IMG/VR virus record: IMGVR_UViG_3300029258_005166 | Location: 1-64,000 of that record | DNA: 64,000 bases | Source: a virus | Reading direction: 5' to 3' (one strand) | In this document: positions 1-64,000 of the stretch, piece after piece | How the letters are laid out: every line of letters begins with the position of its first letter | How positions within the stretch are numbered: position 1 is the first letter of the stretch | Notes under the pieces: generated by a model | What the model saw: the letters and a program-made list of their open reading frames with translations, nothing else | Told to the model about the DNA's origin: nothing | The model's database searches: none | Made by a program: the position numbers and the translations under genes

Positions 1-36
1 TAAGATGTAATTTCCATTTAGGCGGCTTACATCCCG

Positions 37-615
37 CTACCCTAAAGAGGTTTGGTCGCAGACTCGTTCGCTTCGCTCACTCGCTTTGCGACCAAACTTT
101 TCTATTCTATAGAAAAGTAGGGGTTTTACGCCGCCGATCATAAAGGTCTCATCTTTAAGTCGTTCTTTAAGACAGGACCGGAAATCTCGATGATTCGGAT
201 CAACTTTAAATTTCTCTAGGGCTTCTCCCATCTCTTCGATAAAATGGTCTCGTTGTTCGATGTATTTTTCCTTGATATTGGTAACGAACAGCCACCATTT
301 CACGCATCCATAGATGGTTCCGGCCACGAAGTAAGTTACGATGGCCAGTATGAGTTTCCCCGGATTATCCAATACCCATCCCAGAAAACCCAAATTACCC
401 AGTCCAATAATCGCGGCCACGGTAAGCACGAAAGTGACCGTAGCTGCCCACGCTTTTTCGTTCTCCAGGAACGCAACAATAGCTACGGAGCTACCGATGA
501 GCAGTAGCCAGAACCACAGGGTTCCTATTGCGAAAAGGGCCAAAACCGTCTCAAGAAAGACTTGTTCATTGGTTTGTACCGCAAATACAGTTTCTAACAT
601 TGTCTTGTCCTCCAA
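37..615 (-). CDS. Membrane protein of unknown function
   Basis: A 192-residue protein with three likely membrane segments at about residues 20-50, 55-85 and 88-113, followed by a charged cytoplasmic-looking tail. I do not recognise a family. A GGAGG ribosome site lies about 10 bases before the ATG. The last ~20 codons are read through two inverted repeats, giving a Ser-Glu-Arg-rich end that looks like a translated hairpin rather than an evolved domain. It stands alone and diverges from the small gene at 707. Real gene likely; function unknown. Confidence 0.7.
   Translation of the reverse strand: MEDKTMLETVFAVQTNEQVFLETVLALFAIGTLWFWLLLIGSSVAIVAFLENEKAWAATVTFVLTVAAIIGLGNLGFLGWVLDNPGKLILAIVTYFVAGTIYGCVKWWLFVTNIKEKYIEQRDHFIEEMGEALEKFKVDPNHRDFRSCLKERLKDETFMIGGVKPLLFYRIEKFGRKASERSERVCDQTSLG
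50..97. repeat. Hairpin inside the 3' end of a CDS
   Basis: An 11-base inverted repeat (50-60 with 87-97) encloses a loop rich in cgctt/cgctc words. A second dyad follows at 96-118 (10-base arms, 3-base loop). Both lie inside the coding sequence of the 192-residue membrane protein, just before its stop. This could act as a terminator for that gene, but the minus-strand side has no clear U tract. Confidence 0.55.
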
Positions 616-706
616 ATTGGAATAGTTGGTCTATTATATGGGCTCCAAATTTCGCCTAATATAACAGAATGGGCTTAAAAAATCTACATAGATTAGGAGG
701 TTCAAA

Positions 707-997
707 ATGGATTATGGCTGTGTCAAAGTGGACGAAAACGGATTTACGGTACAAGAGACTAGATTTTATACGGCCTACAGAATGAGTACCGACACCTTTC
801 TCGCCAGAAGTTTGCCCGAGGATACTGGCCAGACCATCCATAGAAACACAATCACACAGCGGTTAGGGAGCAACTGGCCAGAGTATATTTCCGGGATAAC
901 GGACGAATCATCAATGGTCAAAAAGCGAAAATTGGCTTTGGAGCAATTACAAGGTGATGTTTCTGATCGATGTTTTAGATTTAACCTAAATACTTAG
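707..997 (+). CDS. Hypothetical protein, 96 aa
   Basis: A short soluble protein without a recognised domain. A strong AGGAGG site sits 7-8 bases before the ATG. The next gene starts 8 bases after its stop, so the two are probably co-transcribed. It is rich in Thr, Arg and Asp, with no Cys cluster or membrane segment. Real by ribosome site and spacing; function unknown. Confidence 0.6.
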   Translation: MDYGCVKVDENGFTVQETRFYTAYRMSTDTFLARSLPEDTGQTIHRNTITQRLGSNWPEYISGITDESSMVKKRKLALEQLQGDVSDRCFRFNLNT

Positions 998-1004
998 GAG
1001 ACCG

Positions 1005-1259
1005 ATGAATTTCAAAGACTGGTTAGAAGCATACGTGCCCCCAAACCCTCTCGACACAGCAAAGGCTACGGCTGGAAGATCATGGGCTCCTGCCCATGAT
1101 TGGAAGATCTATTACCGAGAAAAGCCCGAAGAGATTCCCGAAGCAAGAAAATATATTCGTCTTAAACTATCTCAGGCCAGAAATTTGGGCCAAAAAACGC
1201 AAATTCAGCAGGCAGATAGAGCGTTGCGAGACATAGAACTAGAACAGGGCTTGATCTAA
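1005..1259 (+). CDS. Hypothetical protein with capsid-leader-like N-terminus
   Basis: An 84-residue protein beginning MNFKDWLEAY. That start matches the short leader found on about ten other proteins here (Phe, basic, acidic, aromatic, aliphatic, then Glu). In T4, similar N-terminal peptides direct internal proteins into the prohead and are cut after an (L/I)xE site; by analogy this could be a packaged protein. The remainder is charged and helical, with no known fold. TAGGAG lies 5 bases before the ATG. Co-directional with the upstream 96-aa gene. Confidence 0.6.
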   Translation: MNFKDWLEAYVPPNPLDTAKATAGRSWAPAHDWKIYYREKPEEIPEARKYIRLKLSQARNLGQKTQIQQADRALRDIELEQGLI

Positions 1260-1280
1260 GATAATAATCCTTGCTACAAT
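1251..1280 (+). promoter_or_regulatory. Candidate sigma70-type promoter
   Basis: TTGATC (1251-1256), 18-base spacer, TACAAT (1275-1280). It lies 28 bases before the membrane-protein gene at 1308 and overlaps the end of the preceding gene. Plausible by sequence only. Confidence 0.4.
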
Positions 1281-1307
1281 ACTCTCCTAGAAAATAGGAG
1301 AGCCACC

Positions 1308-1589
1308 ATGTTGTATATTGCAATTGCGATTGTTTCGGTTTCTGCATTGACCATTATTTTATACGATATTTTTAAACAGGACAGATCGGTGCCTCGGGCC
1401 TATCTTTTGTGCTTAATATGTATGGGTTTAGCGGTCATGACAGCTTCTCATGGAGGATGGGCTCCCTATGTCTGGCTGTTTACTGCATTGATCTGGCTAT
1501 TCAATGTTTGGTTAAGAAGATTTGTGGCTCGTCAAGAGGCTTATTTAAAAGAACTTAAAAAAGGACTTAAAAAGAGGCACAATGAATAA
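1308..1589 (+). CDS. Small three-helix membrane protein
   Basis: 93 residues with hydrophobic helices at about 2-22, 32-50 and 53-72, ending in a Lys/Arg-rich tail that should stay in the cytoplasm. No family recognised. AGGAG lies about 8 bases before the ATG. Its stop overlaps the next start by 8 bases, so it is probably translated together with the anchored protein that follows, and the two may work as a pair in the inner membrane. Confidence 0.65.
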   Translation: MLYIAIAIVSVSALTIILYDIFKQDRSVPRAYLLCLICMGLAVMTASHGGWAPYVWLFTALIWLFNVWLRRFVARQEAYLKELKKGLKKRHNE

Positions 1590-2211
1590 GAAGACTATCT
1601 TTATCGGTGTGGCCACTTGTATTGTGGTTATGATTGTTTTGCTTGTATTTTTCTCCCCGAGACAGACAATTGAAGTTTACCGGGATTACTCATTCATGGT
1701 AGATCGAGCATTTCCTGATGTTCGCAGAGCTTTTTATCGACAGGATTTTGTGAGAGAGGTGCTGGAAGTCCACGACGCAGAATTAGTCGAGAAAAAATGG
1801 TTAAGGCACGATCTAGACATACGTCGGCCAATTTTTAAGGAATCTGAATACACAGGGGTAATGCTCATTATTGCTAGGTCCAAAGAGGGCTATGGAACAA
1901 TACACATAGAACAAACAGTTACCTTGAAGCGTGATAGGATTTTGGCTTTGGCAAAGTTAGACAGACCGATGTCGGCGGGAGTAACCGATTGGAATCAGGA
2001 TATTTCAATCATCCCCGAGGGCGAAAAAACCAAGATTTCGATCAAACTCTATGCCAGATTATCGAGGCCGATTCCAAGAATATTTTGGAAATATGCGGAA
2101 GAACAAATGAATGTCGCTGCCGATAAGGCAACCTATGGAATGGAGCCGCTTCTAACGGAAATGGCCACGAAGGATGTGGGGCTTCTCGATTTTACGGTTC
2201 CGATGCCCTAG
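1582..2211 (+). CDS. Membrane-anchored protein with extracytoplasmic domain
   Basis: A 209-residue protein with one N-terminal hydrophobic helix (about residues 4-24) after a Lys-Lys start, so it should be an anchored or secreted protein with a ~180-residue outer domain. The outer part is beta-rich and charged, with no Cys pair; I do not recognise it (it loosely recalls SRPBCC/START-type domains). It overlaps the upstream membrane gene by 8 bases and runs 20 bases into the convergent aminotransferase gene. Confidence 0.6.
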   Translation: MNKKTIFIGVATCIVVMIVLLVFFSPRQTIEVYRDYSFMVDRAFPDVRRAFYRQDFVREVLEVHDAELVEKKWLRHDLDIRRPIFKESEYTGVMLIIARSKEGYGTIHIEQTVTLKRDRILALAKLDRPMSAGVTDWNQDISIIPEGEKTKISIKLYARLSRPIPRIFWKYAEEQMNVAADKATYGMEPLLTEMATKDVGLLDFTVPMP

Positions 2212-3001
2212 ACCGAACTGCTTCAGCAACACCTTCAGCTACCGGACAATTGCCGGTAATTCCTCGTTTTTTGCAGAAGGGCAAATTGTAGGTCACATAC
2301 GGGTAGAATCCGTCATGTTCATTGTATCTACCCAACTCTGATCTCCATCCATCGTGAAGCTTGAGTTGTTCGTAACCAATCAAAGCACAAGGTTCGGGCA
2401 TACGAAAATTGAAACCAAGTTCCGCAAACTCTCTCTTGTTGGCGGTAGGATTGGCGATTTCACGGATTCTTTGGGCATCAAGTTTGGAATATTCATCGAT
2501 GGCTATCATTCCGCCTTCAAAGGTAGAGAGGTTTTTGGTTTTATAGAAGCTAAAGCATCCGGCATCCCCCATTGTCCCAGCATATGGTCCATTTTGACCA
2601 AATTTTGCTCCCAAAGCCTGGGCGGCATCTTCTATCACCACCAAATTAAACCTATCAGCGATTTCCAAGATTGTCCACATATCACAGATGCGACCAAAGA
2701 GATGTACTGGCAAAATTGCTTTTGTGTGTTCGGTGATCGCTGCTTCGATAAGATTAGAATTGATAAGATGCGTGACAGGATCAATATCCACAAAAACGGT
2801 TTTTCCACCCGCGATCAAGATCGCTTCCGTAGTTGCCGCGAAAGTGAACGGGGTTGTAATGATCTCATCCTCTGGTTTTAAATCTAGAGACCAGAGTGTC
2901 GCTATCAAAGCCGAGGTGCAGCTATTGACGGCAATAGCGTGTTCGACCTCGAACTTCTTCTTAAATTCTTGTTCAAACAGGTCTCTAATTATCTGTGGCA
3001 T
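2192..3001 (-). CDS. DegT/DnrJ/EryC1-type sugar aminotransferase, compact
   Basis: A PLP-dependent aminotransferase that would place an amino group on a nucleotide-linked keto-sugar. Visible family marks are the phosphate-binding NSCTSAL loop, VIEDAAQ with its conserved Asp, and the SFYKTKN segment whose Lys should hold PLP, then the C-terminal GItGnCPVAE block. At 269 residues it is about 100 shorter than usual: the first ~30 residues and a stretch before the C-terminal block are missing, so activity needs checking. It sits beside the WlbB-like and WlbA-like genes, suggesting the WbpE/WlbC step (3-amination of UDP-GlcNAc-derived uronate). Confidence 0.85.
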   Translation of the reverse strand: MPQIIRDLFEQEFKKKFEVEHAIAVNSCTSALIATLWSLDLKPEDEIITTPFTFAATTEAILIAGGKTVFVDIDPVTHLINSNLIEAAITEHTKAILPVHLFGRICDMWTILEIADRFNLVVIEDAAQALGAKFGQNGPYAGTMGDAGCFSFYKTKNLSTFEGGMIAIDEYSKLDAQRIREIANPTANKREFAELGFNFRMPEPCALIGYEQLKLHDGWRSELGRYNEHDGFYPYVTYNLPFCKKRGITGNCPVAEGVAEAVRSRASEP

Positions 3002-3007
3002 CGATCA

Positions 3008-3475
3008 TCACTCCTGTAGTTTTATCCATCCGTGCTGTTTTGCTGGCACTCCATAGACGACAGCATAATCAAGAACCGATTTGGTGACAACCGATCCCGC
3101 TCCAACAAAAGCATATCTGCCTACGATATTGCCACAAATAATGGTAGCGTTCGCACCTATCGTTGCTCCGTTCATTACCAACGTTTTTTCGAATTTGCCT
3201 TTCTGAAAAGCTCGCGGCATTAGAACATTTGTGAAAACGGCAGACGGCCCCACGAAAACGTCATCTCCAAGCTCTACTCCTGTGAAAATACTGACGTTGT
3301 TTTGAATTTTGACACCATTCCCTATTCGCACTCCTTTTCCAACGTAGACATTCTGACCTAGAGTGCAATTTTTCCCGATTTTAGCATCGGCATCTATATG
3401 GCAGAAGTGCCAAATTTTGGTGCCTTCGCCAATACTGACTGTATTATCAATTATCGAGCTTATATCTATGAACAT
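3008..3475 (-). CDS. wlbB: WlbB/WbpD-like UDP-sugar N-acetyltransferase
   Basis: A 155-residue left-handed beta-helix acetyltransferase. The hexapeptide repeats run through almost the whole chain ([24 protein letters not shown] and so on), and the IWHFCHI and QNNVSI blocks match the WbpD/WlbB group, which acetylates the 3-amino group of UDP-2-acetamido-3-amino-2,3-dideoxyglucuronate. I chose the ATG at 3475: GAGGT lies about 6 bases upstream, while the longer frame would overlap the divergent wlbA gene. The aminotransferase begins 7 bases downstream, so they form a two-gene operon. Confidence 0.9.
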
Positions 3476-3496
3476 TTCTAACCTCACTTCTCTAAT

Positions 3497-3525
3497 AGTA
3501 TAGTTCAAAAAAAGAAAGGCTACAA
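3497..3525 (-). promoter_or_regulatory. Candidate sigma70-type promoter for the wlbB operon
   Basis: On the minus strand, TTGTAG (3525-3520), 17-base spacer, TATACT (3502-3497), about 20 bases before the wlbB start. The -35 hexamer abuts the start codon of the divergent wlbA gene at 3527. Confidence 0.45.
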
Positions 3526-3526
3526 T

Positions 3527-4372
3527 ATGAAATTCGCATTGATCGGGGCTGCGGGTTACGTGGCTCCCCGCCATATGAAGGCAATCAAGGAAACTGGGAA
3601 TGAACTGATTGCCGCTGCCGATATCAGTGATTCGGTAGGAATCCTAGACCGCTATTTCCCTAATTGCCAATTTTTTACTTCGGTAAATTACTTTTGGGAG
3701 TACCTTTCGCACAACAAAGCAGATTATCTCACAGTCTGCACACCGAATTGTTTTCATTTCATTCACAGCCTTAATGGAATGATGGCTGGGACTGATATTA
3801 TTTGCGAAAAACCGCTTGTAACATCTGTCAGAGGGCTTGAGGATTTGGAAAGGGCAGAGCAAGATACCGGAAGAAAGGTTAATGTCATCCTACAACTTCG
3901 TGTTTCTCCGACAATGCTGAAAATAAAAAAGAACCTTAAACCCGGCAAACATAAGGTCCAAATGACCTATGTAACCCCGCGTGGACCGTGGTATCAGGAA
4001 TCTTGGAAGGGTGATGACAATAGATCGGGCGGTATTCTTTTTAACATAGGCATCCATCTTTTCGATATTTTGCTTTGGCTTTTCGGAAAAGTGGAAGATT
4101 ATTCCATCAAAACCAAGAGCAAAGAACGGGCAAAAGGTACAATTTCCCTAGAAAATGCGGATGTTGATTGGTTTCTTTCCATTGATCGCAATGATCTCCC
4201 CAACGGACCAGGAGCATACCGCCTACTTACCGTAGATGGCCAAGAATGCCGTTTTGACAAGGTTTTTGCGGATCTACACACAGATGTCTACCAAAAAATC
4301 TTGCAAGGACAAGGTTTCGGATGTAGCGATTGCTATGATTCGATAAGTTTGGTTGAGAAACTTTCGAAATAG
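3527..4372 (+). CDS. wlbA: WlbA/WbpB-like NAD-dependent UDP-GlcNAcA 3-dehydrogenase
   Basis: A 281-residue Gfo/Idh/MocA-family oxidoreductase. It starts [17 protein letters not shown], the Rossmann fingerprint of the WlbA group, and keeps the CEKPL motif (catalytic Lys), the [12 protein letters not shown] segment and [13 protein letters not shown]. Family members oxidise the 3-hydroxyl of UDP-N-acetylglucosaminuronate, giving the keto-sugar used by the partner aminotransferase. It is slightly shorter than cellular homologues (about 310-350) at the C-terminus. Divergent from wlbB, 51 bases between starts. Confidence 0.92.
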
Positions 4373-4438
4373 TTATTGACTTATCCTTCGTTTCTTGATA
4401 TTGGTCGGAGAAGTACAAATATACCGGGGGAGTCTATC

Positions 4439-4699
4439 ATGAAAAATCGAAAACCGAAGAAGGAAAGGAATCACTCTCTTGCCCTCGCCTCTAGCACTAT
4501 TGATCTTATCGAAGAGGCATTCGGCGGGAAAATATGTGAGAAATGTGGCAAAGAACCCGCGACCAGATTCCAAAATCAAACACTCTTGTGCCTCAAATGT
4601 GCCCAACCAAGCAACGAAAAACAGACCAGCGATTTTGTCAAGCCGGTGGTTCCTAGAATTTGGGTTAGAGGGGCAAGATGGGACCCTGGCGACCGGTAA
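4439..4699 (+). CDS. Small zinc-ribbon protein
   Basis: An 86-residue basic protein with a CEKC and CLKC pair spaced about 20 residues apart, a probable Zn-ribbon. The short N-terminus is Lys/Arg-rich. I used the ATG at 4439 because GGGGGAG lies 7 bases upstream; a longer frame has no ribosome site. No specific function can be assigned; small phage Zn-ribbons often bind nucleic acid or RNA polymerase, but nothing here shows that. Confidence 0.6.
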   Translation: MKNRKPKKERNHSLALASSTIDLIEEAFGGKICEKCGKEPATRFQNQTLLCLKCAQPSNEKQTSDFVKPVVPRIWVRGARWDPGDR

Positions 4700-4706
4700 A
4701 TCGGGC

Positions 4707-4734
4707 TTTACAAGCTGGATTACTATACTATAAT
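4707..4734 (+). promoter_or_regulatory. Candidate sigma70-type promoter before map
   Basis: TTTACA (4707-4712), 16-base spacer, TATAAT (4729-4734), 32 bases before the methionine aminopeptidase start. The GGGAGG at 4736-4741 would fall at or before the start of such a transcript. Confidence 0.45.
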
Positions 4735-4765
4735 CGGGAGGATAAATGCATGGATGCGATAGATC

Positions 4766-5527
4766 ATGATAACCATTAAGAGCAAAAAACAAATAAGTGG
4801 GATTCGCAAAAGTTGTCAATTGGCGGCTTCAACTCTTGATATGATTGAGCCATTCGTTGTGGAAGGAATTACCACAGAGGAATTAAACAATCGTATTGCC
4901 GAGTTTATTACAAAGAATGATGCGATAGCTGCTCCGCTTAATTACTTGGGATATCCCAAAGAATGTTGTATCTCGCTCAATGAAGTGATTTGTCATGGCA
5001 TTCCTGATGAAACGAAACTCAAAGAAGGAGATATACTTAACATAGATGTAACAACCATTCTCGATGGCTACTACGGTGATACAAGTCGGATGTTTACGGT
5101 AGGACAGATTTCCGACGAAGCAGCATCTTTACTTAAGATTACAAAAGAGAGCCTTGAAGTTGGTATCCGACAAGTCAAGCCGGGAAACAAAACTGGCCGG
5201 ATTGGACACGCAATTTCGAAATTTGCCGAAGATCGAGGATATGGGGTTGTACATCAATTTTGTGGACACGGAGTTGGATTGCAATTCCACGAACCACCAC
5301 AGATACCGCACAAGGCCAACCCCAACACGGGAGTCGTAATGAGGCCGGGCATGATTTTTACAATCGAGCCCATGATTAACATTGGTCGGCCTGAAGCTAT
5401 TGTATCTGAAGAAGACAGGTGGACAGCAACAACTATCGATGGCGAATTATCTGCTCAATACGAACATACGGTTCTTGTGACCAAAAGCGGTGTAGAAGTA
5501 ATGACGAGAAGAGGAAAATATGAATGA
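4766..5527 (+). CDS. map: Type I methionine aminopeptidase
   Basis: Removes the initiator Met from nascent proteins. At 253 residues it is a full-length bacterial-type enzyme. All expected residues are visible: the His of NEVICHGIP, metal ligands Asp in NIDVT and YYGDTSRMF, His in the GHGVG block, Glu in FTIEPM and Glu in QYEHTV. An in-frame stop 4 bases before the ATG fixes the start. There is no ribosome site at normal distance; instead a 7-codon ORF (4746-4769) ends across the start as ATGA, after a good GGGAGG. The next gene overlaps by 8 bases. Confidence 0.96.
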   Translation: MITIKSKKQISGIRKSCQLAASTLDMIEPFVVEGITTEELNNRIAEFITKNDAIAAPLNYLGYPKECCISLNEVICHGIPDETKLKEGDILNIDVTTILDGYYGDTSRMFTVGQISDEAASLLKITKESLEVGIRQVKPGNKTGRIGHAISKFAEDRGYGVVHQFCGHGVGLQFHEPPQIPHKANPNTGVVMRPGMIFTIEPMINIGRPEAIVSEEDRWTATTIDGELSAQYEHTVLVTKSGVEVMTRRGKYE

Positions 5528-5819
5528 AAAAGTGCTTTTGTTGTGTCAAATTGTAGAACGAACAAAAAATGGATTCAAACTGAAGAGCCAACTACAGGAC
5601 GATACCGAATTTGACGTTGTTGTGCCGCGACATTTTGTGACTCCTATCGAGAACACAGATCCGCAACGTGCTTGGCTTGAAGTTGAATGCTCGGGGGAAT
5701 CAAACAGGGTGGCTTCGATTACATTGCCGAAGCCAATTTTGGAAATTGGACACAAAATCACTGTCCAGACTAAAAACATCAAGAGGATACCCCAACATGA
5801 AAAGAAGGAAGACAAATAA
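5520..5819 (+). CDS. Hypothetical protein, 99 aa
   Basis: A small protein with alternating hydrophobic residues and no Cys cluster or membrane helix, probably a beta-rich fold. It starts inside the last codons of map (8-base overlap) and overlaps the following gene by 23 bases, so the three are one translational unit. No family recognised. Confidence 0.6.
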   Translation: MNEKVLLLCQIVERTKNGFKLKSQLQDDTEFDVVVPRHFVTPIENTDPQRAWLEVECSGESNRVASITLPKPILEIGHKITVQTKNIKRIPQHEKKEDK

Positions 5820-6009
5820 ACAAATTGCCATAGGTTATCTCAAACTTATGGAAATTGATATGCCTAATGATCTTCTGCCTATGTTTGAACGCTCCATTAT
5901 GGCAGCCAGAAATCAAGATCCTACCATAGAAACTGCCACCGATTTCCAGGTGTGGGTTAGAAGTCTCACTTTTGAAAACGAGTCCGATGCTCTCCCATTG
6001 GAAGTATGA
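5797..6009 (+). CDS. Hypothetical protein, 70 aa
   Basis: A short, mainly helical protein starting MKRRKTNKQ. I chose the ATG at 5797, preceded by AAGAGGA at ~9 bases; the open frame upstream is only the shadow of the 99-aa gene. Function unknown. Third gene of the map operon, followed 43 bases later by tatA. Confidence 0.5.
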   Translation: MKRRKTNKQIAIGYLKLMEIDMPNDLLPMFERSIMAARNQDPTIETATDFQVWVRSLTFENESDALPLEV

Positions 6010-6052
6010 ATCGGAACGGGCATCTAAACTTATGAATAGTTAGGAGAAGCAA

Positions 6053-6277
6053 ATGTATGCATGGATTGGAATGCCGGGACCGATGGAAATGATAATCATC
6101 GGTATTGTTGCTGTCCTTCTTTTCGGCAAAAGACTTCCGGGAGTCGCAAAGTCCATCGGCCAAAGTATCACCGAATTTAAGAAGGGAATCAAGGCCATCG
6201 AAGAACCTCTTGAGGAAACAAAAAAAGAACTCAAGGAAGCAACAAGAGATGTCGAGAACGCAGTAAATAAGCCGTAA
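6053..6277 (+). CDS. tatA: TatA/TatE-family twin-arginine translocase subunit
   Basis: A 74-residue protein with the TatA plan: a short outer N-terminus ending in a Gly-Pro pair, one membrane helix (about residues 12-27), the FGKRLPGVAKSIG hinge, then an amphipathic helix and a Glu/Lys-rich tail. TatA oligomers form the pore that exports folded proteins carrying twin-Arg signals. AGGAG lies 6-7 bases before the ATG. No TatC or TatB is in the window, so it would act with the host translocase or do something else to the inner membrane. A strong terminator follows. Confidence 0.9.
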   Translation: MYAWIGMPGPMEMIIIGIVAVLLFGKRLPGVAKSIGQSITEFKKGIKAIEEPLEETKKELKEATRDVENAVNKP

Positions 6278-6294
6278 ATATTTAACCAGTGACC

Positions 6295-6325
6295 AGCCCA
6301 CTCTCGCCGTAGGCGAGAGTGGGCT
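6295..6325. terminator. Bidirectional Rho-independent terminator
   Basis: A perfect 14-base-pair stem with a GTA loop, followed by a T-rich run on the plus strand. It separates the plus-strand map-tatA operon from the convergent glycosyltransferase gene, whose stop codon overlaps the right arm. Confidence 0.85.
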
Positions 6326-6986
6326 ATTTCTTTTTCTTGTTGGGATTTCTTCCTCGTTTTCCAAAGAGATTTCTATGTTTGGCCAACACTTCATTAACGT
6401 ATTTCACTCGATTTCCTCCGATGGCACTGACGACCCTTGAGGCAAAGTAGCCATCGCCCCCAACTCGACCAATGTCTTTCCAGCCAATCGCTTTGGCCAC
6501 GGCATTTCGGACGATTATGTTTAGGCTGTCCACCCCCATAACTCTTAAAGCTTTGGGATTTCCCCATCTATGCTTGGGAAAGGGCTTCATGCCCATATAC
6601 GAGTGCAGGATTTTAATGATGATTAAGTCGTGTTGCACGTCAAATTCGTCATTTAAGCGTTCCAAAAAGTTATCATAAATGATATTGTCGTCATCTAAGA
6701 AATGCAACCACTCTCCTCTTGCCTGCCGGATCATATAGTTCCTCTGCTTGTTGCCTGATCGCCCTGTTTGGGTCGTAAAGCAGTATTTAATTCTATGATC
6801 TTTATAGTGGGCCACCAGCAACTTCGTTTTCCTGCACTCATTCTGGGTGCATATCAAATGCTCCCAATTCTCGTATTTTTGGGCCAAAACAGACCCTATG
6901 CATTCCCGGAGAGCATCACACCTAAGATCGAATTTATAGGTCGGAGTGATGAAGGTAATGTCTGGTTTGCGTTCAAATCTTAGCAT
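6324..6986 (-). CDS. Family 2 glycosyltransferase (GT-A fold)
   Basis: A 220-residue glycosyltransferase that should move a sugar from a nucleotide donor. It begins with the ITFITPTY strand typical of GT2, keeps SVLAQKYENWEHLI, and has FLDDDN, the Asp-x-Asp-type metal site, near residue 97. It lacks a membrane anchor and ends in a poly-Lys tail. No clear ribosome site precedes the ATG. Acceptor unknown; the nearby nucleotide-sugar genes suggest a phage-modified glycan. Confidence 0.88.
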   Translation of the reverse strand: MLRFERKPDITFITPTYKFDLRCDALRECIGSVLAQKYENWEHLICTQNECRKTKLLVAHYKDHRIKYCFTTQTGRSGNKQRNYMIRQARGEWLHFLDDDNIIYDNFLERLNDEFDVQHDLIIIKILHSYMGMKPFPKHRWGNPKALRVMGVDSLNIIVRNAVAKAIGWKDIGRVGGDGYFASRVVSAIGGNRVKYVNEVLAKHRNLFGKRGRNPNKKKK

Positions 6987-7030
6987 ACAAAAAAATGGGT
7001 CCGATACTTCTTTATTTAGGAGGATTTCTT

Positions 7031-8071
7031 ATGAATATAGGCATCATTGGTACGGGTTTTGTGGGAACAGCGGTTTTTGAAGGCATGAAACATGCTGTAG
7101 AAGTTCTGGCTTGGGACAAGGCCAAGGGGTGGCAAAGCTCTAAAAGCAATGAACCGCCCGTTGTTCATGACGAATATGGAGGTTACCGGCCCGACCTGTA
7201 TATTTGCACCCCAGTTGACCAAATCAAGATGGAGAAAGATAAGGAACATCCGTACTCCGATCCAGGACACAGCGACATCTATTATTTGATGAAGCATACT
7301 TGGGGGCCGGTTTTCATTTGTGTTCCTACTCCAATGAGAAGCGATGGTACTTGTGATTTAAGCATCGTCGAGTCTGTAGTAATGGAGGCGGATCAAGCCG
7401 CAGCAGATGTGGAAGCATGGCATAGAAGCCAAGAATCTTATGATGGCACACCATTTGCCCGCCGAGTTCTCGTTATTAAATCGACAATTCCGCCTGGAAC
7501 CACGAAGCGACTCAATGATAAGTGCAAGCACACAATTGTCTGCTTCAATCCTGAATTTTTAACGGAAAGAACATATATTGATGACTTCAAAAATCAGGAT
7601 CGCATCATTCTTGGTGGTCCTCACGAAGGTACAGCGGTTTTGAAGCAACTATATCAGAAGACATATCCCAATGTTCCCACAACCAAAACAAGTTCCACAA
7701 TTGCGGAAATGATTAAATACGTGACCAATTGTTTCTTGGCTACGAAAGTTTCGTTCGCGAACGAGATCGCTCAAATCTGCGACAAACTGGATATTGATTA
7801 TGACAAGGTTGTGGAATACGCAACAAAAGACAAGAGATTAGGCACATCGCACTGGGCGGTTCCAGGGCATGATGGTCATTTGGGATTTGGAGGTAGTTGT
7901 TTTTGTAAAGACATAAATGCGTTAATGTCTTTGGCCAAAGAGTTGGGAGTTAAAACGACTGTTATGGATGCCGCTTGGGAAAAGAATCTGGAAGTAAGAC
8001 CAGAAAGAGATTGGGAAAAACTAAAAGGAAGAGCAGTATCGGAGGAACAATGCCTGAACACAAACACTTGA
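7031..8071 (+). CDS. Short UDP-sugar 6-dehydrogenase (UGD/WbpA family)
   Basis: Oxidises C6 of a UDP-hexose to a uronate using NAD. It starts MNIGIIGTGFVGTAV (Rossmann), has FICVPTP, NPEFLTERTYIDDF, and the catalytic Cys290 in GFGGSCFCKD. I chose the ATG at 7031 (TAGGAGG 8 bases upstream). At 346 residues it stops about 55 residues after the catalytic Cys, so the C-terminal UDP-binding domain of cellular enzymes is missing. With wlbA, wlbB and the aminotransferase it could supply UDP-GlcNAc3NAcA, the WbpA step. Its end overlaps speD by 22 bases. Confidence 0.88.
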   Translation: MNIGIIGTGFVGTAVFEGMKHAVEVLAWDKAKGWQSSKSNEPPVVHDEYGGYRPDLYICTPVDQIKMEKDKEHPYSDPGHSDIYYLMKHTWGPVFICVPTPMRSDGTCDLSIVESVVMEADQAAADVEAWHRSQESYDGTPFARRVLVIKSTIPPGTTKRLNDKCKHTIVCFNPEFLTERTYIDDFKNQDRIILGGPHEGTAVLKQLYQKTYPNVPTTKTSSTIAEMIKYVTNCFLATKVSFANEIAQICDKLDIDYDKVVEYATKDKRLGTSHWAVPGHDGHLGFGGSCFCKDINALMSLAKELGVKTTVMDAAWEKNLEVRPERDWEKLKGRAVSEEQCLNTNT

Positions 8072-8442
8072 TAGTTCGTGCGGTGGTCACGAAGCCCATT
8101 GTAGATGTCGATGTCGCCAAAGATTGGATGAAGCGACTCATCGATCAAATAGGAATGAAGATTACAGAGCATGGCGGCCCCCATTGTGATTACGTTAAAA
8201 AACCAGGGAACGAAGGTATCGCGATTGTCGCAATAATTGAAACAAGCCATTGTGCGATGCACATCTGGGATAAAGAAGACCCTCCCATCGCCCAACTAGA
8301 CGTATATTCTTGTGCTGAATTTAAAACTTGGGATGTCATCGAGTTTATCTACGAAATGGAGCCTTCCAAGATCGAATTTAAGGTTTTCGACCGATCAAAA
8401 CACATAGATGAAATTCGCCCGAGCCACTGGCAAAAAAGGTAA
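8050..8442 (+). CDS. speD: S-adenosylmethionine decarboxylase-like protein
   Basis: SpeD makes decarboxylated SAM, the aminopropyl donor for spermidine, through self-cleavage that turns a Ser into a pyruvoyl group. The central block SHCAMHIW ... LDVYSC aligns with the family's SHisiHtW ... vDvftC, including the His and Cys. The residue before the Ser is Thr, where cellular enzymes have Glu-Ser, so processing may differ. 130 residues, full length for the short class. Start set at 8050 after CGGAGGAAC. The gene overlaps the sugar dehydrogenase and precedes a 106-aa unknown. Confidence 0.82.
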   Translation: MPEHKHLIVRAVVTKPIVDVDVAKDWMKRLIDQIGMKITEHGGPHCDYVKKPGNEGIAIVAIIETSHCAMHIWDKEDPPIAQLDVYSCAEFKTWDVIEFIYEMEPSKIEFKVFDRSKHIDEIRPSHWQKR

Positions 8443-8446
8443 TAAA

Positions 8447-8767
8447 ATGGAACTAATCAAACTGCAAATGACACCAGGATTTCTAGGACAACTGATGGAT
8501 CTGCCACCTACAGCGAGAATTGTAGAATGTCGAACAAATGATTTCGATACGATTATACTTAGTATAGCCATTGAAGGAGAGTTCCCAATGGATCGAAAGC
8601 TCATAAATTTTTCAAAGCTTTATGAGATTGGAGCATTTGTCCGAAATCCAATGAATCCAAAATATGACCCGCCATCCTTGAGTTACGGTTTGGGTGATGT
8701 TCGGGGACTGACCACGGCTGAAAAACTGCCAGAAGAAACAGAAGAACAAGAATTAGGAGAATTATGA
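8447..8767 (+). CDS. Hypothetical protein, 106 aa
   Basis: A soluble protein with an N-terminal alpha/beta-looking half and an acidic tail (runs of Glu). No domain recognised. It follows speD by 4 bases and its stop overlaps the next start as ATGA, so it belongs to the same operon. Confidence 0.55.
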   Translation: MELIKLQMTPGFLGQLMDLPPTARIVECRTNDFDTIILSIAIEGEFPMDRKLINFSKLYEIGAFVRNPMNPKYDPPSLSYGLGDVRGLTTAEKLPEETEEQELGEL

Positions 8768-8886
8768 GGCTTTTAATTTGGCTTGTATTGGGATTGTTAT
8801 TCGGACTTTATGTTTCGGGCGGATGCGATAATTGTAAAAATGGGACATGCCCCATACCTACGTCGGAAAAAACAGATGACTCCTAA
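8764..8886 (+). CDS. Tiny membrane or lipoprotein-like peptide, 40 aa
   Basis: Starts MRLLIWLVLGLLFG, one hydrophobic helix, then a SGGC segment that could be a weak lipobox, and two further Cys in a short polar tail. The start overlaps the previous stop (ATGA) and its end overlaps the next gene by 11 bases. Small phage peptides of this plan include lysis accessory and inner-membrane proteins; no function can be claimed. Confidence 0.5.
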   Translation: MRLLIWLVLGLLFGLYVSGGCDNCKNGTCPIPTSEKTDDS

Positions 8887-9094
8887 AGAAATCTACGATG
8901 AGGTCAACAGTATATGGTACAGCACATGCTGGCCGAAACTGGCTATGCTAGGACCCTGCGGTCCTTCTGGCCCAAAGGGCGGCGAAGACGATGGCTGGAC
9001 CCAAGACATCGGTTATCTGGAAGGGGCGGCCTATTTGCTCAAAGAAATAGCCGATTACAAACGGGGCAAATTTGATGACTGGAAAGAAGATTAA
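8876..9094 (+). CDS. Hypothetical protein, 72 aa
   Basis: A short soluble protein (MTPKEIYDEV...) with a Gly/Pro-rich centre and an acidic, Trp-containing end. The ATG at 8876 lies inside the preceding tiny gene; the upstream open frame lacks a ribosome site. Last gene of the 7031-9094 operon, closed by the terminator immediately after the stop. Confidence 0.5.
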   Translation: MTPKEIYDEVNSIWYSTCWPKLAMLGPCGPSGPKGGEDDGWTQDIGYLEGAAYLLKEIADYKRGKFDDWKED

Positions 9095-9130
9095 AAAAGA
9101 GCCGCTCGCCTATGGGCGAGCGGCTCTTTT
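9095..9130. terminator. Bidirectional Rho-independent terminator
   Basis: A 16-base-pair perfect stem (9095-9110 with 9115-9130) with a 4-base loop; T and A runs on the two sides give a U tract in both directions. It ends the plus operon and the convergent VWA cassette. Confidence 0.88.
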
Positions 9131-9158
9131 TGCTATTTTCTAGCACGTCGTTTTTCCT

Positions 9159-9923
9159 TTATTTTTTTTCGGTATCACCAACAGTTGTGCCACGCTTCTC
9201 CGCATATTTCTTGGCTGTCGCTCGCAACATACAGTTGCGGGTAATCATATCGGTAGAACAGGTAACTACCCCTCTGGCAAGTTTGTCATCCAATCGGTCC
9301 TCATAGAGAGCGAAATCACCCGAAGCAGCATAGGCGGCACCCATCAGAGTTTCGCTAGCCTCTTCAAACCGCTCCAAGTTCAACAGTGGCATATCAAACT
9401 TCTCGGCCAAAGCAGGCCAAAACCAAGATCCATACAGACATTGAAGCGGAAGAACCTGAACATCCATCGCAGCCAGTTTTTCGGCTTCTTCTTCCCAATT
9501 CAAATCCTGAACATTCTCGGAATAGGTCGGCGGATGAGGTTCAGCATCTCCGATCATGACCAGAATCTTGCCAGGAGCATTGCCCCATCCCAACTGCTGG
9601 GCGATATGTAGAGCTAACTCATAGCACTCAGGAGCATCGCCGCCGCATGTATTGGGGGTCTCACGAATGAACTTAAAAATCTTTTCCTGGTCATCGGTCA
9701 GCGGCAGGAAGTTAATGACATTGTCGCCATCACAGTAATCGCCATGGGCGATCATTCCTACTTTCAGACCTTCGATGTCCTGAAACAGTTGTTCACAGGT
9801 AGACTCGATTTGATTGCGTACCTGTGCTATACAGGGGCTCATGCTTCCAGTAGTATCGAAGCAAAAGGCTACTTCCGTAGCGTCCCCAATCTTCTCTTTA
9901 ATGTCTAGTTTTTTTTCACTCAC
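9159..9923 (-). CDS. VWA-domain protein with MIDAS site (second of two)
   Basis: A 254-residue soluble protein made almost wholly of one von Willebrand factor A domain. The metal-ion-dependent adhesion site DTTGSMS is at about residues 23-29, with conserved Thr/Gly and a GDAEPH segment further on. VWA domains bind partner proteins through a metal ion. It has a GTG start after GGAGA and lies 10 bases downstream of another VWA gene. No signal peptide. Partners are not evident. Confidence 0.85.
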   Translation of the reverse strand: MSEKKLDIKEKIGDATEVAFCFDTTGSMSPCIAQVRNQIESTCEQLFQDIEGLKVGMIAHGDYCDGDNVINFLPLTDDQEKIFKFIRETPNTCGGDAPECYELALHIAQQLGWGNAPGKILVMIGDAEPHPPTYSENVQDLNWEEEAEKLAAMDVQVLPLQCLYGSWFWPALAEKFDMPLLNLERFEEASETLMGAAYAASGDFALYEDRLDDKLARGVVTCSTDMITRNCMLRATAKKYAEKRGTTVGDTEKK

Positions 9924-9933
9924 ATCATTCTCC

Positions 9934-10761
9934 TTAGCTGGTTTTACTGGCGGGCCTGTTGTAAGTCACGCCTTCTCCGATCACACGATTGGACGTAGAA
10001 AAGACGGAAGAACAAAGTTCGCCTTCAGGCTTGTAGATGCTGTTGTCGAGATCGGGATTAGCCGCAGTCAAGTCGGCAAGACCACAAGGACCACAAGCAC
10101 CCTGCGTCCCTTCCGCTCCCCTTACGGGCATCCAGTAATCCTCGTTCATGGGACAGAAATTATTGGGATCAACACAACGGGCAGCCATATATCGGGCAAC
10201 TGCTTTCTTGCTTCCTGCCATGCCCCGTTTCGCGGCCTTCTTGCTCTTATTGTCCCATTTGGCAACGTTGCCTGCCTTGAGTTGCATTCCCGTATTGAGG
10301 AGGTGGGCTTGATCGCAACCCATAAAGGTGAAGGTCCAACGCCCGCTCTTCTCACATCCTTCAAACAATTCGGAAATCATTTCAGGACTATATTGACGCG
10401 AAGCGTTTTCTCCACCATCGGAAATGATGATAACCAAATGAGCATAGTCGAGATCATCCTCTTCCGACAAATGCTTGTCAATGACATAGCCGATGGCATC
10501 CCGAAGGGCCGTCAAACCACCCGGCTGGTAAGATTCAACAGTCGCTTCGTTTAACTCTTTGGCAGGCACATTCCAGTGATGCTCAAAGACATTACCATTG
10601 AAGGTCGTCAAGGACACTTCAAGGTCTTGATTCTCGGCATCTTGCCGGAATTGCTGAACATGTTCGTTGTAACCGATCACGGTTTCGTCCCGACCGCTCC
10701 ACATGGACCCGCTCCGGTCGAGAATAAGATCTACACGGGTTTTTGCTTTCTTTTTTGTCAT
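9934..10761 (-). CDS. VWA-domain protein with MIDAS site (first of two)
   Basis: A 275-residue protein whose first ~170 residues form a VWA domain: DRSGSMWSG (MIDAS) near residue 15 and a later IIISDGGEN strand. The C-terminal ~100 residues contain five or six Cys and many Pro/Gly, perhaps a metal-binding module. I use the ATG at 10761 since the GGAGA just before it (itself inside an upstream ATG codon) is the natural ribosome site. Next to a second VWA gene, so the pair may act as one complex. Confidence 0.85.
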   Translation of the reverse strand: MTKKKAKTRVDLILDRSGSMWSGRDETVIGYNEHVQQFRQDAENQDLEVSLTTFNGNVFEHHWNVPAKELNEATVESYQPGGLTALRDAIGYVIDKHLSEEDDLDYAHLVIIISDGGENASRQYSPEMISELFEGCEKSGRWTFTFMGCDQAHLLNTGMQLKAGNVAKWDNKSKKAAKRGMAGSKKAVARYMAARCVDPNNFCPMNEDYWMPVRGAEGTQGACGPCGLADLTAANPDLDNSIYKPEGELCSSVFSTSNRVIGEGVTYNRPASKTS

Positions 10762-10781
10762 AATATTCTCCATTTGAAAGG

Positions 10782-10808
10782 GCTCTCGCCCGCTTTGCGG
10801 GCGAGAGC
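10782..10808. terminator. Intercistronic GC-rich hairpin
   Basis: A perfect 12-base-pair stem with a 3-base loop between the Zn-ribbon gene and the first VWA gene. On the minus transcript it is followed by CCTTTC, not a true U run, so it may be a leaky terminator or an RNA-processing site that lowers downstream expression. Confidence 0.6.
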
Positions 10809-10815
10809 TTTTGGA

Positions 10816-11001
10816 TTACTTTTTCTTTCTGGTGCAACATTGTGGCGAGCCAAAAACCTCACCACATTCAGGACAAAGCACCAACGGTTGGACCCGTGCT
10901 TTATAGGCATTCACATGCCAAGACATAGTGCCACCGGACATTCCTGAATTTCCAATCGACGCAATTCCACTTTTCTGCGGCACAGCGGGCATTTCCCACA
11001 C
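10816..11001 (-). CDS. Small Cys-rich protein, possible zinc ribbon
   Basis: Up to 61 residues, ending CPECGEVFGSPQCC and three Lys. A GTG at 11001 overlaps the previous stop (TAGTG), in line with the coupling seen across this genome; ATGs at 10941 and 10926 are alternatives giving 41 or 36 residues. Only one clear CxxC pair plus a CC pair is present. Part of the minus-strand VWA cassette. Confidence 0.45.
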   Translation of the reverse strand: MWEMPAVPQKSGIASIGNSGMSGGTMSWHVNAYKARVQPLVLCPECGEVFGSPQCCTRKKK

Positions 11002-11927
11002 TACCTGCCGCCCACCCGAAAAGGGCCAGCACCGACCTCCTGGGCGGCGATGGGTTGTCCCAGAGGGATCTGAAGGATGGGTAGTTTGCCGAGTTTCTTG
11101 GCTTCTTCAAACTCAACCGCGATCTCAGGGTATCGCCTTTTAAGTATGCTGAGAGCATTGGAAGCCAGGGCCATGTCCATTGCTGCATGGGCACGATCAC
11201 GGCCACCCTTTCCAATAATGTCGATACCATTTTGGTATTCGGTGGCGAAGGCGATGAATTGCCGAACCTCATGCGGCACACCTTCCCAAGAACGATCTAG
11301 TTGGTCACAAGTGCCATCAGGTCGGAGAGGCCGTCCACGATAGAGCGGATTCTCGTCGGCATAGTTTTCGGGAAGATCGCCAACAGGATAAACTCGCTTG
11401 CCTTCATAGACAGACCTTCCTTCGTGCCCTATCTTGACCTCTTGCAGCAACTTGATCGTTGCGTCATGGTCAATCATCCGTCCAGAACTATAGATGATGA
11501 ACGGTTCGCCCCGAGATATTTCCAGAAGTCGCTTACCAACCGCAGAAGTCGGTTCTTCAGGATCTAGGGCATGGACAAGCTCTTCAAGAGACATCCTCTT
11601 TGCGGATTTCTTACCAGTGAACTTGGACTTTTCAGGTTCTCCGCTTTCAAGCCTTTGTTCTTTTGCAACCTTTTTAAAAGCCTTGTTGATTGCTTTGGCA
11701 AGAGGCCAAGGTTTTACGGTCCCGTATGGACCAGGATAGTTTGGCAAGCAATTAGCAATGTTCTCGTTTGAGAAGTCTGCCAGAGCGGCGGGACTTGAGC
11801 CACCAATTGCTTTGATACAATCAATGAACTGGTCGATTTGAACGAAGCCAGGATTACCTTCACCGATGGCCTCGTTGTGCTGCTCCAAGACAGAACGGGC
11901 AGCATCAAAGAATTGTTGAACACTCAT
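11001..11927 (-). CDS. Unknown protein heading the VWA cassette
   Basis: 308 residues, soluble, no recognised domain. The first ~110 residues are helical; the middle has repeated Gly/Tyr/Pro segments (about 170-230); the end is helical again. AGGAGG lies 6-7 bases before the ATG. It is the first gene behind a TTGACA/TATATT promoter at 12042-12070, followed by a small Cys-rich gene and two VWA genes, so it is a candidate partner of the VWA proteins. Confidence 0.65.
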   Translation of the reverse strand: MSVQQFFDAARSVLEQHNEAIGEGNPGFVQIDQFIDCIKAIGGSSPAALADFSNENIANCLPNYPGPYGTVKPWPLAKAINKAFKKVAKEQRLESGEPEKSKFTGKKSAKRMSLEELVHALDPEEPTSAVGKRLLEISRGEPFIIYSSGRMIDHDATIKLLQEVKIGHEGRSVYEGKRVYPVGDLPENYADENPLYRGRPLRPDGTCDQLDRSWEGVPHEVRQFIAFATEYQNGIDIIGKGGRDRAHAAMDMALASNALSILKRRYPEIAVEFEEAKKLGKLPILQIPLGQPIAAQEVGAGPFRVGGR

Positions 11928-12041
11928 GGTGTCCTCCTATTTGTTGTGATAAGCCTGTGGCTTACCGGCCAGTCGCCAGTGGCGATAGAATCACGGCAGA
12001 TTTTGCCAACTTTGACACCGCTCTGCCACGGCGGTTACTGT

Positions 12042-12070
12042 AATATAGTAGCTGGGAATAATTTTGTCAA
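12042..12070 (-). promoter_or_regulatory. Sigma70-type promoter of the VWA cassette
   Basis: On the minus strand TTGACA (12070-12065), 17-base spacer, TATATT (12047-12042), about 115 bases before the 308-aa gene. Its -35 hexamer shares six of seven bases with the divergent promoter's -35. Confidence 0.6.
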
Positions 12071-12092
12071 GCTGATTTTTTTCTGATATAAT
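12064..12092 (+). promoter_or_regulatory. Near-consensus sigma70-type promoter
   Basis: TTGTCA (12064-12069), exactly 17 bases, TATAAT (12087-12092), about 45 bases before the Pro/Gly-rich gene at 12138. One of the two best promoter matches in the window; it likely also drives gp47/gp46. Confidence 0.75.
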
Positions 12093-12137
12093 GAAATTTC
12101 TCTTCTTTGAAGAGTGGGTTGAAATGATATATACGGT

Positions 12138-12560
12138 ATGCGTACTTTTCAACAATTTGTAGAGCAAGACATGGGAGCCCCTCCTCCTGGCGGATCTCCT
12201 GGTGGTGTCCCGCCTATGGGAGGAGGAGCAATGCCGCCTCCCGGAGGCATGCCGCCTCCCGGTGGACCGATGGGTGGACCGCCGATGGGAGGACCGGGTG
12301 CAGTCCCGGCAGGTCCAGCCCCAACAATAGAACTAAAACCCGCTGATGTTTGGGATGTGCTAGAAAGAATTTTAACTGGCAAGCCGATAGAAAAACCCTC
12401 TGGACAAAAGGGTGCAGATAGTGTAGAATCACCGCAACCTTCAGCACCTTCTCCAGAACTTTCAGCACCTCCTCCAACCGGTATGCCAGCCGTACCTCCA
12501 CCGGGTCCTGGCGTAGCTGGTTTTGCACCCCAGCCGTTACTAGGTGGACCACCGATGTAA
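12138..12560 (+). CDS. Pro/Gly-rich protein with capsid-leader-like start
   Basis: A 140-residue low-complexity protein beginning MRTFQQFVEQD, the leader shape seen on several proteins here and on T4 internal proteins. It then carries long Pro/Gly/Met runs, a short predicted helix (about residues 65-80) and a second Pro-rich tail. It resembles the protein at 18565 in plan. Possibly a packaged or virion protein. It precedes gp47 by 18 bases. Confidence 0.6.
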   Translation: MRTFQQFVEQDMGAPPPGGSPGGVPPMGGGAMPPPGGMPPPGGPMGGPPMGGPGAVPAGPAPTIELKPADVWDVLERILTGKPIEKPSGQKGADSVESPQPSAPSPELSAPPPTGMPAVPPPGPGVAGFAPQPLLGGPPM

Positions 12561-12578
12561 TTTGGCTAGGGGTTATTG

Positions 12579-13706
12579 ATGAAAATTCTATTCTTTGCGG
12601 ACTTGCATGTCCATCCACACAAACGATCTCAAGAGCGTCTTGAAGATTGTATTAAAGCTCTTCGCTGGGTTTTTTTGTTGGCCTCTAAAAGACATATACA
12701 AGATATTGTCTTTTTGGGCGATCTTTTTCACGACCGGCAAAAGATCGATGTTCTAACTTACCAGAAGACTTTTGAAGTTTTCGAAGAGCATCAGGCAAAT
12801 CCTTATAATGCAGAGTCTCCTGCATTTCGGATTTTTCTTCTATTGGGAAATCACGATATGTGGCATTTGGAAAAATGGGATATTAGCAGTGTCAATCCTT
12901 TGCGTTCAATGCCGGGAGTCACAGTAATTGATAAACCTTGTGCCATCGATCTCGGAAATTGTCCCATCTGTTTCCTTCCCTATACCGCCAATCCCATTGA
13001 GGACATGGAAATCGTAGAAAAAGCTTACGACAAATGGGTTGATGAAAAGGGATGCAAGCCTCTCCGCAAAATTCTGTGTGGTCACGTTGCTGTCGATGGT
13101 GCCTTATGGAATACAATGCATCAGACTTTTTCCGAAGTTACCATCGAACACGATGGCGAAATGCAAGTTGTTAATCCCAGCATTTTTAAAGATTGGGATC
13201 GTGTCTTCCTCGGTCATTATCATGCCGCCCAGGAACTCTCCTATAACGTCGAGTATATTGGTTCGCCACTTCAGCTTAGTTTTGGTGAGGCTTTTCAAGA
13301 AAAACATGTCTTGATCTATGATACACAAACTGGCGAAAGAGAATATGTCAAAAATACCTTTAGTCCGCAGCATTTTATAATCCCCGAGAAAGATCTCAAT
13401 AAATATGAACTTGAAGGCAACTTCATTCGTGTAATGGTGGACGACATCGCCTGCGGCGATGTCGTCCAACTTAGAAAAACTCTTGTAGAAGAAAAAGTTG
13501 GCAGTTTAGAAATTAAGCCAATTCCCCGAAAAGACGATGATACGGTCAAGGATGCTGCGGAAATTTTGCTTAGAGAAGATGAAATGTTGAAAAGCTACAT
13601 CGAGCAACAAGAAAAAGTCGGAAATTTGGAAGGTTTGGACAAAGACAAATTGCTAAAAATCGGAAAGCAGATTTGTGAAGCTGTTACTAGTGAGGATGAC
13701 GAGTGA
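12579..13706 (+). CDS. gp47: gp47-like recombination nuclease (Mre11/SbcD family)
   Basis: A 375-residue metallophosphoesterase, the nuclease half of the T4 gp46/gp47 (Rad50/Mre11-type) complex that resects DNA ends for recombination-dependent replication. All core motifs are present: ADLHVH (D8, H10), FLGDLFHDR, LLGNHDMW, CGH and LGHYH. AGGGG lies 8 bases before the ATG; an adjacent TTG is less likely. The gp46 gene begins within its last codons (GTGA overlap), the standard arrangement. Confidence 0.95.
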   Translation: MKILFFADLHVHPHKRSQERLEDCIKALRWVFLLASKRHIQDIVFLGDLFHDRQKIDVLTYQKTFEVFEEHQANPYNAESPAFRIFLLLGNHDMWHLEKWDISSVNPLRSMPGVTVIDKPCAIDLGNCPICFLPYTANPIEDMEIVEKAYDKWVDEKGCKPLRKILCGHVAVDGALWNTMHQTFSEVTIEHDGEMQVVNPSIFKDWDRVFLGHYHAAQELSYNVEYIGSPLQLSFGEAFQEKHVLIYDTQTGEREYVKNTFSPQHFIIPEKDLNKYELEGNFIRVMVDDIACGDVVQLRKTLVEEKVGSLEIKPIPRKDDDTVKDAAEILLREDEMLKSYIEQQEKVGNLEGLDKDKLLKIGKQICEAVTSEDDE

Positions 13707-15739
13707 AAAAGCACAATTTCACATATATGGCAGCCCAGAATTTCTTGTGCTTTGGGCCTGACGGAATCGAGATCAATTTTATTGAATACGGCAATATCGT
13801 TGTCGTTTTGGGAGTAAATCTGGATAATTTGGTCTTAGAAGGCAGCAAGCTAACTTCTTCCAACGGCAGCGGAAAAAGCAGTTTGGCCGAAATTCTTGTT
13901 TACACTTTGTATGGGCGAACAATTCGACAACCCAAAAAGCTCACCCACAATAATCTTATCAACAACAAGGTGGGGAAAAAGCTCCGTACCGAGGTTCGTT
14001 GGGGCGACTACCGAGTCGTTCGCACCAGAGAGCCGACCACTCTGAAAGTATGGAAGAGTTCGGGCGGCGATTGGTCCAAATTGGGTGACAAGAAGTGGGA
14101 AAAGAAGCATGAGATCTCTAGAGGTAAAGGAAAGATCCCGACCCAAAAAATGTTGGAAAACATCTTGGGATTAACCTATCGAGCCTTTGTCAACGTCGCC
14201 ATTTTCACCGACAACAAGTTGGGATGTTTTCTTGAATGCGATGCCGCCGAAAAGAGAGAGATCGTGGAGAATCTTTTTTCGGTTGACAAATACAAATTGT
14301 ATGCAAAGCAAGCCAATGACAGAAGGAATGATTGTAAAAGGCTTATCAAGGATCTGACAAATCAATACGATGGTTTACTTGACCAATTGGCGAATTGTAA
14401 GAAGCGAGAGAAACAAATTGAGGGAGAAGAATCCGACTGGATAGCCGAAAAAAAATCCGAAATAGTCTCACTATTAAAGGAACTTAAGGCTGCTAAGGAA
14501 AAATTAGAATCATCCAACGAAGGAGAACTTATTTCCCGTTATCAAGAAGCTCAACAACGAATCAGGACTTTGGCAGAGGAAATTCCCGATCTGGAGGGGA
14601 AAAAGGCGAACCTTCAAGAAGTTTCTACGATGGCTCAGAAGAAATTGGATGAGAGTCGTAATAGCCGACACCAAACGTCTATCGACCTACAAAACAATGA
14701 AAACAACCGCAGCGAATGCCAAACAGAGATCAAGAAAAGAACTCTTAAAATTGAAAATATTGAGTCGGGGAAGGGAACGCGGTGCAATAATTGTTTTGCA
14801 ATTGTTGCCGAAGAAAATTACGGCCAGTTCGTGCAGGCATTAAAGAACGAAATTACTCACTATCAATCCAAATCTGTTGGTTTGGAAAAGGATACCCACA
14901 ACATTACGAAGAAACTGAAATCCTTTGATGCGGGAATTGAGAAATTGGAAGCGGCCTTAACAATAGCTCGCCAGAAGATGTCCGAGGTATCCAATAAGAT
15001 AACCTCACGTCACGAAGAATTGGCAAGGTTGAAACGCATCGAAAAGCCCGAGATTGATTTACATCATGCCGTACTCCAAGAACAAATTGACAATCTTCAA
15101 GAACGCATTCGGGCCAAAGACAAAGAACTAGAAGGCGATACTCCTTATATCAAGATTAAAGAAACAGCCAAACAAGAAACCATACTAAAACAAAATGACT
15201 GCGATAATAAGAAGATCGAATTGGAATTGGCTGAAAAGGATCTTCCCTATTACGAATTTTATGTGACTGCATTTGGAGAAAGGGGTATTAGAAGATTCGT
15301 TATCAATGGAATTATTCCTGCCCTGAATAGCAAAATCGCTCATTGGATGGAGGTTTTGATTGATGGAAAAGTCAAACTAACTTTCGACGACGAATTGGAC
15401 GAAACCATTGAAAGAAACCCAGCGGATGGTGAACCATATGTCTACCCTCAAATGTCGGGAGGAGAGAAACAACAACTCAATCTGGCTCTCTCTCAAGGCT
15501 TTGCACACGTCATGGTCCTAAGTAGTGGTTCTTGTCCCTCACTTATTTTTCTTGATGAGGTAGCAACCAATATCGATCAACGAGGAGTGGTTGCAATCTA
15601 TAATATGATTCTTGAATTGGCAAAGGATCGACAAGTTTTTGTAACTACTCATGATCGAGATCTTCTCGAAATGTTGAATGGTTGTGAGAAAATTTTGCTT
15701 GAAAAGAAAGATGGTTTCACAACCATTGTTGATCGTTGA
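13703..15739 (+). CDS. gp46: gp46-like recombination ATPase (Rad50/SbcC family)
   Basis: A 678-residue SMC-like ATPase that clamps DNA and drives the gp47 nuclease. Walker A is SNGSGKSS (residues 53-60); two coiled-coil arms flank a zinc hook CNNC (C361, C364); the ABC signature MSGGEKQQ and Walker B IFLDEVA followed by TTHDRD lie near the end. It uses a GTG start overlapping the gp47 stop. About 120 residues longer than T4 gp46, mainly in the coiled coil. Confidence 0.95.
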   Translation: MKKHNFTYMAAQNFLCFGPDGIEINFIEYGNIVVVLGVNLDNLVLEGSKLTSSNGSGKSSLAEILVYTLYGRTIRQPKKLTHNNLINNKVGKKLRTEVRWGDYRVVRTREPTTLKVWKSSGGDWSKLGDKKWEKKHEISRGKGKIPTQKMLENILGLTYRAFVNVAIFTDNKLGCFLECDAAEKREIVENLFSVDKYKLYAKQANDRRNDCKRLIKDLTNQYDGLLDQLANCKKREKQIEGEESDWIAEKKSEIVSLLKELKAAKEKLESSNEGELISRYQEAQQRIRTLAEEIPDLEGKKANLQEVSTMAQKKLDESRNSRHQTSIDLQNNENNRSECQTEIKKRTLKIENIESGKGTRCNNCFAIVAEENYGQFVQALKNEITHYQSKSVGLEKDTHNITKKLKSFDAGIEKLEAALTIARQKMSEVSNKITSRHEELARLKRIEKPEIDLHHAVLQEQIDNLQERIRAKDKELEGDTPYIKIKETAKQETILKQNDCDNKKIELELAEKDLPYYEFYVTAFGERGIRRFVINGIIPALNSKIAHWMEVLIDGKVKLTFDDELDETIERNPADGEPYVYPQMSGGEKQQLNLALSQGFAHVMVLSSGSCPSLIFLDEVATNIDQRGVVAIYNMILELAKDRQVFVTTHDRDLLEMLNGCEKILLEKKDGFTTIVDR

Positions 15740-15844
15740 GAATTATTATCTAGATAATAGAAAAAACGCTCTCAAAATTGGAAATGTTACACTTAAATAC
15801 GCTTCAGTTAATGAGCAAATTGGATACTGTTAGGAAGGAAAGAG

Positions 15845-18082
15845 ATGTCTATAAAAGCATTGCAAGAATACACCTATTGTTCGAAATACGCACGTTACAA
15901 TAAAGAGGCAGGACGGAGAGAAACGTGGAATGAAGCAGTTGACCGAGTGAAAGAAATGCATCTTCGGCGGTATCCCGATATAACCGAAGACATTGAATGG
16001 GCTTTCGATTTAGTCAAACAGAAACGAGTTCTCGGATCGCAGAGAGCCCTTCAATTTGGTGGCGAGCCTATCGAGAAGAAACATGCTAGGCTTTATAATT
16101 GCGTTAGTTCGTATTGCGACCGCATGAGATTTTTTCAAGAGTGTTTTTGGCTTTTGTTGTGTGGTTGTGGAACGGGGTTTAGTGTTCAGAAACATCACAT
16201 CGCCAAATTGCCTCGTTTTTTCAAAGCGAGAGAAGCAAAGCAAAAAGTTTTTGTCATCCCCGATACTATCGAGGGATGGGCAGATAGCTTGGGTATTCTC
16301 TTAGCCACCTATCTGCCACATCCTGAATTTAAGGATTGGAAAGACTACGATGTCATTTTCGATTATTCTCAAATACGACCCGCTGGGTCGTTTTTGTCGT
16401 CTGGGGCGGGAAAAGCTCCTGGACACGAACCTCTTCAAACGGCTCTGGAACAAATCCGAGGACTATTGAATCGTTGCTATGAGGATGGTCAGGCTAGATT
16501 GCGTCCCATAGATGCTTACGATATCGTTATGCATACCAGCGATGCGGTTCTGTCGGGTGGTGTCCGACGTAGTGCCACAATCTGTATTTTTTCTCCTGAT
16601 GATAAAGAAATGAGAACCGCTAAGATTGGCAATTGGCGAGATGTCAATCCCCAGCGAGGCAGGTCAAATAACTCGGTGCTTCTTCTCAGAAATGAAACTA
16701 CCAAAGAGGAATTTCTTGATCTGCTTGAATGTGTCAAGGAATATGGAGAGCCGGGCTTTCTTTGGAGTGATAATAATGAAGCCCTTTTTAATCCTTGCGG
16801 AGAAATTTCATTTATTGCCTACGACAAGAATGGCAATTCAGGCTGGTGTTTTTGTAATCTCTGTGAGATCAATGGTAAAAAAATAAAGTGCAAAGAGGAT
16901 TTTGCTTTGGCGGCTAGAGCCGCCGCGATTATAGGCACCATCCAGGCAGGTTATACCGATTTCGATTATCTCGGCCCCATAACCAAAGAAATCGTTGAAA
17001 GAGAAGCCCTTTTGGGCGTGAGTATTACAGGAATGATGGACAATCCCGACGTTCTTTTCCATGCCAAAACTCAAAAAGAGATGGCTAAGTTGGTTTTAAA
17101 AGTCAATGATTGGATGGCGAAGAAAATCGGGATCAATCCCTGTGCCCGTGCGACGTGTGTTAAGCCTGCGGGAACCTCTAGTTGTGTTCTCGGCAGTGCT
17201 AGCGGCATTCATCCGCACCATGCAAAAAGATACTTTCGCCGCGTTCAGGCCAACACTCTGGAACCTGTTTTTCAATTTTTCAAGAAACACAATCCTCTAG
17301 CTAGTGAAAAGTGTGTTTGGAGTGCAAACCAAACGGACGAGGTTATTACATTCCCTATCGAGGTGCCCGCAGGAGCTAAAACAAAAAACGATTTGTCGGC
17401 GGTTGAGTTCCTTAATCATGTGAAGACAACACAAAATAACTGGGTTGCTGCTGGACGGCGAGAGGATCTTTGCGTAGAGCCATGGTTACGACATAATGTT
17501 TCAAATACAATCCAGGTAAATCCCGACGAATGGAAAAAAGTGGGTGATTATATTTTCAAGAACCGACAGTATTTTGCTGGCATAACCCTATTGCCCGCCT
17601 CGGGAGATTTGGATTATCCTCAAGCACCAATGGTAAATATTCTGACTCCGCGTGAAATCCTGCAAAGATATGGCGACGGATCTCTTTTGGCCAGCGGTTT
17701 GGTGGTTGATGGCATTCATGCTTTTGACGATTTGTGGGTTGGTTGTGATGTTGTTTTGGGCAATAGTGCCATCTCGGAAGAACCGAAGCGACCGAATGGA
17801 CATTCTACAATGGAAGATCATCGTCAATGGGAAGAGGATTATCGCAAATGGGAGATGCAAACCGATTGGGTTCGTCGAGTCAAGCAGTTTGCCCAAAGGT
17901 ATTGCAATGATGTAAGGCAATGTACCTATCTTATGAAGCATGTTCACTGTTGGAAGTTATGGTTGGATTTATCAAGGGAATATGTTGATATCGACTACAC
18001 TGAGTTCAAGGAAGAAGAGGATGTTACAAAACCTTTGGAATTGGTCGCCTGTGCAGGTGGTCAATGTGAATTGGCTCTTTAA
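15845..18082 (+). CDS. nrdJ: Class II (B12-dependent) ribonucleotide reductase
   Basis: Converts ribonucleotides to deoxyribonucleotides using adenosylcobalamin instead of an iron or oxygen radical, so it works with or without oxygen if the host has B12. 745 residues, the size of monomeric lactobacillar RTPR. Visible: the redox Cys in LYNCVSSYC, catalytic NPCGEI, CNLCEI with the second redox Cys, and the C-terminal CAGGQC pair. GGAAGGAAAGAG precedes the ATG. The next gene starts at its stop (TAATG). Confidence 0.94.
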   Translation: MSIKALQEYTYCSKYARYNKEAGRRETWNEAVDRVKEMHLRRYPDITEDIEWAFDLVKQKRVLGSQRALQFGGEPIEKKHARLYNCVSSYCDRMRFFQECFWLLLCGCGTGFSVQKHHIAKLPRFFKAREAKQKVFVIPDTIEGWADSLGILLATYLPHPEFKDWKDYDVIFDYSQIRPAGSFLSSGAGKAPGHEPLQTALEQIRGLLNRCYEDGQARLRPIDAYDIVMHTSDAVLSGGVRRSATICIFSPDDKEMRTAKIGNWRDVNPQRGRSNNSVLLLRNETTKEEFLDLLECVKEYGEPGFLWSDNNEALFNPCGEISFIAYDKNGNSGWCFCNLCEINGKKIKCKEDFALAARAAAIIGTIQAGYTDFDYLGPITKEIVEREALLGVSITGMMDNPDVLFHAKTQKEMAKLVLKVNDWMAKKIGINPCARATCVKPAGTSSCVLGSASGIHPHHAKRYFRRVQANTLEPVFQFFKKHNPLASEKCVWSANQTDEVITFPIEVPAGAKTKNDLSAVEFLNHVKTTQNNWVAAGRREDLCVEPWLRHNVSNTIQVNPDEWKKVGDYIFKNRQYFAGITLLPASGDLDYPQAPMVNILTPREILQRYGDGSLLASGLVVDGIHAFDDLWVGCDVVLGNSAISEEPKRPNGHSTMEDHRQWEEDYRKWEMQTDWVRRVKQFAQRYCNDVRQCTYLMKHVHCWKLWLDLSREYVDIDYTEFKEEEDVTKPLELVACAGGQCELAL

Positions 18083-18456
18083 TGGCTAAACATAAAAAAT
18101 CCGATTTATGTCCCCTCTGTGGTCAATATATGGATGTGTATTGTACTGGCCACAAAAGGGTGCCTTTTGTTGATGGCCAATGTTATGACAAAATGTGTTT
18201 TGTCTGTTATAATGTGCCTAAAACAGAAAAACAGGTCTATGATGAAAATGGTTTGATCGAAGAAGTAATCGATTTGCCTTTCTGTCATAAACATTTACAC
18301 ACGGCAAAAGAATTGTATGACTTCGGTACAGCAGATACAAAGAGTCAAGCTATGAAATCAGTTAGTGGAGTGCGAGCAGCAATTCGAAAAGCGAAATTGC
18401 CAAGAAAGCCGAAGCCCCTTAAGAAACCAAAAGATCCTGGAATCGAATTGTTGTAA
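18082..18456 (+). CDS. Small Cys/His-rich protein beside the reductase
   Basis: 124 residues with CPLC near the N-terminus, further Cys at about 21, 34, 39 and 42, and a CHKHLH cluster, so probably one or two zinc sites. The C-terminal third is Lys/Pro-rich. It overlaps the reductase stop by one base and is therefore translationally coupled; a role with the reductase is possible but unproved. A terminator follows. Confidence 0.6.
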   Translation: MAKHKKSDLCPLCGQYMDVYCTGHKRVPFVDGQCYDKMCFVCYNVPKTEKQVYDENGLIEEVIDLPFCHKHLHTAKELYDFGTADTKSQAMKSVSGVRAAIRKAKLPRKPKPLKKPKDPGIELL

Positions 18457-18479
18457 ATACGAAGTATCCACAATGGCAT
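18451..18479. repeat. 29-base dispersed repeat, copy 1
   Basis: Matches 46743-46771 at 26 of 29 positions (ttgt-aatacgaag--tccacaatggcat). It begins at the stop of the upstream gene and lies just before a terminator. Role unknown; the other copy also lies near a terminator. Confidence 0.6.
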
Positions 18480-18487
18480 GTTTAAGG

Positions 18488-18522
18488 AAAAAATCCCTCC
18501 CGCAAAGCGGGAGGGATTTTTT
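18488..18522 (+). terminator. Rho-independent terminator
   Basis: A 16-base-pair stem (including the A/T ends) with an AAA loop and a run of seven T on the plus strand. Ends the nrdJ operon. Confidence 0.88.
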
Positions 18523-18564
18523 TATTCTACTCTACATAAAATAGGCAACTAGCATAGGACAATT

Positions 18565-19146
18565 ATGAAATTTGAATTTAAGGACTTTCTGCTAAACGAA
18601 GATAAGGCATACCTCGGACAGAGGGTGGGCAACATCCTGAGTGCCATTCAGGATCTAGTTCAAAACAGCAAAGGCATGGGAACACGACAACTGGTCCGCA
18701 ATTCCGAGACTATTGTAAATCAGATACGACGCATTTTACATACACACTGGCCTCAAGAGCATGAGGAGACCCTAAAAGGGCTCCAAAAGGCCGCTGTGGC
18801 AATTTCTAAGGCCATAGAAGACAAGGACGATCTAGAAGGTATCCTTCAGAGTAGTGCCCAAGAGGTTCAAGGCTTAATGGGAGACATGGATGTGCCGATC
18901 AACCAACTCGGAGGGGCCCCAGATCAAGAGCAACCCCAAGAACCTGCCGAACCCACTGCGGAGCCTCAAGGAGAGATGCCACCAACAGCCCCAGGGGCCG
19001 CTCCAGCGGCTCCAGCGGCCCCGATGGCCCCTGGAATGGCTCCTGCACCTCCAATGGCACCAGCGGCCCCTGGCGGGCCTGTAGGGCCTCCTGGGATACC
19101 TCCTACGATGCCTGGAATGCCTGGAATAATGCCTGGAATGATGTAA
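18565..19146 (+). CDS. Helical protein with capsid-leader-like start and collagen-like tail
   Basis: 193 residues: a leader-type start MKFEFKDFLLNED, a helical domain of about 110 residues, then an Ala/Pro/Gly/Met tail resembling that of the 12138 protein. The leader suggests packaging in the head, by analogy with T4 internal proteins. AGGA lies about 6 bases before the ATG. The long Pro-rich tail could be a flexible spacer. Function unknown. Confidence 0.6.
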   Translation: MKFEFKDFLLNEDKAYLGQRVGNILSAIQDLVQNSKGMGTRQLVRNSETIVNQIRRILHTHWPQEHEETLKGLQKAAVAISKAIEDKDDLEGILQSSAQEVQGLMGDMDVPINQLGGAPDQEQPQEPAEPTAEPQGEMPPTAPGAAPAAPAAPMAPGMAPAPPMAPAAPGGPVGPPGIPPTMPGMPGIMPGMM

Positions 19147-19165
19147 CTCGTACTATCTTAATAAT

Positions 19166-19726
19166 ATGGAAGTAGATGACATTCTAGGAAACGCTGAGAA
19201 AAAGAAAAAGAAAATCAACTCTGGTCGCAAGGGCAAGAGGGTAGAGCTAGAATTGGCGAAGATCCTCAATAAGCGATTTTGCAAGGTGCTTTCTGAACAT
19301 ACTGATTGGGGTAAATTTTCAAGGACCGTAGGCTCTGGAAACAGGTGGGGACAGAACGTCCAACTCTCAAAAAAGGCCAAGGAGATCTACAGCGGAGACA
19401 TGGTCTGTCCCGAGAATTTCAGATTCACCATAGAATCCAAAGGGGGCTATGAAGACATTGATCTATGTTCTGCTATAGATGGTGGCAATGCCGAATTGAA
19501 TAGCTTTCTCAAAAAAGCTACAGATGATGCCAAACGATGCGGGAAAAAACCGATGTTGATTTGGAAAAAAGACCGAAAACCACGGATTGTTTTCGTGAAA
19601 ACGAAAGAACTATCCTCAAGGAAAATCGGCAAAAAACCAGAGTACAGTATCGTCTACCGAGACTGGACTGGTGTCACGTTCGAATTTATTTCTTCTTTGG
19701 AAGACGATTTTTTCTTTGAATCCTGA
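19166..19726 (+). CDS. PD-(D/E)XK nuclease, Holliday-junction-resolvase-like
   Basis: A 186-residue protein with a Lys-rich start and the order of a restriction-like nuclease: Glu in KGKRVELELAKIL, Asp in SGDMVCP, then ESKGG (Glu-x-Lys). This plan is seen in phage Holliday junction resolvases and recombination nucleases. Cuts at branched DNA are plausible, but the substrate cannot be read from the sequence. Its last 73 bases overlap the convergent gene at 19654. Confidence 0.75.
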   Translation: MEVDDILGNAEKKKKKINSGRKGKRVELELAKILNKRFCKVLSEHTDWGKFSRTVGSGNRWGQNVQLSKKAKEIYSGDMVCPENFRFTIESKGGYEDIDLCSAIDGGNAELNSFLKKATDDAKRCGKKPMLIWKKDRKPRIVFVKTKELSSRKIGKKPEYSIVYRDWTGVTFEFISSLEDDFFFES

Positions 19727-20190
19727 TATGTCCAGTCATCGTCCCATTCGAATACGTCTACGGTAGCATTGGTTGCTCGGATCTCTTTTAGCTTTCGATA
19801 CTCACAATATGCTCGACAGGCATTCAGGGTCTTCTGATACGTTAGTATTCGGTTTTGTTTAATTCTATTCTTACTGTAGAACCACCGACAGTATAGAAAT
19901 ACCGGATCATCGCGACCATTGAAATATGAATCGCGAAAATTTACCAAGAACTCGATGGCTCGGGCAAGGTCGTATTTGAGACCACACTTGCAGATAACCG
20001 CCCCAACGGTAGGAAGGCCGCGAGGGACGTGCGGAATAACCGCCTCAATTAAATCGCGATACCTTTCAACAAAGTCCTCAATGTCTTGCGGGGAAGCTGT
20101 CTTAAATCGTTTGGGATTCAAACCCTTCATCATCTCTTTGGCGATAGCCACTACCGCTCGCTTTTCCCAAGTAGTCTTTTCGCTGCTCAT
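19654..20190 (-). CDS. Hypothetical protein, 178 aa
   Basis: A helical, basic protein with a Glu/Asp-rich middle and several Cys/Tyr; no family recognised. Its start overlaps the upstream stop (ATGA), so it is the last gene of the ParB-like operon. The Ser/Lys-rich tail (about the last 25 codons) runs into the convergent nuclease gene for 73 bases. Confidence 0.6.
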   Translation of the reverse strand: MSSEKTTWEKRAVVAIAKEMMKGLNPKRFKTASPQDIEDFVERYRDLIEAVIPHVPRGLPTVGAVICKCGLKYDLARAIEFLVNFRDSYFNGRDDPVFLYCRWFYSKNRIKQNRILTYQKTLNACRAYCEYRKLKEIRATNATVDVFEWDDDWTYQDSKKKSSSKEEINSNVTPVQSR

Positions 20191-21743
20191 TTTAACAACT
20201 CTTCAATCTGCCTTTTCAGGCTCTCGATTTCTTCGTCACCTTTCTTTTCTTCCTCGGTCCAAGTTTCGATCTCACCATCCAAGGTTTCGATTTTATCTTC
20301 GTGATCGGCCAACCTCTCTTGCAATTCGATCACTTGAACCCTTAAAGGCTCCAGTTGGGCTTCGATGCCCGTAATTGCTTCCTGGTGTGTCTGTTGCTGG
20401 TCACGAATTTCAGAGATTTCTTCCTGGTAGTGTGTCTTGGCCTTCTGAAGGCTGGTCAATTTTTCCGCGAGGGGAAGGATTTCTGTCTGCTTTTCCTCGG
20501 CCCGCTGAGAGACTTCCTCGGCTACGAAATCTTCCACCTGACCGGACACGTCATCTTCCAATACGTTTTCCGGCAAAAGATTGTTCTGTCTTAGGACGCC
20601 AAGCCGTTTCCATCCCTTTTCGGTAATGCTGTATCCAGATACAGTTGGTTTCTTTTGATTCCTGTTCTCAGGATAAATCCTGGTAAAGTACCCATGAAAT
20701 ACTAATCCATTCATTACCTCTCGGCAGGCCCCCACCAAGTTGGAATAGTTGTTTTCCTGGTCAATAACGAACTCTGCGAGGTTGAGTTGGTCCGTGACAC
20801 TTTCGGTGGCATCCTTTCGCCGGGCATGACCCTCCTCGTCCATGACCATGGCCACTGCCACCAAAGCGTGGTCTATAACCAACAATTCGTCCCGAAGGGA
20901 CGAAACCTTATAACCGCTGATATCTAAAGAGAAATTCATCTCCCGCAGTCCAAAATATTCCTCCAGATCTGCATCGGCAAGGAAAGGAAAAGGTTGCGGG
21001 CTCGGTTCTTTTGACTCCGCTTTTTTCTGCTGTTTTACCTCTTCTTCTGCCTTTGTTTTTTCTTTTTCCGCCTGTTTCTTGCGAGTTTCCCGTCGTTGTT
21101 TTTGTCGTTCTCGTTCCTGTCGTTCTTGCTCTTTTTCCAATCGATCCAGACTCTTCTTTGCGGCATCTTTGATGGACATGGCCTCTGAATGCATCTTTAA
21201 CCATTCGCTGTCCAACATATGTTTCGTACAGACCGAAAATGTGCCAGCAGGAGTGTGGAGCATTTCAACAGCGGGTTGCTGACATGTTTTGCCGTCTTTA
21301 TTGGGATGACCGCATAATATTTCTCCCATAAGATGTGCTGGAACTTTCTCAACCCGTATGACCGTGTCAACAATATCCTTGGCTTCTCGGGTCGTAATGG
21401 GCCTGTCGTTCCTGGGTGCCGGGATCGCCAGCTTGACAGGATGCACCTCCTTCAACTTTGTCACAACATCCTGGGTTAAATATTGCTTCGGAGGAGTTAA
21501 AATACATTCCCAACAAGTGTCGTTTCCCTTGGGTTTGGTGCGAATCTTGATCCCTCGGCCTTCTTGCCTGACAATCTTCAACCGGTTTCGACTTTTTTGT
21601 TTGATCCGACTGTGAAATCGAAGGCCCCAGTTTCCCGTATAGCCAATGTCGATCAAGAGGTCTTCAAGCATAAGCCGTGTGCTGTTTACGGTGGTTGGAC
21701 CAATCCGATTGGGTAGTTTTTCTGTTGTAATTTTGAGAGGCAC
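20187..21743 (-). CDS. Large charged protein with coiled coil and winged-helix-like region
   Basis: About 518 residues. Residues 1-170 are mixed alpha/beta with a CGHPNKDGKTC motif and later a CTKH, perhaps one Zn site; a long Glu/Lys/Arg-rich helix follows (about 185-260); a region around 330-390 ending SGYSITEKGWKRLG looks like a winged helix; the last ~130 residues are coiled coil. I use the GTG at 21743 (GGAG 7 bases upstream), since the longer frame runs through a hairpin. A DNA-binding or structural role is possible. Confidence 0.65.
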   Translation of the reverse strand: MPLKITTEKLPNRIGPTTVNSTRLMLEDLLIDIGYTGNWGLRFHSRIKQKSRNRLKIVRQEGRGIKIRTKPKGNDTCWECILTPPKQYLTQDVVTKLKEVHPVKLAIPAPRNDRPITTREAKDIVDTVIRVEKVPAHLMGEILCGHPNKDGKTCQQPAVEMLHTPAGTFSVCTKHMLDSEWLKMHSEAMSIKDAAKKSLDRLEKEQERQERERQKQRRETRKKQAEKEKTKAEEEVKQQKKAESKEPSPQPFPFLADADLEEYFGLREMNFSLDISGYKVSSLRDELLVIDHALVAVAMVMDEEGHARRKDATESVTDQLNLAEFVIDQENNYSNLVGACREVMNGLVFHGYFTRIYPENRNQKKPTVSGYSITEKGWKRLGVLRQNNLLPENVLEDDVSGQVEDFVAEEVSQRAEEKQTEILPLAEKLTSLQKAKTHYQEEISEIRDQQQTHQEAITGIEAQLEPLRVQVIELQERLADHEDKIETLDGEIETWTEEEKKGDEEIESLKRQIEELLK

Positions 21744-21764
21744 TAGCGTACTCCATTCATGAAG

Positions 21765-21795
21765 GCACCACTCCCGGCAATGCCGGGAGTGGTGC
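21765..21795. terminator. Intercistronic GC-rich hairpin
   Basis: A perfect 15-base-pair inverted repeat between the ParB-like gene and the 518-aa gene. The minus-strand side has no U run; the plus side has ATTTT. More likely a processing site or attenuator than a full terminator in the operon direction. Confidence 0.6.
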
Positions 21796-21818
21796 ATTTT
21801 GACTATTCCTGGGTTCGG

Positions 21819-22901
21819 CTACTTCTTCGATTTGGACGGAATTTTCCAGCCCGGCTCCCAATCGAAGACATCTTGCTCTCGTTCGCGAAGGTTGGCAACA
21901 GTCCTGCCAGCAAGGAAGTGTTCGAGGGCAGAGAGCGTCAGTTTGTAGACCTTCAGCCCATCCCGGCACTTTTGGATATAGATCCGTTGATACAGCCGTT
22001 TGGCCGGATCGTCCCTGCCGGTAAAAACCAGCCCGTTGAGGCGGTCGGCAAACGGTTGGATTTGCTCGACTCCATACCAAAGAGCGGCCTTGGCGACCGC
22101 AGCCTGGATGTCGCGGCGATTGCAATGTCGCAGTGACTTAGCAGCCCACTCGATGATGTTGCCGTACATCGCTGTGAACTCAATGATTTCCAGGTGGGTG
22201 AAGGAGTCTTTTGTGTTGGTCAAACCCCTCATCATGCCGCGAGCAATCGAACCGGTCTTATTCCCGGCCTTGTTTTCAAGGACCTGATTGATCTTGTCGG
22301 TGACATCCCGCTTGGCATTCTGGTCAACAGCATAACGAGCCTCGACACAGCAGCGAAAGGTGACCCACAAGACGCACGGGATGCCCGTTCGAACAACAGC
22401 CGTCAACCGATGTTGGCCATTATACAGGAAGTCATTCTCATCGATCTCCACAGACTCCCCAGTGTCGATCCACTTACCGGATTTCAGATCTCGGCAATAG
22501 GCCTGGACGACATTTTCCCGGAGACGACGGTTATCGGGATTATACTCATCCAGTAACAGTTGGGCCATAGCGGGCGTGATGAGAACGAACTCACTGTATT
22601 GATCCTGGCTCTTGACATGGATATGCCAAGCTTTGCCACTGGCTTTAGCTTTGTCCAGGTAATATTTCTGATTTTCCTGGGCCTTTTTCCGGTTCCGTTT
22701 TCTTCGTTGGGAACTCTGTCCGCTAATGCTGGGTTTAGGAGCAGCGAATTTCGGTTTTCCAGTTTCTCCCTTGGCTATCGACGATTGGGGCCGTCGCGAG
22801 CCCGGCACATTGACTCCCATCTGCCGTAACCTGTCCAATAGGACAATTCCGTTGACCTCGGACGTTTGGGTTTTTGGTTTTGATTTCTTCCTCTGGGCCA
22901 T
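21819..22901 (-). CDS. ParB-like (ParB/Srx fold) protein
   Basis: 360 residues. After a basic, Pro-rich N-terminus (1-85), residues ~100-185 carry a ParB-N-type core with the hallmark NGQHRLTAVVRTG; the rest is helical. ParB-fold domains bind CTP and DNA in partition systems, but many phage relatives have unknown or modification roles. CAGGAG precedes the ATG. It is the first gene behind a strong promoter (22959-22986), with a coiled-coil protein next. No ParA ATPase is in the window. Confidence 0.7.
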   Translation of the reverse strand: MAQRKKSKPKTQTSEVNGIVLLDRLRQMGVNVPGSRRPQSSIAKGETGKPKFAAPKPSISGQSSQRRKRNRKKAQENQKYYLDKAKASGKAWHIHVKSQDQYSEFVLITPAMAQLLLDEYNPDNRRLRENVVQAYCRDLKSGKWIDTGESVEIDENDFLYNGQHRLTAVVRTGIPCVLWVTFRCCVEARYAVDQNAKRDVTDKINQVLENKAGNKTGSIARGMMRGLTNTKDSFTHLEIIEFTAMYGNIIEWAAKSLRHCNRRDIQAAVAKAALWYGVEQIQPFADRLNGLVFTGRDDPAKRLYQRIYIQKCRDGLKVYKLTLSALEHFLAGRTVANLREREQDVFDWEPGWKIPSKSKK

Positions 22902-22958
22902 TACTTGACTCCTGTGCGTGTGTGTGAAGAAACGATAGAAAATCCCCGATCCACCCAG

Positions 22959-22986
22959 AGTATACGTCAGAAATCTCCGATGTCAA
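22959..22986 (-). promoter_or_regulatory. Near-consensus sigma70-type promoter
   Basis: On the minus strand TTGACA (22986-22981), 16-base spacer, TATACT (22964-22959), about 60 bases before the ParB-like gene. The -35 hexamer is a perfect match and a T run precedes it. Confidence 0.75.
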
Positions 22987-23112
22987 AAAAAAATTCAGAA
23001 GTCATGTCATAAGTTGTTGTTTACAAAGAGTTTAAGGAGAAAAATTTTTTCTCACTGTCTCTGAGCGAAGAGAGTCGCAAGAAGTACAAGAACCATAGGT
23101 GGTACTACAAAA

Positions 23113-23145
23113 AGGCCGTGCCGGGCAACAAGCACGGCACGGCCT
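23113..23145 (-). terminator. Rho-independent terminator of the baseplate operon
   Basis: An 11-base-pair stem (23113-23123 with 23135-23145), 11-base loop, then a T run on the minus strand. It lies 25 bases after the stop of the gene at 23171 and separates it from the promoter of the ParB-like operon. The rest of 22987-23112 holds an A/T-rich dyad near 23035 and nothing I can name. Confidence 0.8.
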
Positions 23146-23170
23146 AACAAAGGGAGACTGAAGACCTGGG

Positions 23171-23917
23171 TTAATCAAAAATTTGGAGTTGAAGTTTCTC
23201 AGAAAGAAACTTGCTTTCTCCAAAATCCATTTCGAACCAGACGTTGTAGAGACCGCAATCTAATTCAAGAGCCGCCGTGTCGAGAAAGTAGTAGGCTTCG
23301 CCGTTTGTCCTCATCGGAACCGATTCGTTCTCCACTACCAGCCTCAAATCACGTTCTGCGGGTATGCAATCCCCACAAGCCATTTCGATGGTTATTTTTA
23401 AAGGCGTGGCAATAGCCAGAGCCTTATAGTATCGCTCCAAATCAGGGGCGGTGGGAACGTTAGGCCGAACATCTATGGTCAAATATTGTTTGGCCCCCAC
23501 TCGTATCCTGTTTGGTCTAAAACCAAAAGAGAAGTCATATAAAATTGGTTCGGGACCAGCGTACCACAAATCGGGCAACACGCACCATCGATTTTCTATG
23601 TGTGATTCCGGGTGATCCTCTTCAATTTCTAATTCCCAAACGTCGCGATAATCTCCAATCGTATAGACGGTATCATCTAAGGTGACGGTTACAGAGTATT
23701 CTCCTTCATCTTCGTGGGTCACTTGAGATCCCGGAATGGTTTCAATAAGTCGCCGTCCATCGGGATTTGACTCACTCACCAAATCGGGATCGAGGAAATA
23801 AATTTCGACTTGCTTGACCTCATGTACATCCTCTCGGTGATTCGAATTGTAAACATAAAGTCGAAGCTTTACCGTATCTCCTATAACCGGATTTTGTGTT
23901 CGTTCTCTAAAGGCCAT
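23171..23917 (-). CDS. Putative virion protein downstream of baseplate gene
   Basis: A 248-residue beta-rich protein. The plan (short beta segments, Asp/Pro turns, YDFSFGFRPNRIRVG) recalls Ig-like virion proteins but no family is certain. It is the last gene of a minus operon with a 62-aa protein and the gp26-like hub, so a baseplate or tail role is plausible. Ribosome site GAGAG upstream. Two Cys lie near residue 185. Confidence 0.6.
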   Translation of the reverse strand: MAFRERTQNPVIGDTVKLRLYVYNSNHREDVHEVKQVEIYFLDPDLVSESNPDGRRLIETIPGSQVTHEDEGEYSVTVTLDDTVYTIGDYRDVWELEIEEDHPESHIENRWCVLPDLWYAGPEPILYDFSFGFRPNRIRVGAKQYLTIDVRPNVPTAPDLERYYKALAIATPLKITIEMACGDCIPAERDLRLVVENESVPMRTNGEAYYFLDTAALELDCGLYNVWFEMDFGESKFLSEKLQLQIFD

Positions 23918-23926
23918 GACTTACTC

Positions 23927-24115
23927 TCAATTCTTAGTTTTTGCTTTTCGTTTCGCTGCTTCGATTGCTTCATTTTCCCGTTCTTTCTGCATAATGAATC
24001 GTTCTACGAGCCACTTGCGTTCGTTAATGGGCAAAGTCAAAGAGCTTTTTCTATCCATGTGAAAGTGATACATAAAAAAGAAGACCTCTTCCATTAGGTT
24101 CTTCCATAAATCCAT
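23927..24115 (-). CDS. Small protein in the baseplate operon, 62 aa
   Basis: Starts with a hydrophobic/aromatic segment (about 8-20), then LPINERKWLVERF and a charged helix. Cyanophage T4-like genomes often carry a tiny gene of this kind beside the hub gene, thought to help hub assembly; the resemblance is only in position and shape. Located 10 bases from each neighbour's end. Confidence 0.5.
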   Translation of the reverse strand: MDLWKNLMEEVFFFMYHFHMDRKSSLTLPINERKWLVERFIMQKERENEAIEAAKRKAKTKN

Positions 24116-24126
24116 ACTCGCTTTCT

Positions 24127-25284
24127 CTATTGTGTAGTTCTGTTCCCCTTCCTTGCCCGTGGGAAGAAAAAATTCGCTTCCAACGGCAGTTCGATATCAA
24201 AATCTTGCAAGGTATAAGGACTCTGAATCGTAACGGTTGTATTAACTCCGAAAGGTGGATTGCTCGTTACATCACGCATGTAAGCTACATCGCTGATCGG
24301 AAGTTTGCTCATAAGGGTCTGAATTTCCAGTCTGTTTGTCAGTCCTTCGATTTCTTGGATCAACAGGGACGTTCGATAGAGCAATGTGTCATCGGCCTGC
24401 CCACTCAAATCAAAGTTTTTAGCCCTATGGTCACGGTAGTTTTGAACTTCTTGTTCATCGCTGCCTCGGGCCAACCGATATGAGAACTGATAACCGGTCG
24501 ATGGCAAGACATCGGAAAGACTATCAAGTCCAAACTCAGGCGGACAGTAATCGACATACAGGCTGTTTAGATCTATTGTGGTGGCGAAAGTTTGATCTGT
24601 TTCGGGATCTCGCACCTCTACATCATAATCGGGTGTATAGGAAATGCCACGTAAATAAATTAGCATGTAGGTTCTATCCTGCGTCAAGAATCGCTCGGTA
24701 TCATATTTTTCTTGCAGACACCGATTGAAAATCATGTTGATTGCTTGACCCTTTCTGACAAATCTCGGTGTTGCCAGAATTTGTTCTTCTTCACCGGTCA
24801 TTGGACGAATATGCAACGTGCCATTTTGTGGTCCATCGTCTCCATCATAGAAAACCCCTCGCGAAGGAAGTTCGATGGGTTCATAGATAGCTTGGTCTTC
24901 GATACCCTTGATAAGTTCTTCAAGACGTTCGCTACCAGTAACACGCAAATTTGAGCTTTGTTGATGTAAACTTGATTGTCTCTTGACGGCCATTCTCCTG
25001 GTTTCACCAGGATTGACGGGCGGGACATTTCCCGCTTCTTTTTTGGCACGAACTTTTGCAAGGGCTTCTGCAAACTGGGGCGGTGCTTTTCCTGTCATTT
25101 GAATGTTACCCTCGTTTATCTCTCCTTCGGCTGCAACATTGGCTCTCATTCTAGCCATTTCTTCTAAGGCGGCACGATTTGCCGCTGGGCCGTCTGTTGA
25201 GGACTCGGGAGAACTCTCCGATGCTGCATTGAGTTCGGCTGGATCTATTGGCTTTCTTTCTGGTTTAAAGGTATCTTCCGGCAT
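24127..25284 (-). CDS. gp26: Baseplate hub protein, gp26-like (T4 baseplate family)
   Basis: 385 residues. The N-terminal ~130 are disordered-looking; residues ~145-330 carry the family core with LPSRGVFYDGDDG and IRPMTGEEEQIL, as in cyanophage T4-type hub proteins. It should form part of the central hub of the baseplate. AGGAGG lies 6 bases before the ATG. First gene of the operon, divergent from 25324. Confidence 0.82.
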   Translation of the reverse strand: MPEDTFKPERKPIDPAELNAASESSPESSTDGPAANRAALEEMARMRANVAAEGEINEGNIQMTGKAPPQFAEALAKVRAKKEAGNVPPVNPGETRRMAVKRQSSLHQQSSNLRVTGSERLEELIKGIEDQAIYEPIELPSRGVFYDGDDGPQNGTLHIRPMTGEEEQILATPRFVRKGQAINMIFNRCLQEKYDTERFLTQDRTYMLIYLRGISYTPDYDVEVRDPETDQTFATTIDLNSLYVDYCPPEFGLDSLSDVLPSTGYQFSYRLARGSDEQEVQNYRDHRAKNFDLSGQADDTLLYRTSLLIQEIEGLTNRLEIQTLMSKLPISDVAYMRDVTSNPPFGVNTTVTIQSPYTLQDFDIELPLEANFFFPRARKGNRTTQ

Positions 25285-25323
25285 ATTGCCTCCTTTTGAA
25301 AATTCGAATCACGTTAATCTTAT

Positions 25324-25695
25324 ATGAGTACAGTGGACCTAAATCTAAACAACGTCGAGGAAGTTATCTTTCGGGATAAAAAGTTGCAAAATCTCCTGCC
25401 CGAATTTAAGGATTTATTCAACCAATGGAAGTTCGCCATGACCACCCCCGGATTTGGGGCCTTGGCAAAACGGACCCGGATGGATTTCCTAAACAAGTTG
25501 ACACCGGAGCATCTGAATATCCTTCAAAGGTATTTCGGATCTCAAGTATTGGTAGACAAAATGAATTACCATACAATCCTGAATTACCACTTCAATTTAG
25601 AGGAAGTTGACACTGAACTAAATAGAGTGGAGGGATTTCAGAACTTCAGTGTATTTAGGGATGAAACTCACCTCTATATATCCTTTTGGCGATGA
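25324..25695 (+). CDS. Hypothetical protein, 123 aa
   Basis: A soluble helical protein with no Cys and no recognised domain. There is no Shine-Dalgarno in the short gap before the ATG (ttaatcttatATG), so it may be leaderless or use a weak site. First of four plus-strand genes lying between structural operons. Confidence 0.55.
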   Translation: MSTVDLNLNNVEEVIFRDKKLQNLLPEFKDLFNQWKFAMTTPGFGALAKRTRMDFLNKLTPEHLNILQRYFGSQVLVDKMNYHTILNYHFNLEEVDTELNRVEGFQNFSVFRDETHLYISFWR

Positions 25696-25708
25696 TTTTG
25701 GGGGAAAA

Positions 25709-26044
25709 ATGATGACATTATCACTCGGCACTCTGCTGCTTTTTGGTTGTGCGGTGATCGGCTTTACGAACATTGTAGTTGATCCTGCCACGATTTTTGA
25801 GCCTATACGAAAGAAAGTAAAAGCTTGGGCCGAAAATGGATCAAAACTGGCCCAATTTTTCGACCATATGTGGGCCTGCTATCAATGCACTGGGTTTTGG
25901 GTAGGTATAATTTGTGGTTTCATTTTAATTAGTTGGAATCCACTGATCGTCTTTGCTTGCGGAGTCGCTGGCAGTTATATAGCGACCTGGGGTGCCACAC
26001 ATTTAACCTATCTTGAAGCCCAGTCAGTTATTTTGGAGAAATAA
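25709..26044 (+). CDS. Membrane protein with CYQCTGFW motif (DUF1360-like)
   Basis: 111 residues with an N-terminal membrane helix and two more at about 55-85. The core CYQCTGFWVGII matches small membrane proteins of the DUF1360 type, whose function is unknown. GGGGG lies about 5 bases before the ATG at 25709. The following gene starts directly after the stop. Confidence 0.65.
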   Translation: MMTLSLGTLLLFGCAVIGFTNIVVDPATIFEPIRKKVKAWAENGSKLAQFFDHMWACYQCTGFWVGIICGFILISWNPLIVFACGVAGSYIATWGATHLTYLEAQSVILEK

Positions 26045-26416
26045 ATGACTCAGTATCACAAACTGCATTGTGAAATTTGCAATTGGACAAAAGTAACTGA
26101 TGAAACCGGATTAAATCTCTATGAAGTCAAAAGATCGCCCGTACCCGCAGGTGTACCTTACTTAAATGAAAAGGGGAAGATAGTTACACCCAAGTCAATA
26201 CCACAACCCAGGAAATTTCGTTGCCCCAAGTGTGGTCGGATTCTGGGTGTGAAAGAGGCAGAAAATCCTCAAGAAAAGGTAGACCGATACCGACAAGAAT
26301 TGGCTGCCGAAGAAGAACGAAAACAATGGGAGACTTTGGAAGAGGAGGCAAGAAAACGATATGACCAAGCAAGGCTTGAGTACGAAAAAGAGCAAAATCA
26401 ACTTGATGGATATTAA
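26045..26416 (+). CDS. Zinc-ribbon protein with coiled-coil tail
   Basis: 123 residues: CEIC and CPKC (about residues 9-12 and 60-63) should form one zinc ribbon, followed by an acidic/basic coiled coil of ~55 residues. It starts at the base after the previous stop and overlaps the next gene by 56 bases. Function unknown. Confidence 0.6.
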   Translation: MTQYHKLHCEICNWTKVTDETGLNLYEVKRSPVPAGVPYLNEKGKIVTPKSIPQPRKFRCPKCGRILGVKEAENPQEKVDRYRQELAAEEERKQWETLEEEARKRYDQARLEYEKEQNQLDGY

Positions 26417-26762
26417 AAAAGCTCTTCGTGATCCTAGATTTAGAAGTAGTTTGCCCGAAAGTTGCGATAAGGGGCTTTTAGAATACCTGTCGAATCCAGG
26501 CTGTCCCTGCAATATTCCTTTCTATCGAAAAATTCTTAACGAATGTCAGGAACAATTACAGAAATACTTCCCAGATCGGCAGATTACCAATGAAATAGAA
26601 GAAATCCAAAGGCTAGCCGAAAACCATTGGAGCGTTATAAATTGCAACATCAAAGAACTTGAAGCAAAATTGCATGCTCTGGCTCCCGGTCGCAAGCAAA
26701 TAGCTATAGCCAGATTTGAGGATCAGGTTACCGTCATTGTAAACGAGTTGGACTACCTATAA
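26361..26762 (+). CDS. Conserved phage-type hypothetical protein
   Basis: 133 residues, helical, with NPGCPCNIPFYRKIL in the middle, a pattern I associate with small unnamed T4-like phage proteins. A start at 26406 would avoid most of the overlap but has no ribosome site, whereas GAGGAGG precedes 26361 at long spacing. Ends 29 bases inside the convergent glycosyltransferase gene. Confidence 0.6.
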   Translation: MTKQGLSTKKSKINLMDIKKALRDPRFRSSLPESCDKGLLEYLSNPGCPCNIPFYRKILNECQEQLQKYFPDRQITNEIEEIQRLAENHWSVINCNIKELEAKLHALAPGRKQIAIARFEDQVTVIVNELDYL

Positions 26763-27666
26763 GTGTTCTGCTTCGAAGCAATTCGTTACAACTCTGTATC
26801 ATTTGTTCTGGATATTGGGCATATTTTTCTATTTCAATCGGCCACAGATCACCACCAAATCTTTTGGTGCCTAAAATCTTGCCATTTTCGTATAATTCTT
26901 TGGCTGTTTTGTAGTTGGATTGAGAATAATAAATGTCCCCTAACAAACACCAAAACTCAGCCATCAATGGTTGGTCGGCAATACAAAACAATATGTTTTG
27001 GGCCGACTCCTCGGCTTTCTTGAGAATGTACAACTGAACCCGTGCCAAATGATATCGTAGCATTACGGCAGATTTAGATTTTGAATCGAGAGAAAGATAG
27101 TGCTTTGCTCTAATCTCAAAAGATTCAAATTGTCCTTCTCTTAATAACTCCCAGGCATGGTAGTAATGAGGTTCGATTCGACTGGTGTTTTGTTCCCATC
27201 GCTCAATGAATTTCATCGCATTTGGATACTGCGGATCACCTCCCGACCAAATAATACCATCTTTTGATTTCGTTGCATTATTGTCTGTAAGAGTTTCATA
27301 AATGGGATTCGAGAAGTGTAAATTTCGCCAAAGCCGTATTTCGCGAGAAATAGCCTTTCCACGATAGACATCGAAATAACACGAACCGATTGCCTCACGG
27401 ATCGAGTCATAACCCGATACAAGTTTCTCCCAAGGATGGATGTAGAAATTCCAATCGTCTCCCAACAAACGATTCCTTATAGAGGAATAATCTTCGACCT
27501 TCCAAGGCCCATAAATTTTGGCACCAAAAGCCTCACAAATCTCTATTGATTCATCCTTGCAACCAAGATCTGCAACCCTGATTTCCGCATCCAAAGGCGA
27601 GAGAGAAGCCAAGGCCTCTCGTATGGTGCTTTCATTGTTCTTGACCAACAGTTGAATCGTTAGCAC
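26734..27666 (-). CDS. GT2-like glycosyltransferase with tetratricopeptide-like tail
   Basis: About 310 residues. The start (VLTIQLLVKNNESTI, EIRVADLGCKDESIEIC) is a GT2-like nucleotide-sugar domain, but the usual Asp-x-Asp is not clear and the domain is short. Residues ~190-290 form helical repeats (GDIYYSQSNYKTAKELYENG) like TPR. GTG 27666 follows GAGG at 9 bases; a TTG at 27693 is the alternative. It may be a compact glycosyltransferase guided by its TPR tail. Confidence 0.65.
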   Translation of the reverse strand: MLTIQLLVKNNESTIREALASLSPLDAEIRVADLGCKDESIEICEAFGAKIYGPWKVEDYSSIRNRLLGDDWNFYIHPWEKLVSGYDSIREAIGSCYFDVYRGKAISREIRLWRNLHFSNPIYETLTDNNATKSKDGIIWSGGDPQYPNAMKFIERWEQNTSRIEPHYYHAWELLREGQFESFEIRAKHYLSLDSKSKSAVMLRYHLARVQLYILKKAEESAQNILFCIADQPLMAEFWCLLGDIYYSQSNYKTAKELYENGKILGTKRFGGDLWPIEIEKYAQYPEQMIQSCNELLRSRTLIGSPTRLQ

Positions 27667-27817
27667 GGAACTTTTCCTCGATAAGATGTTCAAACGCAGC
27701 AGCTTCGTGGTCCTTTCCTAGCTTTTCATACTGAATTTTAGTTGCTTTATAGCCTTTTTCTGACCAAGGGCTCTCTAATATACTCAGCAATGCGTCAATT
27801 AACGGCGATGTTGTCAT
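27632..27817 (-). CDS. Small helical protein, 61 aa
   Basis: An acidic helical peptide with no recognised domain, upstream of and overlapping the GT2/TPR gene. Start and end are consistent with translational coupling. Function unknown. Confidence 0.5.
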   Translation of the reverse strand: MTTSPLIDALLSILESPWSEKGYKATKIQYEKLGKDHEAAAFEHLIEEKFRANDSTVGQEQ

Positions 27818-27894
27818 AACTTACAAGAGTGAATGAAAGAATTGAACGGCAAGAAATTGTCTAATAAACAGTATATATTTAACTCTTGGTGACC

Positions 27895-28437
27895 ATGGCA
27901 ACAGAATATCTCAATAACAAAGTTTTCGAGAACATTATTTCCAAGTTCCAGAAGACCAAAAAGCAAAAAGCTCGTTTCGAGCTAATAATAGAAGACTTGT
28001 CCGATACCATTCAACGAAAACGTCGTCGGAAAACCGTTACCGAGGCAAATCGTGCCAAATTGAAAGCAAACAAACAACTCTATCAGCAAGTAATCTCGGA
28101 TCACACAGTTACGAAAGATGACTTGGCCCTAGCCTTCCTTACTCTTTCCGAAAATCTCGTTCGATTTGCCAAATTCAATCTAATTGAACCCTCGGACGCA
28201 ATCCAAGAAGGAGTTATGATCTGTTTCGACAAAATAGATCGTTTCGATCCCAGAAAAGGGAAGGCTTTTAACTATATGACAACCTGTATTTTAAACCATT
28301 TCAGGCAATTGTATAGGACAGCCAGGAATTATAATGAACTAAAGAAGCGGTATTTGCGTCATTTACAGATAGCAGAGAAAATCATTATTAAGAATGGTAA
28401 GGAAATGACTAATTGGAACCATGGTTATGGATTTTAA
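27895..28437 (+). CDS. gp55: gp55-like sigma factor for late transcription
   Basis: A 180-residue sigma-region-2 protein. Its C-terminal half, with AIQEGVMICFDKIDRFDP, GKAFNYMTTCILNHF and RTARNYNELKKRY, closely matches cyanophage and T4 gp55, which directs host RNA polymerase to late promoters with only a TATAAATA -10 box. It lacks sigma region 4, as expected. I take the ATG at 27895; a GTG and TTG just upstream are alternatives. No terminator follows; a promoter for the next gene lies just after. Confidence 0.9.
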   Translation: MATEYLNNKVFENIISKFQKTKKQKARFELIIEDLSDTIQRKRRRKTVTEANRAKLKANKQLYQQVISDHTVTKDDLALAFLTLSENLVRFAKFNLIEPSDAIQEGVMICFDKIDRFDPRKGKAFNYMTTCILNHFRQLYRTARNYNELKKRYLRHLQIAEKIIIKNGKEMTNWNHGYGF

Positions 28438-28442
28438 ATGAG

Positions 28443-28471
28443 TTGATTGAGACTTTTAAGTGTGGTACAAT
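28443..28471 (+). promoter_or_regulatory. Candidate sigma70-type promoter
   Basis: TTGATT (28443-28448), 17-base spacer, TACAAT (28466-28471), 26 bases before the 78-aa gene and directly after gp55. Confidence 0.5.
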
Positions 28472-28496
28472 TAGAATACACTAACCTGGAAGGTCA

Positions 28497-28733
28497 ATGG
28501 GTAGTTACAATCTTACAGATTTATTAGAACAACAAGAATTGATACAGAAGTTGGTAGACAGAGGCCACGGAGAGCTAGTAGAGGCCCTCCTAGAGAACGA
28601 GAGCAAAGTCTATACGAAAAAAGGCAGACTCAATAAAAGTGGAGCTTGCCGTGTTCTTAAGTGGAAACCCAAACAATTAGAAGATGCTCTTGGTGAATGC
28701 CGTGAAATCCTAAGAAGCGAGTTTGACGACTAA
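28497..28733 (+). CDS. Conserved small phage protein beside gp55
   Basis: 78 residues, basic and helical (LVDRGHGELVEALLENES, KSGACRVLKWKPKQLEDAL). Cyanophage genomes carry a similar small gene; its role is unknown to me. Position beside gp55 makes a transcription role possible but nothing in the sequence proves it. It meets the last tail-tube gene tail to tail. Confidence 0.6.
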   Translation: MGSYNLTDLLEQQELIQKLVDRGHGELVEALLENESKVYTKKGRLNKSGACRVLKWKPKQLEDALGECREILRSEFDD

Positions 28734-29233
28734 CTCTCCAAATAGGCTCTGTCGTATCGAAGTTGCAAATCGACGGTACAGTATTCACTGTTACCCATGT
28801 CGAGTTCCCCCCACTCTATGCTCTGGGGCCATGCATTCTCGTATACCCACGTCTCCAAAATGGTCCCACAACCATCGTACATTTCTAGTCGTGCTTCTGG
28901 TTTCTTCCAGGTACTCGGAGGAGGAGCAATCCAATCCCCTGGCCGGGGGTCGTATTGCAATTTCAACCACTCGTAAATAGGATTTTGTTTTGTTTTTAAA
29001 TCATAAAGAGTAAGTGGTACGGGCTTCCATTCTGGTTTTCCAGCAAAGTAAATGGTCTCATTAAGGTGTTGGGCTTCAATTTCCTTGAACGAAATGCTCG
29101 GCCTAGCAGATTTGCTCGGCGGTAATGCATCTATTCCATCCACGGAAATACTCGGAATTTTAAGTTGCCAACGAAATCTCCGCTTAATACAAAACGAAAC
29201 ATCGCCTATTGGGCCTAGACCCATGTCAACCAT
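28730..29233 (-). CDS. gp19: Tail-tube-like protein, paralogue C
   Basis: 167 residues, third of three related gp19-type tube proteins. It starts MVDMGLGPIGDV like its neighbours and shares the GW(E/Q)-type end and LEMYDGCGTILETWVYEN with LNLYDGCGTILEEWLLGD of paralogue A. The C-terminal Cys-rich extension of A and B is absent here. Gp19 stacks as hexamers to make the inner tail tube. Paralogues suggest a specialised ring or a variant tube. Confidence 0.8.
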   Translation of the reverse strand: MVDMGLGPIGDVSFCIKRRFRWQLKIPSISVDGIDALPPSKSARPSISFKEIEAQHLNETIYFAGKPEWKPVPLTLYDLKTKQNPIYEWLKLQYDPRPGDWIAPPPSTWKKPEARLEMYDGCGTILETWVYENAWPQSIEWGELDMGNSEYCTVDLQLRYDRAYLES

Positions 29234-29245
29234 GAATACCTCGAT

Positions 29246-29863
29246 TTATATGATTACATTAGTTCTGGTGTCAGGAAAGTTTCCAGCCGATGCAGCAGAT
29301 TGTGATTCGCACGGTGTACAACATGCAGCAGGAACAAATTCTGGACATAGTGAACGATAGGACACTTGTGAATAACGTAGTGTTAGTTCAATAGTGCATT
29401 CTTCCGAATTAGCATAGTCGAGATCTCCCCATTGTATTCCGGTCGGCCAGACATCATTCAATATCCATTCTTCGACCGGTTCCCCACATCCATCGTAAAG
29501 CATGAGGATGGCCCGACCCGCGTAATCTCTACGAGAACTACCCATTCTCAAACGAATAGGATCAGTATATTCATAGACTGTTGCAAGCCAAGTATACAGT
29601 GGCAGATTATCTATAACGTTCGCTAGATCATAGTAGGTGACAGTGATCGTTTCCCAAGTGCCTTTTCCTGGAATCCAGGTCTTGCCGTGTAAGAAATTGA
29701 TTTCCGTTTCTTCTATCGAAATGTTAGGACGTGCAGCGAGCTTCACGTAGTCCTTAGGAACCGTGAGCCCTCCGCAAATATCGCTGATCTCTAAGGTATA
29801 GCGGAACTTTCTCTTAAAAACAGCATTGTCAAATCCGAGTTTACCCAAACCCATATTTATCAT
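29246..29863 (-). CDS. gp19: Tail-tube-like protein, paralogue B
   Basis: 205 residues. Strongly like paralogue A: shared KRKFR, KLAARPN(I/L)SIEETEIN, GKTWIPGKGTWETITVTYYD and NSEECTIELTLRYSQ blocks. It has an extra C-terminal ~20-residue tail with a CC and Cys pair. I took the ATG at 29863 (GAGGT at 8 bases); a longer frame runs through the hairpin. Part of the gp18-tube operon. Confidence 0.88.
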   Translation of the reverse strand: MINMGLGKLGFDNAVFKRKFRYTLEISDICGGLTVPKDYVKLAARPNISIEETEINFLHGKTWIPGKGTWETITVTYYDLANVIDNLPLYTWLATVYEYTDPIRLRMGSSRRDYAGRAILMLYDGCGEPVEEWILNDVWPTGIQWGDLDYANSEECTIELTLRYSQVSYRSLCPEFVPAACCTPCESQSAASAGNFPDTRTNVII

Positions 29864-29892
29864 GATGAGGCACCTCTTGAAAGAAATGAAAG

Positions 29893-29924
29893 GCCTGCTT
29901 TGCCGCAAATGCGGCAAAGCAGGC
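29893..29924 (-). terminator. Hairpin between tube paralogues A and B
   Basis: A perfect 15-base-pair stem with a 2-base loop, followed on the minus strand by CTTTC and ATTTC. It falls between paralogue A and paralogue B and may lower B and C expression relative to sheath and A. Confidence 0.7.
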
Positions 29925-29933
29925 AATAAGTCT

Positions 29934-30488
29934 CTAAACGCTGCAACCCTCGCAGCAGTTGCGGATTGTGCCACCGCATCGTGGGCTGTATTCGACTTTT
30001 CCGTAACGAAGCGTTAGTTCAACCGTGCATTCTTCAGAGTTTGAATAATCTAGATCTTGCCAGTTGATCGCTTGTGGCCACATATCGCCTAGCAGCCATT
30101 CCTCCAAGATAGTACCACAACCATCATACAGGTTCAAAATTCCTAGTCCTTCATACCCACTTCTAATGGTGGATTGTTTAAGTCCAACGCTGTCTGTGAA
30201 GTCATAAAGGGTGGCGATCCAACCCCATAAGTCTTGATTTGCTGCCCCCGCAACATCGTAGTAGGTAACCGTAATCGTTTCCCAAGTGCCCTTTCCTGGA
30301 ATCCAGGTCTTGCCATTCAGGTAGTTAATTTCAGTTTCTTCGATGCTTAGGTTGGGCCTTGCGGCGAGCTTAACAAAGTTCTTCGGAATACTTAGACCAC
30401 AAGGGCCGTAAATTTCGAACGTCCATCTGAACTTTCTCTTATGGATAATACTTGGGCCGCCTAGTTCTCCCAATCCCATATCTATCAT
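29934..30488 (-). CDS. gp19: Tail-tube protein, paralogue A
   Basis: 184 residues, the first tube gene after the sheath and the most likely main tube protein. It has the gp19-type plan: MIDMGLGELGG start, KRKFRWTFEI, long GTWETITVTYYD strand and a DLDYSNSEECTVELTLRYG end. The C-terminal tail has four Cys. AGGAG precedes the ATG. Located 20 bases after the sheath stop. Confidence 0.88.
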   Translation of the reverse strand: MIDMGLGELGGPSIIHKRKFRWTFEIYGPCGLSIPKNFVKLAARPNLSIEETEINYLNGKTWIPGKGTWETITVTYYDVAGAANQDLWGWIATLYDFTDSVGLKQSTIRSGYEGLGILNLYDGCGTILEEWLLGDMWPQAINWQDLDYSNSEECTVELTLRYGKVEYSPRCGGTIRNCCEGCSV

Positions 30489-30507
30489 GGTTATCTCCTA
30501 TTGTGTA

Positions 30508-32958
30508 CTAAAAGTTTTCAGCGGTTTCGGTGAAACTTCCAGTCCGGTGAATACTAAACTCAATGAATATAAATTCAACCGCTCTTGTAGGTTGCACCCC
30601 AATTCTTGCTCTAAATTCGTTTCTGTCAATCACGTCAGGAGTGTTAAGCTCCTCATCCGCTTGAATGATATAGTCAGTCAGGCCACGCCCGACCTTTACT
30701 TCATCTAGGACACGGGAAGCAAGTTGCACAAAGAGCGTTCGGAAGATTTCATCGTGAGGATCGAAGAGCAGGGCTCTTGAATCAGCACGGATTCTCTTTT
30801 CAATCACGAACATCATTCGACGCACGTTGACCCGATCCAATGCGGTTGGTCTACGTTGTAAAGTTTTTTGACCCCAAACCAGGAAGTCCTGGAAGTCAAC
30901 AAACTGAACAATTGGATTGACAGCATTTCGATTTCCATACATAGTATCTCTCTCCTCCAAAGTCGGTCGAGAGAATACATCCGTGATGTTGGGAACGATA
31001 CCACGATTCACACCTGCTGGAGCGAACCATGGTTCTGCAAATTGATCGTTCCTTGCGTAAACAGCCATGACAGAGCCGGATGGCGGAACCCAAACATCAA
31101 CATTGTTGTGGGTATCCCGGAGTTTCAGCCAAGGCCAGTAAAGTGCGGCAAAATCGCTATCGAAGCGTGTGCTATTCAATGGGTGTACGCCATTTTGCCA
31201 CTGAACAATTTCTTCGACAGTCAGACCAAACGGCGGATCGATGATCGCCATGCAATCTTGTCGATAGTTTTCACAGAGGTCAATCAAAGCCAAAGCCACT
31301 GCTGTAGATGTATGTCCTGGAACAGCGATAATATCGATTTCGATCTGTTCCGGTTCGGACAAAGCATACATGCCGGTGTAACCAAGGGCACTTCCGATAA
31401 TCAAGGCGTCCTGATCGTCTGGATCTGCTGGAATGCCATCAGTTCCCCCACTCAGGCTGTAAGTGCCATCGAGTGGTGGTGCTGGATTGTCCGTGTTGTC
31501 CTCTGCACGAATATAATCAGAAACAAGGGACAGATATGTTTCAACGTAAAATCTACTCGCTTCATCTTTGGTCAATTGGCCCCAAGATTCCACTTGCACA
31601 CTGTCATTGTAAACTTCCATTACGAATGAGCCTTCGCGAATGTCGTTTGTGATAACAACTTGGGTGTTATTTCCATCGACTCCCGCTGTATCAGCGGTCA
31701 GTGTGAAGGTTATGGCCCCGGTTGTGTTTTCGTCACCGATAACCAAACCGAGTGTCTGAATATTTGAAGCACCCGATACACCCTCAGGTGTGTAGCCTTC
31801 GGCTGTTTCGTAATCACCCAAAGCGGAAGCAACGTCAGTTGGATCGCTGTGGGGGGCATCAAATCCAAAGATGGTGAATGTGCTGCTTTCCGACTTCACA
31901 AGCAGTCGGGCAAAACGTCCATTGTGCAGAGTTCTAAGCGAGAGGTTGTTTCCAACGGCGACCGCTTCCCAACCACCGGGCACATCGCCCGCAGCGATTT
32001 GAGAATTGATTTCTGTTACAATGTCAGCCGTAGTGTTTCCAGAGATGCCCTCTAGGTCAGCAAAGTCGATTACCTGGACGACGTTGTCAATATTGACATT
32101 GTCTGTTCCATCGATAACAACCTGAAGGTCTAGATCGGTCAATCCGGTAAAGTCCCACATTCCTGCTGTTTGATATCCATCGTCAGGATATCGGTCTTTG
32201 CTGCCGGTATATTGAGCCTGAGTCATGCCTTGACCAAGACCAACAACGTTATCAAGAATGCTACTTCCAGCCGGGGCAACCAAAGCTCCACCGACGAGCG
32301 AATCTTGAACCGACATAAATTCTAGGGACGCATCAGGACCATACGAAAAAGTCGTTCGCACCCCTAAACGATTGTCGCCAGTGTAGAAAAATTCAATACC
32401 ATCGATGTCAGTCTCAAGCTGGAGGTTTAGATCCTCTGCCAATTGAGCAGCAGAATAACCACTGGCTACAACGACTGGGTCATCGTGATCTGCATCTGCG
32501 AGAACAACAAGGACTTTGGAGGCCAGGACACCATTTAGTCTCCACCTGAAAAATCTTGCTGTCGCAAAGCTGTAATTACCGGCAGTATCAGTCGTGATTA
32601 TGATTTGGCCACCGGCTGATGGAACATCAACTTCGGCGGTTTGGGCACGTTCATGACTTACTGCGTCTTCGTCACCTACGCGAACAACAAACAATTCGTT
32701 GGCGACCAACAAATACTGTTCGGCGGCATAAATGAGGTACGGGTCACCCGTTTCAGGATGCGGATACCCAAAGACGGTGTTAAGCATTCGCTTAGAACTA
32801 ATCATCGTAGGAACATTGATAGGGCCTTTAGATGCAAAGCCCACCAATCCTGCTCGATGAAAGGACTGTTCCGGTGGAATGAAACTTAAGTCTTTCTCAG
32901 TTATACGAACAGATGGTGATATTGTGTTGCTCGGCGGAAATCCTCTTAGAATCGCCAT
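30508..32958 (-). CDS. gp18: Contractile tail sheath protein, gp18-like
   Basis: 816 residues, longer than T4 gp18 (659). The N-terminus (VRITEKDLSF, GLVGFASKGPINVP) and C-terminus (ALDRVNVRRMMFVIEKRIR, FRARIGVQPTRAVEFIFIE) match phage sheath proteins that form the contractile outer tube. The middle has long beta-rich, acidic insertions (about 130-500) that could sit on the outside. GAGAT precedes the ATG. It heads the tail operon with the small 73-aa gene. Confidence 0.93.
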   Translation of the reverse strand: MAILRGFPPSNTISPSVRITEKDLSFIPPEQSFHRAGLVGFASKGPINVPTMISSKRMLNTVFGYPHPETGDPYLIYAAEQYLLVANELFVVRVGDEDAVSHERAQTAEVDVPSAGGQIIITTDTAGNYSFATARFFRWRLNGVLASKVLVVLADADHDDPVVVASGYSAAQLAEDLNLQLETDIDGIEFFYTGDNRLGVRTTFSYGPDASLEFMSVQDSLVGGALVAPAGSSILDNVVGLGQGMTQAQYTGSKDRYPDDGYQTAGMWDFTGLTDLDLQVVIDGTDNVNIDNVVQVIDFADLEGISGNTTADIVTEINSQIAAGDVPGGWEAVAVGNNLSLRTLHNGRFARLLVKSESSTFTIFGFDAPHSDPTDVASALGDYETAEGYTPEGVSGASNIQTLGLVIGDENTTGAITFTLTADTAGVDGNNTQVVITNDIREGSFVMEVYNDSVQVESWGQLTKDEASRFYVETYLSLVSDYIRAEDNTDNPAPPLDGTYSLSGGTDGIPADPDDQDALIIGSALGYTGMYALSEPEQIEIDIIAVPGHTSTAVALALIDLCENYRQDCMAIIDPPFGLTVEEIVQWQNGVHPLNSTRFDSDFAALYWPWLKLRDTHNNVDVWVPPSGSVMAVYARNDQFAEPWFAPAGVNRGIVPNITDVFSRPTLEERDTMYGNRNAVNPIVQFVDFQDFLVWGQKTLQRRPTALDRVNVRRMMFVIEKRIRADSRALLFDPHDEIFRTLFVQLASRVLDEVKVGRGLTDYIIQADEELNTPDVIDRNEFRARIGVQPTRAVEFIFIEFSIHRTGSFTETAENF

Positions 32959-32962
32959 TTTT

Positions 32963-33184
32963 TTAATCTCCCTTGTTCTTCTTGTTTGGAATGTACCTTG
33001 TCGAAATTAGACCCTTTTGCTCTAAACGATCAATGTACTCTGTAACCTTTTCATCTTCTAGTAAACAGACATTGTTCTTAGCCCCGACTCCGGGAAGGTT
33101 CAAAGTCGTGAAGGCTCTAGGAGCTTTTCGCGACCTTACTATTAACTGGACTGGACTACGACTCTTATTTCGGACTTCAATCAT
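32963..33184 (-). CDS. Small protein next to tail sheath, 73 aa
   Basis: A basic beta-rich protein (RNKSRSPVQLIVRSRKAP...), no known domain. It lies between the gp15-like gene (4-base overlap) and the sheath, so a tail role is likely. Function unknown. Confidence 0.6.
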   Translation of the reverse strand: MIEVRNKSRSPVQLIVRSRKAPRAFTTLNLPGVGAKNNVCLLEDEKVTEYIDRLEQKGLISTRYIPNKKNKGD

Positions 33185-34194
33185 TGTTCTAATTCCTCAA
33201 CAGCTTGTTCCAGTCTCCCCAATGTTTCTGTTATCTCCTCAGGTTCTACTTCGTTGAAAAAATCAACCCGAGTTTTTAACACTGCTTTCTTTCTTACTAT
33301 TGGCTGTGGTATATATGTTTGAGCCGTCATATTAAACTGATATTTGATAATTCTCAGTTTTTGGTCTCCCGGTTCGAAATTTATGTTATTAGCAATGGAG
33401 TCTAAAGTTACAATAACTTCCCATTGAACACCTCTTACGTTTATGTATGCGACAGGACTGAATTTTGGGATGATTTGTTCCTCTATCTGGTCCATCACGG
33501 ACTGATATAGCGTCCAAACAAGCAAGCTATAACTGACATTCATCGGCAGTCCTCTTGCTACCCCAAAGACTGTATCTCTTTCGTACTTCTCACTCACTGT
33601 AAACCCTGGTTTTCGGTCGGGTCGCATGTCGTTCATGTAATCCACGGCCTGATGATAGATGTATCGGGTTTGATCGAACTGATGTTCAGTGGAGTGAATC
33701 GCCATGATGGGCAATCGAATCCGATCTACCACCAAGCTATTGTCCTTTCGCATATTATCGGCCAGGATGTATTGAACAGCACGCTCCTGAGAAGCCCACA
33801 AAATCGGCACGGGATGCAACTTGCCAGTTTGGTCGTCGCTGACAACAACGTTTTTAAAGAGATCGACCATGGCTTCGTTCGTTCCACGAATCGCTTTGGG
33901 ATAACGATAAACAACATCTCGGTTTGGCTTTTGGGGATCTTCGTAAATTTGTCCCGTCTGCATAGGATCGCAAAGCCCACTTCGCCCTAGACCATACTTT
34001 TTATTTGCAGCCTCACTTAACCAGCCCATATCGGGTCGGCTAGCGACTTGTTGGAGGGATGGAGTCCCCTCAGGAAAATCACACTGTTTTGGCGGGTCGT
34101 CTCTGTTGCGTTCTTCTTGAATCGGGCTAATGTCATTGCACTCATTCAGACCCTTGATTTGATGGGTCCCAGGATTTACTGGTTTCCGACTCAT
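33181..34194 (-). CDS. gp15: Tail-sheath terminator/stabiliser, gp15-like
   Basis: 337 residues. Residues ~110-320 fit the T4 gp15 pattern: PVPILWASQE, RIRLPIMAI, SLLVWTLYQSVMDQIEEQIIPKF and a C-terminal MTAQTYIPQPIV strand. Gp15 caps the upper end of the sheath and tube. The first ~100 residues are polar and specific to this protein. First or second gene of the operon ending at 28730. Confidence 0.75.
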   Translation of the reverse strand: MSRKPVNPGTHQIKGLNECNDISPIQEERNRDDPPKQCDFPEGTPSLQQVASRPDMGWLSEAANKKYGLGRSGLCDPMQTGQIYEDPQKPNRDVVYRYPKAIRGTNEAMVDLFKNVVVSDDQTGKLHPVPILWASQERAVQYILADNMRKDNSLVVDRIRLPIMAIHSTEHQFDQTRYIYHQAVDYMNDMRPDRKPGFTVSEKYERDTVFGVARGLPMNVSYSLLVWTLYQSVMDQIEEQIIPKFSPVAYINVRGVQWEVIVTLDSIANNINFEPGDQKLRIIKYQFNMTAQTYIPQPIVRKKAVLKTRVDFFNEVEPEEITETLGRLEQAVEELEQ

Positions 34195-34252
34195 AATATT
34201 TCCTCAACCTAAAGTAGATATTCAAAATTTGTCGTTTCTCACTGAAATAAAT

Positions 34253-34405
34253 ATGGATATGAAACCCTACAAAATAAAGAAGAAGGCAGACTCCATATCT
34301 GTCAAGTACATTCCATTTTCTCCGAAGTTACCTAAGCCCAAGCTACCTAGAAAGCTGTTCACGAAGGTTCATGAGGCCAAAAACGCTGAATGGACGTTTA
34401 ATTGA
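34253..34405 (+). CDS. Tiny basic protein, 50 aa
   Basis: A Lys/Pro-rich peptide (MDMKPYKIKKKADS...) with coding-like composition and no domain. It sits between two minus-strand genes, overlapping the 177-aa gene by 8 bases. No Shine-Dalgarno. Possible but weakly supported. Confidence 0.35.
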   Translation: MDMKPYKIKKKADSISVKYIPFSPKLPKPKLPRKLFTKVHEAKNAEWTFN

Positions 34406-34931
34406 TCTCAAAGTCTGGTTTTTTCTGGGTTACATTACCCTCGCCAGTTACAACGCTTTCTTGGAACCGCTGACAGTAAAGCTCTAATCGAATTTCGCCC
34501 CAAAGCTTATATTCGCCAGTATTTCTTTGGATAATGACCCAATCCTCACGCTTGTGTGGAGTGTGGATGCGTGACCCAATTTTTGGCGGGTGGCCTACCG
34601 CATCCAGAACAGCCCGATAGTTCAATTCCATTTTCAATTCAGTCGGAGCATCAATCCCGAAATGATCTTGCTGATTTTCGGAAGGAACTGGTTCGTAGAG
34701 AGCCCAAAGCTGCACTGGCACTGGAGACCAAAGTTTTCCTGGATCTTCTCTGTAAAGTCGGTCAATCGTGCTTGCCTGTATAAAGACTTCGTAGTAAAAA
34801 ACAGGGGAACCACCCATTTCGATGATCTCTTGATCCCAGAGATTGAACAAACAGTGTTCGGGATTCTCAGGATCGAACTGTTGAATACTTCCAACAGCTT
34901 TATAAGGTTGTCCATTACTATTCAGTAGCAT
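34398..34931 (-). CDS. Putative neck/head-completion protein
   Basis: A 177-residue protein with IGSRIHTPHKREDW and LYCQRFQESVVTG, a plan I associate with T4-type neck or head-completion proteins (gp14-like), though the match is loose. It faces away from the gp13-like gene but lies in the same structural block. No strong ribosome site. Confidence 0.5.
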   Translation of the reverse strand: MLLNSNGQPYKAVGSIQQFDPENPEHCLFNLWDQEIIEMGGSPVFYYEVFIQASTIDRLYREDPGKLWSPVPVQLWALYEPVPSENQQDHFGIDAPTELKMELNYRAVLDAVGHPPKIGSRIHTPHKREDWVIIQRNTGEYKLWGEIRLELYCQRFQESVVTGEGNVTQKKPDFEIN

Positions 34932-34948
34932 GTAGGTATATAGTTTTG

Positions 34949-35581
34949 ATGATAAAAAACAAAGATGGCACTTCTTATACTCTTAGCAAACCAAACAAAC
35001 TTGCAGCGACACAGTTGAGGTGGGATTTGGAAAGAATGATCTTTCACAATTGGCATTGGGAGGAAATCTTTCAAGAAAAGCTTGAGGATATTGCCGAAAT
35101 CATAGAGAGCGAGAGAGAAAAGGAAGATTTCCAAGCAGAGACCATCGCTATCATCGATGAAATGCCGGAACCAAAACCGGAACCCATCATCGCCATCGAC
35201 AAAAAAGAATCAGAACCCGAACCAAAAATTCAAGAAGAGTTACCTGAATTGAAGAACGTTATCCTTTTCCATTGTCTGCCCGCCCGCGTGAAGCAAACGT
35301 ATGATGATCTTTATGGGGAAAACATAGAGAAGGTGGAGTATGGTAAAAAATTTATCTTTCCAGGCATCATTCTCGCAAACGTGGACCTAATGATGCGTTT
35401 TTGGACCAGTGATCCACATTCGCAAATTGGCAAACAATCCATCGTTTTTCCATACAGGTATAAAGATGGCCCCAAACTCAAAGAATTTCGCTGGTGGCGG
35501 ATCACGCAGAAGATCCCCAAAGAAGTGGGATTTATTTTCGAAGGAATACCGTCTAGCTTTCAACCAGATTTCTCAGACTAA
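34949..35581 (+). CDS. Hypothetical protein, about 210 aa
   Basis: Two parts: a helical Glu/Lys-rich N-terminal half with Pro-Glu-Pro repeats (about 73-100), and a C-terminal half with several Trp and aromatic residues that looks globular. ATG 34949 follows a TTG alternative at 34946; no clear ribosome site. Its stop overlaps the convergent 102-aa gene by 4 bases. Function unknown. Confidence 0.55.
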   Translation: MIKNKDGTSYTLSKPNKLAATQLRWDLERMIFHNWHWEEIFQEKLEDIAEIIESEREKEDFQAETIAIIDEMPEPKPEPIIAIDKKESEPEPKIQEELPELKNVILFHCLPARVKQTYDDLYGENIEKVEYGKKFIFPGIILANVDLMMRFWTSDPHSQIGKQSIVFPYRYKDGPKLKEFRWWRITQKIPKEVGFIFEGIPSSFQPDFSD

Positions 35582-35886
35582 TCAAAGATTTTTGGTGATG
35601 GCTTGGGATTTAAAACTTCCGTGGTGATTTCGGCTTTTATACCTAGCTTGCTAAGTTCTTTCTGATAGTTTGCTACCGCCCTAAAGAAACCGGCCTCGTA
35701 CAAATCAGCCACCAAACGACCAAACCTTTCCATATCTTCCTTAGTTTGCAGAGCGGCAGATATCCGTTCTATGATCGGCTCGTTCTCTTTGTATTTGATC
35801 GGGAGGAGATTGGCGACATACTGCTTCAGCACAAGTCCATGTGGATTTGACAAGTATTGCATCCAACCGGACAAGTCTTCACTCAT
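35578..35886 (-). CDS. Hypothetical protein, 102 aa
   Basis: An alpha-helical protein (MSEDLSGWMQ...). I use the ATG at 35886, with GAGGAAG upstream and an ATGA overlap with the preceding gene. The longer frame starts in that gene. Function unknown; lies in the structural block. Confidence 0.55.
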   Translation of the reverse strand: MSEDLSGWMQYLSNPHGLVLKQYVANLLPIKYKENEPIIERISAALQTKEDMERFGRLVADLYEAGFFRAVANYQKELSKLGIKAEITTEVLNPKPSPKIFD

Positions 35887-36071
35887 TTCTTCTTCCTCTT
35901 TTTCTTGGTCCAATGTTTAATGGGCCCTTCTTTCGGACTTACAGCCGTTTTGCCGGGAGCCCCCCACCAATTCCAGTCTTCCTTAGGCTTTTGGGAGGGA
36001 TCGTAGACGACTCCAGTGCCAACCATTTCGCCCACCATCTCTAACCAAGTTTTAAATTCTAGTTTTTCCAT
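35883..36071 (-). CDS. Small protein with capsid-leader-like start
   Basis: 62 residues beginning MEKLEFKTWLEMVGE, one of the leader-type starts (Phe-Lys-x-Trp-Leu-Glu). The rest is Trp/Gly/Pro-rich and ends in nine Lys/Arg residues, suggesting nucleic-acid contact. Candidate packaged protein by analogy with T4 internal proteins. Coupled by ATGA to the 102-aa gene. Confidence 0.55.
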   Translation of the reverse strand: MEKLEFKTWLEMVGEMVGTGVVYDPSQKPKEDWNWWGAPGKTAVSPKEGPIKHWTKKKRKKK

Positions 36072-36087
36072 ACTTTATTTAGCAAAA

Positions 36088-36122
36088 AAGCCCGCTTTTC
36101 GCCTACGGCGAAAAGCGGGCTT
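36088..36122 (-). terminator. Rho-independent terminator
   Basis: A 15-base-pair stem (36089-36103 with 36107-36121, extendable by one pair) with a TAC loop and a run of six T on the minus strand. It lies before the minus operon and after no minus gene, so it probably blocks antisense transcripts from the gp13-like region. Confidence 0.8.
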
Positions 36123-36139
36123 CATTCATAGATACCTAC

Positions 36140-37045
36140 ATGAGTACCACCAGTTGCTACAACAACACCTTGGCAATCAGTAGGCCATCACAGGACGCAA
36201 TGTCAAGTCTTTCTTGCTCAACCACTTCCTGTGAGTCAGATGTCGGCCATGCTGATCCATTGAATAAGTCAGAATTGGGACCTCGTCCTAATCGAGAAAA
36301 GGTACGAGCCCAAATTCGCGAGTATATCCTACACATGCTGGGAGCCCCGGCCCTCAAGCTAGAGTTGGACGAACAAAACATCAATTTTTGTATCGATCAG
36401 GCACTTAAAATATTTGAGGATTATGCTCCTCGCGAATATTTTCAATACTATACGTTCCGTACAGTACCAGGACAGAGTGTCTATGAAATGCCACCTGACG
36501 TAGGACTAGTTCGGAATGTGTTTTACAAGGAACAGGGCACCTTTGCTTTTCAAGCATCGGACTTAGATGGAGCGATCCCAATCGAGTATTTCTATCCCGG
36601 TGGAAGTTACGCCAGCATTCAGGGGGGTTTGATAGACCCCATACAGCCCATTTGGGGCAGGATGGGAGAATGGGTCCTTTATAAACAATACGAACAAATG
36701 TATAGTCGAGTATCCTCTAATTTAGGCGGATGGGAATGGCTTGGTGGATTCAAGCACATCAAGATTTATCCAATTCCGTATACAACGCACCAAGTTATTG
36801 TTCACTACTTGCAAAAATTAAAAGACTGGAACGAAGTCACCCAGGCTATGCAGGAAGGGGCTTTGACCTATGCCAAGGAAATTCTTGCAAGGATACGCGG
36901 TAAATACGCTAACCCGCCCGGTCCCGGTGGCGGCATCCAACTAGATTGGCAGGCTCTACAACAAGAAGCGAAAGACGAAAGAGAGAGATGGTTTTCTGAT
37001 CTTATTGAGAAGTTTGGAGACCTTCCTTACATATCTCTCGATTAG
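36140..37045 (+). CDS. gp13: Neck protein, gp13-like
   Basis: 301 residues. After a polar N-terminus (1-50), it follows the gp13 plan: REYILHMLGAPALKLELDEQNINFCIDQAL, YEMPPDVG, and a C-terminal AKEILARIRGKY ... GGIQLDWQALQQEAKDE region ending near PYISLD. Gp13 forms part of the neck joining head and tail. Start ATG at 36140; no clear ribosome site. Confidence 0.75.
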   Translation: MSTTSCYNNTLAISRPSQDAMSSLSCSTTSCESDVGHADPLNKSELGPRPNREKVRAQIREYILHMLGAPALKLELDEQNINFCIDQALKIFEDYAPREYFQYYTFRTVPGQSVYEMPPDVGLVRNVFYKEQGTFAFQASDLDGAIPIEYFYPGGSYASIQGGLIDPIQPIWGRMGEWVLYKQYEQMYSRVSSNLGGWEWLGGFKHIKIYPIPYTTHQVIVHYLQKLKDWNEVTQAMQEGALTYAKEILARIRGKYANPPGPGGGIQLDWQALQQEAKDERERWFSDLIEKFGDLPYISLD

Positions 37046-37163
37046 ACGACTTTCCTCAAATTATTTTGGACTAAAAAAATAACCTCCTTACTAATCTTCA
37101 GCCAATTACGCAGAAGGAAAACAACAGCAAACACGCTAAATATAGCAAGAGGAAATTCAAGAA

Positions 37164-37685
37164 ATGGCTGAAGACCAAGGGCATCCTGCTGGAATGAACT
37201 TCAAAGAATTTATCAATATAGACGAAAACACAAGCATTACTGAACTTTTCAGTGAAGCCACAACTGCTACGCGGTATAGTGTGGAAGTCAACTATCGCAG
37301 CAAAGTCAAAGAAGTTTTAGAAGCTTATGCGAAGATCGTTCTTGGATACGTGAGTGCCGCTCTCAAGCAAAACGATTATCATGTCAAGCAAGTTTTCGAT
37401 GAATCTCCCATGAGGATCATTGTTTCCACTAGAAATTTTGACGACGGAGAGTGGACTGGGATCGTTCTCTTCAATCCTCACAAAGAATGTTTCATAGTAG
37501 CAAAGGGATTCTACAACAAAAACAGAAAGACCGTGTCCATCCAAGGCAGCAAGAAATGTGATGGCGACTCCGCTGCGGAGATCACGAAAGAAATCCGCAA
37601 TGTCATGCACAATCTCAAGGGCAAGAAGGATCGCTATCGCGAAAAACTTCGACCGGTTCCGCTCAAAAGAGGCCCGAAAAGATGA
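37164..37685 (+). CDS. Protein with capsid-leader-like start, 173 aa
   Basis: Encodes 173 residues; from residue 11 it reads MNFKEFINIDENTS, the leader pattern. The body is alpha/beta (EVNYRSKVKEVLEAY, RIIVSTRNFDDGEW, TGIVLFNPHKE) with a basic C-terminus. I recognise no family. AGAGGA lies 9 bases before the ATG at 37164; the ATG at 37194 is the alternative that puts the leader at the true N-terminus. Coupled to the next leader-bearing gene by ATGA. Confidence 0.6.
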   Translation: MAEDQGHPAGMNFKEFINIDENTSITELFSEATTATRYSVEVNYRSKVKEVLEAYAKIVLGYVSAALKQNDYHVKQVFDESPMRIIVSTRNFDDGEWTGIVLFNPHKECFIVAKGFYNKNRKTVSIQGSKKCDGDSAAEITKEIRNVMHNLKGKKDRYREKLRPVPLKRGPKR

Positions 37686-37906
37686 ATTTTAGGAAATGGT
37701 TAGCCAATGAAGAGAGTGGCTTTCATACGGGCGGCATGATGGCTACAACTAAGCAGGGTTACGATCAAAATCTCCAGGAACCCGAAGGATTGGCATATCG
37801 CAAACCTGTCATTCCAAAGAGGCAAACTTGGCTAGCCAAGAAAATAGCTGCTTTGTTTGGAAAGAAGGAGGAAGCGGGAGCCCCCAATCGGGCTGCACCA
37901 TCTTAA
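37682..37906 (+). CDS. Small protein with capsid-leader-like start, 74 aa
   Basis: Begins MNFRKWLANEES, a leader-type start, followed by a Gly/Gln/Lys-rich chain ending in Ala/Pro. No domain. It begins inside the previous stop (ATGA). Its last 98 bases overlap the convergent AtpZ-like gene. Confidence 0.55.
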   Translation: MNFRKWLANEESGFHTGGMMATTKQGYDQNLQEPEGLAYRKPVIPKRQTWLAKKIAALFGKKEEAGAPNRAAPS

Positions 37907-38093
37907 TGAGGGAATACATCCCTGCTGAAAAACCTAATACCACACTTATCAAAATGAATAGCGGGGTTGTGCCTAGCCAGCGGTCTAGAAAAATTCCTCC
38001 TATACCCGGCAACGAGAACATACCGCAGATAGAGGTGATTCTAGAAACCCAGGACATGGCCTCGGCCAAATTTGAGGCGTCGGTTTTCTTCAA
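37809..38093 (-). CDS. atpZ: AtpZ/AtpI-family membrane protein
   Basis: A 94-residue membrane protein with two helices (about 17-35 and 45-68) and the family hallmark GGIFLDRWLGTTPLFILIS. Cellular members (AtpZ, with AtpI) sit in ATP-synthase operons and are thought to make a Mg2+/Ca2+ transporter. The start is a TTG at 38093 (TTGA overlap with the radical SAM stop, GGAG at 8 bases). Finding it in a phage operon is unusual. Confidence 0.8.
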   Translation of the reverse strand: MKKTDASNLAEAMSWVSRITSICGMFSLPGIGGIFLDRWLGTTPLFILISVVLGFSAGMYSLIKMVQPDWGLPLPPSFQTKQLFSWLAKFASLE

Positions 38094-39058
38094 AGTACGG
38101 CTCCTTCGTATTTCCAATCGTGTCGGATTCGCCACCCAGTTTTAGATGGATAGAAGATGATCTGTCGGATTTCGTTCATATTGGGACTATCGGTTATGCA
38201 GTCGTTTAGATTGATATTTTGACCATCCCAATCATAAACCCTGGCTCCGTGCGGAAGCGGCCAAAGGAAAGTCGCTATATCCTCTATGTATTTGAACAAT
38301 TCTCCCGGATTCTCTTTTGTTCCCACCAGATTGACTTGATTTTTTTCCACCCATTCGGTCGCTGCTTTGCATTTCGATTGATCTTTATCTGGAGAGGTTA
38401 CATCTCGAATTGTCAGATGCTTGACATCGTATTGCTTACATGAGGCCTTAAGAGCAACTACTTCATCGATGCAGTCAATACCTCCTTTTACCGAGGTGAC
38501 GTTAATACGGACATCAAAATCAAGATCTCGCAGGAATTGGACCGTATCCCAAATCACGAACAACGGCTCTTTAGAACCATGCCGCATAATTTGGGCATTA
38601 CGAAAACTATCGTAATGTGTGATAGAAAGACAAATCAAATTAAGACCTAATTTTCTCCACTCACGAAGATCGTCCTCCATTTTTTGAAGTCTAATCCCAT
38701 TTGTTTGAAGTTCCACAAAGGAGAATGGGATATCATCCATGATAGGATTCGCCCATAAAAACCGTCCACAGCGTCGGGTAAATCTTCCAATCTGCCACAA
38801 CTGATAAGGCCAGAGTATCCCGTTCAATCGGTCCAGATATTGGAATACCGTATCCGGGTAAAGTGTCGGTTCCCCTTTGCCCGTAAAGAGAATGGTCTGG
38901 GCATTACCCTCTTTCGCCAACAATACGAACTTCTTAAACCTACTCCAGTTCGGGGTGGCGGGCATCTTCTCGATTCCCGTCATCTTGGAAATGCAATAAG
39001 GACAGGAAGCATTGCATTTCGCCCCACCGGTCATAACGGAACAGGAGAAGATTTCCAT
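38090..39058 (-). CDS. Radical SAM protein of unknown substrate
   Basis: A 322-residue radical SAM enzyme. The CNASCPYC signature (Cys-x3-Cys-x2-Cys) is at about residues 15-22, binding a 4Fe-4S cluster; GKGEPTLYP is the SAM-binding GGEP-type motif. The C-terminal half lacks a SPASM domain. It is coupled by TGATG to a Cys-rich protein and by TTGA to the AtpZ-like gene. Substrate unknown; the Cys-rich neighbour is a candidate partner or target. Confidence 0.85.
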   Translation of the reverse strand: MEIFSCSVMTGGAKCNASCPYCISKMTGIEKMPATPNWSRFKKFVLLAKEGNAQTILFTGKGEPTLYPDTVFQYLDRLNGILWPYQLWQIGRFTRRCGRFLWANPIMDDIPFSFVELQTNGIRLQKMEDDLREWRKLGLNLICLSITHYDSFRNAQIMRHGSKEPLFVIWDTVQFLRDLDFDVRINVTSVKGGIDCIDEVVALKASCKQYDVKHLTIRDVTSPDKDQSKCKAATEWVEKNQVNLVGTKENPGELFKYIEDIATFLWPLPHGARVYDWDGQNINLNDCITDSPNMNEIRQIIFYPSKTGWRIRHDWKYEGAVL

Positions 39059-39429
39059 CAGAATGGCGGCTCCTTACTTTCGTGAATATGCCCACAATCT
39101 TGGCATTTCCATCGAAATACAGCATTCGGATCTCGCACAAGAAAGGTATTCAAATAGTTGCCAAGATATTTGATAAGGACAATCAATTGTTCGGTTTCAA
39201 GAGTAGAATCCGACTGTAATTCACAAGGTCTATCGCAATATTCGCCCAGACATTCGATTTTTTGCTTCCTGGGAAAAAGATCACCATTAGCGATTTCATC
39301 TTCACATTCGTCACTCCCAGGACATTGAGAGCGGCACCAGTTACAGACAAAGAATCCCTTGAGGTCAACCTTCGGAGGCCCATTCCATGAGTTTTCTTGA
39401 GATGAGGGGCAATGCTTTTCGGAGACCAT
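39058..39429 (-). CDS. Cys-rich protein before radical SAM enzyme
   Basis: 123 residues with about ten Cys, including CNWC, a C-x-x-x-x-Cys pair, CDRPC and a C-terminal CQDCGH. This suggests two zinc or Fe-S sites. Start ATG 39429 follows GAGG at 6 bases; earlier Met codons at 39441 and 39435 are alternatives. The C-terminal end overlaps the radical SAM start (TGATG). Confidence 0.6.
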   Translation of the reverse strand: MVSEKHCPSSQENSWNGPPKVDLKGFFVCNWCRSQCPGSDECEDEIANGDLFPRKQKIECLGEYCDRPCELQSDSTLETEQLIVLIKYLGNYLNTFLVRDPNAVFRWKCQDCGHIHESKEPPF

Positions 39430-39646
39430 CTTCATCCTCAAAAGGTCTTAGTGATAGAATTTGTTTGAGTCTTTTGGGGCCGATACCTTTAATTTTAGCT
39501 AGCTCGTCTTCTTTTGCTTCGTTCAATCTTGCTATCGGTTTTGGTATGCTTGGTGGCTCTGGTTTGTTTGGTTGTTCGGGCTCTGGTTCGACTAATTCGC
39601 CTACGTCTAGATTTCTTTTTTTCCAATCTTTCCAACTTGGCAGCAT
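39365..39646 (-). CDS. Helix-hairpin-helix protein (ComEA-like)
   Basis: 93 residues with a Pro/Glu-rich N-terminal linker and a C-terminal HhH domain: KIKGIGPKRLKQILSLRPF, a nonspecific DNA-binding motif. It starts within the preceding gene, but with a perfect AGGAG four bases before its ATG, so it is a true nested start. The last 65 bases overlap the Cys-rich gene. Confidence 0.75.
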   Translation of the reverse strand: MLPSWKDWKKRNLDVGELVEPEPEQPNKPEPPSIPKPIARLNEAKEDELAKIKGIGPKRLKQILSLRPFEDEDGLRKALPLISRKLMEWASEG

Positions 39647-39917
39647 TTTTCTCCTTTTGCTTTTGTCTTTTCTCGCAGGCTTTTTGGGCGGTTTCTTTCT
39701 TAGTATGTTCGCTGATAATCTCCCAGCATTTATTATTATTTAGTTCCTCAGCGTACCATTTATCAGCCCATTTTTGCTTCTTCGGGGCTTGCTCCCCATA
39801 CCTTATATGAGAAAAAACTACCCGATATTTCCCGCATTTCGTGCCCCAAATCTTGCGATCTGCCACTATCGTTTGGTCCTTTCGACAGCGTTTGTTCCAG
39901 ACCAGGGGTTTAATCAT
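39495..39917 (-). CDS. Basic protein overlapping the HhH gene
   Basis: 140 residues: a globular-looking N-terminal half (RKIWGTKCGKYRVVFSHIRYG) and a Lys/Arg-rich, low-complexity tail. The tail (about the last 50 codons) is encoded by the same bases as the HhH linker in another frame. The start overlaps the split glycosylase stop (ATGA); GGAGG precedes it by 9 bases. Unknown function. Confidence 0.6.
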   Translation of the reverse strand: MIKPLVWNKRCRKDQTIVADRKIWGTKCGKYRVVFSHIRYGEQAPKKQKWADKWYAEELNNNKCWEIISEHTKKETAQKACEKRQKQKEKNAAKLERLEKKKSRRRRISRTRARTTKQTRATKHTKTDSKIERSKRRRAS

Positions 39918-40249
39918 GAAATAGTGCCTCCATTAACTTGATCCCTTAGTTTGAGCAGAAGTTGAATGTCGTCCCATGTGTCCTTTTTCGCTTTGGGATT
40001 GCGAAGCAAGTATGAAGGATGATACCACACCAAAAACCAATAGCGGCTCCCAGTCTCATAAACTTTTCCTCGCAATGGTCCCAACGCTTGTATTTCTCCC
40101 AGAAAATTCTCTGCCGCATATTTTCCAAGACAGACAACAAACCTCGGATTTATTATTTCAAGCTGAAGATCAAAGATCGGCCTGCAATTCTTGATTTCTT
40201 CGGGTTTGGGATTTCGATTGTCAGGTGGCCAACATTTCAAGACGTTCAT
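39914..40249 (-). CDS. Family 4 uracil-DNA glycosylase, C-terminal fragment
   Basis: The C-terminal half of a UDG4: NVLKCWPPDNRNP with the third cluster Cys, a fourth Cys nine to ten residues on, and the catalytic YHPSY motif. I use the ATG at 40249 (112 residues); the same frame stays open to 40315. It lies in a frame shifted by one base from the N-terminal fragment, which it overlaps by 29 bases. Confidence 0.75.
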   Translation of the reverse strand: MNVLKCWPPDNRNPKPEEIKNCRPIFDLQLEIINPRFVVCLGKYAAENFLGEIQALGPLRGKVYETGSRYWFLVWYHPSYLLRNPKAKKDTWDDIQLLLKLRDQVNGGTIS

Positions 40250-40526
40250 CTTTCTCAGGGTCCAAACCTCCACTTTCCAAAATGTTGTCGAGCAATTTGC
40301 CTGCCCGACCCACAAAGGCTAATCCCTCTCTATTCTCGTCACGACCTGGAGCTTCTCCCACCAACACAATATCTGCATCGGGATTTCCTGACTTCGCTAA
40401 CTGATTGTCTTCCTCGTAATTTATATTGTCAAAGACAATTTGTGTTCTGTTAGCAACTAATTCTGGACATTTTTGACATTCACAAACTTTTGCTTTTAAC
40501 AATTTAAGCATTTCTAGTTTTGTCAT
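40221..40526 (-). CDS. Family 4 uracil-DNA glycosylase, N-terminal fragment
   Basis: Residues 1-~86 fit the UDG4 start: Fe-S ligands in VCECQKC (two of the four cluster Cys), catalytic VLVGEAPGRDEN and LAFVGRAGKLLD. The frame then runs into a spurious end (the last ~12 residues) instead of the expected cluster-Cys segment, which is in the next frame. AGGA precedes the ATG. UDG removes uracil from DNA. Confidence 0.75.
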   Translation of the reverse strand: MTKLEMLKLLKAKVCECQKCPELVANRTQIVFDNINYEEDNQLAKSGNPDADIVLVGEAPGRDENREGLAFVGRAGKLLDNILESGGLDPEKDERLEMLAT

Positions 40527-40531
40527 TTTGA

Positions 40532-40774
40532 TTATTCCTGCTTAAACGGTTTACCGTCATCTTCTTTCCAAAATCGTCCATTCAAAAAGACAAATTCAGT
40601 TCCTAATTGAACAAATGCCTCATCACCACGCTCATTGAAATATCGTGTGATAACATTAGGAGAATTAACTGGTCCATTGAGGGAAGGAGTAATTTTTACC
40701 TCTTGTGAAACATATAACTTATCTTTGTTGCCATCTGCATCAATTATGGGTATAATTCTCACTTCGTTTTGCAT
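40532..40774 (-). CDS. Hypothetical protein, 80 aa
   Basis: A beta-rich small protein (EVRIIPIIDADGNKDKLYV...) with no known domain. It overlaps the nuclease-like gene by 16 bases. A TATAAATA on the minus strand near 40794 could serve as a late promoter. Lies in the AT-rich island. Confidence 0.5.
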   Translation of the reverse strand: MQNEVRIIPIIDADGNKDKLYVSQEVKITPSLNGPVNSPNVITRYFNERGDEAFVQLGTEFVFLNGRFWKEDDGKPFKQE

Positions 40775-41400
40775 GAATCGTTCTCCATCTTTTTATTTAT
40801 AGCATCTACTAACTTTGTCATAGGACGCAAGGTATCAACAGGCAATACATAATTTAAGTGACCGTTGCCTTTGCGTCCTGGTTCTACGTTGCATTTTTCG
40901 ACATCTTGCTTTAAGGCAAATCCTGTCATAACAACAATTGCGGACTTCTTCTCTCGATTTTCTTGTTCAATATATGCACATACGAAAATGTCTTTATCAA
41001 GAGGAATCTTCTTTCCCCATTCATTTGTGTGATATATCAACACATCCTCACGGTATCGCATCGCACATTTCATATCAGCTTTATATCCGAAAATTAAATT
41101 GTCTTGCCGATCTCCACCACGCTTATATTCCGTATCAACAGGCAATCCAGTTAATTTACCAAAAGCCATTTGTGCTAAAATGCCAGTTCGGGCAGGTTTG
41201 TATTTATCATCTTTTGTTGCTCCTAAACCTGCTCCATAAGCCCCTGGTTTCGAGTTTCCCCAAAAATTACCTCCTTGTGAGGCTCGCTCGCATTCTTCAT
41301 ATTCTTGCCCCTCGACTTCTACTACAATACATTCTTTTTCTCTTCCATTAAATTGCCGTTTCGCAATTTGTGGCTGAAAAATCTTCGTTGGATGATACAT
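40759..41400 (-). CDS. PD-(D/E)XK nuclease-like protein, possible restriction enzyme
   Basis: About 213 residues. The middle shows an order typical of restriction-like nucleases: GGDRQDNLIFGYKADMKC (Asp...Asp-x-Lys) and a following strand DIFVCAYIEQE. It lies directly beside a DNA adenine methylase and overlaps it by 53 bases, so it may be its restriction partner. ATG 41400 (AAAGGA upstream) chosen over 41424. Family assignment tentative. Confidence 0.55.
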   Translation of the reverse strand: MYHPTKIFQPQIAKRQFNGREKECIVVEVEGQEYEECERASQGGNFWGNSKPGAYGAGLGATKDDKYKPARTGILAQMAFGKLTGLPVDTEYKRGGDRQDNLIFGYKADMKCAMRYREDVLIYHTNEWGKKIPLDKDIFVCAYIEQENREKKSAIVVMTGFALKQDVEKCNVEPGRKGNGHLNYVLPVDTLRPMTKLVDAINKKMENDSCKTK

Positions 41401-42343
41401 TAAAAATCCTTTCATTAAGAACATCCTTGATTATACATCCACTAGGATAAATTAGCAATTCCATTTTTGTTCTTGTCAGCCGTTCGCCTGTCTTCTTATC
41501 TTTCAAGGCTGTAATGCTATAATTCACTCCATCAATTTCTTCGATAAATGCCCAATTATATAAATCCCTAATTTCTGGACAATCATCATAAGATAAGACC
41601 CATTGATGTTTCGTATTTTTTAATGAAGTAGCCAAACGATGATGGTCTTCCTCGGTGAAGCCATGTTGATATAAGTCATTGCCTTTCACAAAATACGGTG
41701 GATCGAGATAAATTACAGCATCGTTTTCGGTGTCATCAATAACATCAGCAAAATCCAGGCAAGTGCATCTGTTCTTTCTAATTGAAAGCCCAACCATTTT
41801 TGTATGAAGTTGGTCAATTTTCTTGCAAATATAATCAGGCGACCAACGACAATCAATTGGATACTTAACTTCATCAGTCATACCACGTCCAGCAATATTT
41901 TCTTTTTTTCGCCCACCGAGCGGGCCACCTGACATTGTGCCAAGACCTGAATATGAAATTTGATGGATTGCTAATTTCATAAAACCATATTGAGCGATTT
42001 CTTCGGCAGTTTTGGGTTTTGTTGGATTTTCCGCAGTAAGTTCTGTTTTGAAATCATCAAACTTTTTCACTGATGGCGTGAATTTATTAACCAATTTTTT
42101 CAAAAAGTCAGGATGTTGAATAACGGAAGTCCAAAGGCAGGAAATGCCTAAGTCATTATCATTGATCCATAGTTTCTTAATCAATGTATTATCTTGAAGA
42201 ACTTTCAATCCGATACTGCCACCACCAAAGAAAGGTTCTCGATATTCAAGATTATGTCCGTTTGCAATTGTGTCTAACCGAGCGGCAATTTGATTTCTTA
42301 ATTTACTTTTTCCGCCTGGATACCTAAAAAAGCTCATTGTCAT
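41348..42343 (-). CDS. dam: Dam-type DNA N6-adenine methyltransferase (D12 class)
   Basis: 331 residues. SAM-binding FRYPGGKSKL near the start and catalytic DPPY (YLDPPYF) near residue 215, both in Dam order. AGGAG lies 5 bases before the ATG at 42343; a longer frame lacks one. It methylates adenine in a short DNA site, which cannot be predicted here. Adjacent to a nuclease-like gene and a serine recombinase. Confidence 0.92.
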   Translation of the reverse strand: MTMSFFRYPGGKSKLRNQIAARLDTIANGHNLEYREPFFGGGSIGLKVLQDNTLIKKLWINDNDLGISCLWTSVIQHPDFLKKLVNKFTPSVKKFDDFKTELTAENPTKPKTAEEIAQYGFMKLAIHQISYSGLGTMSGGPLGGRKKENIAGRGMTDEVKYPIDCRWSPDYICKKIDQLHTKMVGLSIRKNRCTCLDFADVIDDTENDAVIYLDPPYFVKGNDLYQHGFTEEDHHRLATSLKNTKHQWVLSYDDCPEIRDLYNWAFIEEIDGVNYSITALKDKKTGERLTRTKMELLIYPSGCIIKDVLNERIFNVSSNEDFSATNCETAI

Positions 42344-42371
42344 GGTTCTCCTAGTTCTTATTATATTTGTT

Positions 42372-44444
42372 TTATACTTCTGTTGCAACGGCAACTTCTA
42401 ATTCCTTAACTGAAAGAAATTGTCCTTTCTCGTTGCGTTGTATTTTTTGCTTTTTCTTACTTTCTGATATTTTCTTACGAGTTTCTTCATTCATTGGCTT
42501 TCCCAGACGGCAATTCCTACGTCCGTTGTATTTTTCATTGATCGCTTTAAATTCTTTTGAGTCCAAAATTTGTTTCGGAATAAATGGATTGACCGAGATT
42601 ATTTCAACTCGACATATTTTACAGATGTTGTTTTTCTCGCCAGTCGTGTCAAAATGCAATTTGATTTCTTTAAGATGAGGACGTAACAAAATTGCTTTGT
42701 CTTCACCGCTCGCTTGTAATACGTCTTTGCAAAGAGTTTCAATGGTCGAAGCCATTTTCAATAAATGTTCTTTGGCACGACGATATTCTGGCACTAAAGA
42801 AACCAGATTCGCTTCTAGCACTTCAATTTCTAGTTGTTTATCCTTGATGAATTGTTTAACATCGGGGTCGTCTGCTATATCACTGAATTTCAAAATCAAT
42901 TTTTGTTTTTCAGATTTTAGATCAGCGATTTTAGATTTTACCGACTGACTGGCTTCATCAAATATTTCTTGATATGTAAGCTCGAAATAATCAGCATTGG
43001 CATCAGTTGCCGTATATTTCCAAGCACGTTTTTGGAAATTCTTGGTCTTTTCTTCGTCGGTTTCGCCAGGAAGGTTTGTCAAAATAAATCGGTACATCTT
43101 CTGGGCGACTTCGCCGCAAAACTCATTGGCATTGGATGACTTCACTTTCTCACAAAGAGCGGTATAACTTTGTCCAAGCCATTTAAGCCAATTGTCGATT
43201 ATTTCATGGATAACATCGGCTTTGACAGCACCACATTTATTACAGCGATAATTTTTTGACGGCTTCCATTTTGTGCTATTGGAGACATAAAGAATATCTT
43301 GACAATTATCACAGAACAAAAAACACTTCGCCCAAAAATCACCTAAATTAGCTCGTCGTAATCGTTTATAATCAGTTTGATTGTCTTTGAGGTATTTGTT
43401 TATTCTATCCCATTGCTCCACCGAAATAATGCGAATGGACGTTCGTTCTTCTTCGGTTAGAGGGACGACAACTATCTCGGTATTCAACCGAGCAGTTTTG
43501 GCTTTCGAGACTTGATTATCAATTGGATAACCCTTGTAGATTGAATTTGTTAATATGCACTTGATCGTCTTGGCACCCCACTGCGAACTCATACTTTTGA
43601 TGTTTTTCGCATTCAAAATACAAGCAATTTCGTGCGAGGTTTTATAGTTTGGAGCATCAGCCAGATCAAAGATTTCTTTTATAATTTTGGCACGTTCGAC
43701 ATTGATGATTTCTGTTTTTCGGTCGCCTTTTTCCATTGACGGGGCAGACGTAAGCAACACCCAATTATGACCATCTTGAACCCATTGATCGTGATATGCT
43801 TCTCGCTTGCCATCTGGTAATTCTTTCCATCGCATCAATGCGTAATTGGCACGACTTCTGGTATTTTTAGGTGGATCAGTCCAGTGTCGTCCCTCACATT
43901 TTTTGTAGCCATCGTAAATGACCTTATATTTGAAGGTTCCTTCACGATTGAACACAATCCAGTCGTATCCATAAGCACACATTTTGCCAGGGCTAGATTT
44001 TTTCTCAATGGTTTTGCGACGGGCAATTTGAGTTCTATATCCTTTCTTTTCTATTTCGGCAGAAGAAGCCAGTTGATTTTGCACTGTTCTCATTGTTGAC
44101 GCAAGATCGTTCATATCAACAATTTGTTCATCATTGGCAGTGATGATTTTTATATCCAACTGCTTCAAAGAGGTGATGAAAAACCCAATTTCGGCAGGAT
44201 TTTTGAAGCCAATTCTATCGTGATCTCGATAAATGACATATTCTGGTTTGGTGGTTTTTAATTTAGAAATTAAATTTTGTGCTTCATCGAGCATGTCCCA
44301 GCGTGGTACGCCATTTAATGTTATTTCATCAATCATTTTCCAACCCATTTTGCTAATAAACGGATCAATTATCATGTCTTGATTAGACAGTTCCATCGGG
44401 TCAGAAACATTGGATTTTCTTCTTATTTTAACACAAGTAGTCAT
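42372..44444 (-). CDS. Large serine recombinase with NUMOD-like C-terminus
   Basis: 690 residues. Resolvase-type catalytic domain (about 1-170; VKIRRKSNVS holds the probable nucleophile Ser, and DRIGF lacks the usual second Arg), then a recombinase domain (SHEIACILNAKNI, ILTNSIYKGYP), a Zn-ribbon (CDNC ... CNKC near 385-415), and a long coiled coil. The last ~40 residues (NEETRKKISESKKK) look like a NUMOD3 motif found in homing endonucleases. CGGAG directly before the ATG. Such enzymes integrate or excise mobile DNA. Confidence 0.88.
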   Translation of the reverse strand: MTTCVKIRRKSNVSDPMELSNQDMIIDPFISKMGWKMIDEITLNGVPRWDMLDEAQNLISKLKTTKPEYVIYRDHDRIGFKNPAEIGFFITSLKQLDIKIITANDEQIVDMNDLASTMRTVQNQLASSAEIEKKGYRTQIARRKTIEKKSSPGKMCAYGYDWIVFNREGTFKYKVIYDGYKKCEGRHWTDPPKNTRSRANYALMRWKELPDGKREAYHDQWVQDGHNWVLLTSAPSMEKGDRKTEIINVERAKIIKEIFDLADAPNYKTSHEIACILNAKNIKSMSSQWGAKTIKCILTNSIYKGYPIDNQVSKAKTARLNTEIVVVPLTEEERTSIRIISVEQWDRINKYLKDNQTDYKRLRRANLGDFWAKCFLFCDNCQDILYVSNSTKWKPSKNYRCNKCGAVKADVIHEIIDNWLKWLGQSYTALCEKVKSSNANEFCGEVAQKMYRFILTNLPGETDEEKTKNFQKRAWKYTATDANADYFELTYQEIFDEASQSVKSKIADLKSEKQKLILKFSDIADDPDVKQFIKDKQLEIEVLEANLVSLVPEYRRAKEHLLKMASTIETLCKDVLQASGEDKAILLRPHLKEIKLHFDTTGEKNNICKICRVEIISVNPFIPKQILDSKEFKAINEKYNGRRNCRLGKPMNEETRKKISESKKKQKIQRNEKGQFLSVKELEVAVATEV

Positions 44445-44461
44445 CTCCGAATTTTCCTTTT

Positions 44462-44483
44462 TGATACCTTATATAGAGTATCA
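44462..44483. repeat. 22-base near-palindrome before recombinase gene
   Basis: TGATAC...GTATCA arms around a TATATA centre, 18 of 22 bases symmetric, 18 bases before the recombinase start codon. Plausible operator or recombination site; no second copy found in the window. Confidence 0.5.
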
Positions 44484-44520
44484 TTTACAGAAATTTTCAG
44501 AGAAAATCCGAAAATAATTT

Positions 44521-44659
44521 GACCTATAAAAGAACAGTCGGAGAAGGCAGAAAGTGTCTAAAAATACCTGATGCGGGAGTGGTTTAGACCAGAAGGGTCA
44601 AGATAGCCGAATAAAACGGCTAATTAGAGAAGCAAGGATTGCCCCGACCTAGAACAGTC
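44521..44659. repeat. Structured spacer flanked by direct repeat
   Basis: GACCTA....AGAACAGTC at 44521-44539 recurs (without the 5-base insert) at 44646-44659. Between them lie a GTCTAAA/TTTAGAC inverted repeat and an AGCCG/CGGCT hairpin. No tRNA fits. It may mark an element boundary or a structured RNA. Confidence 0.45.
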
Positions 44660-44683
44660 TGAATGCGAAACTCAACAAGTTCC

Positions 44684-45517
44684 TTACACTTCTTGCACTT
44701 GGCTATCTTCTGCCCCAGTTGTTTTAGTAGATCTTTTTTCGTCGTCATACTTGTAATTTACCTTAAATCCATTTTCTTGGACGAAAAGGAGGGTGTTAAG
44801 CATGGAAGCTGGCATTCCCATGTCGCTCCAAAAACCAGATATGTAGTTTACGCTCATCTTTCCCAATTGGAAATACTCATTGTTGATGTCGGTGATTTCC
44901 AATTCGCCTCTGTCACTGATATTCAAACGATTCGCGATTTCATAGACATGCCGTGTGTAAAGATACAGCCCAGTTACCGCCCAATTCCCCTTAGGCTTTC
45001 TAGGCTTTTCTTCAATGTAATGTCTCTGGCCTGCCACCGTGTATACGCCAAATCGTTCGGGATCGGGAACTTCTTTTACAAAAATCGAGGCAAGCGGCGG
45101 ATCATAGCCACGACGGTGATTGATTTCAAATATATCGAATTGCTTTTTGAAAAGGTCTTCGTAGAAATTGTCGCCCAAAATGACGGCAAAGGGATCGTCT
45201 TGAGTAAAATCTTCTGCCAATTTTAAGGCAGATGCGATGCCTAATTCAACATGTGCAACATCTTGAACCTTGTAGGTAAATCTCGCCCCGAAGTTCCATC
45301 CATCCCCCAGATTTTCGATTATAGATCCGCTGTGTTCCCTACTGGAAATGACAAGAATATCTGTAATACCACTCCGAATCAACGTATTGATCGGATAGAA
45401 AATCATCGGGACGGCTCCATCATTTCCCGAATACAAAGGACACAGATGTTTGTTGGTTGCTAGGGTCGAAGGTCGCATCCTCGTTCCATAGCCACCTGCT
45501 AAAATAACCCCTCTCAT
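44684..45517 (-). CDS. Nucleotidyltransferase, RmlA-like
   Basis: 277 residues, sugar-1-phosphate nucleotidyltransferase. Signature GGYGTRM near the start, then NKHLCPLY, FYPINTLIRSGI and ILGDNFYED. It would make a dNDP/UDP-sugar from a hexose-1-phosphate; RmlA uses dTTP, but the choice of nucleotide is not proved. AGGGGG 6 bases before the ATG. Nine bases downstream of yqgE, so one operon. Confidence 0.88.
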   Translation of the reverse strand: MRGVILAGGYGTRMRPSTLATNKHLCPLYSGNDGAVPMIFYPINTLIRSGITDILVISSREHSGSIIENLGDGWNFGARFTYKVQDVAHVELGIASALKLAEDFTQDDPFAVILGDNFYEDLFKKQFDIFEINHRRGYDPPLASIFVKEVPDPERFGVYTVAGQRHYIEEKPRKPKGNWAVTGLYLYTRHVYEIANRLNISDRGELEITDINNEYFQLGKMSVNYISGFWSDMGMPASMLNTLLFVQENGFKVNYKYDDEKRSTKTTGAEDSQVQEV

Positions 45518-45526
45518 GTTTGCCCC

Positions 45527-46096
45527 CTAATTCAATCTAACGTCAGTTGGAACGTGATTAAGTCCCAATTGTTGCCATTTTTGTCGGCTCAAAGCCATAT
45601 AGCCTTTCTTCCATACGTCAGGTACATACATGCGATCAGGATCGGTGCCAAAGATTATGTCGAACTGGGGAACCTCTTGGGGAAAAACCAACCAACCAAA
45701 ATTGGCAATTTCATTTTCCAATTGTTCTCTGTCCCATTTGGCATAACCTGTTAAAATTCGAAAAGAGTCCTTGGAGATGACAATCTGATTCAATTTGTCG
45801 CTTGTCATGCTCCAATAGAGTCCCGGAAGAACTTCATCTTCGGAAAACTCGGGGCTTTTATGAATCGCATGCATGGGCCCAAATACAGGTCCACCAAAGT
45901 AGATCGAATCTTCCCGTTGACACTTGCAATTGGTATCGAGATCAGACCAGACTTCTTTCAGGGATTGTCCAATTGGCCTATTTAAGATAGCCCCCGTTAC
46001 CAAGTCCTCGTCTTCTCTGAGAATCAGAACTAGGCTACGACGGAACTCGTCGGGCCGCCCAGGAGAGGCAATAAGTAACTGACCAACTCGGCTCAT
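45527..46096 (-). CDS. yqgE: YqgE/AlgH family protein
   Basis: 189 residues matching UPF0301: GQLLIASPGRPDEFRRSLVLIL at the start, TGAILNRPIG, YFGGPVFG and NEIANFGWLVFP. Cellular members have no agreed role (AlgH was linked to redox and alginate regulation). AAGGAAG precedes the ATG. It is rare in phages and lies before the RmlA-like gene. Confidence 0.85.
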   Translation of the reverse strand: MSRVGQLLIASPGRPDEFRRSLVLILREDEDLVTGAILNRPIGQSLKEVWSDLDTNCKCQREDSIYFGGPVFGPMHAIHKSPEFSEDEVLPGLYWSMTSDKLNQIVISKDSFRILTGYAKWDREQLENEIANFGWLVFPQEVPQFDIIFGTDPDRMYVPDVWKKGYMALSRQKWQQLGLNHVPTDVRLN

Positions 46097-46145
46097 AGGT
46101 CTTCCTTTCTGACCTATTGTAGCTTAGACTTTGCTTTCTGTAAAG

Positions 46146-46718
46146 TTAGCCCTCTTTGATAATCTGTACTCCCGACATTGGATCTTCGTTCAAAAGTTTC
46201 TCTGTCCCATCTTTGGGGGATGTTGGAACCTCGTTAAGGGGCTGCGGTTCTGTCGGTGGGACTACGTGTTCTACAGTGCCCTCTGCGGTTACTTGATCCG
46301 GTTGATTCAAAATCAGTTTTTCTTCCATTTCCTCTTCCTTTGCTTCATTAAGCGGTTCTAGTTCGGCCTCAGGTTGGGTTTCAGGTCTCGATTCGGATTC
46401 TTCCGGTGGACGAACGGTCTTAACCAAAATGGCCTCGCGATTCCTTACGCACTGCATAAAATAATCGTCCCCGTCCCATTCTCCGCTTCCTGGCACCGTT
46501 GTGCCATCTGAATTGTATACTACAGGGCCAACAACCGTGACCGATTCTCCGGTCAAAACGGAGATACCCGGCTTGGGAAGTTCTAAAGTGGCTTTATTTC
46601 GATTGCGGAATCGATATAAGCCCTTTCCTTGAAGATGATGGTCCATAAGTGCTTTCCTTTCGGCCATCTTCTCATATTTTGTCTTTTTGCGTCTAGACGT
46701 AACGTGTCTTGTTGTCAT
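46146..46718 (-). CDS. Protein with globular centre and acidic tail
   Basis: 190 residues. A basic start (RRKKTKYEKM), a beta-rich middle (about 40-100; SVTVVGPVVYNS, GEWDGDDYFMQCVRN) and a Glu/Pro-rich tail. ATG 46718 follows GAGGT at 5 bases; the longer frame crosses the dispersed repeat. Possibly a virion or head protein; not recognised. Confidence 0.55.
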   Translation of the reverse strand: MTTRHVTSRRKKTKYEKMAERKALMDHHLQGKGLYRFRNRNKATLELPKPGISVLTGESVTVVGPVVYNSDGTTVPGSGEWDGDDYFMQCVRNREAILVKTVRPPEESESRPETQPEAELEPLNEAKEEEMEEKLILNQPDQVTAEGTVEHVVPPTEPQPLNEVPTSPKDGTEKLLNEDPMSGVQIIKEG

Positions 46719-46742
46719 GCTGACCTCATTTCTAGTTGTTAG

Positions 46743-46771
46743 TTGTGAATACGAAGCCTCCACAATGGCAT
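46743..46771. repeat. 29-base dispersed repeat, copy 2
   Basis: Matches 18451-18479 at 26 of 29 positions. It lies in the leader region of the gene at 46146, between a terminator and the gene's ribosome site. Confidence 0.6.
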
Positions 46772-46828
46772 TAAAAGAGTGACATTAAGAAAATATCACA
46801 CTCTATTTATTAACCGAGGGTAAAAAAT

Positions 46829-46859
46829 AACCCACTTTCGCCGTAGGCGAAAGTGGGTT
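46829..46859. terminator. Bidirectional Rho-independent terminator
   Basis: A 14-base-pair perfect stem with a GTA loop; T runs follow on both strands. It ends the minus-strand gene 46903 and insulates the gene at 46146. Confidence 0.87.
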
Positions 46860-46902
46860 TTTTCGATCCGTTCGGAAAGGAGGTTTAACACCTTACGGTG
46901 CT

Positions 46903-47676
46903 TTATTTTTTCCTGCCCATAATCTGAGCATCAAGATCGGTTGTTGCTTTTCTTGGATTCATCCAAAACTTTGGATATTGGGCACTGAAGTAAGCGGGCG
47001 GATAATTGGCACTCCAACCAGTACGAGCCCGTTGTTCTTCAGTCGCTTCCTCTCCCTTCGGGGAATCTGTTTCTTCACCTTGAGGAACATCTGCGGGTTC
47101 AGCGGCAGGTTCTTCACCGATTCTGGTTTGCGGTGCGAATCCGGGTTCACCCGGTTTTGGACCGATACCATCCCAGAATCTTTCATTTGGGTCAGCATTA
47201 ACCATACGATTTACGCTGGTCCACCAGCCTTTTTCCTCATCTGTTAAAGTGGATTCCTTTTTCATCCCTTTGCCACAATTTTTGCCGGAACACTTCTTCT
47301 TGAACTTGGGCTCAAGATCTTCGTCTTCGTCGCCATTGCCGAGTTTCTTCTTCAGCTTAATCTTGATGTCCTCTTCACCCTCGTCTTCTTCTTCCTCGGG
47401 CTCTTCTTCCTCGGGCTCTTCAACATCAACATCGGGCTTCTCTTCAACATCAATGTCTTCTTCATCTTCTTCTTCGGGCTCGGGTTCGGGCTCTACGTCA
47501 GCAAGCATTTTTTTCTTGCCTTTCTTCTTTTTGGCCTCTTCCAGGGCTTCATCCTCTTCCAGTTCAGGATGGGAACCCATAACACCCAGCGAATTGGGAG
47601 TGCGAAGACCGAGGGGTGTAGGCCCTGCGGCTAGAAAGGATTCGTTGTAAAGTTTGTAATCTTTATAGGATAGCAT
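46903..47676 (-). CDS. Acidic low-complexity protein with leader-like start
   Basis: 257 residues. MLSYKDYKLYNESF resembles the leader pattern with Tyr for Phe/Trp. The middle (about 60-130) is almost all Glu, Asp, Pro and Lys; a CSGKNCGK cluster follows; the end is Trp/Pro-rich. GAGGT precedes the ATG. Candidate internal or scaffold-like protein. Confidence 0.6.
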   Translation of the reverse strand: MLSYKDYKLYNESFLAAGPTPLGLRTPNSLGVMGSHPELEEDEALEEAKKKKGKKKMLADVEPEPEPEEEDEEDIDVEEKPDVDVEEPEEEEPEEEEDEGEEDIKIKLKKKLGNGDEDEDLEPKFKKKCSGKNCGKGMKKESTLTDEEKGWWTSVNRMVNADPNERFWDGIGPKPGEPGFAPQTRIGEEPAAEPADVPQGEETDSPKGEEATEEQRARTGWSANYPPAYFSAQYPKFWMNPRKATTDLDAQIMGRKK

Positions 47677-47728
47677 TGATCTACCTCACTTAAGTTGTCG
47701 CGATAACTAATTTATATAGGAGGTTGCC

Positions 47729-48565
47729 ATGAAAAAATGGACAATTTTACTACTAGCGTTATTGCTCCTGGTCCTCTGGATCAAAAAGACCCGAAATACC
47801 GGACCTCGGTATATATCCGAGGGAGAGATCGTCCAACCGGGCGAAATCAGCCCGATTCCTCCGGGAGTAGTTATCCCGGTTGTAAAGGAAATCAATGAGC
47901 GAAATTGGCAAATTCAGAGTGTTATATTCAGGGAAATCAAGCTTCGTTTCAAAGAAGGTGTGTTTAGTATTGGACTGCATGGCGATATGTTTTACGAGAA
48001 ATCCAGGAATTTTCAAGCTGAACTTAGATCGGTTTTTGGAAAGGAACTGGAACTGGGTTCCAATGACACTTACTTTTGGTTTTGGTCCCGAAGAATGGAG
48101 CCTCCCGCGATCTTCTATTGCCGACATGATGAGATGCACAAATCTAGACTACGGACTCCTTTTAATCCCGTCTGGATTATTGAATCTCTTGGTTTAGGAG
48201 AGATTTCAACACAGGACGCTCAGGTAGAAATGATGGGCAAATATTGTAAGATTGTCCAAATGAGGAGAAGCACACTGGGAAAAATGGTCAAGAAAACGAC
48301 CTTAATCGATTGCCAGAAAAAGGCCATCATTGGTCATTACATTCACGACAACAATCAACTAATTGTGAGTAGTGAAGTTGAAGAGTTTTCCCATCTAGAT
48401 GGATTTATGATTCCGAAGAAAGTTTGTGTTATTTGGCATGAAGAAAAAGTCGTTCTTCACTGGGATTTTCTGGAACCGGCATACATCAAGACAGGAAGTC
48501 CGCGTCTTAACATCGATTGGAAAATGCCTCGCGGAAAATTGATGATCGACATGGCTACTTATTGA
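47729..48565 (+). CDS. LolA-like extracytoplasmic protein
   Basis: 278 residues with an N-terminal hydrophobic segment (about 5-19) that is a signal or anchor. The body, with KELELGSNDTYFWFWSRR and YCRHDEMHKSRLRTPFNP, resembles LolA/LolB-fold outer-membrane lipoprotein-sorting relatives, which I associate with Planctomycetes; this is a loose family call. AGGAGG lies 6 bases before the ATG. Overlaps the tail of 48555 by 11 bases. Confidence 0.6.
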   Translation: MKKWTILLLALLLLVLWIKKTRNTGPRYISEGEIVQPGEISPIPPGVVIPVVKEINERNWQIQSVIFREIKLRFKEGVFSIGLHGDMFYEKSRNFQAELRSVFGKELELGSNDTYFWFWSRRMEPPAIFYCRHDEMHKSRLRTPFNPVWIIESLGLGEISTQDAQVEMMGKYCKIVQMRRSTLGKMVKKTTLIDCQKKAIIGHYIHDNNQLIVSSEVEEFSHLDGFMIPKKVCVIWHEEKVVLHWDFLEPAYIKTGSPRLNIDWKMPRGKLMIDMATY

Positions 48566-48764
48566 GCTTTCGTCTGGCGATCTGGGCTCTTCGCTTTCGT
48601 TCGATAGTTATCCGACTATCCTGTCTCTCGCTATTGGCCGATTTAAGAGCCTTCAACTGTTGCCGTCTCGATGGCACTCGATTGATTCCCCCTTTCGCAG
48701 GCCGTGGTCCAATTGTGGGTCTACGACCATGTCTGCGACCACTTCCACATCCACATCCTGGCAT
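48555..48764 (-). CDS. Gly/Cys/Arg-rich micro-protein A
   Basis: 69 residues starting MPGCGCGSGRRHGRR, then basic and helical (RRKLNK end). ATG 48764 follows GAGGT at 5 bases. Its start resembles that of micro-protein B upstream, suggesting a duplicated, Cys-rich basic peptide. No known family; both lie after the ECF sigma gene. Confidence 0.55.
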   Translation of the reverse strand: MPGCGCGSGRRHGRRPTIGPRPAKGGINRVPSRRQQLKALKSANSERQDSRITIERKRRAQIARRKLNK

Positions 48765-48771
48765 TTGCACC

Positions 48772-48900
48772 TCACAAGATTTTGGTTTCTTTGTGTTTAA
48801 CTAATTTTCGCTGCGTGTTCCGGTTCTTTTTTAGACTACGACGCTTCACAAGACCTGAACGACCGCCCTTTTTTCCGCCGCCTCTACATCCACAACCCAT
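48772..48900 (-). CDS. Gly/Cys/Arg-rich micro-protein B
   Basis: 42 residues starting MGCGCRGGGKKGGRSG, followed by a basic helix. The ATG overlaps the sigma factor stop (TAATG), so it is translationally coupled to it. Similar N-terminus to micro-protein A. Function unknown; RNA or DNA contact is plausible from charge. Confidence 0.55.
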   Translation of the reverse strand: MGCGCRGGGKKGGRSGLVKRRSLKKNRNTQRKLVKHKETKIL

Positions 48901-49556
48901 TATTTTTCTAAGCCTCCCTTTTTCAGCCGTCGAAGTAGGTCTTTCTTTGCTTGGTGAATCGCTCTTTTGACCGTTCCTATAGGAAGATCTTCTTCTTGAG
49001 CAATCTCACTAATTTTCATTCCATCGAAATATTGCTTCATCAAGAATCTAGTTCGTCTTTCACTATATCCTCCCTCTGCAAGCATTGCCTGCAAAGCTCG
49101 ATACATGAGTTCTTTGTGTTCATGTTCTGAAGCCAAAGTGGTTGGATCATCTTTCGAAGAGATGCTCGGAAGACCAAATCCGACTTTACCCATTTTCTTA
49201 GGGCTCATTTTTAAGACGGTTTCCCCCGGATCAGAAACGGTAGATATTTTTTGTCTACGGTAATAGTTGGCCATCGTATTGCGAATGACCGACCAGATCC
49301 AATTTTGAAAATTCTTGGGAGGGGCCTTTTCCATTGCTTGGATTATTCTTTGAATAACCTCTTGTGTAATATCTTCAGCATCTTGTTGGTTCTTGCTTTT
49401 TCGTAGAATAGCTGAAAAGATTTTTCTCTCCCACCTTGCTAGAAGATTCGCAAGTGCAGACCGGTCCCCTTCTTTTGCGGCAGCTACAAGAACTTGGTCC
49501 TCTGTATCTTCCGAAAATAGCGGGTCATCATTTAACCAGTCTCGAAAATCCATCAT
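48900..49556 (-). CDS. ECF-type sigma factor with capsid-leader-like start
   Basis: 218 residues. Region 2 (LLARWERKIFSAIL, QDAEDITQEV, NWIWSVIRNTMANYYRR) and region 4 (RTRFLMKQYFDGMKISEIAQ, LPIGTVKRAIHQAK) define an extracytoplasmic-function sigma factor that binds host RNA polymerase. The N-terminus MMDFRDWLNDD matches the leader seen on several proteins here. It starts inside the stop of the 710-aa gene (ATGA) and overlaps micro-protein B by TAATG. No anti-sigma is evident. Confidence 0.88.
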   Translation of the reverse strand: MMDFRDWLNDDPLFSEDTEDQVLVAAAKEGDRSALANLLARWERKIFSAILRKSKNQQDAEDITQEVIQRIIQAMEKAPPKNFQNWIWSVIRNTMANYYRRQKISTVSDPGETVLKMSPKKMGKVGFGLPSISSKDDPTTLASEHEHKELMYRALQAMLAEGGYSERRTRFLMKQYFDGMKISEIAQEEDLPIGTVKRAIHQAKKDLLRRLKKGGLEK

Positions 49557-51685
49557 TGTTCCTGTTCTGGGGATTTGGGGGGAGAGAAAGGCTTGCTAAT
49601 TCTTTCTCGTTGCTCCGGTGATGTTAAAGGGGAAAGTCCTCGTATCATTTGTTCTCTTTCGGCCTTTCTTCTTTTAGCTTCTTCTTCCGGTAGTCCGTAC
49701 AGTAGATGTTTCAATGGAATCATTTCTGATACCTTGGCATATCCATGTGTCACAGGAATCTTAATTGTTTTAAGGGCATTCCTTCCTTTATCGAGCCAAT
49801 TGTTGACCATACCTGTTGTCGCTGGAATAAATGGCAACATCGTATCTGTGAGGCTGTCAATCAAATCTTTTAACTCAAATATGGCAATAGCATTTCCCGA
49901 TTTCCAAGGAGCTTTCTGTAATTGACGCAAGTAATCTCGTATATCATGGATAACGTTGTGTACAGCAACCGTTTGCTGTCTCGTTCTCTTGTCAAGTTCT
50001 TTTCTTCGCTCCACGATAGCGTCAAACATTCTGCTGTGTCCTCTTCCCAAGGAACTTCCTTCGCCGCGTCCCAGCTTCGCAATCTTTTTTACCCCAGCCA
50101 AAGCCTTCTCCAAATGTTCCTGGCTCCTTTGTGCCATTTGTGTTGTGTGCTTTTCTTGGCCTGCTGCCGAGGGCCTTTGCATCGGAACGATCTTTTGTCC
50201 TCGCACTTGGGGAACAGGAGGAAGAGCCCACAAGGGGATTCTAATCATGAGTTGATTCAGCCTGTCTTCTCTCCCCTTCCACAATTTATGTTCTTTGCTC
50301 CCCGGCCTATGTTTGTATCTTTGATTGGTTGCGTTATTCCAATCTTTTTTCATTTGTTGAAGCAGTGTGTCTACGGCTGCCATTTGTTCATCAAGCAATC
50401 GGTCAATCTCCGCTTTGTTTTTAAAGACGTTCTCATTAAGGGTTTTTTGAATATCATTCGGCAATTTGGCTATAACATTCGGTGCCGAACGCATAAAATC
50501 CTCTGATCTCTCTTTCCGTGCCTCATGCTCCAGTTTGTTCCATTCCGCCGCACAATGTCGTTGAGCCCCTCCTTCTTTTAGTCCCACCGATCTCATTCCA
50601 GCACTAATGTGTGGTTCGTATTCGCCCCGTTCATTTTTATTGAAACCATAGTAACAAAGCAATATCATTGCTTGTCGATAACCCTCATCCCCGGTCTGCT
50701 TCAACTGCTCTAATGCTCGAAATAGTAGTTCTTCTCTCTCCGATTGCATTAACTCTCTGTCGGGAATTTTGAATGGTGAGCGGCCAAAAGTCTCTGCCCC
50801 ACCACCGGGTCGTTGGCCACCTTTGCCCGTTACGACGGTTGGGGCGGTTTCTCTGCCCATTACTGGATCTCCCACTCGACCCCGTCTAGCACCTCCAATA
50901 CCAAGACCCGGCTCCCATTCTTCTCCTTCCTCGCCAGCACCGATTTCAGTCGGAACCATGAGGTGACCCCTCTTTTTTTCTCTCGCCTGTATTTGGGCAA
51001 TCTGCTCTGGACTCATTCCCCGATATTTTTCGGCCTCTTTTTCAGCTTTCTCTTCGGGAGTCATTTCTACCGACTGAAAAAAAGGTTTTGCCCTTAGTTT
51101 TTCCTGAGTCCGAAGGATGTCGCTTCCACGCTTTGCTAGGAGAGGCATATATGCTGCTACACCTCGCTGAAAAATATCACTGATCGGCTTGTATTGTCCT
51201 TTTGATTTCTCGGTAATCTGTGTGAGTAATTTTTCAAACATCGGACCAATAATTTCAAGAGCCCTTTCAGGGTTGCCTGTTTTTCGTTCGGCGGCTGTCC
51301 TCGCTACTTCAAACAATTCCCCGATTACGTCCCTGGCTCGTTCTATGTCGTTCGCAAGTGCCACCGCATTTGGATATCGTTGTCGAGCCTCCTCGGGCAT
51401 ACCTCGTTCTAGTTGTTCGGGACTCATGGCATCTAGAATACTAACCGCCTTTCCACGTTGTTGGCTAAGTGTTGCCATCTTCTCCTCTACAGCCGCACGT
51501 TCTTGACGTGACAATTGCTTAGATGCCTCCTCTTTTAGCTGGGCATGCCAACGCATAGTATGGGCAGCATCGATATACTTCTGCTCATCTCCTCCTTGTT
51601 CCAGAAAGAGACAAACGGCTTCAACGACAACCCGCTTAATATCTTGAACGTTTTCTTCTAAGCAGAGCCATTCCCTAAACAACAT
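49553..51685 (-). CDS. Large charged protein with capsid-leader-like start
   Basis: 710 residues beginning MLFREWLCLEE. The body is helical and rich in Glu, Lys, Arg and Gln, with an acidic/Gly-rich linker (about 245-290). No enzymatic motif recognised. The ATG at 51685 is preceded by GAGGT and a TATATA box; a longer frame has no ribosome site. Coupled to the ECF sigma gene downstream. Candidate internal head protein. Confidence 0.65.
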   Translation of the reverse strand: MLFREWLCLEENVQDIKRVVVEAVCLFLEQGGDEQKYIDAAHTMRWHAQLKEEASKQLSRQERAAVEEKMATLSQQRGKAVSILDAMSPEQLERGMPEEARQRYPNAVALANDIERARDVIGELFEVARTAAERKTGNPERALEIIGPMFEKLLTQITEKSKGQYKPISDIFQRGVAAYMPLLAKRGSDILRTQEKLRAKPFFQSVEMTPEEKAEKEAEKYRGMSPEQIAQIQAREKKRGHLMVPTEIGAGEEGEEWEPGLGIGGARRGRVGDPVMGRETAPTVVTGKGGQRPGGGAETFGRSPFKIPDRELMQSEREELLFRALEQLKQTGDEGYRQAMILLCYYGFNKNERGEYEPHISAGMRSVGLKEGGAQRHCAAEWNKLEHEARKERSEDFMRSAPNVIAKLPNDIQKTLNENVFKNKAEIDRLLDEQMAAVDTLLQQMKKDWNNATNQRYKHRPGSKEHKLWKGREDRLNQLMIRIPLWALPPVPQVRGQKIVPMQRPSAAGQEKHTTQMAQRSQEHLEKALAGVKKIAKLGRGEGSSLGRGHSRMFDAIVERRKELDKRTRQQTVAVHNVIHDIRDYLRQLQKAPWKSGNAIAIFELKDLIDSLTDTMLPFIPATTGMVNNWLDKGRNALKTIKIPVTHGYAKVSEMIPLKHLLYGLPEEEAKRRKAEREQMIRGLSPLTSPEQRERISKPFSPPKSPEQEQ

Positions 51686-51739
51686 TTGTATTACCTCACT
51701 GGAGTATATAGGATTTTCGTCTCCATTTAGTGAGGTAGT

Positions 51740-51768
51740 CGCCCGCTCCCGCATTGCGGGAGCGGGCG
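51740..51768. terminator. Intercistronic GC-rich hairpin
   Basis: A perfect 13-base-pair stem with a 3-base loop between the epimerase stop and the 710-aa gene. No U run on the minus side; probably processing or partial termination. Confidence 0.6.
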
Positions 51769-51775
51769 AGCTTGT

Positions 51776-52678
51776 TTATTGATTCTTAAGCCATTTATAG
51801 TATTCTCGGATTCCTGCTTTAATATCAAATTTTGGATTCCATTTGAGCTTACTAACAGCTTTTATGACACTGCATTCGGTGTGATTTTGGTAACTTTGTT
51901 CATAAGGATTTGGGATATATTCGGGAGAAATCTCGGTTTCCATAACCTCGTTCCAGGCTTCGACGATATCGTTGAATGAGACGGCTTTACCAAAACCGAC
52001 GTTGAAAATACCGCTACCTGAATACTGGCTTGCCAACAGATTGATTTTAACTACGTCTTCGATGTAGCACCAATCTCGTTTTTGCTCTCCATCTGAGAAC
52101 AATTTGGGGGATTCTCCATTCTTCATCTTTTGGTAGATCTGATATACCATACTGGCTCTTTTTCCTTTATGGCTCTCTCCTGGTCCGTAGACGTTGCAAT
52201 ATCTGAGTCCAATAATGTTTGCTCTAACCTCGTCGGAAAAATTCTTGGCGAAGCTATCGAACAGGGCTTTCGAAATACCATAAGTGTTGAGAGGCCTTAT
52301 ATAGGTCATGTCGTCTTCTCGATACGGGACACAAGCATCTCCGTAAACTGCTGTGGAAGAAGCATAGACAAATTGTCTGCATCCGCCCTCATAGGCCTTT
52401 CTAAATAGCTCTTTTGGGGCTTCAACATTTGCTCGACTCATTTCGCGAGAATCGTTATCTAAAGTATCGTTATTAGCTGCTTGATGGAAAACGATATCTA
52501 AACTTTTCACTTCTTTCCAGTCAATTCCGGTTAGATGGCAATTAAGCAATTTAACTTTGCCGGGCAACTTATTTTCTGTTTGGCATCCCGTAGCAGTTAC
52601 CGAATGCCCCAATTCTACTAGAATTTTTACTAAATTTGAACCAATAAAGCCTGTTCCCCCCGTGACTAACACTCGCAT
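51776..52678 (-). CDS. NAD-dependent sugar epimerase/dehydratase, HldD/GalE family
   Basis: 300 residues, an extended short-chain dehydrogenase. GGTGFIGSN binds NAD; SSTAVYGD supplies the Ser/Thr; YGISK is the catalytic Tyr-x3-Lys; RDWCYIEDVV is the conserved C-terminal motif. Its C-terminal IPNPYEQ ... KLKWNPKF region recalls ADP-heptose epimerases (HldD), but UDP-sugar epimerases are not excluded. Substrate unknown. Confidence 0.9.
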   Translation of the reverse strand: MRVLVTGGTGFIGSNLVKILVELGHSVTATGCQTENKLPGKVKLLNCHLTGIDWKEVKSLDIVFHQAANNDTLDNDSREMSRANVEAPKELFRKAYEGGCRQFVYASSTAVYGDACVPYREDDMTYIRPLNTYGISKALFDSFAKNFSDEVRANIIGLRYCNVYGPGESHKGKRASMVYQIYQKMKNGESPKLFSDGEQKRDWCYIEDVVKINLLASQYSGSGIFNVGFGKAVSFNDIVEAWNEVMETEISPEYIPNPYEQSYQNHTECSVIKAVSKLKWNPKFDIKAGIREYYKWLKNQ

Positions 52679-52743
52679 AATTTCTCCCCTTTTTTAGCAT
52701 TTCCCTCTGGCGTAATCTAGTCTGATTTGTTAAAATTGTCAAT

Positions 52744-52884
52744 ATGAATGATGTAGAAAAAACCCTTCTAGAAGAGAAACAAAGGTTCCTTTTGAAAATA
52801 ATAGAGTGGGCCCAAAAGCATGGTAAGAAAGTCGAACTACTGACTATGAGTGAAATTTTAAAGGCCGCTAGGTGTAAACTCTAG
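52744..52884 (+). CDS. Tiny protein, 46 aa
   Basis: A helical peptide (MNDVEKTLLEEK...). No clear ribosome site. It overlaps the minus-strand 37-aa gene by 17 bases, tail to tail. Weakly supported. Confidence 0.35.
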   Translation: MNDVEKTLLEEKQRFLLKIIEWAQKHGKKVELLTMSEILKAARCKL

Positions 52885-52981
52885 GTTTATGTAGCAAAGG
52901 TTTGCCTTTGCGAACTAATTTTTCTCGCCTTTGCTGGCTCTTAGTACGTTCTTGTTTCTGAAGCCACTCTCGGAAATTCAT
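52868..52981 (-). CDS. Tiny basic protein with capsid-leader-like start
   Basis: 37 residues beginning MNFREWLQKQER, then Lys/Arg/Gln-rich. The start is identical in plan to the other leader proteins, so it may be a packaged basic peptide. There is no strong ribosome site. Supported mainly by the leader match. Confidence 0.5.
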   Translation of the reverse strand: MNFREWLQKQERTKSQQRREKLVRKGKPLLHKPRVYT

Positions 52982-53026
52982 ACCCTATTTAGACATTAGG
53001 CGACTAGATATGGTTGTATGAAACCC

Positions 53027-53329
53027 ATGAATTTTCGAGAGTTTGTTTATCAAGAAAAACCTCGACAGAATTATGCTGATATCGAGGTTGCGAATCTCTA
53101 TTTTCACAATCAACTTAAAGTCAGGGAGATTTCCGAACTAACCGGCAGATCAATTGGTGAAATTTACAGGGTAATTCGCATACAAGGTGAACCAAATCGA
53201 AAACGGCGAGATCAAGGAAACGTAATCGCCCTGGCCGATTCGGGCCTTGGACTCAGAACAATTTCCGATCTTACGGGCTACACAACTAGGCATATTCGAA
53301 ATATCTTGAAAAATGGTAAGTCCGACTGA
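53027..53329 (+). CDS. HTH protein with capsid-leader-like start
   Basis: About 100 residues beginning MNFREFVYQEKP (alternative ATG at 53018). Two helix-turn-helix-like repeats follow: VREISELTGRSIGEIYRVI and LRTISDLTGYTTRHIRNIL, so it should bind DNA as one or two recognition helices. The leader suggests packaging, so it could act on host or phage DNA at entry. The next gene overlaps by 17 bases. Confidence 0.75.
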   Translation: MNFREFVYQEKPRQNYADIEVANLYFHNQLKVREISELTGRSIGEIYRVIRIQGEPNRKRRDQGNVIALADSGLGLRTISDLTGYTTRHIRNILKNGKSD

Positions 53330-54107
53330 CATAACCTTCGTTTATTCTGGTGGCGAGACAAATCGAGAGATAGAGTCTTCCTTAGGTGGTAGTGCGTCAA
53401 TCTATCCTATCGTAGAAGGATTAAACAACCTTTTCCCAAACATAGAAGAATCGAGCATCCAGAATACCGATTTTACCGACTATCGTTGTCTCTATATGTT
53501 CAATGATAGCTTAATAGATCCCTTCTCCAATGTCACAATTGCCATGTCAGAGAATCTTGAAGTCTTTATTGGATTAGATGAATTTCTTGATGACGAGCAA
53601 TCTGTTTTGATTACAGGAACAGCTACCGGAGGATCAGTAACTCTCAAATACGAAGAGACAAACCTTGTTTGGAATTATGATGCAGATGTAGACACATGGG
53701 CGAACAATTTAAAAATAGCCTTAAACAATTTGTCGGTTCTTTCTGAGGTTGTCGTGACTGGAATCAGCATTGTTGGGGGAACTCTTTTTACGGCAACATT
53801 TGCAGGAGCCGATGGAAATCGAAACCACCAACTGCTTGAATTGGTTTCCAATGACTTGACTGGAATCACTGATATTACTATTGAAAAAGAAATTGAAGGT
53901 GGGCCCATCAACAAAACCACCACAACAATAGCAACTCCAACTGTTTCTCCTGCTAATGTTGCCTTTGGGCAACCAATTCTTGAGGTCTGGGAAATTGGAA
54001 ATATGCATCCCGGTGACCGACTGCCAATTTGGGTAAAGAGAAATATTCTTCAAGGAACTACTCCTTTAATTAGCGACGGCGTGTCGTTAACAATTGAGGG
54101 AGACTAA
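53313..54107 (+). CDS. Putative virion protein, 264 aa
   Basis: A beta-rich, Cys-poor protein with an N-terminal VYSGGETNREIESSLGG segment and repeated Thr/Gly/Asn strands. It has no membrane segment. The composition fits phage head-decoration or tail-fibre proteins, but no family is recognised. It overlaps the HTH gene and is coupled to the McsA-like gene by TAATG. Confidence 0.55.
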   Translation: MVSPTDITFVYSGGETNREIESSLGGSASIYPIVEGLNNLFPNIEESSIQNTDFTDYRCLYMFNDSLIDPFSNVTIAMSENLEVFIGLDEFLDDEQSVLITGTATGGSVTLKYEETNLVWNYDADVDTWANNLKIALNNLSVLSEVVVTGISIVGGTLFTATFAGADGNRNHQLLELVSNDLTGITDITIEKEIEGGPINKTTTTIATPTVSPANVAFGQPILEVWEIGNMHPGDRLPIWVKRNILQGTTPLISDGVSLTIEGD

Positions 54108-54790
54108 TGGAGTGTCCGCTAACCGGTAAACCTTGCGAAAAACCTAAACCTTATTCGATTACCGAAATAGAAAATGGGCAAGTGTACACTTTTAAACTTT
54201 GTGAAGATTGCATTCTTGCCTATATCGAAAAACAGAAAAGCAATCCAGTTCAAAAGACGGTAAATGTGATACAGAAACTCGTAAAAACTCTTGGCACATT
54301 ATTGGGGATGTTAACCAAGACTAAACCCGAACCCGAACCCGAACCTGAATCCAAACCCGAAAAGATTCTATCATCAATGGATATTCGTTGTCCTGTTTGT
54401 GGTTCAGCATTTACGGACTTGGCATCTAAAATGAAATTTGGTTGTCCCCAATGCTTCGAAACATTCTCAGGGCCAACTATTCATCTTGTTAAAACGCTTC
54501 AAGATGGTTTAAAACATGTAGGGAAGGTTCCCAAAACACATGGAGTAAGTCATAAATCGAAAAAGAAAATCAACCCTGCCAGATATCTTGCCATCAAACA
54601 AGGCCAGATGGAAGATGCGGTTGTTGCAGAAGATTATGAGAAGGCCGCTTTAATTCGCGATCAGATGCAGATTTTTGAAAATCTCATTCATTCGTTCAAA
54701 GAAGCATCAGAGCAAAAAGATCAACAGCGAATTGTTGTCACTTATCGTGAGATTCGCAAATTTGTGGATAACGATCAGGACTACGGCTAA
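54107..54790 (+). CDS. McsA-like zinc and UVR-motif protein
   Basis: 227 residues with two zinc-binding parts, CPLTGKPC/CEDC near residues 3-34 and CPVC/CPQC near 95-120, and a UVR motif (MEDAVVAEDYEKAALIRDQ) near residue 170. This order resembles McsA, the activator of the arginine kinase McsB that marks proteins for ClpCP in Gram-positive bacteria. No McsB or ClpC is in the window. Coupled to the gene before it by TAATG. Confidence 0.7.
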   Translation: MECPLTGKPCEKPKPYSITEIENGQVYTFKLCEDCILAYIEKQKSNPVQKTVNVIQKLVKTLGTLLGMLTKTKPEPEPEPESKPEKILSSMDIRCPVCGSAFTDLASKMKFGCPQCFETFSGPTIHLVKTLQDGLKHVGKVPKTHGVSHKSKKKINPARYLAIKQGQMEDAVVAEDYEKAALIRDQMQIFENLIHSFKEASEQKDQQRIVVTYREIRKFVDNDQDYG

Positions 54791-56976
54791 CCTTCTATTG
54801 CGTCCATGAGTTTTCTTGGATCTATAATACCATATCCTTCAAAAAACTTTCTTCCCGCGAGCTTTCTATTGCGAATCGGAGTTGTATGGGTTCTGAGTAC
54901 CTTGCGATAATCATCAACTGTTTTCAATGTTAGTTGATCGGTCTTTCTGCTGTAAGCCAACAACAATGCTGCCACTCCACAGGCAAACGGAGCCGCCATA
55001 CTGGTTCCCGAGAGAAAGGCATACCAATTGTCGGGGACCGTGCTGAAAATCCTTCCGCCCGGTGCCATAAAATCTAATTGTTTACCAGTATTTGAAAAAT
55101 CAGATCTATCTAGGTCTTCATCAATAGAGCCAATCGAAATTGTTTCGGGATAAGCCGCTGGGTAGAAAACTTCGTCTGTTCTGCCCGCATTGCCAGCCGC
55201 GACGAAGCACGGGATTCCTCTCTTGGCCGCAAACTGTATGGCCTTACGAACCTGTTGAATGGGTCGTGGGGCTCCCAAAGACAAACACATCATGTCGGCA
55301 CCTTGAGTGACTGCCCAACGAATCCCTCTGGCTACATTTTCTAAGTTTCCATCGCCCTTCTCATTGAGAACCTTTACCGGCAATACCTTAGATTTGGGAG
55401 CCACACCGACCGTGCCGATCTTATTATCCAGGGCACAGATGATACCCGTGACGTGTGTGTTTGATACAAAGTGACCATTTGCAATATAAGTATTTGTTTT
55501 TTGGGTTGTGAAATCGTAAAAATTTCCTTCAAAAACTTCCTGATGGATATTTTTTATTCTTCTTATGGATCTTCTTTGACTGGTTTGATTTGCCAATATC
55601 CTTTGTTTTTTGTGCGGTGAAGCAATCCACTTAGCAATTTCCGCTGGCAATTTGCTGAAAACCACATTAAATATTGGAAATTTAAGGTTATTTTTTCCTC
55701 TGAATTTGTTTTTGTACCTAACAATACCAGCAGATATTCCAATTCCATTTAAGATTGCAGATAGATGTTCTGCAAAATCTTTTGAAACAGTAGTAACTCG
55801 ATTACCCGTGTTAGTTCTTGAAATACACCCATCACCATCAATAACACCACCAAGAAATGCTTGAATGATAGCAAGCGGTGATTTTCCTATAAATTCAGGC
55901 AAAGTCTGGAAATAAGTTTTTCCTTTTGATTTAATTCCTACCGCTTGCAATAGCAAAACAAGTCTTTTTGAATTTATCAACAATCTCGGACAGCGATTCT
56001 TTGGACAATCTATTCTACAATTGAATCCCAATTCTTTAAGAAATCTTTTTGCTTGTTCTAAGATCGCTTCATTTTTATTTGTTATGTCAACTCGATAGTT
56101 GCGATCATGAATGATATGGCCATCGGTCAACACTAAGCCACAAATATATGCCAATTTTTCATTTGCAAATTCGGTAGACATAACCCATTGTTTTTGCCGA
56201 CACTTTTTGCAATTTGATTTCGGGATTTTACATTTTGGGATATGCCCACAATTTTTGCATCTCCAAACTTCATACGTGATTCTGTAGGGCTCGCTTGAAA
56301 GGCTAACTGAACTATTGGATAAAATCAGCCTGTCTTCTTTGTCTAATTCATCTGCTCTTTTCTTGAAAATTTTTGACCTGCGTCCTTTTGTCATTCTCGA
56401 AACGATTACCGGGTGCCACGGTGTTAACTTCAATTCAAGTCCACCTTCCATCTCAATACAGATTAAATTGGTTTTTACTGGCATTTTGTGAACGTGCGTT
56501 ACAGTATCAACCACAGTTTTTTCTGTTTTTAGATCGAAAGAAATGGTTTTGATTCCTAGAGAAGAAACATCACGTAATTTTGATGTATACCCATCTGAAA
56601 ATTTTTGGTTTTGTTCCTGTACGGGCAACCGATTATAGAGTTCTTCTATGGTTTCTGTACCGCAAAAATTAGTTTGGATGATCGATGATGGATGGACACA
56701 TCCATGTTGATTGTCGTCCCAAGGTTTTCGTCGAGGATTGATGAAATTGACTCCGGGAAGAAGGTTTGCTTTGAGATCAGGATGATCTAAATCACAGCCT
56801 GTATCCAGAACAGCGACTTTTACACCCTCACCCTTAGTGATTTTCCATGCATCGGGCAAATCAAAAGTGCTTATACCCCAGCCCAAGTGCTGTCGGATTT
56901 CCTGTATGGATACAATCTCCTCCCTTTTGAAAGGAAATAGACTGCACTCTCCTTTCTTCTTTTTCTTAGCAGCCAT
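54787..56976 (-). CDS. Subtilisin-like serine protease interrupted by an intein
   Basis: 729 residues before splicing, 315 after. Residues 1-92 and 507-729 form a subtilase: Asp58 in VAVLDTG, His91 at the end of DDNQHG, then the intein, then THVTG, and Ser659 in GTSMAAP. The intein sits inside the HGTHV motif, so protease activity requires splicing. There is no signal peptide, which suggests an intracellular or virion protease. GGAGG precedes the ATG. Confidence 0.92.
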   Translation of the reverse strand: MAAKKKKKGECSLFPFKREEIVSIQEIRQHLGWGISTFDLPDAWKITKGEGVKVAVLDTGCDLDHPDLKANLLPGVNFINPRRKPWDDNQHGCVHPSSIIQTNFCGTETIEELYNRLPVQEQNQKFSDGYTSKLRDVSSLGIKTISFDLKTEKTVVDTVTHVHKMPVKTNLICIEMEGGLELKLTPWHPVIVSRMTKGRRSKIFKKRADELDKEDRLILSNSSVSLSSEPYRITYEVWRCKNCGHIPKCKIPKSNCKKCRQKQWVMSTEFANEKLAYICGLVLTDGHIIHDRNYRVDITNKNEAILEQAKRFLKELGFNCRIDCPKNRCPRLLINSKRLVLLLQAVGIKSKGKTYFQTLPEFIGKSPLAIIQAFLGGVIDGDGCISRTNTGNRVTTVSKDFAEHLSAILNGIGISAGIVRYKNKFRGKNNLKFPIFNVVFSKLPAEIAKWIASPHKKQRILANQTSQRRSIRRIKNIHQEVFEGNFYDFTTQKTNTYIANGHFVSNTHVTGIICALDNKIGTVGVAPKSKVLPVKVLNEKGDGNLENVARGIRWAVTQGADMMCLSLGAPRPIQQVRKAIQFAAKRGIPCFVAAGNAGRTDEVFYPAAYPETISIGSIDEDLDRSDFSNTGKQLDFMAPGGRIFSTVPDNWYAFLSGTSMAAPFACGVAALLLAYSRKTDQLTLKTVDDYRKVLRTHTTPIRNRKLAGRKFFEGYGIIDPRKLMDAIEG
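55459..56700 (-). mobile_element. Intein with LAGLIDADG endonuclease
   Basis: 414 residues (93-506 of the host protein), starting with Cys and ending with Asn. Block B TPWHP (His188) and block F (NFYDFTTQKTNTYIANGH) are visible; two LAGLIDADG motifs (GLVLTDG near 281-286, GGVIDGDG near 376-383) form a homing endonuclease; a Cys-rich insert lies between. The +1 residue is Thr. The penultimate residue is Ser instead of the usual His. The stretch is AT-rich against its flanks. Confidence 0.92.
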
Positions 56977-56988
56977 AGTACCTCCTTG

Positions 56989-57450
56989 CTACTTTTCGGT
57001 TTTAAGCTTATCCCTCCATTCGCCGTTTCGATACTTGCCTACAATCCAATCAATAGAAGTCGAAATCAGGTTATAAATGATGTATTCTTTGATTTTCGCC
57101 GCAAACGGTTTTAGCCAGATAGGAACGGCTTCTTTGACAACATACTCATATAAAGCGTCAATATATTTCAATACAGTCGCCTTCTTGTCGGCCCCATCCT
57201 CTAGAACGTCATCAACCATGTTGATGAACTCATCCAAACTGTCAAGCAGAAACTTGGTCACGCTACCAAGATCAATTTTAGCTCCCCACTTCCAGAACTT
57301 CCAGAAGTCCCACCAACTTTTCTTTTTTTCTTCTTTAGAGGCATCCCATTCATCAGCAAGTGCCAATATCCGTCTGTCCATTTCCGCGATATTGTGTACT
57401 ACACCTGCTGGGTCCCCTTCTACTTTTTCCAAATTAAGTTTTCGAATCAT
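56989..57450 (-). CDS. Hypothetical protein, 153 aa
   Basis: A Trp/Lys-rich protein with a WWDFWKFWKW segment (about 46-55) and amphipathic helices, possibly membrane-associated through its C-terminal half. No family. Preceded by no strong ribosome site; starts after the 73-aa gene and lies before the subtilase. Confidence 0.5.
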   Translation of the reverse strand: MIRKLNLEKVEGDPAGVVHNIAEMDRRILALADEWDASKEEKKKSWWDFWKFWKWGAKIDLGSVTKFLLDSLDEFINMVDDVLEDGADKKATVLKYIDALYEYVVKEAVPIWLKPFAAKIKEYIIYNLISTSIDWIVGKYRNGEWRDKLKTEK

Positions 57451-57452
57451 TT

Positions 57453-57674
57453 TTAACCCCCTATAATGTCAATCGCCTCTTGTAGTGTGCATAACTCCTC
57501 TTCAAGAAAAACGCGATTAAATGTGGTTTCGTACACTTTCACATCGGTTACGGGAAAACCACCGAAAAGGTAGCCATCGTTTAGAAAGCGAGCTTTAATA
57601 GTGACTTTTTCAAGGAAACCCTCTTCGGCACTTTTTAGTATGTAAACCGTTTCCATGATGTCGTATTTAAACAT
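57453..57674 (-). CDS. Small protein, 73 aa
   Basis: A beta-rich protein (MFKYDIMETVYILKSAEEG ...). I use the ATG at 57674 with GGGAGG four bases upstream; the longer frame overlaps the divergent GT9 gene. Function unknown. Confidence 0.5.
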   Translation of the reverse strand: MFKYDIMETVYILKSAEEGFLEKVTIKARFLNDGYLFGGFPVTDVKVYETTFNRVFLEEELCTLQEAIDIIGG

Positions 57675-57737
57675 CACACCTCCCGCACAATCCTTGTGAT
57701 TTCCTACTCTATATAGGGTAGGGCAAGGGTAGTTTAC

Positions 57738-58688
57738 ATGACAAAAGTCAGACAATCAACCGTGATAAGAAAAAAGAGTGTTTTATTTGTGTTGGGTGGC
57801 GGGATTGGAAACATAATTCAAGCCACACCAGCAATTAGGATCGCTTCCGTTGATTGGAATGTGGATGTTTTGCTACACTGTAACAGTACAAGCGATCTCA
57901 AGATTTTCGATATTCCCGAGATCCATAAACTTTATGTAAACACCGCACCCAGATTAAATTACGAATACCAACTCAATGGCCCATTTACTCCTGGGAAGAA
58001 GCACAAAGCCAATAAGGTGTGTAAATCTCGAATCCACTATGCCCAACACATCCCGGAGGCAAACGTTTACTTGGACTTGGTTGCCCAAATGGGAATGAAA
58101 ATAGATGAAATACCACACACCAAGATCAACATAGGCATCAAAGGACCCTATCCCAAAAACCATGAAACGGTGACCATCTATCCGGGATCTAAATACGAAT
58201 GGTCAATGAAGCGATGGGATAAATACGATGAGTTGGCTAAACATTTTGATAACGTGGTTGTAGTTGGCACACATAATGACATACATTCCAATGGTAAGCT
58301 CCCTTGGTTTACTAAACAATGGCATTGGCCCAAAAATACAGAATTTTTCAGCGGGACTTTGCAGGAAGCGGCCTTCATTATTTCAAAATGCAAAATGTTT
58401 GTTGGGAATGATGGGGGCTTGGCCCATGTTGCAGCCGCGACTAGTGTGCCAACATTCATCTTGTTTGGTCCCTCGTCCACAGTCAAGAACAAGCCACCGG
58501 TGCCCAATGCCAAAGTAATTGCAATGGATATTCCCTGTAGGCCCTGCCAATTCAGGACAGAATTTCCTGGCAGTAAGAAGCAGATATTCGGGGCAAACAA
58601 GAATGATTGCGAGCATCACATGAAGTGTTTGAGAGATCTGTCTGTGAGAAATGTTTTGAAACAAATCAAAAGTTACTCAAGAGGATAA
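57738..58688 (+). CDS. Family 9 glycosyltransferase (heptosyltransferase-like)
   Basis: 316 residues, GT-B fold. VLGGGIGNIIQATPAI at the start, IYPGSKYEWSMKRWD and GNDGGLAHVAAATSVPTFILFGPSS match LPS heptosyltransferases, which move a heptose from ADP-heptose to lipid A core. This does not prove the sugar. A Cys-rich segment (CRPCQF) follows. It diverges from the gene at 57453 and overlaps the sulfotransferase gene by 16 bases. Confidence 0.88.
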   Translation: MTKVRQSTVIRKKSVLFVLGGGIGNIIQATPAIRIASVDWNVDVLLHCNSTSDLKIFDIPEIHKLYVNTAPRLNYEYQLNGPFTPGKKHKANKVCKSRIHYAQHIPEANVYLDLVAQMGMKIDEIPHTKINIGIKGPYPKNHETVTIYPGSKYEWSMKRWDKYDELAKHFDNVVVVGTHNDIHSNGKLPWFTKQWHWPKNTEFFSGTLQEAAFIISKCKMFVGNDGGLAHVAAATSVPTFILFGPSSTVKNKPPVPNAKVIAMDIPCRPCQFRTEFPGSKKQIFGANKNDCEHHMKCLRDLSVRNVLKQIKSYSRG

Positions 58689-59377
58689 CCGAATCTATCC
58701 ATAAGCTCTTTGTTCGTTTTGATGACGGCCTCTCGCAGCTTTGGACTATACTTGCATTTTCCCTTCCACTCATGAGATCTCGATGTCACGTTCGCTTCGG
58801 GATAAGTCAGAATAACCGACTTGTCAAAATCCTCATTGGCTCTTTCCAGCACCGCGATCAAGTCGCGACGAAGGTATTCCGACTTCCCCACGAAATCTAC
58901 CTTCTTATCGCCCTCTTCCCATTTACCGTTTATCTTTTTGTAGCCCAGGCGTCCCAGCATAGCATTGCTGACAAAATCAGGGAAGTATTCCAGGTAGTAC
59001 CTGATAAACTCGCTGAAATCGTAACTGAGACAAACCGCTTCGATTTTTCGACTACCCAATTCCTTTTCTTTGAGCCACCTTTCTATCGCCCCCGTTCTTA
59101 TCGAATAAGACCATTTGCTTTGCAACCAAGTTAGAGGGTTTCTTACAAAGGTAAAAATCAATCTGTGTTTGGGCCTCGGATTGACTTTCGTCCAATTGTC
59201 AACCATCAAATCATCGTAGACTTGCTCGATACCCGAATGTCGTCTTTGTATAACAGTCTTTTCTGCGGGTCCACTCTCTAAGTACGGCATCTTCATGGCC
59301 CGAACCACTTGTCTACAAAACGATCCTCCTGTCTTGGGGATGTGGATCATTGCACTGTTAGGAAGAATTAGGGCCAT
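58673..59377 (-). CDS. Sulfotransferase-family protein 1
   Basis: 234 residues. HIPKTGGSF near the start is the PAPS 5'-phosphosulfate loop, and FTFVRNPLTWLQS is the 3'-phosphate site (Arg). Family enzymes transfer sulfate from PAPS to carbohydrate. The substrate is unknown. It is convergent with the GT9 gene and followed by a second sulfotransferase. Confidence 0.85.
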   Translation of the reverse strand: MALILPNSAMIHIPKTGGSFCRQVVRAMKMPYLESGPAEKTVIQRRHSGIEQVYDDLMVDNWTKVNPRPKHRLIFTFVRNPLTWLQSKWSYSIRTGAIERWLKEKELGSRKIEAVCLSYDFSEFIRYYLEYFPDFVSNAMLGRLGYKKINGKWEEGDKKVDFVGKSEYLRRDLIAVLERANEDFDKSVILTYPEANVTSRSHEWKGKCKYSPKLREAVIKTNKELMDRFGYPLE

Positions 59378-59393
59378 GTCTTAGATATGCATA

Positions 59394-60011
59394 TTAAAGA
59401 TAATCGTTGCGAAACAGCCAGTTATGGAAGGTGATTCGAATCAAGTCCTGCATGTAAGGAGATAGTGTTTTTTTGTAGGAACCAGGAGTGCCATCCGTGA
59501 TGTGGTTCGAATGCAACAATGTAACCGGATCACGCTGGTTGCCCTTAGGAATAGGCAACGACTCAATTTTTTTATGGATTGCTGCGGGATTGACCTCAAC
59601 CTTCAACAATTTCGCTAAGTCCTGGATGTATAGGTTCTTGTTTCGCACAAGATCCTCATACTTGATCTCTAGATGGCTAAAAGGCTTCCATGGACGATAT
59701 TCCCGCACTATTATCCTGTGCAGATAGTCGATACACTCGCTTTGGTCTATGAGTCCCCTTCGAACCGCCGAGGCGGCAATATCCCGTAGATCTCTTTTGG
59801 TGGTAAAGATTCTGTCTGAATCTAGAAGAAATTTTCTTTTGTTATGGCATTTGACAACGTGGATCGGTGCGGTATTTTCGGCATCATAATCAGTAGCAAA
59901 GCACGAATAGACTTCATCCCCAGTGACTTCCATAATCAGTCGCACAGCGTTAAAAAGCCACGTACTGCCCGATCTGTGACAACCAGCACAAGTAATTTTC
60001 TTTGTTGGCAT
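59394..60011 (-). CDS. Sulfotransferase-family protein 2
   Basis: 205 residues from ATG 60011. CHRSGSTWLFNAVRLI is the 5'-phosphosulfate loop (RSGST), and TTKRDLRDIAAS with its Arg fits the 3'-phosphate site. The longer frame has no ribosome site. Divergent from sulfotransferase 3 with 25 bases between starts. Confidence 0.82.
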   Translation of the reverse strand: MPTKKITCAGCHRSGSTWLFNAVRLIMEVTGDEVYSCFATDYDAENTAPIHVVKCHNKRKFLLDSDRIFTTKRDLRDIAASAVRRGLIDQSECIDYLHRIIVREYRPWKPFSHLEIKYEDLVRNKNLYIQDLAKLLKVEVNPAAIHKKIESLPIPKGNQRDPVTLLHSNHITDGTPGSYKKTLSPYMQDLIRITFHNWLFRNDYL

Positions 60012-60036
60012 ATCTACTATTATATAGGAAAGAAAA

Positions 60037-60696
60037 ATGATTGTTGTTAAGCTATTTGGTTTGCCTAGAACTTGCACCAATGTAATTGAGGTGGCTCTAA
60101 AGACAAACTTCAAAAATCTGGTAATTTGGACGAATTTTCCCTGTTGGAAGCACGGGGAAAACACGCACGTCGGGAGAACTATTAAGAGAGAAAAGCACCG
60201 ACAACATCCAGCCGTAGACACAGACGATCTTAAGTTTATTGTCTGTACCAAAAACCCATACGACTGGCTCGTTTCCCTTTATAATTTTGAGGTTATAAGC
60301 AAACGACAGAAGAAGAGCTTCGATGACTTCCTAAGAACTCCCACATGGCACTATCGGAACGAAAACGAAAATAACGATGCCATCACCAAATTCAATACTT
60401 TGACATATCATTGGTTGACCATGTTCGATGATTCCTCGGCCTTGCAGCAAGTCAAATCGGAAGACATGAGAAAGAATCAGGTTGCCCTTCTGACTCGGTT
60501 GGAAAAAGCATTCGGTCTCACCAGACAACGTGCTGATCTAGCTCCCGTCATCAAACGAATCGCTCCGGGAGCCAAAATCACCAAGGAGAAGTTCAAGAAA
60601 AAAGAGATGGACTTCTCGAAAAAGCAGATGGAGTTCATCAACTCTCGTTTGGATCGCAAAACCATGAAGATCGCCAAATATACTTTTAAACGGTAG
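60037..60696 (+). CDS. Sulfotransferase-like protein 3
   Basis: 219 residues. FGLPRTCTN matches the P-loop-like 5' motif loosely, and CTKNPYDWLVSLYNF fits the 3'-phosphate segment with Lys in place of the usual Arg. Weaker match than the other two, but the order and context support it. Divergent from sulfotransferase 2; its last 11 bases overlap the methyltransferase. Confidence 0.72.
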   Translation: MIVVKLFGLPRTCTNVIEVALKTNFKNLVIWTNFPCWKHGENTHVGRTIKREKHRQHPAVDTDDLKFIVCTKNPYDWLVSLYNFEVISKRQKKSFDDFLRTPTWHYRNENENNDAITKFNTLTYHWLTMFDDSSALQQVKSEDMRKNQVALLTRLEKAFGLTRQRADLAPVIKRIAPGAKITKEKFKKKEMDFSKKQMEFINSRLDRKTMKIAKYTFKR

Positions 60697-61363
60697 AACA
60701 CATATACATTTTTCTACAATGCCCCGTGTGATTCTCTCTTCGGAACTCGCCGTTATTCAGATAGGTTCTCTCATGAAGCCAGAAGCACCAAGAGCCCGGT
60801 CTTTCGGGAGTAATGTCTACAACCGTCATACCCGTTGATTTAAGTTGCTTTTCAAGCCATGCGTAGCTGAACCTTGATCCCTGCGAATCGGGCAGATGAT
60901 GGTCGTGATTGGTTTTTTTGCCTCTCGAAACAACTTGATCGATTCGATCAGAGTCATCGGAATCGCGAACGATTGTGGAAATAAAGATTGTGCCTCCATC
61001 ACGCAAACAACCCGGCATTCCTTTGACGAGTTTTTCTGGATTCGGGAGATGATAAAGCAGCCCCAAGCAAAGGACATAGTCAAAACAACCCGGCATCGGC
61101 AGCCGATCTTTGCTGAAGTCCATTCGATGCCAATCTCTTTTAGGAAATCTCTTTTTCCCTTCTTCTATGTTGGCCGCCCGACCTTCTACAGAAACCACGG
61201 TGGCCCCCAGTTTTTCGAAATCGCCCCCTGGCAGGCCTATTCCCGCCCCCAACTCTATCATCATTTTGCCTTGAAAGTCATTCCGAGGCACAAAGTCAAA
61301 GATTCTGGCATTCCTGTCCGAGATAGCTGAAGTGTAGTGTCTCTTGTCAAATACAAATTCCAT
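60686..61363 (-). CDS. Class I SAM-dependent methyltransferase A
   Basis: 225 residues. IELGAGIGLPGGDFE is motif I; CLGLLYHLPNPEKLV is the post-II/III region typical of small-molecule methyltransferases. Probably methylates a sugar or related small molecule in the glycan block. No ribosome site is obvious. It faces sulfotransferase 3. Confidence 0.8.
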   Translation of the reverse strand: MEFVFDKRHYTSAISDRNARIFDFVPRNDFQGKMMIELGAGIGLPGGDFEKLGATVVSVEGRAANIEEGKKRFPKRDWHRMDFSKDRLPMPGCFDYVLCLGLLYHLPNPEKLVKGMPGCLRDGGTIFISTIVRDSDDSDRIDQVVSRGKKTNHDHHLPDSQGSRFSYAWLEKQLKSTGMTVVDITPERPGSWCFWLHERTYLNNGEFRRENHTGHCRKMYMCSTV

Positions 61364-61370
61364 AGTGACC

Positions 61371-61934
61371 TCAGTTTTTCCAAGCTACGACTAGCGATTT
61401 GTTGACTTCGGGATATTCGTACTTTTTGAAGACGCTAGCGTAAAGTTTGTCGCGTTCTTTCCAGGTGAATTGCTTTTTATGCCATTTGGTGTCTGGGTGG
61501 TTCAGTGGTATGCTGGTAACAATGACTCCTTTGTCCTTCACCAATTCGTTAAACAGCCTCAAAATCTTTTCTTGTCCACTAGGCAGATGTTCAAGAGTTT
61601 CAAATGATACAATTGCATCAAGAGGCTCGTTGATGTGGCTCTTCAAGTCATTGATGTCACCAAGTTTCCATTGGATGTTGGGATGGTCGTTGAATCGTTT
61701 GCAAAGACGCAACGCTTCTTCTGAGTTGTCCATCGAAGTTACCTTGCAGCCATGAAGTGCAAGCATCTTACTCCCATATCCAGAACCACAGGCCACATCC
61801 AAGACCGAGTTTTTGGATTTGATAAGCGACAAGGCATATTTGTATCGAATCAAGTGGTTGCGTCTGACAGAATCTATTTGATCGATATTCTCTAAGGCCG
61901 CTTCAACATCTCTTATGACTATTCTTTCTCCCAT
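61371..61934 (-). CDS. Class I SAM-dependent methyltransferase B
   Basis: 187 residues. VLDVACGSGYGSKML is motif I and IVSFETLEHLPSGQEKIL the following strand and loop. Similar to methyltransferases of surface-sugar clusters. It begins 16 bases inside the two-domain GT2 stop and precedes methyltransferase A by 7 bases. Confidence 0.83.
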   Translation of the reverse strand: MGERIVIRDVEAALENIDQIDSVRRNHLIRYKYALSLIKSKNSVLDVACGSGYGSKMLALHGCKVTSMDNSEEALRLCKRFNDHPNIQWKLGDINDLKSHINEPLDAIVSFETLEHLPSGQEKILRLFNELVKDKGVIVTSIPLNHPDTKWHKKQFTWKERDKLYASVFKKYEYPEVNKSLVVAWKN

Positions 61935-64000
61935 TTCCCTTCCAATGCAAAGTCCAATTTTCCCTCATTCATCAATTTGATAATTCCCTCAGGATGTACT
62001 CCGGGGAATCTATCCCAACCACCACCGCCCATAGGATGGGTACTTTTCACCAGCGAAGGTTGTTGTCTCCATTTTAAAAAGATGTTATCGACATAGGAGT
62101 CATTGTTGTTTCCAGATTGATATTTGTAGTAGTAGAGCTTCTGTCGGATTTTTTGTGTGGGTCGTACCCAAGAGTAGTGATAAAACATCTTCTCGGAACC
62201 CCTCCAGCAGGGAAAGACTTGTTTTACGGTTTTGCCTTGATCTGTACTCACATGCAAATGATTTGTTCCAGTATATTTGAATCCATCTTTCCACCGAACA
62301 ATTCTTTCTTGAGGATAAGTGCCCCATTTGCCTGTGCCAATGACATTCATATAATTCCAGAATAACCAGAACTGTACAATAAGGACATCATATTGCTGCA
62401 TAAGCTCGGTGATTCGCCACAACTTATCCGGTTTGTAAACTTCATCACCATCAAGAAGAAACATCCAATTTCCGTGTCGAAGATATTGGGCATAGGAATT
62501 TCTCATTTCCACCTTGTCTTTCCAAACCCTTCCAGGTGGTTCTATAACTCGCCCACCATATCTCTCGACCAGCTTTTTAGCAATATCCAGTGTATTGTCT
62601 GTTGGATAGCCTTTTTCGTCACACATTCCAGATTTGTAGGCATACTCATTACCCCCAATCACAAAGAACCATTCGTCTACGATGCTGGAAACGCTATCCA
62701 CAGAGGCCTCAAGAAACTCTTCTTCATTGCAGGCAATCACACATCCACAAACTTTTCCGTTTGCATGTTTTTTGATAGATGGGCTAGGAGGACAAGATCT
62801 TGCAGCTTTGACCATAGGGTCTATTCTGCCACTGTGAATCCACCTCTTCTTAAAAAGTTCTCGGTTGTTTTCATAGAAAGGGTGCTTCCCGGCCTTGGAG
62901 TGACCAAGCATGTGATAAATTTGGGATTGTGGTTCATAGAAAATTTTGTAGCCGTTTGTTCTCGCACGAAGGCAAAGATCGGCATCTTCCCAATAACCAA
63001 TGCGATAAGCAACATCAAAACCCTCCAGATCCAAGAAGACATTTCGACGCATGGCAAAACAACATGCTGTGACCATCTCTCTTTCTTCAGGGATATAAAG
63101 GTCGGAAGGAGCGTTATCTACGAAAAACTGATCGTGGTCACGACCTTTGTAGGTATTCCTACCAATGTGAAGGAATGAGTTTGTTTTCCATGACCACTCA
63201 GAACCCGCTGAATCAATCTTTCGATTTCTAACCTGAAGATTGCCAACAATACCAATTTTTTTATCGGATTTAAGTCTATCGATCAATGGCTTGATCCATC
63301 CGGGAGTTACGGTGCAATCGGCATTTAGAAAAATCAAATACTTGCCTGTTGAAAAATGAACTCCAGTATTGCAAGCTGCCCCAAACCCCTGATTGTGTGC
63401 CCTTTTAACGATCTTCCCAATTTGGGTTAGTGGTTCGTTAAGTTCCTGTCTCTTGAACGTCCATCCATCAATGACTTTGATTGAGGAGTGGTCGGGAGAT
63501 GCGTCATCGACATAAATGATTTCCTTAGTCAAGCCATCGTCATTAAGATCCCATGTCCTGATTTGATCTATTATGACTTCCTGGCTTCGAAACATTGGGA
63601 CAATAATGGAAACATCGACATGATTTTTCGACAAAAACCATTCAGGAACCTCTGCTAATTTAACATCTTTTAAATAATCGAAAGGCTTATCGTAAAACTC
63701 TGTGTTGGGTCTCTCTCGTTTTGCGTTTTTAACTATGCGAGTGGGCCTATTTTTTGTGAGACCACCCTTTCTATGATTGAACGTCCTTCGTAGTTTCTTT
63801 TGTTTTTTGGCGAATTTGGACTGTTTTTCAGTTTGAATAGCTTTTTCAAGATCTTGGGTGGTTATCGGGTTTTTTCTTCCCTTAGCGTCTTGGAACTTTT
63901 GCTGCCTAGCTCGAATCAATCGTTCCTGCATAGAAAGCCGACGATAGTTCGCTGAATTGGGTCCTTCCTTTCTTTCAATGGCCTTTTTCTGTATTTTTTT
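61919..64000 (-). CDS. Two-domain family 2 glycosyltransferase, partial at window edge
   Basis: The frame stays open through the right edge, so the true start is outside. First internal ATG at 63931. From there: a basic N-terminal ~90 residues, a GT2 domain (VSIIVPMFRSQE, YVDDASPDH, FLNADCT, then GYWEDADLCLRAR) and a second GT2-like domain from about 390 (CVIACNEEEFLE, MFLLDGDEVYK). Two donor sites suggest a bifunctional enzyme. Adjoins methyltransferase B. Confidence 0.85.
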   Translation of the reverse strand, partial: KKIQKKAIERKEGPNSANYRRLSMQERLIRARQQKFQDAKGRKNPITTQDLEKAIQTEKQSKFAKKQKKLRRTFNHRKGGLTKNRPTRIVKNAKRERPNTEFYDKPFDYLKDVKLAEVPEWFLSKNHVDVSIIVPMFRSQEVIIDQIRTWDLNDDGLTKEIIYVDDASPDHSSIKVIDGWTFKRQELNEPLTQIGKIVKRAHNQGFGAACNTGVHFSTGKYLIFLNADCTVTPGWIKPLIDRLKSDKKIGIVGNLQVRNRKIDSAGSEWSWKTNSFLHIGRNTYKGRDHDQFFVDNAPSDLYIPEEREMVTACCFAMRRNVFLDLEGFDVAYRIGYWEDADLCLRARTNGYKIFYEPQSQIYHMLGHSKAGKHPFYENNRELFKKRWIHSGRIDPMVKAARSCPPSPSIKKHANGKVCGCVIACNEEEFLEASVDSVSSIVDEWFFVIGGNEYAYKSGMCDEKGYPTDNTLDIAKKLVERYGGRVIEPPGRVWKDKVEMRNSYAQYLRHGNWMFLLDGDEVYKPDKLWRITELMQQYDVLIVQFWLFWNYMNVIGTGKWGTYPQERIVRWKDGFKYTGTNHLHVSTDQGKTVKQVFPCWRGSEKMFYHYSWVRPTQKIRQKLYYYKYQSGNNNDSYVDNIFLKWRQQPSLVKSTHPMGGGGWDRFPGVHPEGIIKLMNEGKLDFALEGKWEKE

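Follow-up and report, generated by a model that had tools for sequence, protein, structure and literature searches.

A short N-terminal leader resembling the T4 capsid-targeting sequence precedes many unrelated proteins in a group of large uncultured phages and is linked to late-type promoter boxes on start codons

Introduction

Why should eleven genes of one phage, whose products have unrelated bodies, begin with much the same short peptide? The question matters because what a bacterium encounters first includes injected phage proteins, of which few are known per phage. The internal proteins of T4 block type IV restriction enzymes (PMC12373910, PMC9391042), and mutagenesis of the 10-residue capsid-targeting sequence (CTS) of IPIII, MKTYQEFIAE, has assigned targeting mainly to residues 4 and 7 and processing to residues 8 and 10 (reviewed in PMC9026906). 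A sequence-only reading of the DNA studied here had proposed, by analogy, that the shared N-terminus is a phage-wide packaging signal which marks an injected proteome.

Results

Eleven leaders in the window

The window, a stretch of 64,000 nucleotides, corresponds to bases 1–64000 of the record examined (G000, 135,444 bases, IMG/VR). All eleven leader peptides claimed for it were found letter for letter, and they lie among the following features.

1005–1040, plus strand: leader MNFKDWLEAYVP of an 84-aa protein, preceded by a CTAAATA box (986–992) and then an SD sequence
12138–12173, plus strand: leader MRTFQQFVEQDM of a 140-aa protein rich in Pro and Gly, encoded upstream of SbcD (gp47)
18565–18600, plus strand: leader MKFEFKDFLLNE of a 193-aa helical, Pro-tailed protein
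27895–28437, plus strand: gp55-like late sigma factor (phrog_234, PHROG late sigma, 7.5e-08), the presumed reader of the boxes
36036–36071, minus strand: leader MEKLEFKTWLEM of a 62-aa basic protein
36076–36082, minus strand: late-type box CTAAATA, ending 4 nt before the ATG at 36071, without SD
37194–37229, plus strand: leader MNFKEFINIDEN of a 163-aa protein with homologues in 7 records
37682–37717, plus strand: leader MNFRKWLANEES of a 74-aa protein
47641–47676, minus strand: leader MLSYKDYKLYNE of a 257-aa acidic/Lys-rich protein, which reads MLSYKEYKLLNES in relatives
49521–49556, minus strand: leader MMDFRDWLNDDP, fused directly to an ECF-type sigma factor (48900–49556)
51650–51685, minus strand: leader MLFREWLCLEEN of a 710-aa protein whose gene lies immediately upstream of that for the sigma factor
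52946–52981, minus strand: leader MNFREWLQKQER of a 37-aa basic peptide
52986–52992, minus strand: late-type box CTAAATA, ending 4 nt before the ATG at 52981
53004–53010, plus strand: late-type box CTAGATA, ending 7 nt before the ATG at 53018
53027–53062, plus strand: leader MNFREFVYQEKP of a helix-turn-helix protein of ~100 aa, with an alternative ORF start at 53018

A longer ORF, opening at 37164, contains the start at 37194 as an internal Met, and the homologues of this protein begin at the leader. Two neighbouring Met codons, 49556 and 49553, open the leader of the sigma factor, whose alignment with E. coli sigma-E begins at residue 13. The 710-aa protein encoded next to it gave no Pfam or PHROG match and has no homologue in the clade.

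The leader is in excess across the genome and its relatives

Genes of G000 were called with a simple codon-based finder, which returned 201 genes and from which all starts were taken; one leader gene that it missed lies on the minus strand at 118133 (MKSFSQFMNE). Leaders were counted with a bare pattern (an aromatic within residues 2–8, any two residues, a second aromatic and an aliphatic) and with a profile, a position-weight matrix obtained by expectation-maximisation on eleven relatives with G000 held out and used at a cut-off of 7 bits, where the internal false-positive rate is 0.6% per gene. Further records were gathered with two queries, tail sheath and major capsid protein. A search for the gp23 protein in the nine records recovered by tail sheath found none; these records are probably fragments. 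LR756511, an uncultured phage of 595 kb with a capsid protein of 79% identity, was scanned over its first 400 kb.

The pattern is short and loose, and chance or a common N-terminal composition, with frequent aromatic and acidic residues at the start of phage proteins, might be thought to produce it; unrelated phages do give 0–4 matches. We regard this explanation as scarcely credible and rejected it on three comparisons. The bare pattern matched 25 of the 201 genes; internal windows predict 4.4, and shuffled N-termini gave 5.0 on average (maximum 12–13), which shows that the genome-wide excess is real. The held-out profile, run over the whole record, found 23 leaders among the 201 genes where 1.2 were expected, and LR756511, as an independent genome, held 27 against 5. 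The leader is phage-wide, as had been claimed: some 12–15 more (about half) lie beyond the window in the 135-kb record, which may be incomplete.

The relatives had 6–43 profile matches each (27/172 genes in G001, 24/194 in G010 and 43/331 in G015), the low counts coming from short fragments. Among reference phages there were 3 matches in T4, 4 in P-SSM2, 3 in P-RSM1, 4 in phiM12, 2 in MelJY01 and 1 in HTVC008M, and none in Listeria LIS04 or SPO1, so that the leader is far commoner in this clade than in the other phages scanned. Of the three T4 genes above 7 bits, ipIII is the sole known internal protein, which indicates that the profile is tuned to the clade.

Single matches have to be read against the false-positive rate of ~0.6% per gene, because of which several matches in each large genome are expected to be chance. 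About one such match is expected in G000 at 7 bits and more in larger genomes; those at 120232 (primase-like by eye), 128378 and 129712 are probably of this kind, and the match at 78295 perhaps too. False matches in other records included a primase, an RNR and a DNA polymerase A. Conversely, two leaders of the window scored weakly and were rescued by comparison with relatives. The leader at 12138 reached 4.7 bits, and leader-bearing Pro-rich genes lie directly upstream of SbcD in G001 and G003 too. That at 47676 reached 5.8 bits, and its homologues in seven genomes begin in several cases with MLSYKEYK.LNE or MLSYKNWKLMNE.

The motif coincides with the T4 capsid-targeting positions and ends in a cleavage-like site

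The information in the leader is concentrated in a Phe (2.7 bits), a Trp, Phe or Tyr three residues on (2.7 bits) and then a Leu, Ile or Val (1.3 bits); at +5 to +8 there is an excess of Glu. The position of the core varies from residue 2 to residue 8, its Phe falling on residue 4 in 112 of 248 leaders and on residues 3–5 in 205. The pattern described in the sequence-only reading (Phe/Tyr, two residues, aromatic, aliphatic and usually Glu) is recovered here as aromatics most often at 4 and 7, Leu next and a hydrophobic-x-Glu. Residues 4 and 7 for the aromatics and 8 for the aliphatic are the positions of the T4 CTS, an agreement that was not built into the profile.

T4 gp21 cleaves after L/I-x-E (PMC9026906). 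Behind the leader core, [LI]xE was present in 73 of 177 N-terminal cores (41%) and in 40 of 467 internal ones (9%), and the broader hydrophobic-x-E in 134/177 (76%) and 116/467 (25%), respectively; N, A and S are favoured at P1'. The motif is an enrichment and not universal, since about a quarter of leaders are without a hydrophobic-x-E nearby, and cleavage may therefore not apply to every leader. The clade gp23 retains L-[MIF]-N-E at the alignment column of the T4 gp23 cut site, and conserved leader families end in the same manner (FLLNE, LLNE).

A gp21-like protease gene, for which the sequence-only reading had advised a search outside the window, was found there together with T4-type head genes, of which gp20 and gp23 are clear and the gp22 equivalent is assigned by position only.

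95690–97129: gp23 (PF07068, 3.5e-84)
97144–98049: coiled-coil-like protein at the gp22 position, a candidate scaffold by position and coiled-coil look only
98049–98762: gp21-type prohead protease (PF03420, 2.1e-27; T4 gp21 structure 5JBL, 8.6e-15)
After the protease and before the leader gene at 101024: a 580-aa protein
101024–101251: leader protein at the gp67 position
101248–105030: intein-containing gp20 portal

The protease was found in 12 of 12 relatives queried, and its His and Ser motifs, GELDHP and GISSRG, are retained clade-wide and align with those of T4.

The leader alone does not reveal its partner, and it might instead be a docking peptide for host RNA polymerase, the membrane, the tail or a phage compartment; a cargo that includes a sigma factor, a DnaJ protein and a helix-turn-helix protein would suit this. 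We consider it unlikely, given that the leader's fixed positions coincide with those known from the T4 CTS, that hydrophobic-x-E and a gp21-type protease fit prohead processing, that the tagged families are too dissimilar for one cellular partner and that leader genes have late-type promoters.

Late-type boxes lie on the start codons of many leader genes

A de novo search upstream of leader genes returned [AC]TA[AT]ATA, with a sharp peak 4–5 nt before the ATG. A box NTANATA ending 2–8 nt before the ATG occurs on 78 of 248 clade leader genes and on 88 of the 1,776 other genes (p = 5e-32, with an odds ratio of 8.8; p reaches 8e-10 within single genomes), these p-values being indicative because genes in related genomes are not fully independent. 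LR756511, which was not used in the discovery of the box, carries it on 19 of 27 leader genes and on 26 of 808 others (p = 2e-20). When genes with an upstream gap of at least 30 nt were considered, LR756511 included, the box was present on 52/132 leader genes and 54/1,108 others.

The clade appears to possess T4-type late promoter features, namely a TATAAATA-like -10 box and the gp55-like sigma gene. Boxes accompanied by an SD sequence are found on late genes, 15 nt upstream of gp23 (GATAAATA), 26 and 49 nt upstream of gp20 (AATAAATA/GATAAATA) and 24 nt upstream of the terminase gene. SD-like sequences precede 3 of 68 box-bearing leader genes, compared with 50 of 137 other leader genes and 643 of 1,716 non-leader genes. 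Transcription from T4 late promoters starts ~5–6 nt past the box. With the box 4–5 nt from the ATG, this spacing would place the start of the late mRNA within 0–2 nt of the ATG, implying that the box-bearing leader genes, about a third of the total, would make leaderless late mRNAs. No report of leaderless late mRNA for internal proteins was found in the literature searched.

The many boxes 4–5 nt before the ATG and the scarcity of SD sequences on the genes that carry them could also suggest that the peptide is a by-product of leaderless translation, that is, of a codon pattern after the ATG that aids initiation. Such a codon-level signal is very unlikely. Two-thirds of the leader genes (170/248) are without a box and keep the same peptide; the core Phe and Leu use all their codons, Phe near the genome usage and Leu with TTA raised; the position of the core slides; and box-bearing non-leader genes are without the peptide.

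Unrelated bodies behind one leader

An alignment of 129 leader proteins has essentially only MxxFxxWL in common, and 102 of 248 clade leader proteins are without a homologue in other records, in agreement with the earlier claim that the bodies are unrelated. Where bodies are shared, the homologue keeps the leader in 399 of 504 cross-record pairs.

The leader is an add-on placed before recognisable domains. The DnaJ domain of the protein encoded at 118135–119328 of the record begins at residue 30, that of a SAM lyase (G018, L175:5301–5984), whose gene has both leader and box, at residue 38, and that of an S-adenosylmethionine decarboxylase in G010 at residue 46. Three adjacent leader genes in G015 include those for a tRNA nucleotidyltransferase-like protein and a HAD-type RNA-repair protein. 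Family matches of leader proteins also include ADP-ribosyltransferase, Mom and 2'-5' RNA ligase, which are not tied to single members. RNR and phosphoribosyltransferase look like ordinary metabolism and may be false matches. Removal of SAM and repair of RNA would be natural cargo, given that T4 internal proteins block restriction. These roles rest on a minority of the proteins: most leader proteins resemble no family, and of 50 from relatives that were scanned against Pfam the majority gave no match; PDB sequence searches with the SAM lyase and one G010 leader protein gave none.

Some leader proteins may be core components and not cargo. If this held for the leader proteins in general, they would be parts of the prohead core or scaffold that carry a CTS but are consumed in assembly and not injected. 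The leader gene at 101024–101251, at the gp67 position, points in that direction, as does the family at 18565, which was found in 10 related records with the leader retained in every one, as expected of a core component (its predicted fold has a confident helical part, residues 11–108, and no significant structural relative). As a general account we think this rather improbable, because the majority of bodies are unique or seldom seen, as would be expected of variable cargo more than of structural parts, and several are enzymes or regulators.

How new bodies might acquire the leader is suggested by two neighbouring leader genes of G010, 90152 and 90666, which are 92% identical over 100 nt. The shared block reaches 66 nt upstream and 33 nt downstream of the ATG, comprising the promoter and eleven leader codons, and beyond it the genes encode unrelated proteins of 141 and 98 residues. 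This is the one clear case; other pairs are less alike. It leads us to a tentative, though plausible, proposal that a portable cassette of ~50–100 bp, a late box on the start codon plus a 10-residue leader, could turn captured genes into packaged and injected proteins, and that phages with genomes of ~120–600 kb use it for an injected set of 20–45 proteins including a transcription factor, RNA repair enzymes and SAM-destroying enzymes. The promoter arrangement would then offer a possible simple view of how a phage recruits a new gene into its injected set.

Discussion

The leader is, with high probability, a T4-type capsid-targeting sequence, exploited very extensively by this phage and its relatives, through which the tagged proteins would be packaged, cut and injected. 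That it is a packaging signal is well supported by its agreement with the T4 positions, the excess of hydrophobic-x-Glu, the protease, the late-type promoters and the excess over other phages; the injected proteome would follow from it. The sequence shows the leader and its excess, the protease and head genes, the cleavage-like motif, the promoter boxes and the variable bodies; from these we infer that the leader binds the core and is cut, that the tagged proteins are present in virions and are injected, and what the cargo does. In the mechanism that we propose, tagged proteins would be made late in infection, many of them from late promoters on start codons. Through its aromatic face (F4, W/F7, L8) the leader would bind the scaffold core, so that the proteins are built into the prohead. 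The gp21-type protease would then cut after the Glu of the hydrophobic-x-Glu that closely follows the leader and so release the mature proteins where the DNA is later packed. At the next infection they would exit with the DNA and may act as early host-control and counter-defence proteins. A readable tag of this kind would allow the probable injected set, mostly of unknown families, to be listed from sequence for groups of uncultured huge phages.

The T4-type CTS itself is known; what appears to be new is the scale of the tagging and its link to promoters on start codons. The leaders resemble the CTS of T4 IPI–IPIII in being short N-terminal tags with aromatics at 4 and 7, an aliphatic at 8 and a presumed Glu cleavage site, placed before unrelated bodies in a phage with gp21, gp23 and gp20. 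They differ in that the lead residue is Phe, the second aromatic is often Trp and the Glu varies in position. T4 has 3 tagged internal proteins, whereas ~20–45 are present per complete-sized record here, many of the genes have a late box on the start codon and the bodies include enzymes and regulators. Across T-even relatives, at least 10 internal proteins have been reported (PMC12373910).

Other systems share parts of this arrangement. T4 Alt, a large protein of the head, acts on host transcription as soon as it has been injected, which recalls the adjoining tagged ECF sigma factor and 710-aa protein; however, no Alt homologue was recognised here, and a sigma factor is another kind of activity. 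The ejection proteins of phiKZ and SPN3US are numerous processed head proteins, cut after Glu by a gp21-related protease and ejected with the DNA. Cleavage in phiKZ is at S/A-x-E, in propeptides with several cleavage sites (PMC9026906), whereas the clade described here combines a probable T4-type head and a gp55-type sigma factor with a single shared short leader. The T4-like cyanophages P-SSM2 and P-RSM1 have a few N-termini of this type (MKSFKQFLEEA, MRTFQEFLQL, MKKFSAFLSEA), which number only ~3–5 per genome and have no proximal box, unlike the many leader genes that in this clade carry a late-type box on the start codon.

Leader-gene clusters

In the related virus record G010, about a dozen leader genes stand in a row between 83 and 98 kb (stretch L146), most of them with a proximal box of their own, and the duplicated promoter-plus-leader block falls within this run. 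In the window, two adjacent genes carry the leader, and the stop of one overlaps the start of the other:

48900-51685, minus strand: 710-aa leader protein and leader-bearing ECF sigma factor

No homologue of either protein was found in the clade records.

N-terminal processing could be affected by a methionine aminopeptidase encoded by the phage itself:

4766-5527, plus strand: methionine aminopeptidase, complete (PDB match, 3.8e-79)

Genes that by eye resemble methionine aminopeptidase also lie near the Pro-rich leader gene in the related records G001 and G003.

Other genes

The further genes include three neighbours of the tail sheath gene, perhaps tail-tube paralogues, and two genes interrupted by inteins; the gp20 reading frame, intein included, spans 1,260 aa. 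The 690-aa protein is an instance of a serine-recombinase domain carried by a T4-like phage.

6053-6277, plus strand: TatA-like small membrane protein, phage-encoded (PDB match, 3.6e-08)
15845-18082, plus strand: ribonucleotide reductase that weakly resembles class II (B12-dependent) enzymes in its features
28730-30488, minus strand: three adjacent genes with similar N-termini, M.(D/N)MGLG
42372-44444, minus strand: 690-aa protein with serine-recombinase domain (PF07508)
54787-56976, minus strand: subtilase (S8) gene split by an intein with LAGLIDADG homing endonuclease
record 101248-105030 (L004:248-4030), minus strand: portal (gp20) gene with intein and homing endonuclease

Capsid lineage

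The major capsid protein is approximately 80-98% identical among the records of stretches L046-L125 and LR756511, an uncultured huge phage. As this protein occurs in records ranging from fragments up to 595 kb, a single capsid lineage comprises genomes differing several-fold in size.

Follow-up and report, generated by a model that had tools for sequence, protein, structure and literature searches.

Phage T4 packages Alt, a modifying enzyme that alters the polymerase at entry, and phage N4 packages a virion RNA polymerase. The virion RNA polymerase of phiKZ is also packaged, and delivers transcription control along with the genome (PMC13282480). Sigma factors of jumbo phages are thought to act on the host polymerase after entry (PMC7824862). 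ECF sigma factors are already known in phages, and in the open-access literature we found no sigma factor that is packaging-tagged, packaged or injected. In T4, ten residues of the capsid-targeting sequence (CTS) are enough to package foreign proteins. CTS residues 4 and 7 act in targeting and residues 8 and 10 in processing, and Asp at position 10 stops processing but not targeting (PMC9026906). Here we describe a phage gene whose predicted product joins an ECF sigma factor to a leader of this kind.

The 64-kb stretch that was analysed (the window) is the start of an IMG/VR contig of 135,444 bp, which is itself a fragment. This metagenomic phage is of T4 type and falls in a group of huge phages. 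The 595-kb genome LR756511 encodes a major capsid protein with 79% identity to its own, and many metagenome contigs, one of them 532 kb long, encode one with ~85% identity. The T4-type capsid protein, gp23, was assigned by homology. Reading of the contig places genes similar to those of the T4 head (gp23, gp22, gp21 and portal) at 95.7-103 kb, including one for a gp21-like protease. Inspection by eye pointed to intein/LAGLIDADG-like insertions in two proteins, the portal and an actin/ParM-like one (contig 101248-102942 and 124934-127048, both on the minus strand). This T4-type phage also encodes a large serine recombinase (window 42372-44444, minus strand) and an AlgH/DUF179 protein (window 45527-46096, minus strand).

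Comparison with sequence families confirmed that the product of the open reading frame at window positions 48900-49556 (minus strand), 218 aa long, is a canonical ECF sigma factor with sigma-2 and sigma-4 intact. Both regions, which the original prediction had called clear, exceed their Pfam cut-offs: Sigma70_r2 matches with 46.6 bits (cut-off 24; 3e-12) and Sigma70_r4_2 with 33.4 bits (cut-off 25.7; 3.4e-8). No other sigma region gave a Pfam match. The protein thus has the ECF layout of region 2 and region 4, with regions 1.1 and 3 absent, in ~200 aa. It also matches phrog_1740, 'RNA polymerase sigma factor' (2.6e-22), and residues 14-207 align with E. coli sigma-E (1or7; 4.1e-12). A single-sequence structure model (pLDDT 58) served for the domain layout only. 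A search of other viral contigs yielded no close relative of this sigma; matches in Cyanophage AS-1, a 'Salmonella phage' and Microcystis MaAM05 were set aside as apparently short records of bacterial or mixed origin. The original prediction had described ECF sigmas as uncommon in phages, but they are not so rare, being present in crAss-like phages and in a 636-kb huge phage. It had also assigned the phage a separate gp55 for late genes, and such a gene lies at 27886-28437 (plus strand; Sigma70_r2 6.3e-7, phrog_234 5.9e-8). The ECF sigma is therefore not the gp55 orthologue, which is a different gene.

The sigma begins with a leader of 13 aa, MMDFRDWLNDDPL (49518-49556, minus strand), which was delimited by profile score, sigma-E alignment and model confidence. 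Because the sigma-E alignment begins only at residue 14, the leader is an N-terminal extension added to the sigma. Confidence in the single-sequence model is below 50 at residues 1-15. None of the 31 cellular ECF-type loci gathered via shared short motifs has the leader, and in the simple, leaderless cellular ECFs L164 and L171 the common KNQQDAED motif lies ~14 residues closer to the start. To score the leader, we used a profile built from four related phages, with the present contig left out. The sigma scored 11.1 bits and the product of the adjoining upstream gene 13.3 bits; with primases also removed from the profile, the scores were 11.4 and 13.4 bits. Just 1 of 6,121 internal Mets equalled the sigma, which bears out the earlier statement that its first residues follow a shared leader pattern.

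The leader is found on ~10% of the genes of this phage. At a threshold of at least 9 bits, the start-Met qualified in 16 of the 161 genes of the 135-kb contig, compared to 2 of the 6,121 internal Mets in five genomes. Written as a pattern, M-x(1-3)-[FYW]-x-x-[FYW]-[LIVMF], the leader occurred at 14/161 first ATGs and 3/681 internal Mets in this contig (G000). The same contrast was seen in three of four relatives, including G003 (25/280 and 4/1179) and G010 (11/123 and 2/695), and was weaker in G001 (20/593 and 20/2873). The primases of these phages have a native N-terminus that resembles the leader, so that a match is not proof by itself and false positives exist.

We compared the leader with those of the T4 internal proteins. 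On the profile, T4 ipI, ipII and ipIII took ranks 1-3 among the 25 genes of a T4 stretch, although they scored just 0.1-3.8 bits. Since leaders in this huge-phage group score 9-15 bits compared to 0-4 bits for T4, the two are of similar, not identical type. IPI, IPII and IPIII share with the sigma a short N-terminal leader, aromatics at positions 4 and 7 and an unrelated cargo behind it, and both genomes encode a gp21-type protease. In contrast to T4, the cargo here is a sigma factor. The residues of the sigma leader are F4, W7, L8 and D10, which places the aromatics as in a T4-type CTS. This 4/7 register is the commonest, found in 51 of 105 leader proteins; translation from M2 would give register 3/6, the second commonest. 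L/I-x-E, the cleavage motif of the prohead protease, lies near the leader in 49 of these 105 proteins, an enrichment over shuffles (26.4 +/- 4.1), and in its strict form is absent from about half of them. The first 26 residues of the sigma contain no such cleavage site. Unlike in T4, the combination of D10 and a missing L/I-x-E makes cleavage unexpected, and under T4 rules the sigma leader would be targeted and perhaps left uncut. Given the absent motif, the sigma may be packaged unprocessed or handled otherwise than in T4. We limit our claim to a sigma that would work like a T4 internal protein, and do not count it as a member of the processed ones.

The gene directly upstream of the sigma gene (49553-51685, minus strand) encodes a 710-aa protein with the leader MLFREWLCLEE. 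Its stop and the sigma start share the sequence ATGA, a 4-nt overlap, and so the predicted coupling of the sigma to a second leader protein stands. The mechanical open reading frame of this partner is 733 aa long. We placed its likely start at the ATG at 51685, rather than at the first ATG of the frame at 51754, because a late promoter lies inside the longer frame. This element, CTATATA (51705-51711, minus strand), is located 26 nt before the partner ATG and resembles T4-type, gp55-dependent late promoters. CTA[ACT]ATA occurs at 55 sites in the contig, of which 37 precede a start on the same strand by 10-120 nt (binomial p ~5e-29). It appears to be the late promoter consensus of this contig in place of the classical T4 consensus TATAAATA, which was rejected for lack of enrichment (1 site compared to 2.1 expected). 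The late-promoter element is found on 9/18 leader genes compared to 25/162 others (p=0.0016). CTATATA before the operon, together with the ATGA coupling, suggests that the sigma is probably made late, along with its partner. A 14-bp GC-rich hairpin (51739-51769) separates the operon from the upstream epimerase gene.

The partner is mostly alpha-helical, and no function could be recognised in its sequence. Its relatives were not found in viral contigs, and its only family match is a marginal one to Imelysin in the C-terminal part. An anti-sigma domain was not found in this adjoining gene. A sigma-4-like segment picked out by eye (residues ~308-353) was dropped, as its hhalign probability was 3% and it had no Pfam, PDB or PHROG match; the single-sequence structure model of the partner was unusable (pLDDT 41). 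Downstream, the sigma stop overlaps the start of a gene for a 42-aa small basic Cys-containing protein (MGCGCRGGGKKGG...; 48772-48900, minus strand; TAATG), and a second small basic Cys-containing protein (MPGCGCGSGRRHGRR...; 48555-48770, minus strand) follows. Both probably belong to the same operon. The tandem proteins directly behind the sigma (window 48555-48900, minus strand) start with MGCGC and MPGCGC. Basic Cys proteins next in the operon are compatible with a packaged sigma that binds DNA as an internal head protein, its fold having been turned from transcription to the packing or protection of DNA. The weak region 2 of an ECF-like protein in one relative (G007) points the same way, but region 2 of the present sigma, the part that contacts core polymerase, is well over the family cut-off, and we regard such a reuse as very improbable.

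To determine how widely the leader accompanies ECF sigmas, we looked at related phages. G010, whose capsid protein shows 83% identity, encodes two units in tandem (leader-ECF-leader-ECF) within a single frame of 529 aa, and the ATG of the second leader is preceded by AGAGGA, which resembles a ribosome site. The hhalign probability to ECFs was 98%. Leader-bearing ECF-like proteins are also encoded by G007, by two more records in which the protein is identical and by one in which it is 66% identical. These begin with MSFARYF or MTSFAKYF and extend to VLSE-S (hhalign 94%). G001, G003 and LR756511 encode further sigma-like proteins that have no leader, so the combination of leader and ECF recurs without being universal. 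The gp55 of this phage is also without a leader; across three genomes, no gp55 N-terminus carries one.

These comparisons bear on whether the sigma is packaged at all. It could instead be a middle or late sigma used within the same infection, with a leader likeness that is accidental or due to shared ancestry with its neighbour. The native leader-like N-termini of the primases and the missing L/I-x-E site would fit such a protein, as would the application of sigma factors to the host polymerase after entry that is envisaged for jumbo phages. Against this, internal Mets almost never match as well, the leader comes on top of the part shared with sigma-E and the sigma is coupled to another leader gene. 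Moreover, ECF-like proteins in two relatives carry the leader, whereas gp55, a factor for the late stage of the same infection, is without it. We consider an unpackaged sigma unlikely and packaging, taken by itself, probable.

As a check on the role of the sigma, the original prediction had suggested a search for a repeated non-sigma70 promoter upstream of early genes. Upstream of 112 genes in the 135-kb fragment, dyads, hexamers and GGAAC revealed no convincing ECF-type or other early promoter class above shuffles. GGAAC was present in 8 upstream regions compared to 12.9 +/- 3.2 expected, and sigma70-like elements were in slight excess (TTGAC, 21 compared to 13.7 +/- 3.7). Repeated GCAAAGC and ACAATGGCA words were rejected as promoters, being hairpin loops or scattered words. 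The early genes may lie outside the 135-kb fragment, or the target of the sigma may be the host. Late-only expression with no early promoter class had been named as an outcome that would speak against the prediction; of its two parts, the late promoter element was found and an early class was not. The late promoter does not argue against packaging, because a packaged protein needs late synthesis, like the T4 internal proteins. The missing early class counts solely against the proposal that the sigma redirects early transcription.

The same result fits a packaged and injected sigma that serves as a takeover factor, which would either vie with the primary sigma of the host for the core enzyme or switch on host ECF-type genes. 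T4 Alt, which acts on the polymerase at entry, offers a parallel. The evidence for packaging applies equally to such a factor, no ECF-type promoter class was found upstream of genes in the contig, and the weak sigma70-like excess would allow host sigma70 to serve the early genes. On the other hand, the intact sigma-4.2 helix-turn-helix suggests a specific DNA target, and early genes may sit elsewhere, the contig being a fragment. Takeover falls within the packaging reading, so its likelihood overlaps with that of our best explanation, and we rate it as possible but rather doubtful.

The best explanation, which we hold with slightly better than even confidence on the sequence evidence, is that the sigma is synthesised late, packaged, injected and used to steer the host polymerase. 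The gene product would be a functional ECF sigma with a T4-type capsid-targeting leader fused at its start. The sigma and its leader-bearing partner would be transcribed late from the gp55-dependent promoter, and the leader would dock both into the prohead core, placing them inside the head. Both would then enter the next host along with the DNA. There the sigma would bind the core RNA polymerase of the host ahead of all phage protein synthesis, and would steer it to phage promoters or simply off host genes. The sequence shows the ECF identity, the added leader and its family, the coupling, the late promoter element and the recurrence in relatives; we infer packaging, injection, polymerase binding and target promoters, the last with the least certainty. 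A packaged sigma would probably serve to redirect the polymerase of the host as the phage enters; that it sends the enzyme to phage early genes is less certain. The original observation is confirmed, and is stronger than first stated; the interpretation given with it is supported in part.

The leader also offers a means, from sequence alone, of listing the proteins that huge phages probably inject, most of them of unknown function. Such a list includes an Acb1-like anti-CBASS enzyme, a DnaJ-domain protein and conserved helix-turn-helix proteins. The first is a 2H phosphoesterase with the leader MKTWQQFLQE (contig 91965-92504, minus strand; L004:8965-9504), which matches the Acb1 (anti-CBASS) Pfam family at 29.8 bits (cut-off 27) and is a candidate injected anti-defence enzyme. 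The DnaJ-domain protein has the leader MDFRKWFEA (contig 118135-119328, minus strand; L005:16135-17328). A small helix-turn-helix protein with the leader MNFREFVYQE (window 53018-53329, plus strand) has leader-bearing counterparts in three huge-phage records (G001 375376, G003 120785 and LR756511 489679). Leader proteins of this contig and of G010, G007, G001 and G003 also include NUDIX, poly(A) polymerase head, ADP-ribosyltransferase, HAD, GNAT and C39 peptidase domains.

The phage sigma resembles E. coli sigma-E and Mycobacterium SigH in having region 2 and region 4 along its whole length, and differs from them by its 13-residue leader and by the lack of a recognisable adjoining anti-sigma. 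Phages of the crAss-like and T4-type jumbo groups likewise encode ECF or sigma70-like proteins in their genomes (PMC7824862), but those examined here have no packaging leader. We tentatively propose, at a little less than even confidence, that some huge T4-type phages inject packaged ECF sigmas, as a tandem pair in one relative, and so reprogram host core polymerase from the very start of infection with no need of a virion polymerase. Packaged transcription control would have its simplest form in such a sigma, one small protein taking over the host polymerase at entry. The proposed logic, in which transcription control arrives with the genome, is that of T4 Alt, N4 and phiKZ. Whereas those phages deliver a modifying enzyme or whole polymerases, this phage would deliver a sigma that borrows the host core and, if the proposal is true, would do with a sigma what N4 and phiKZ do with packaged polymerases.
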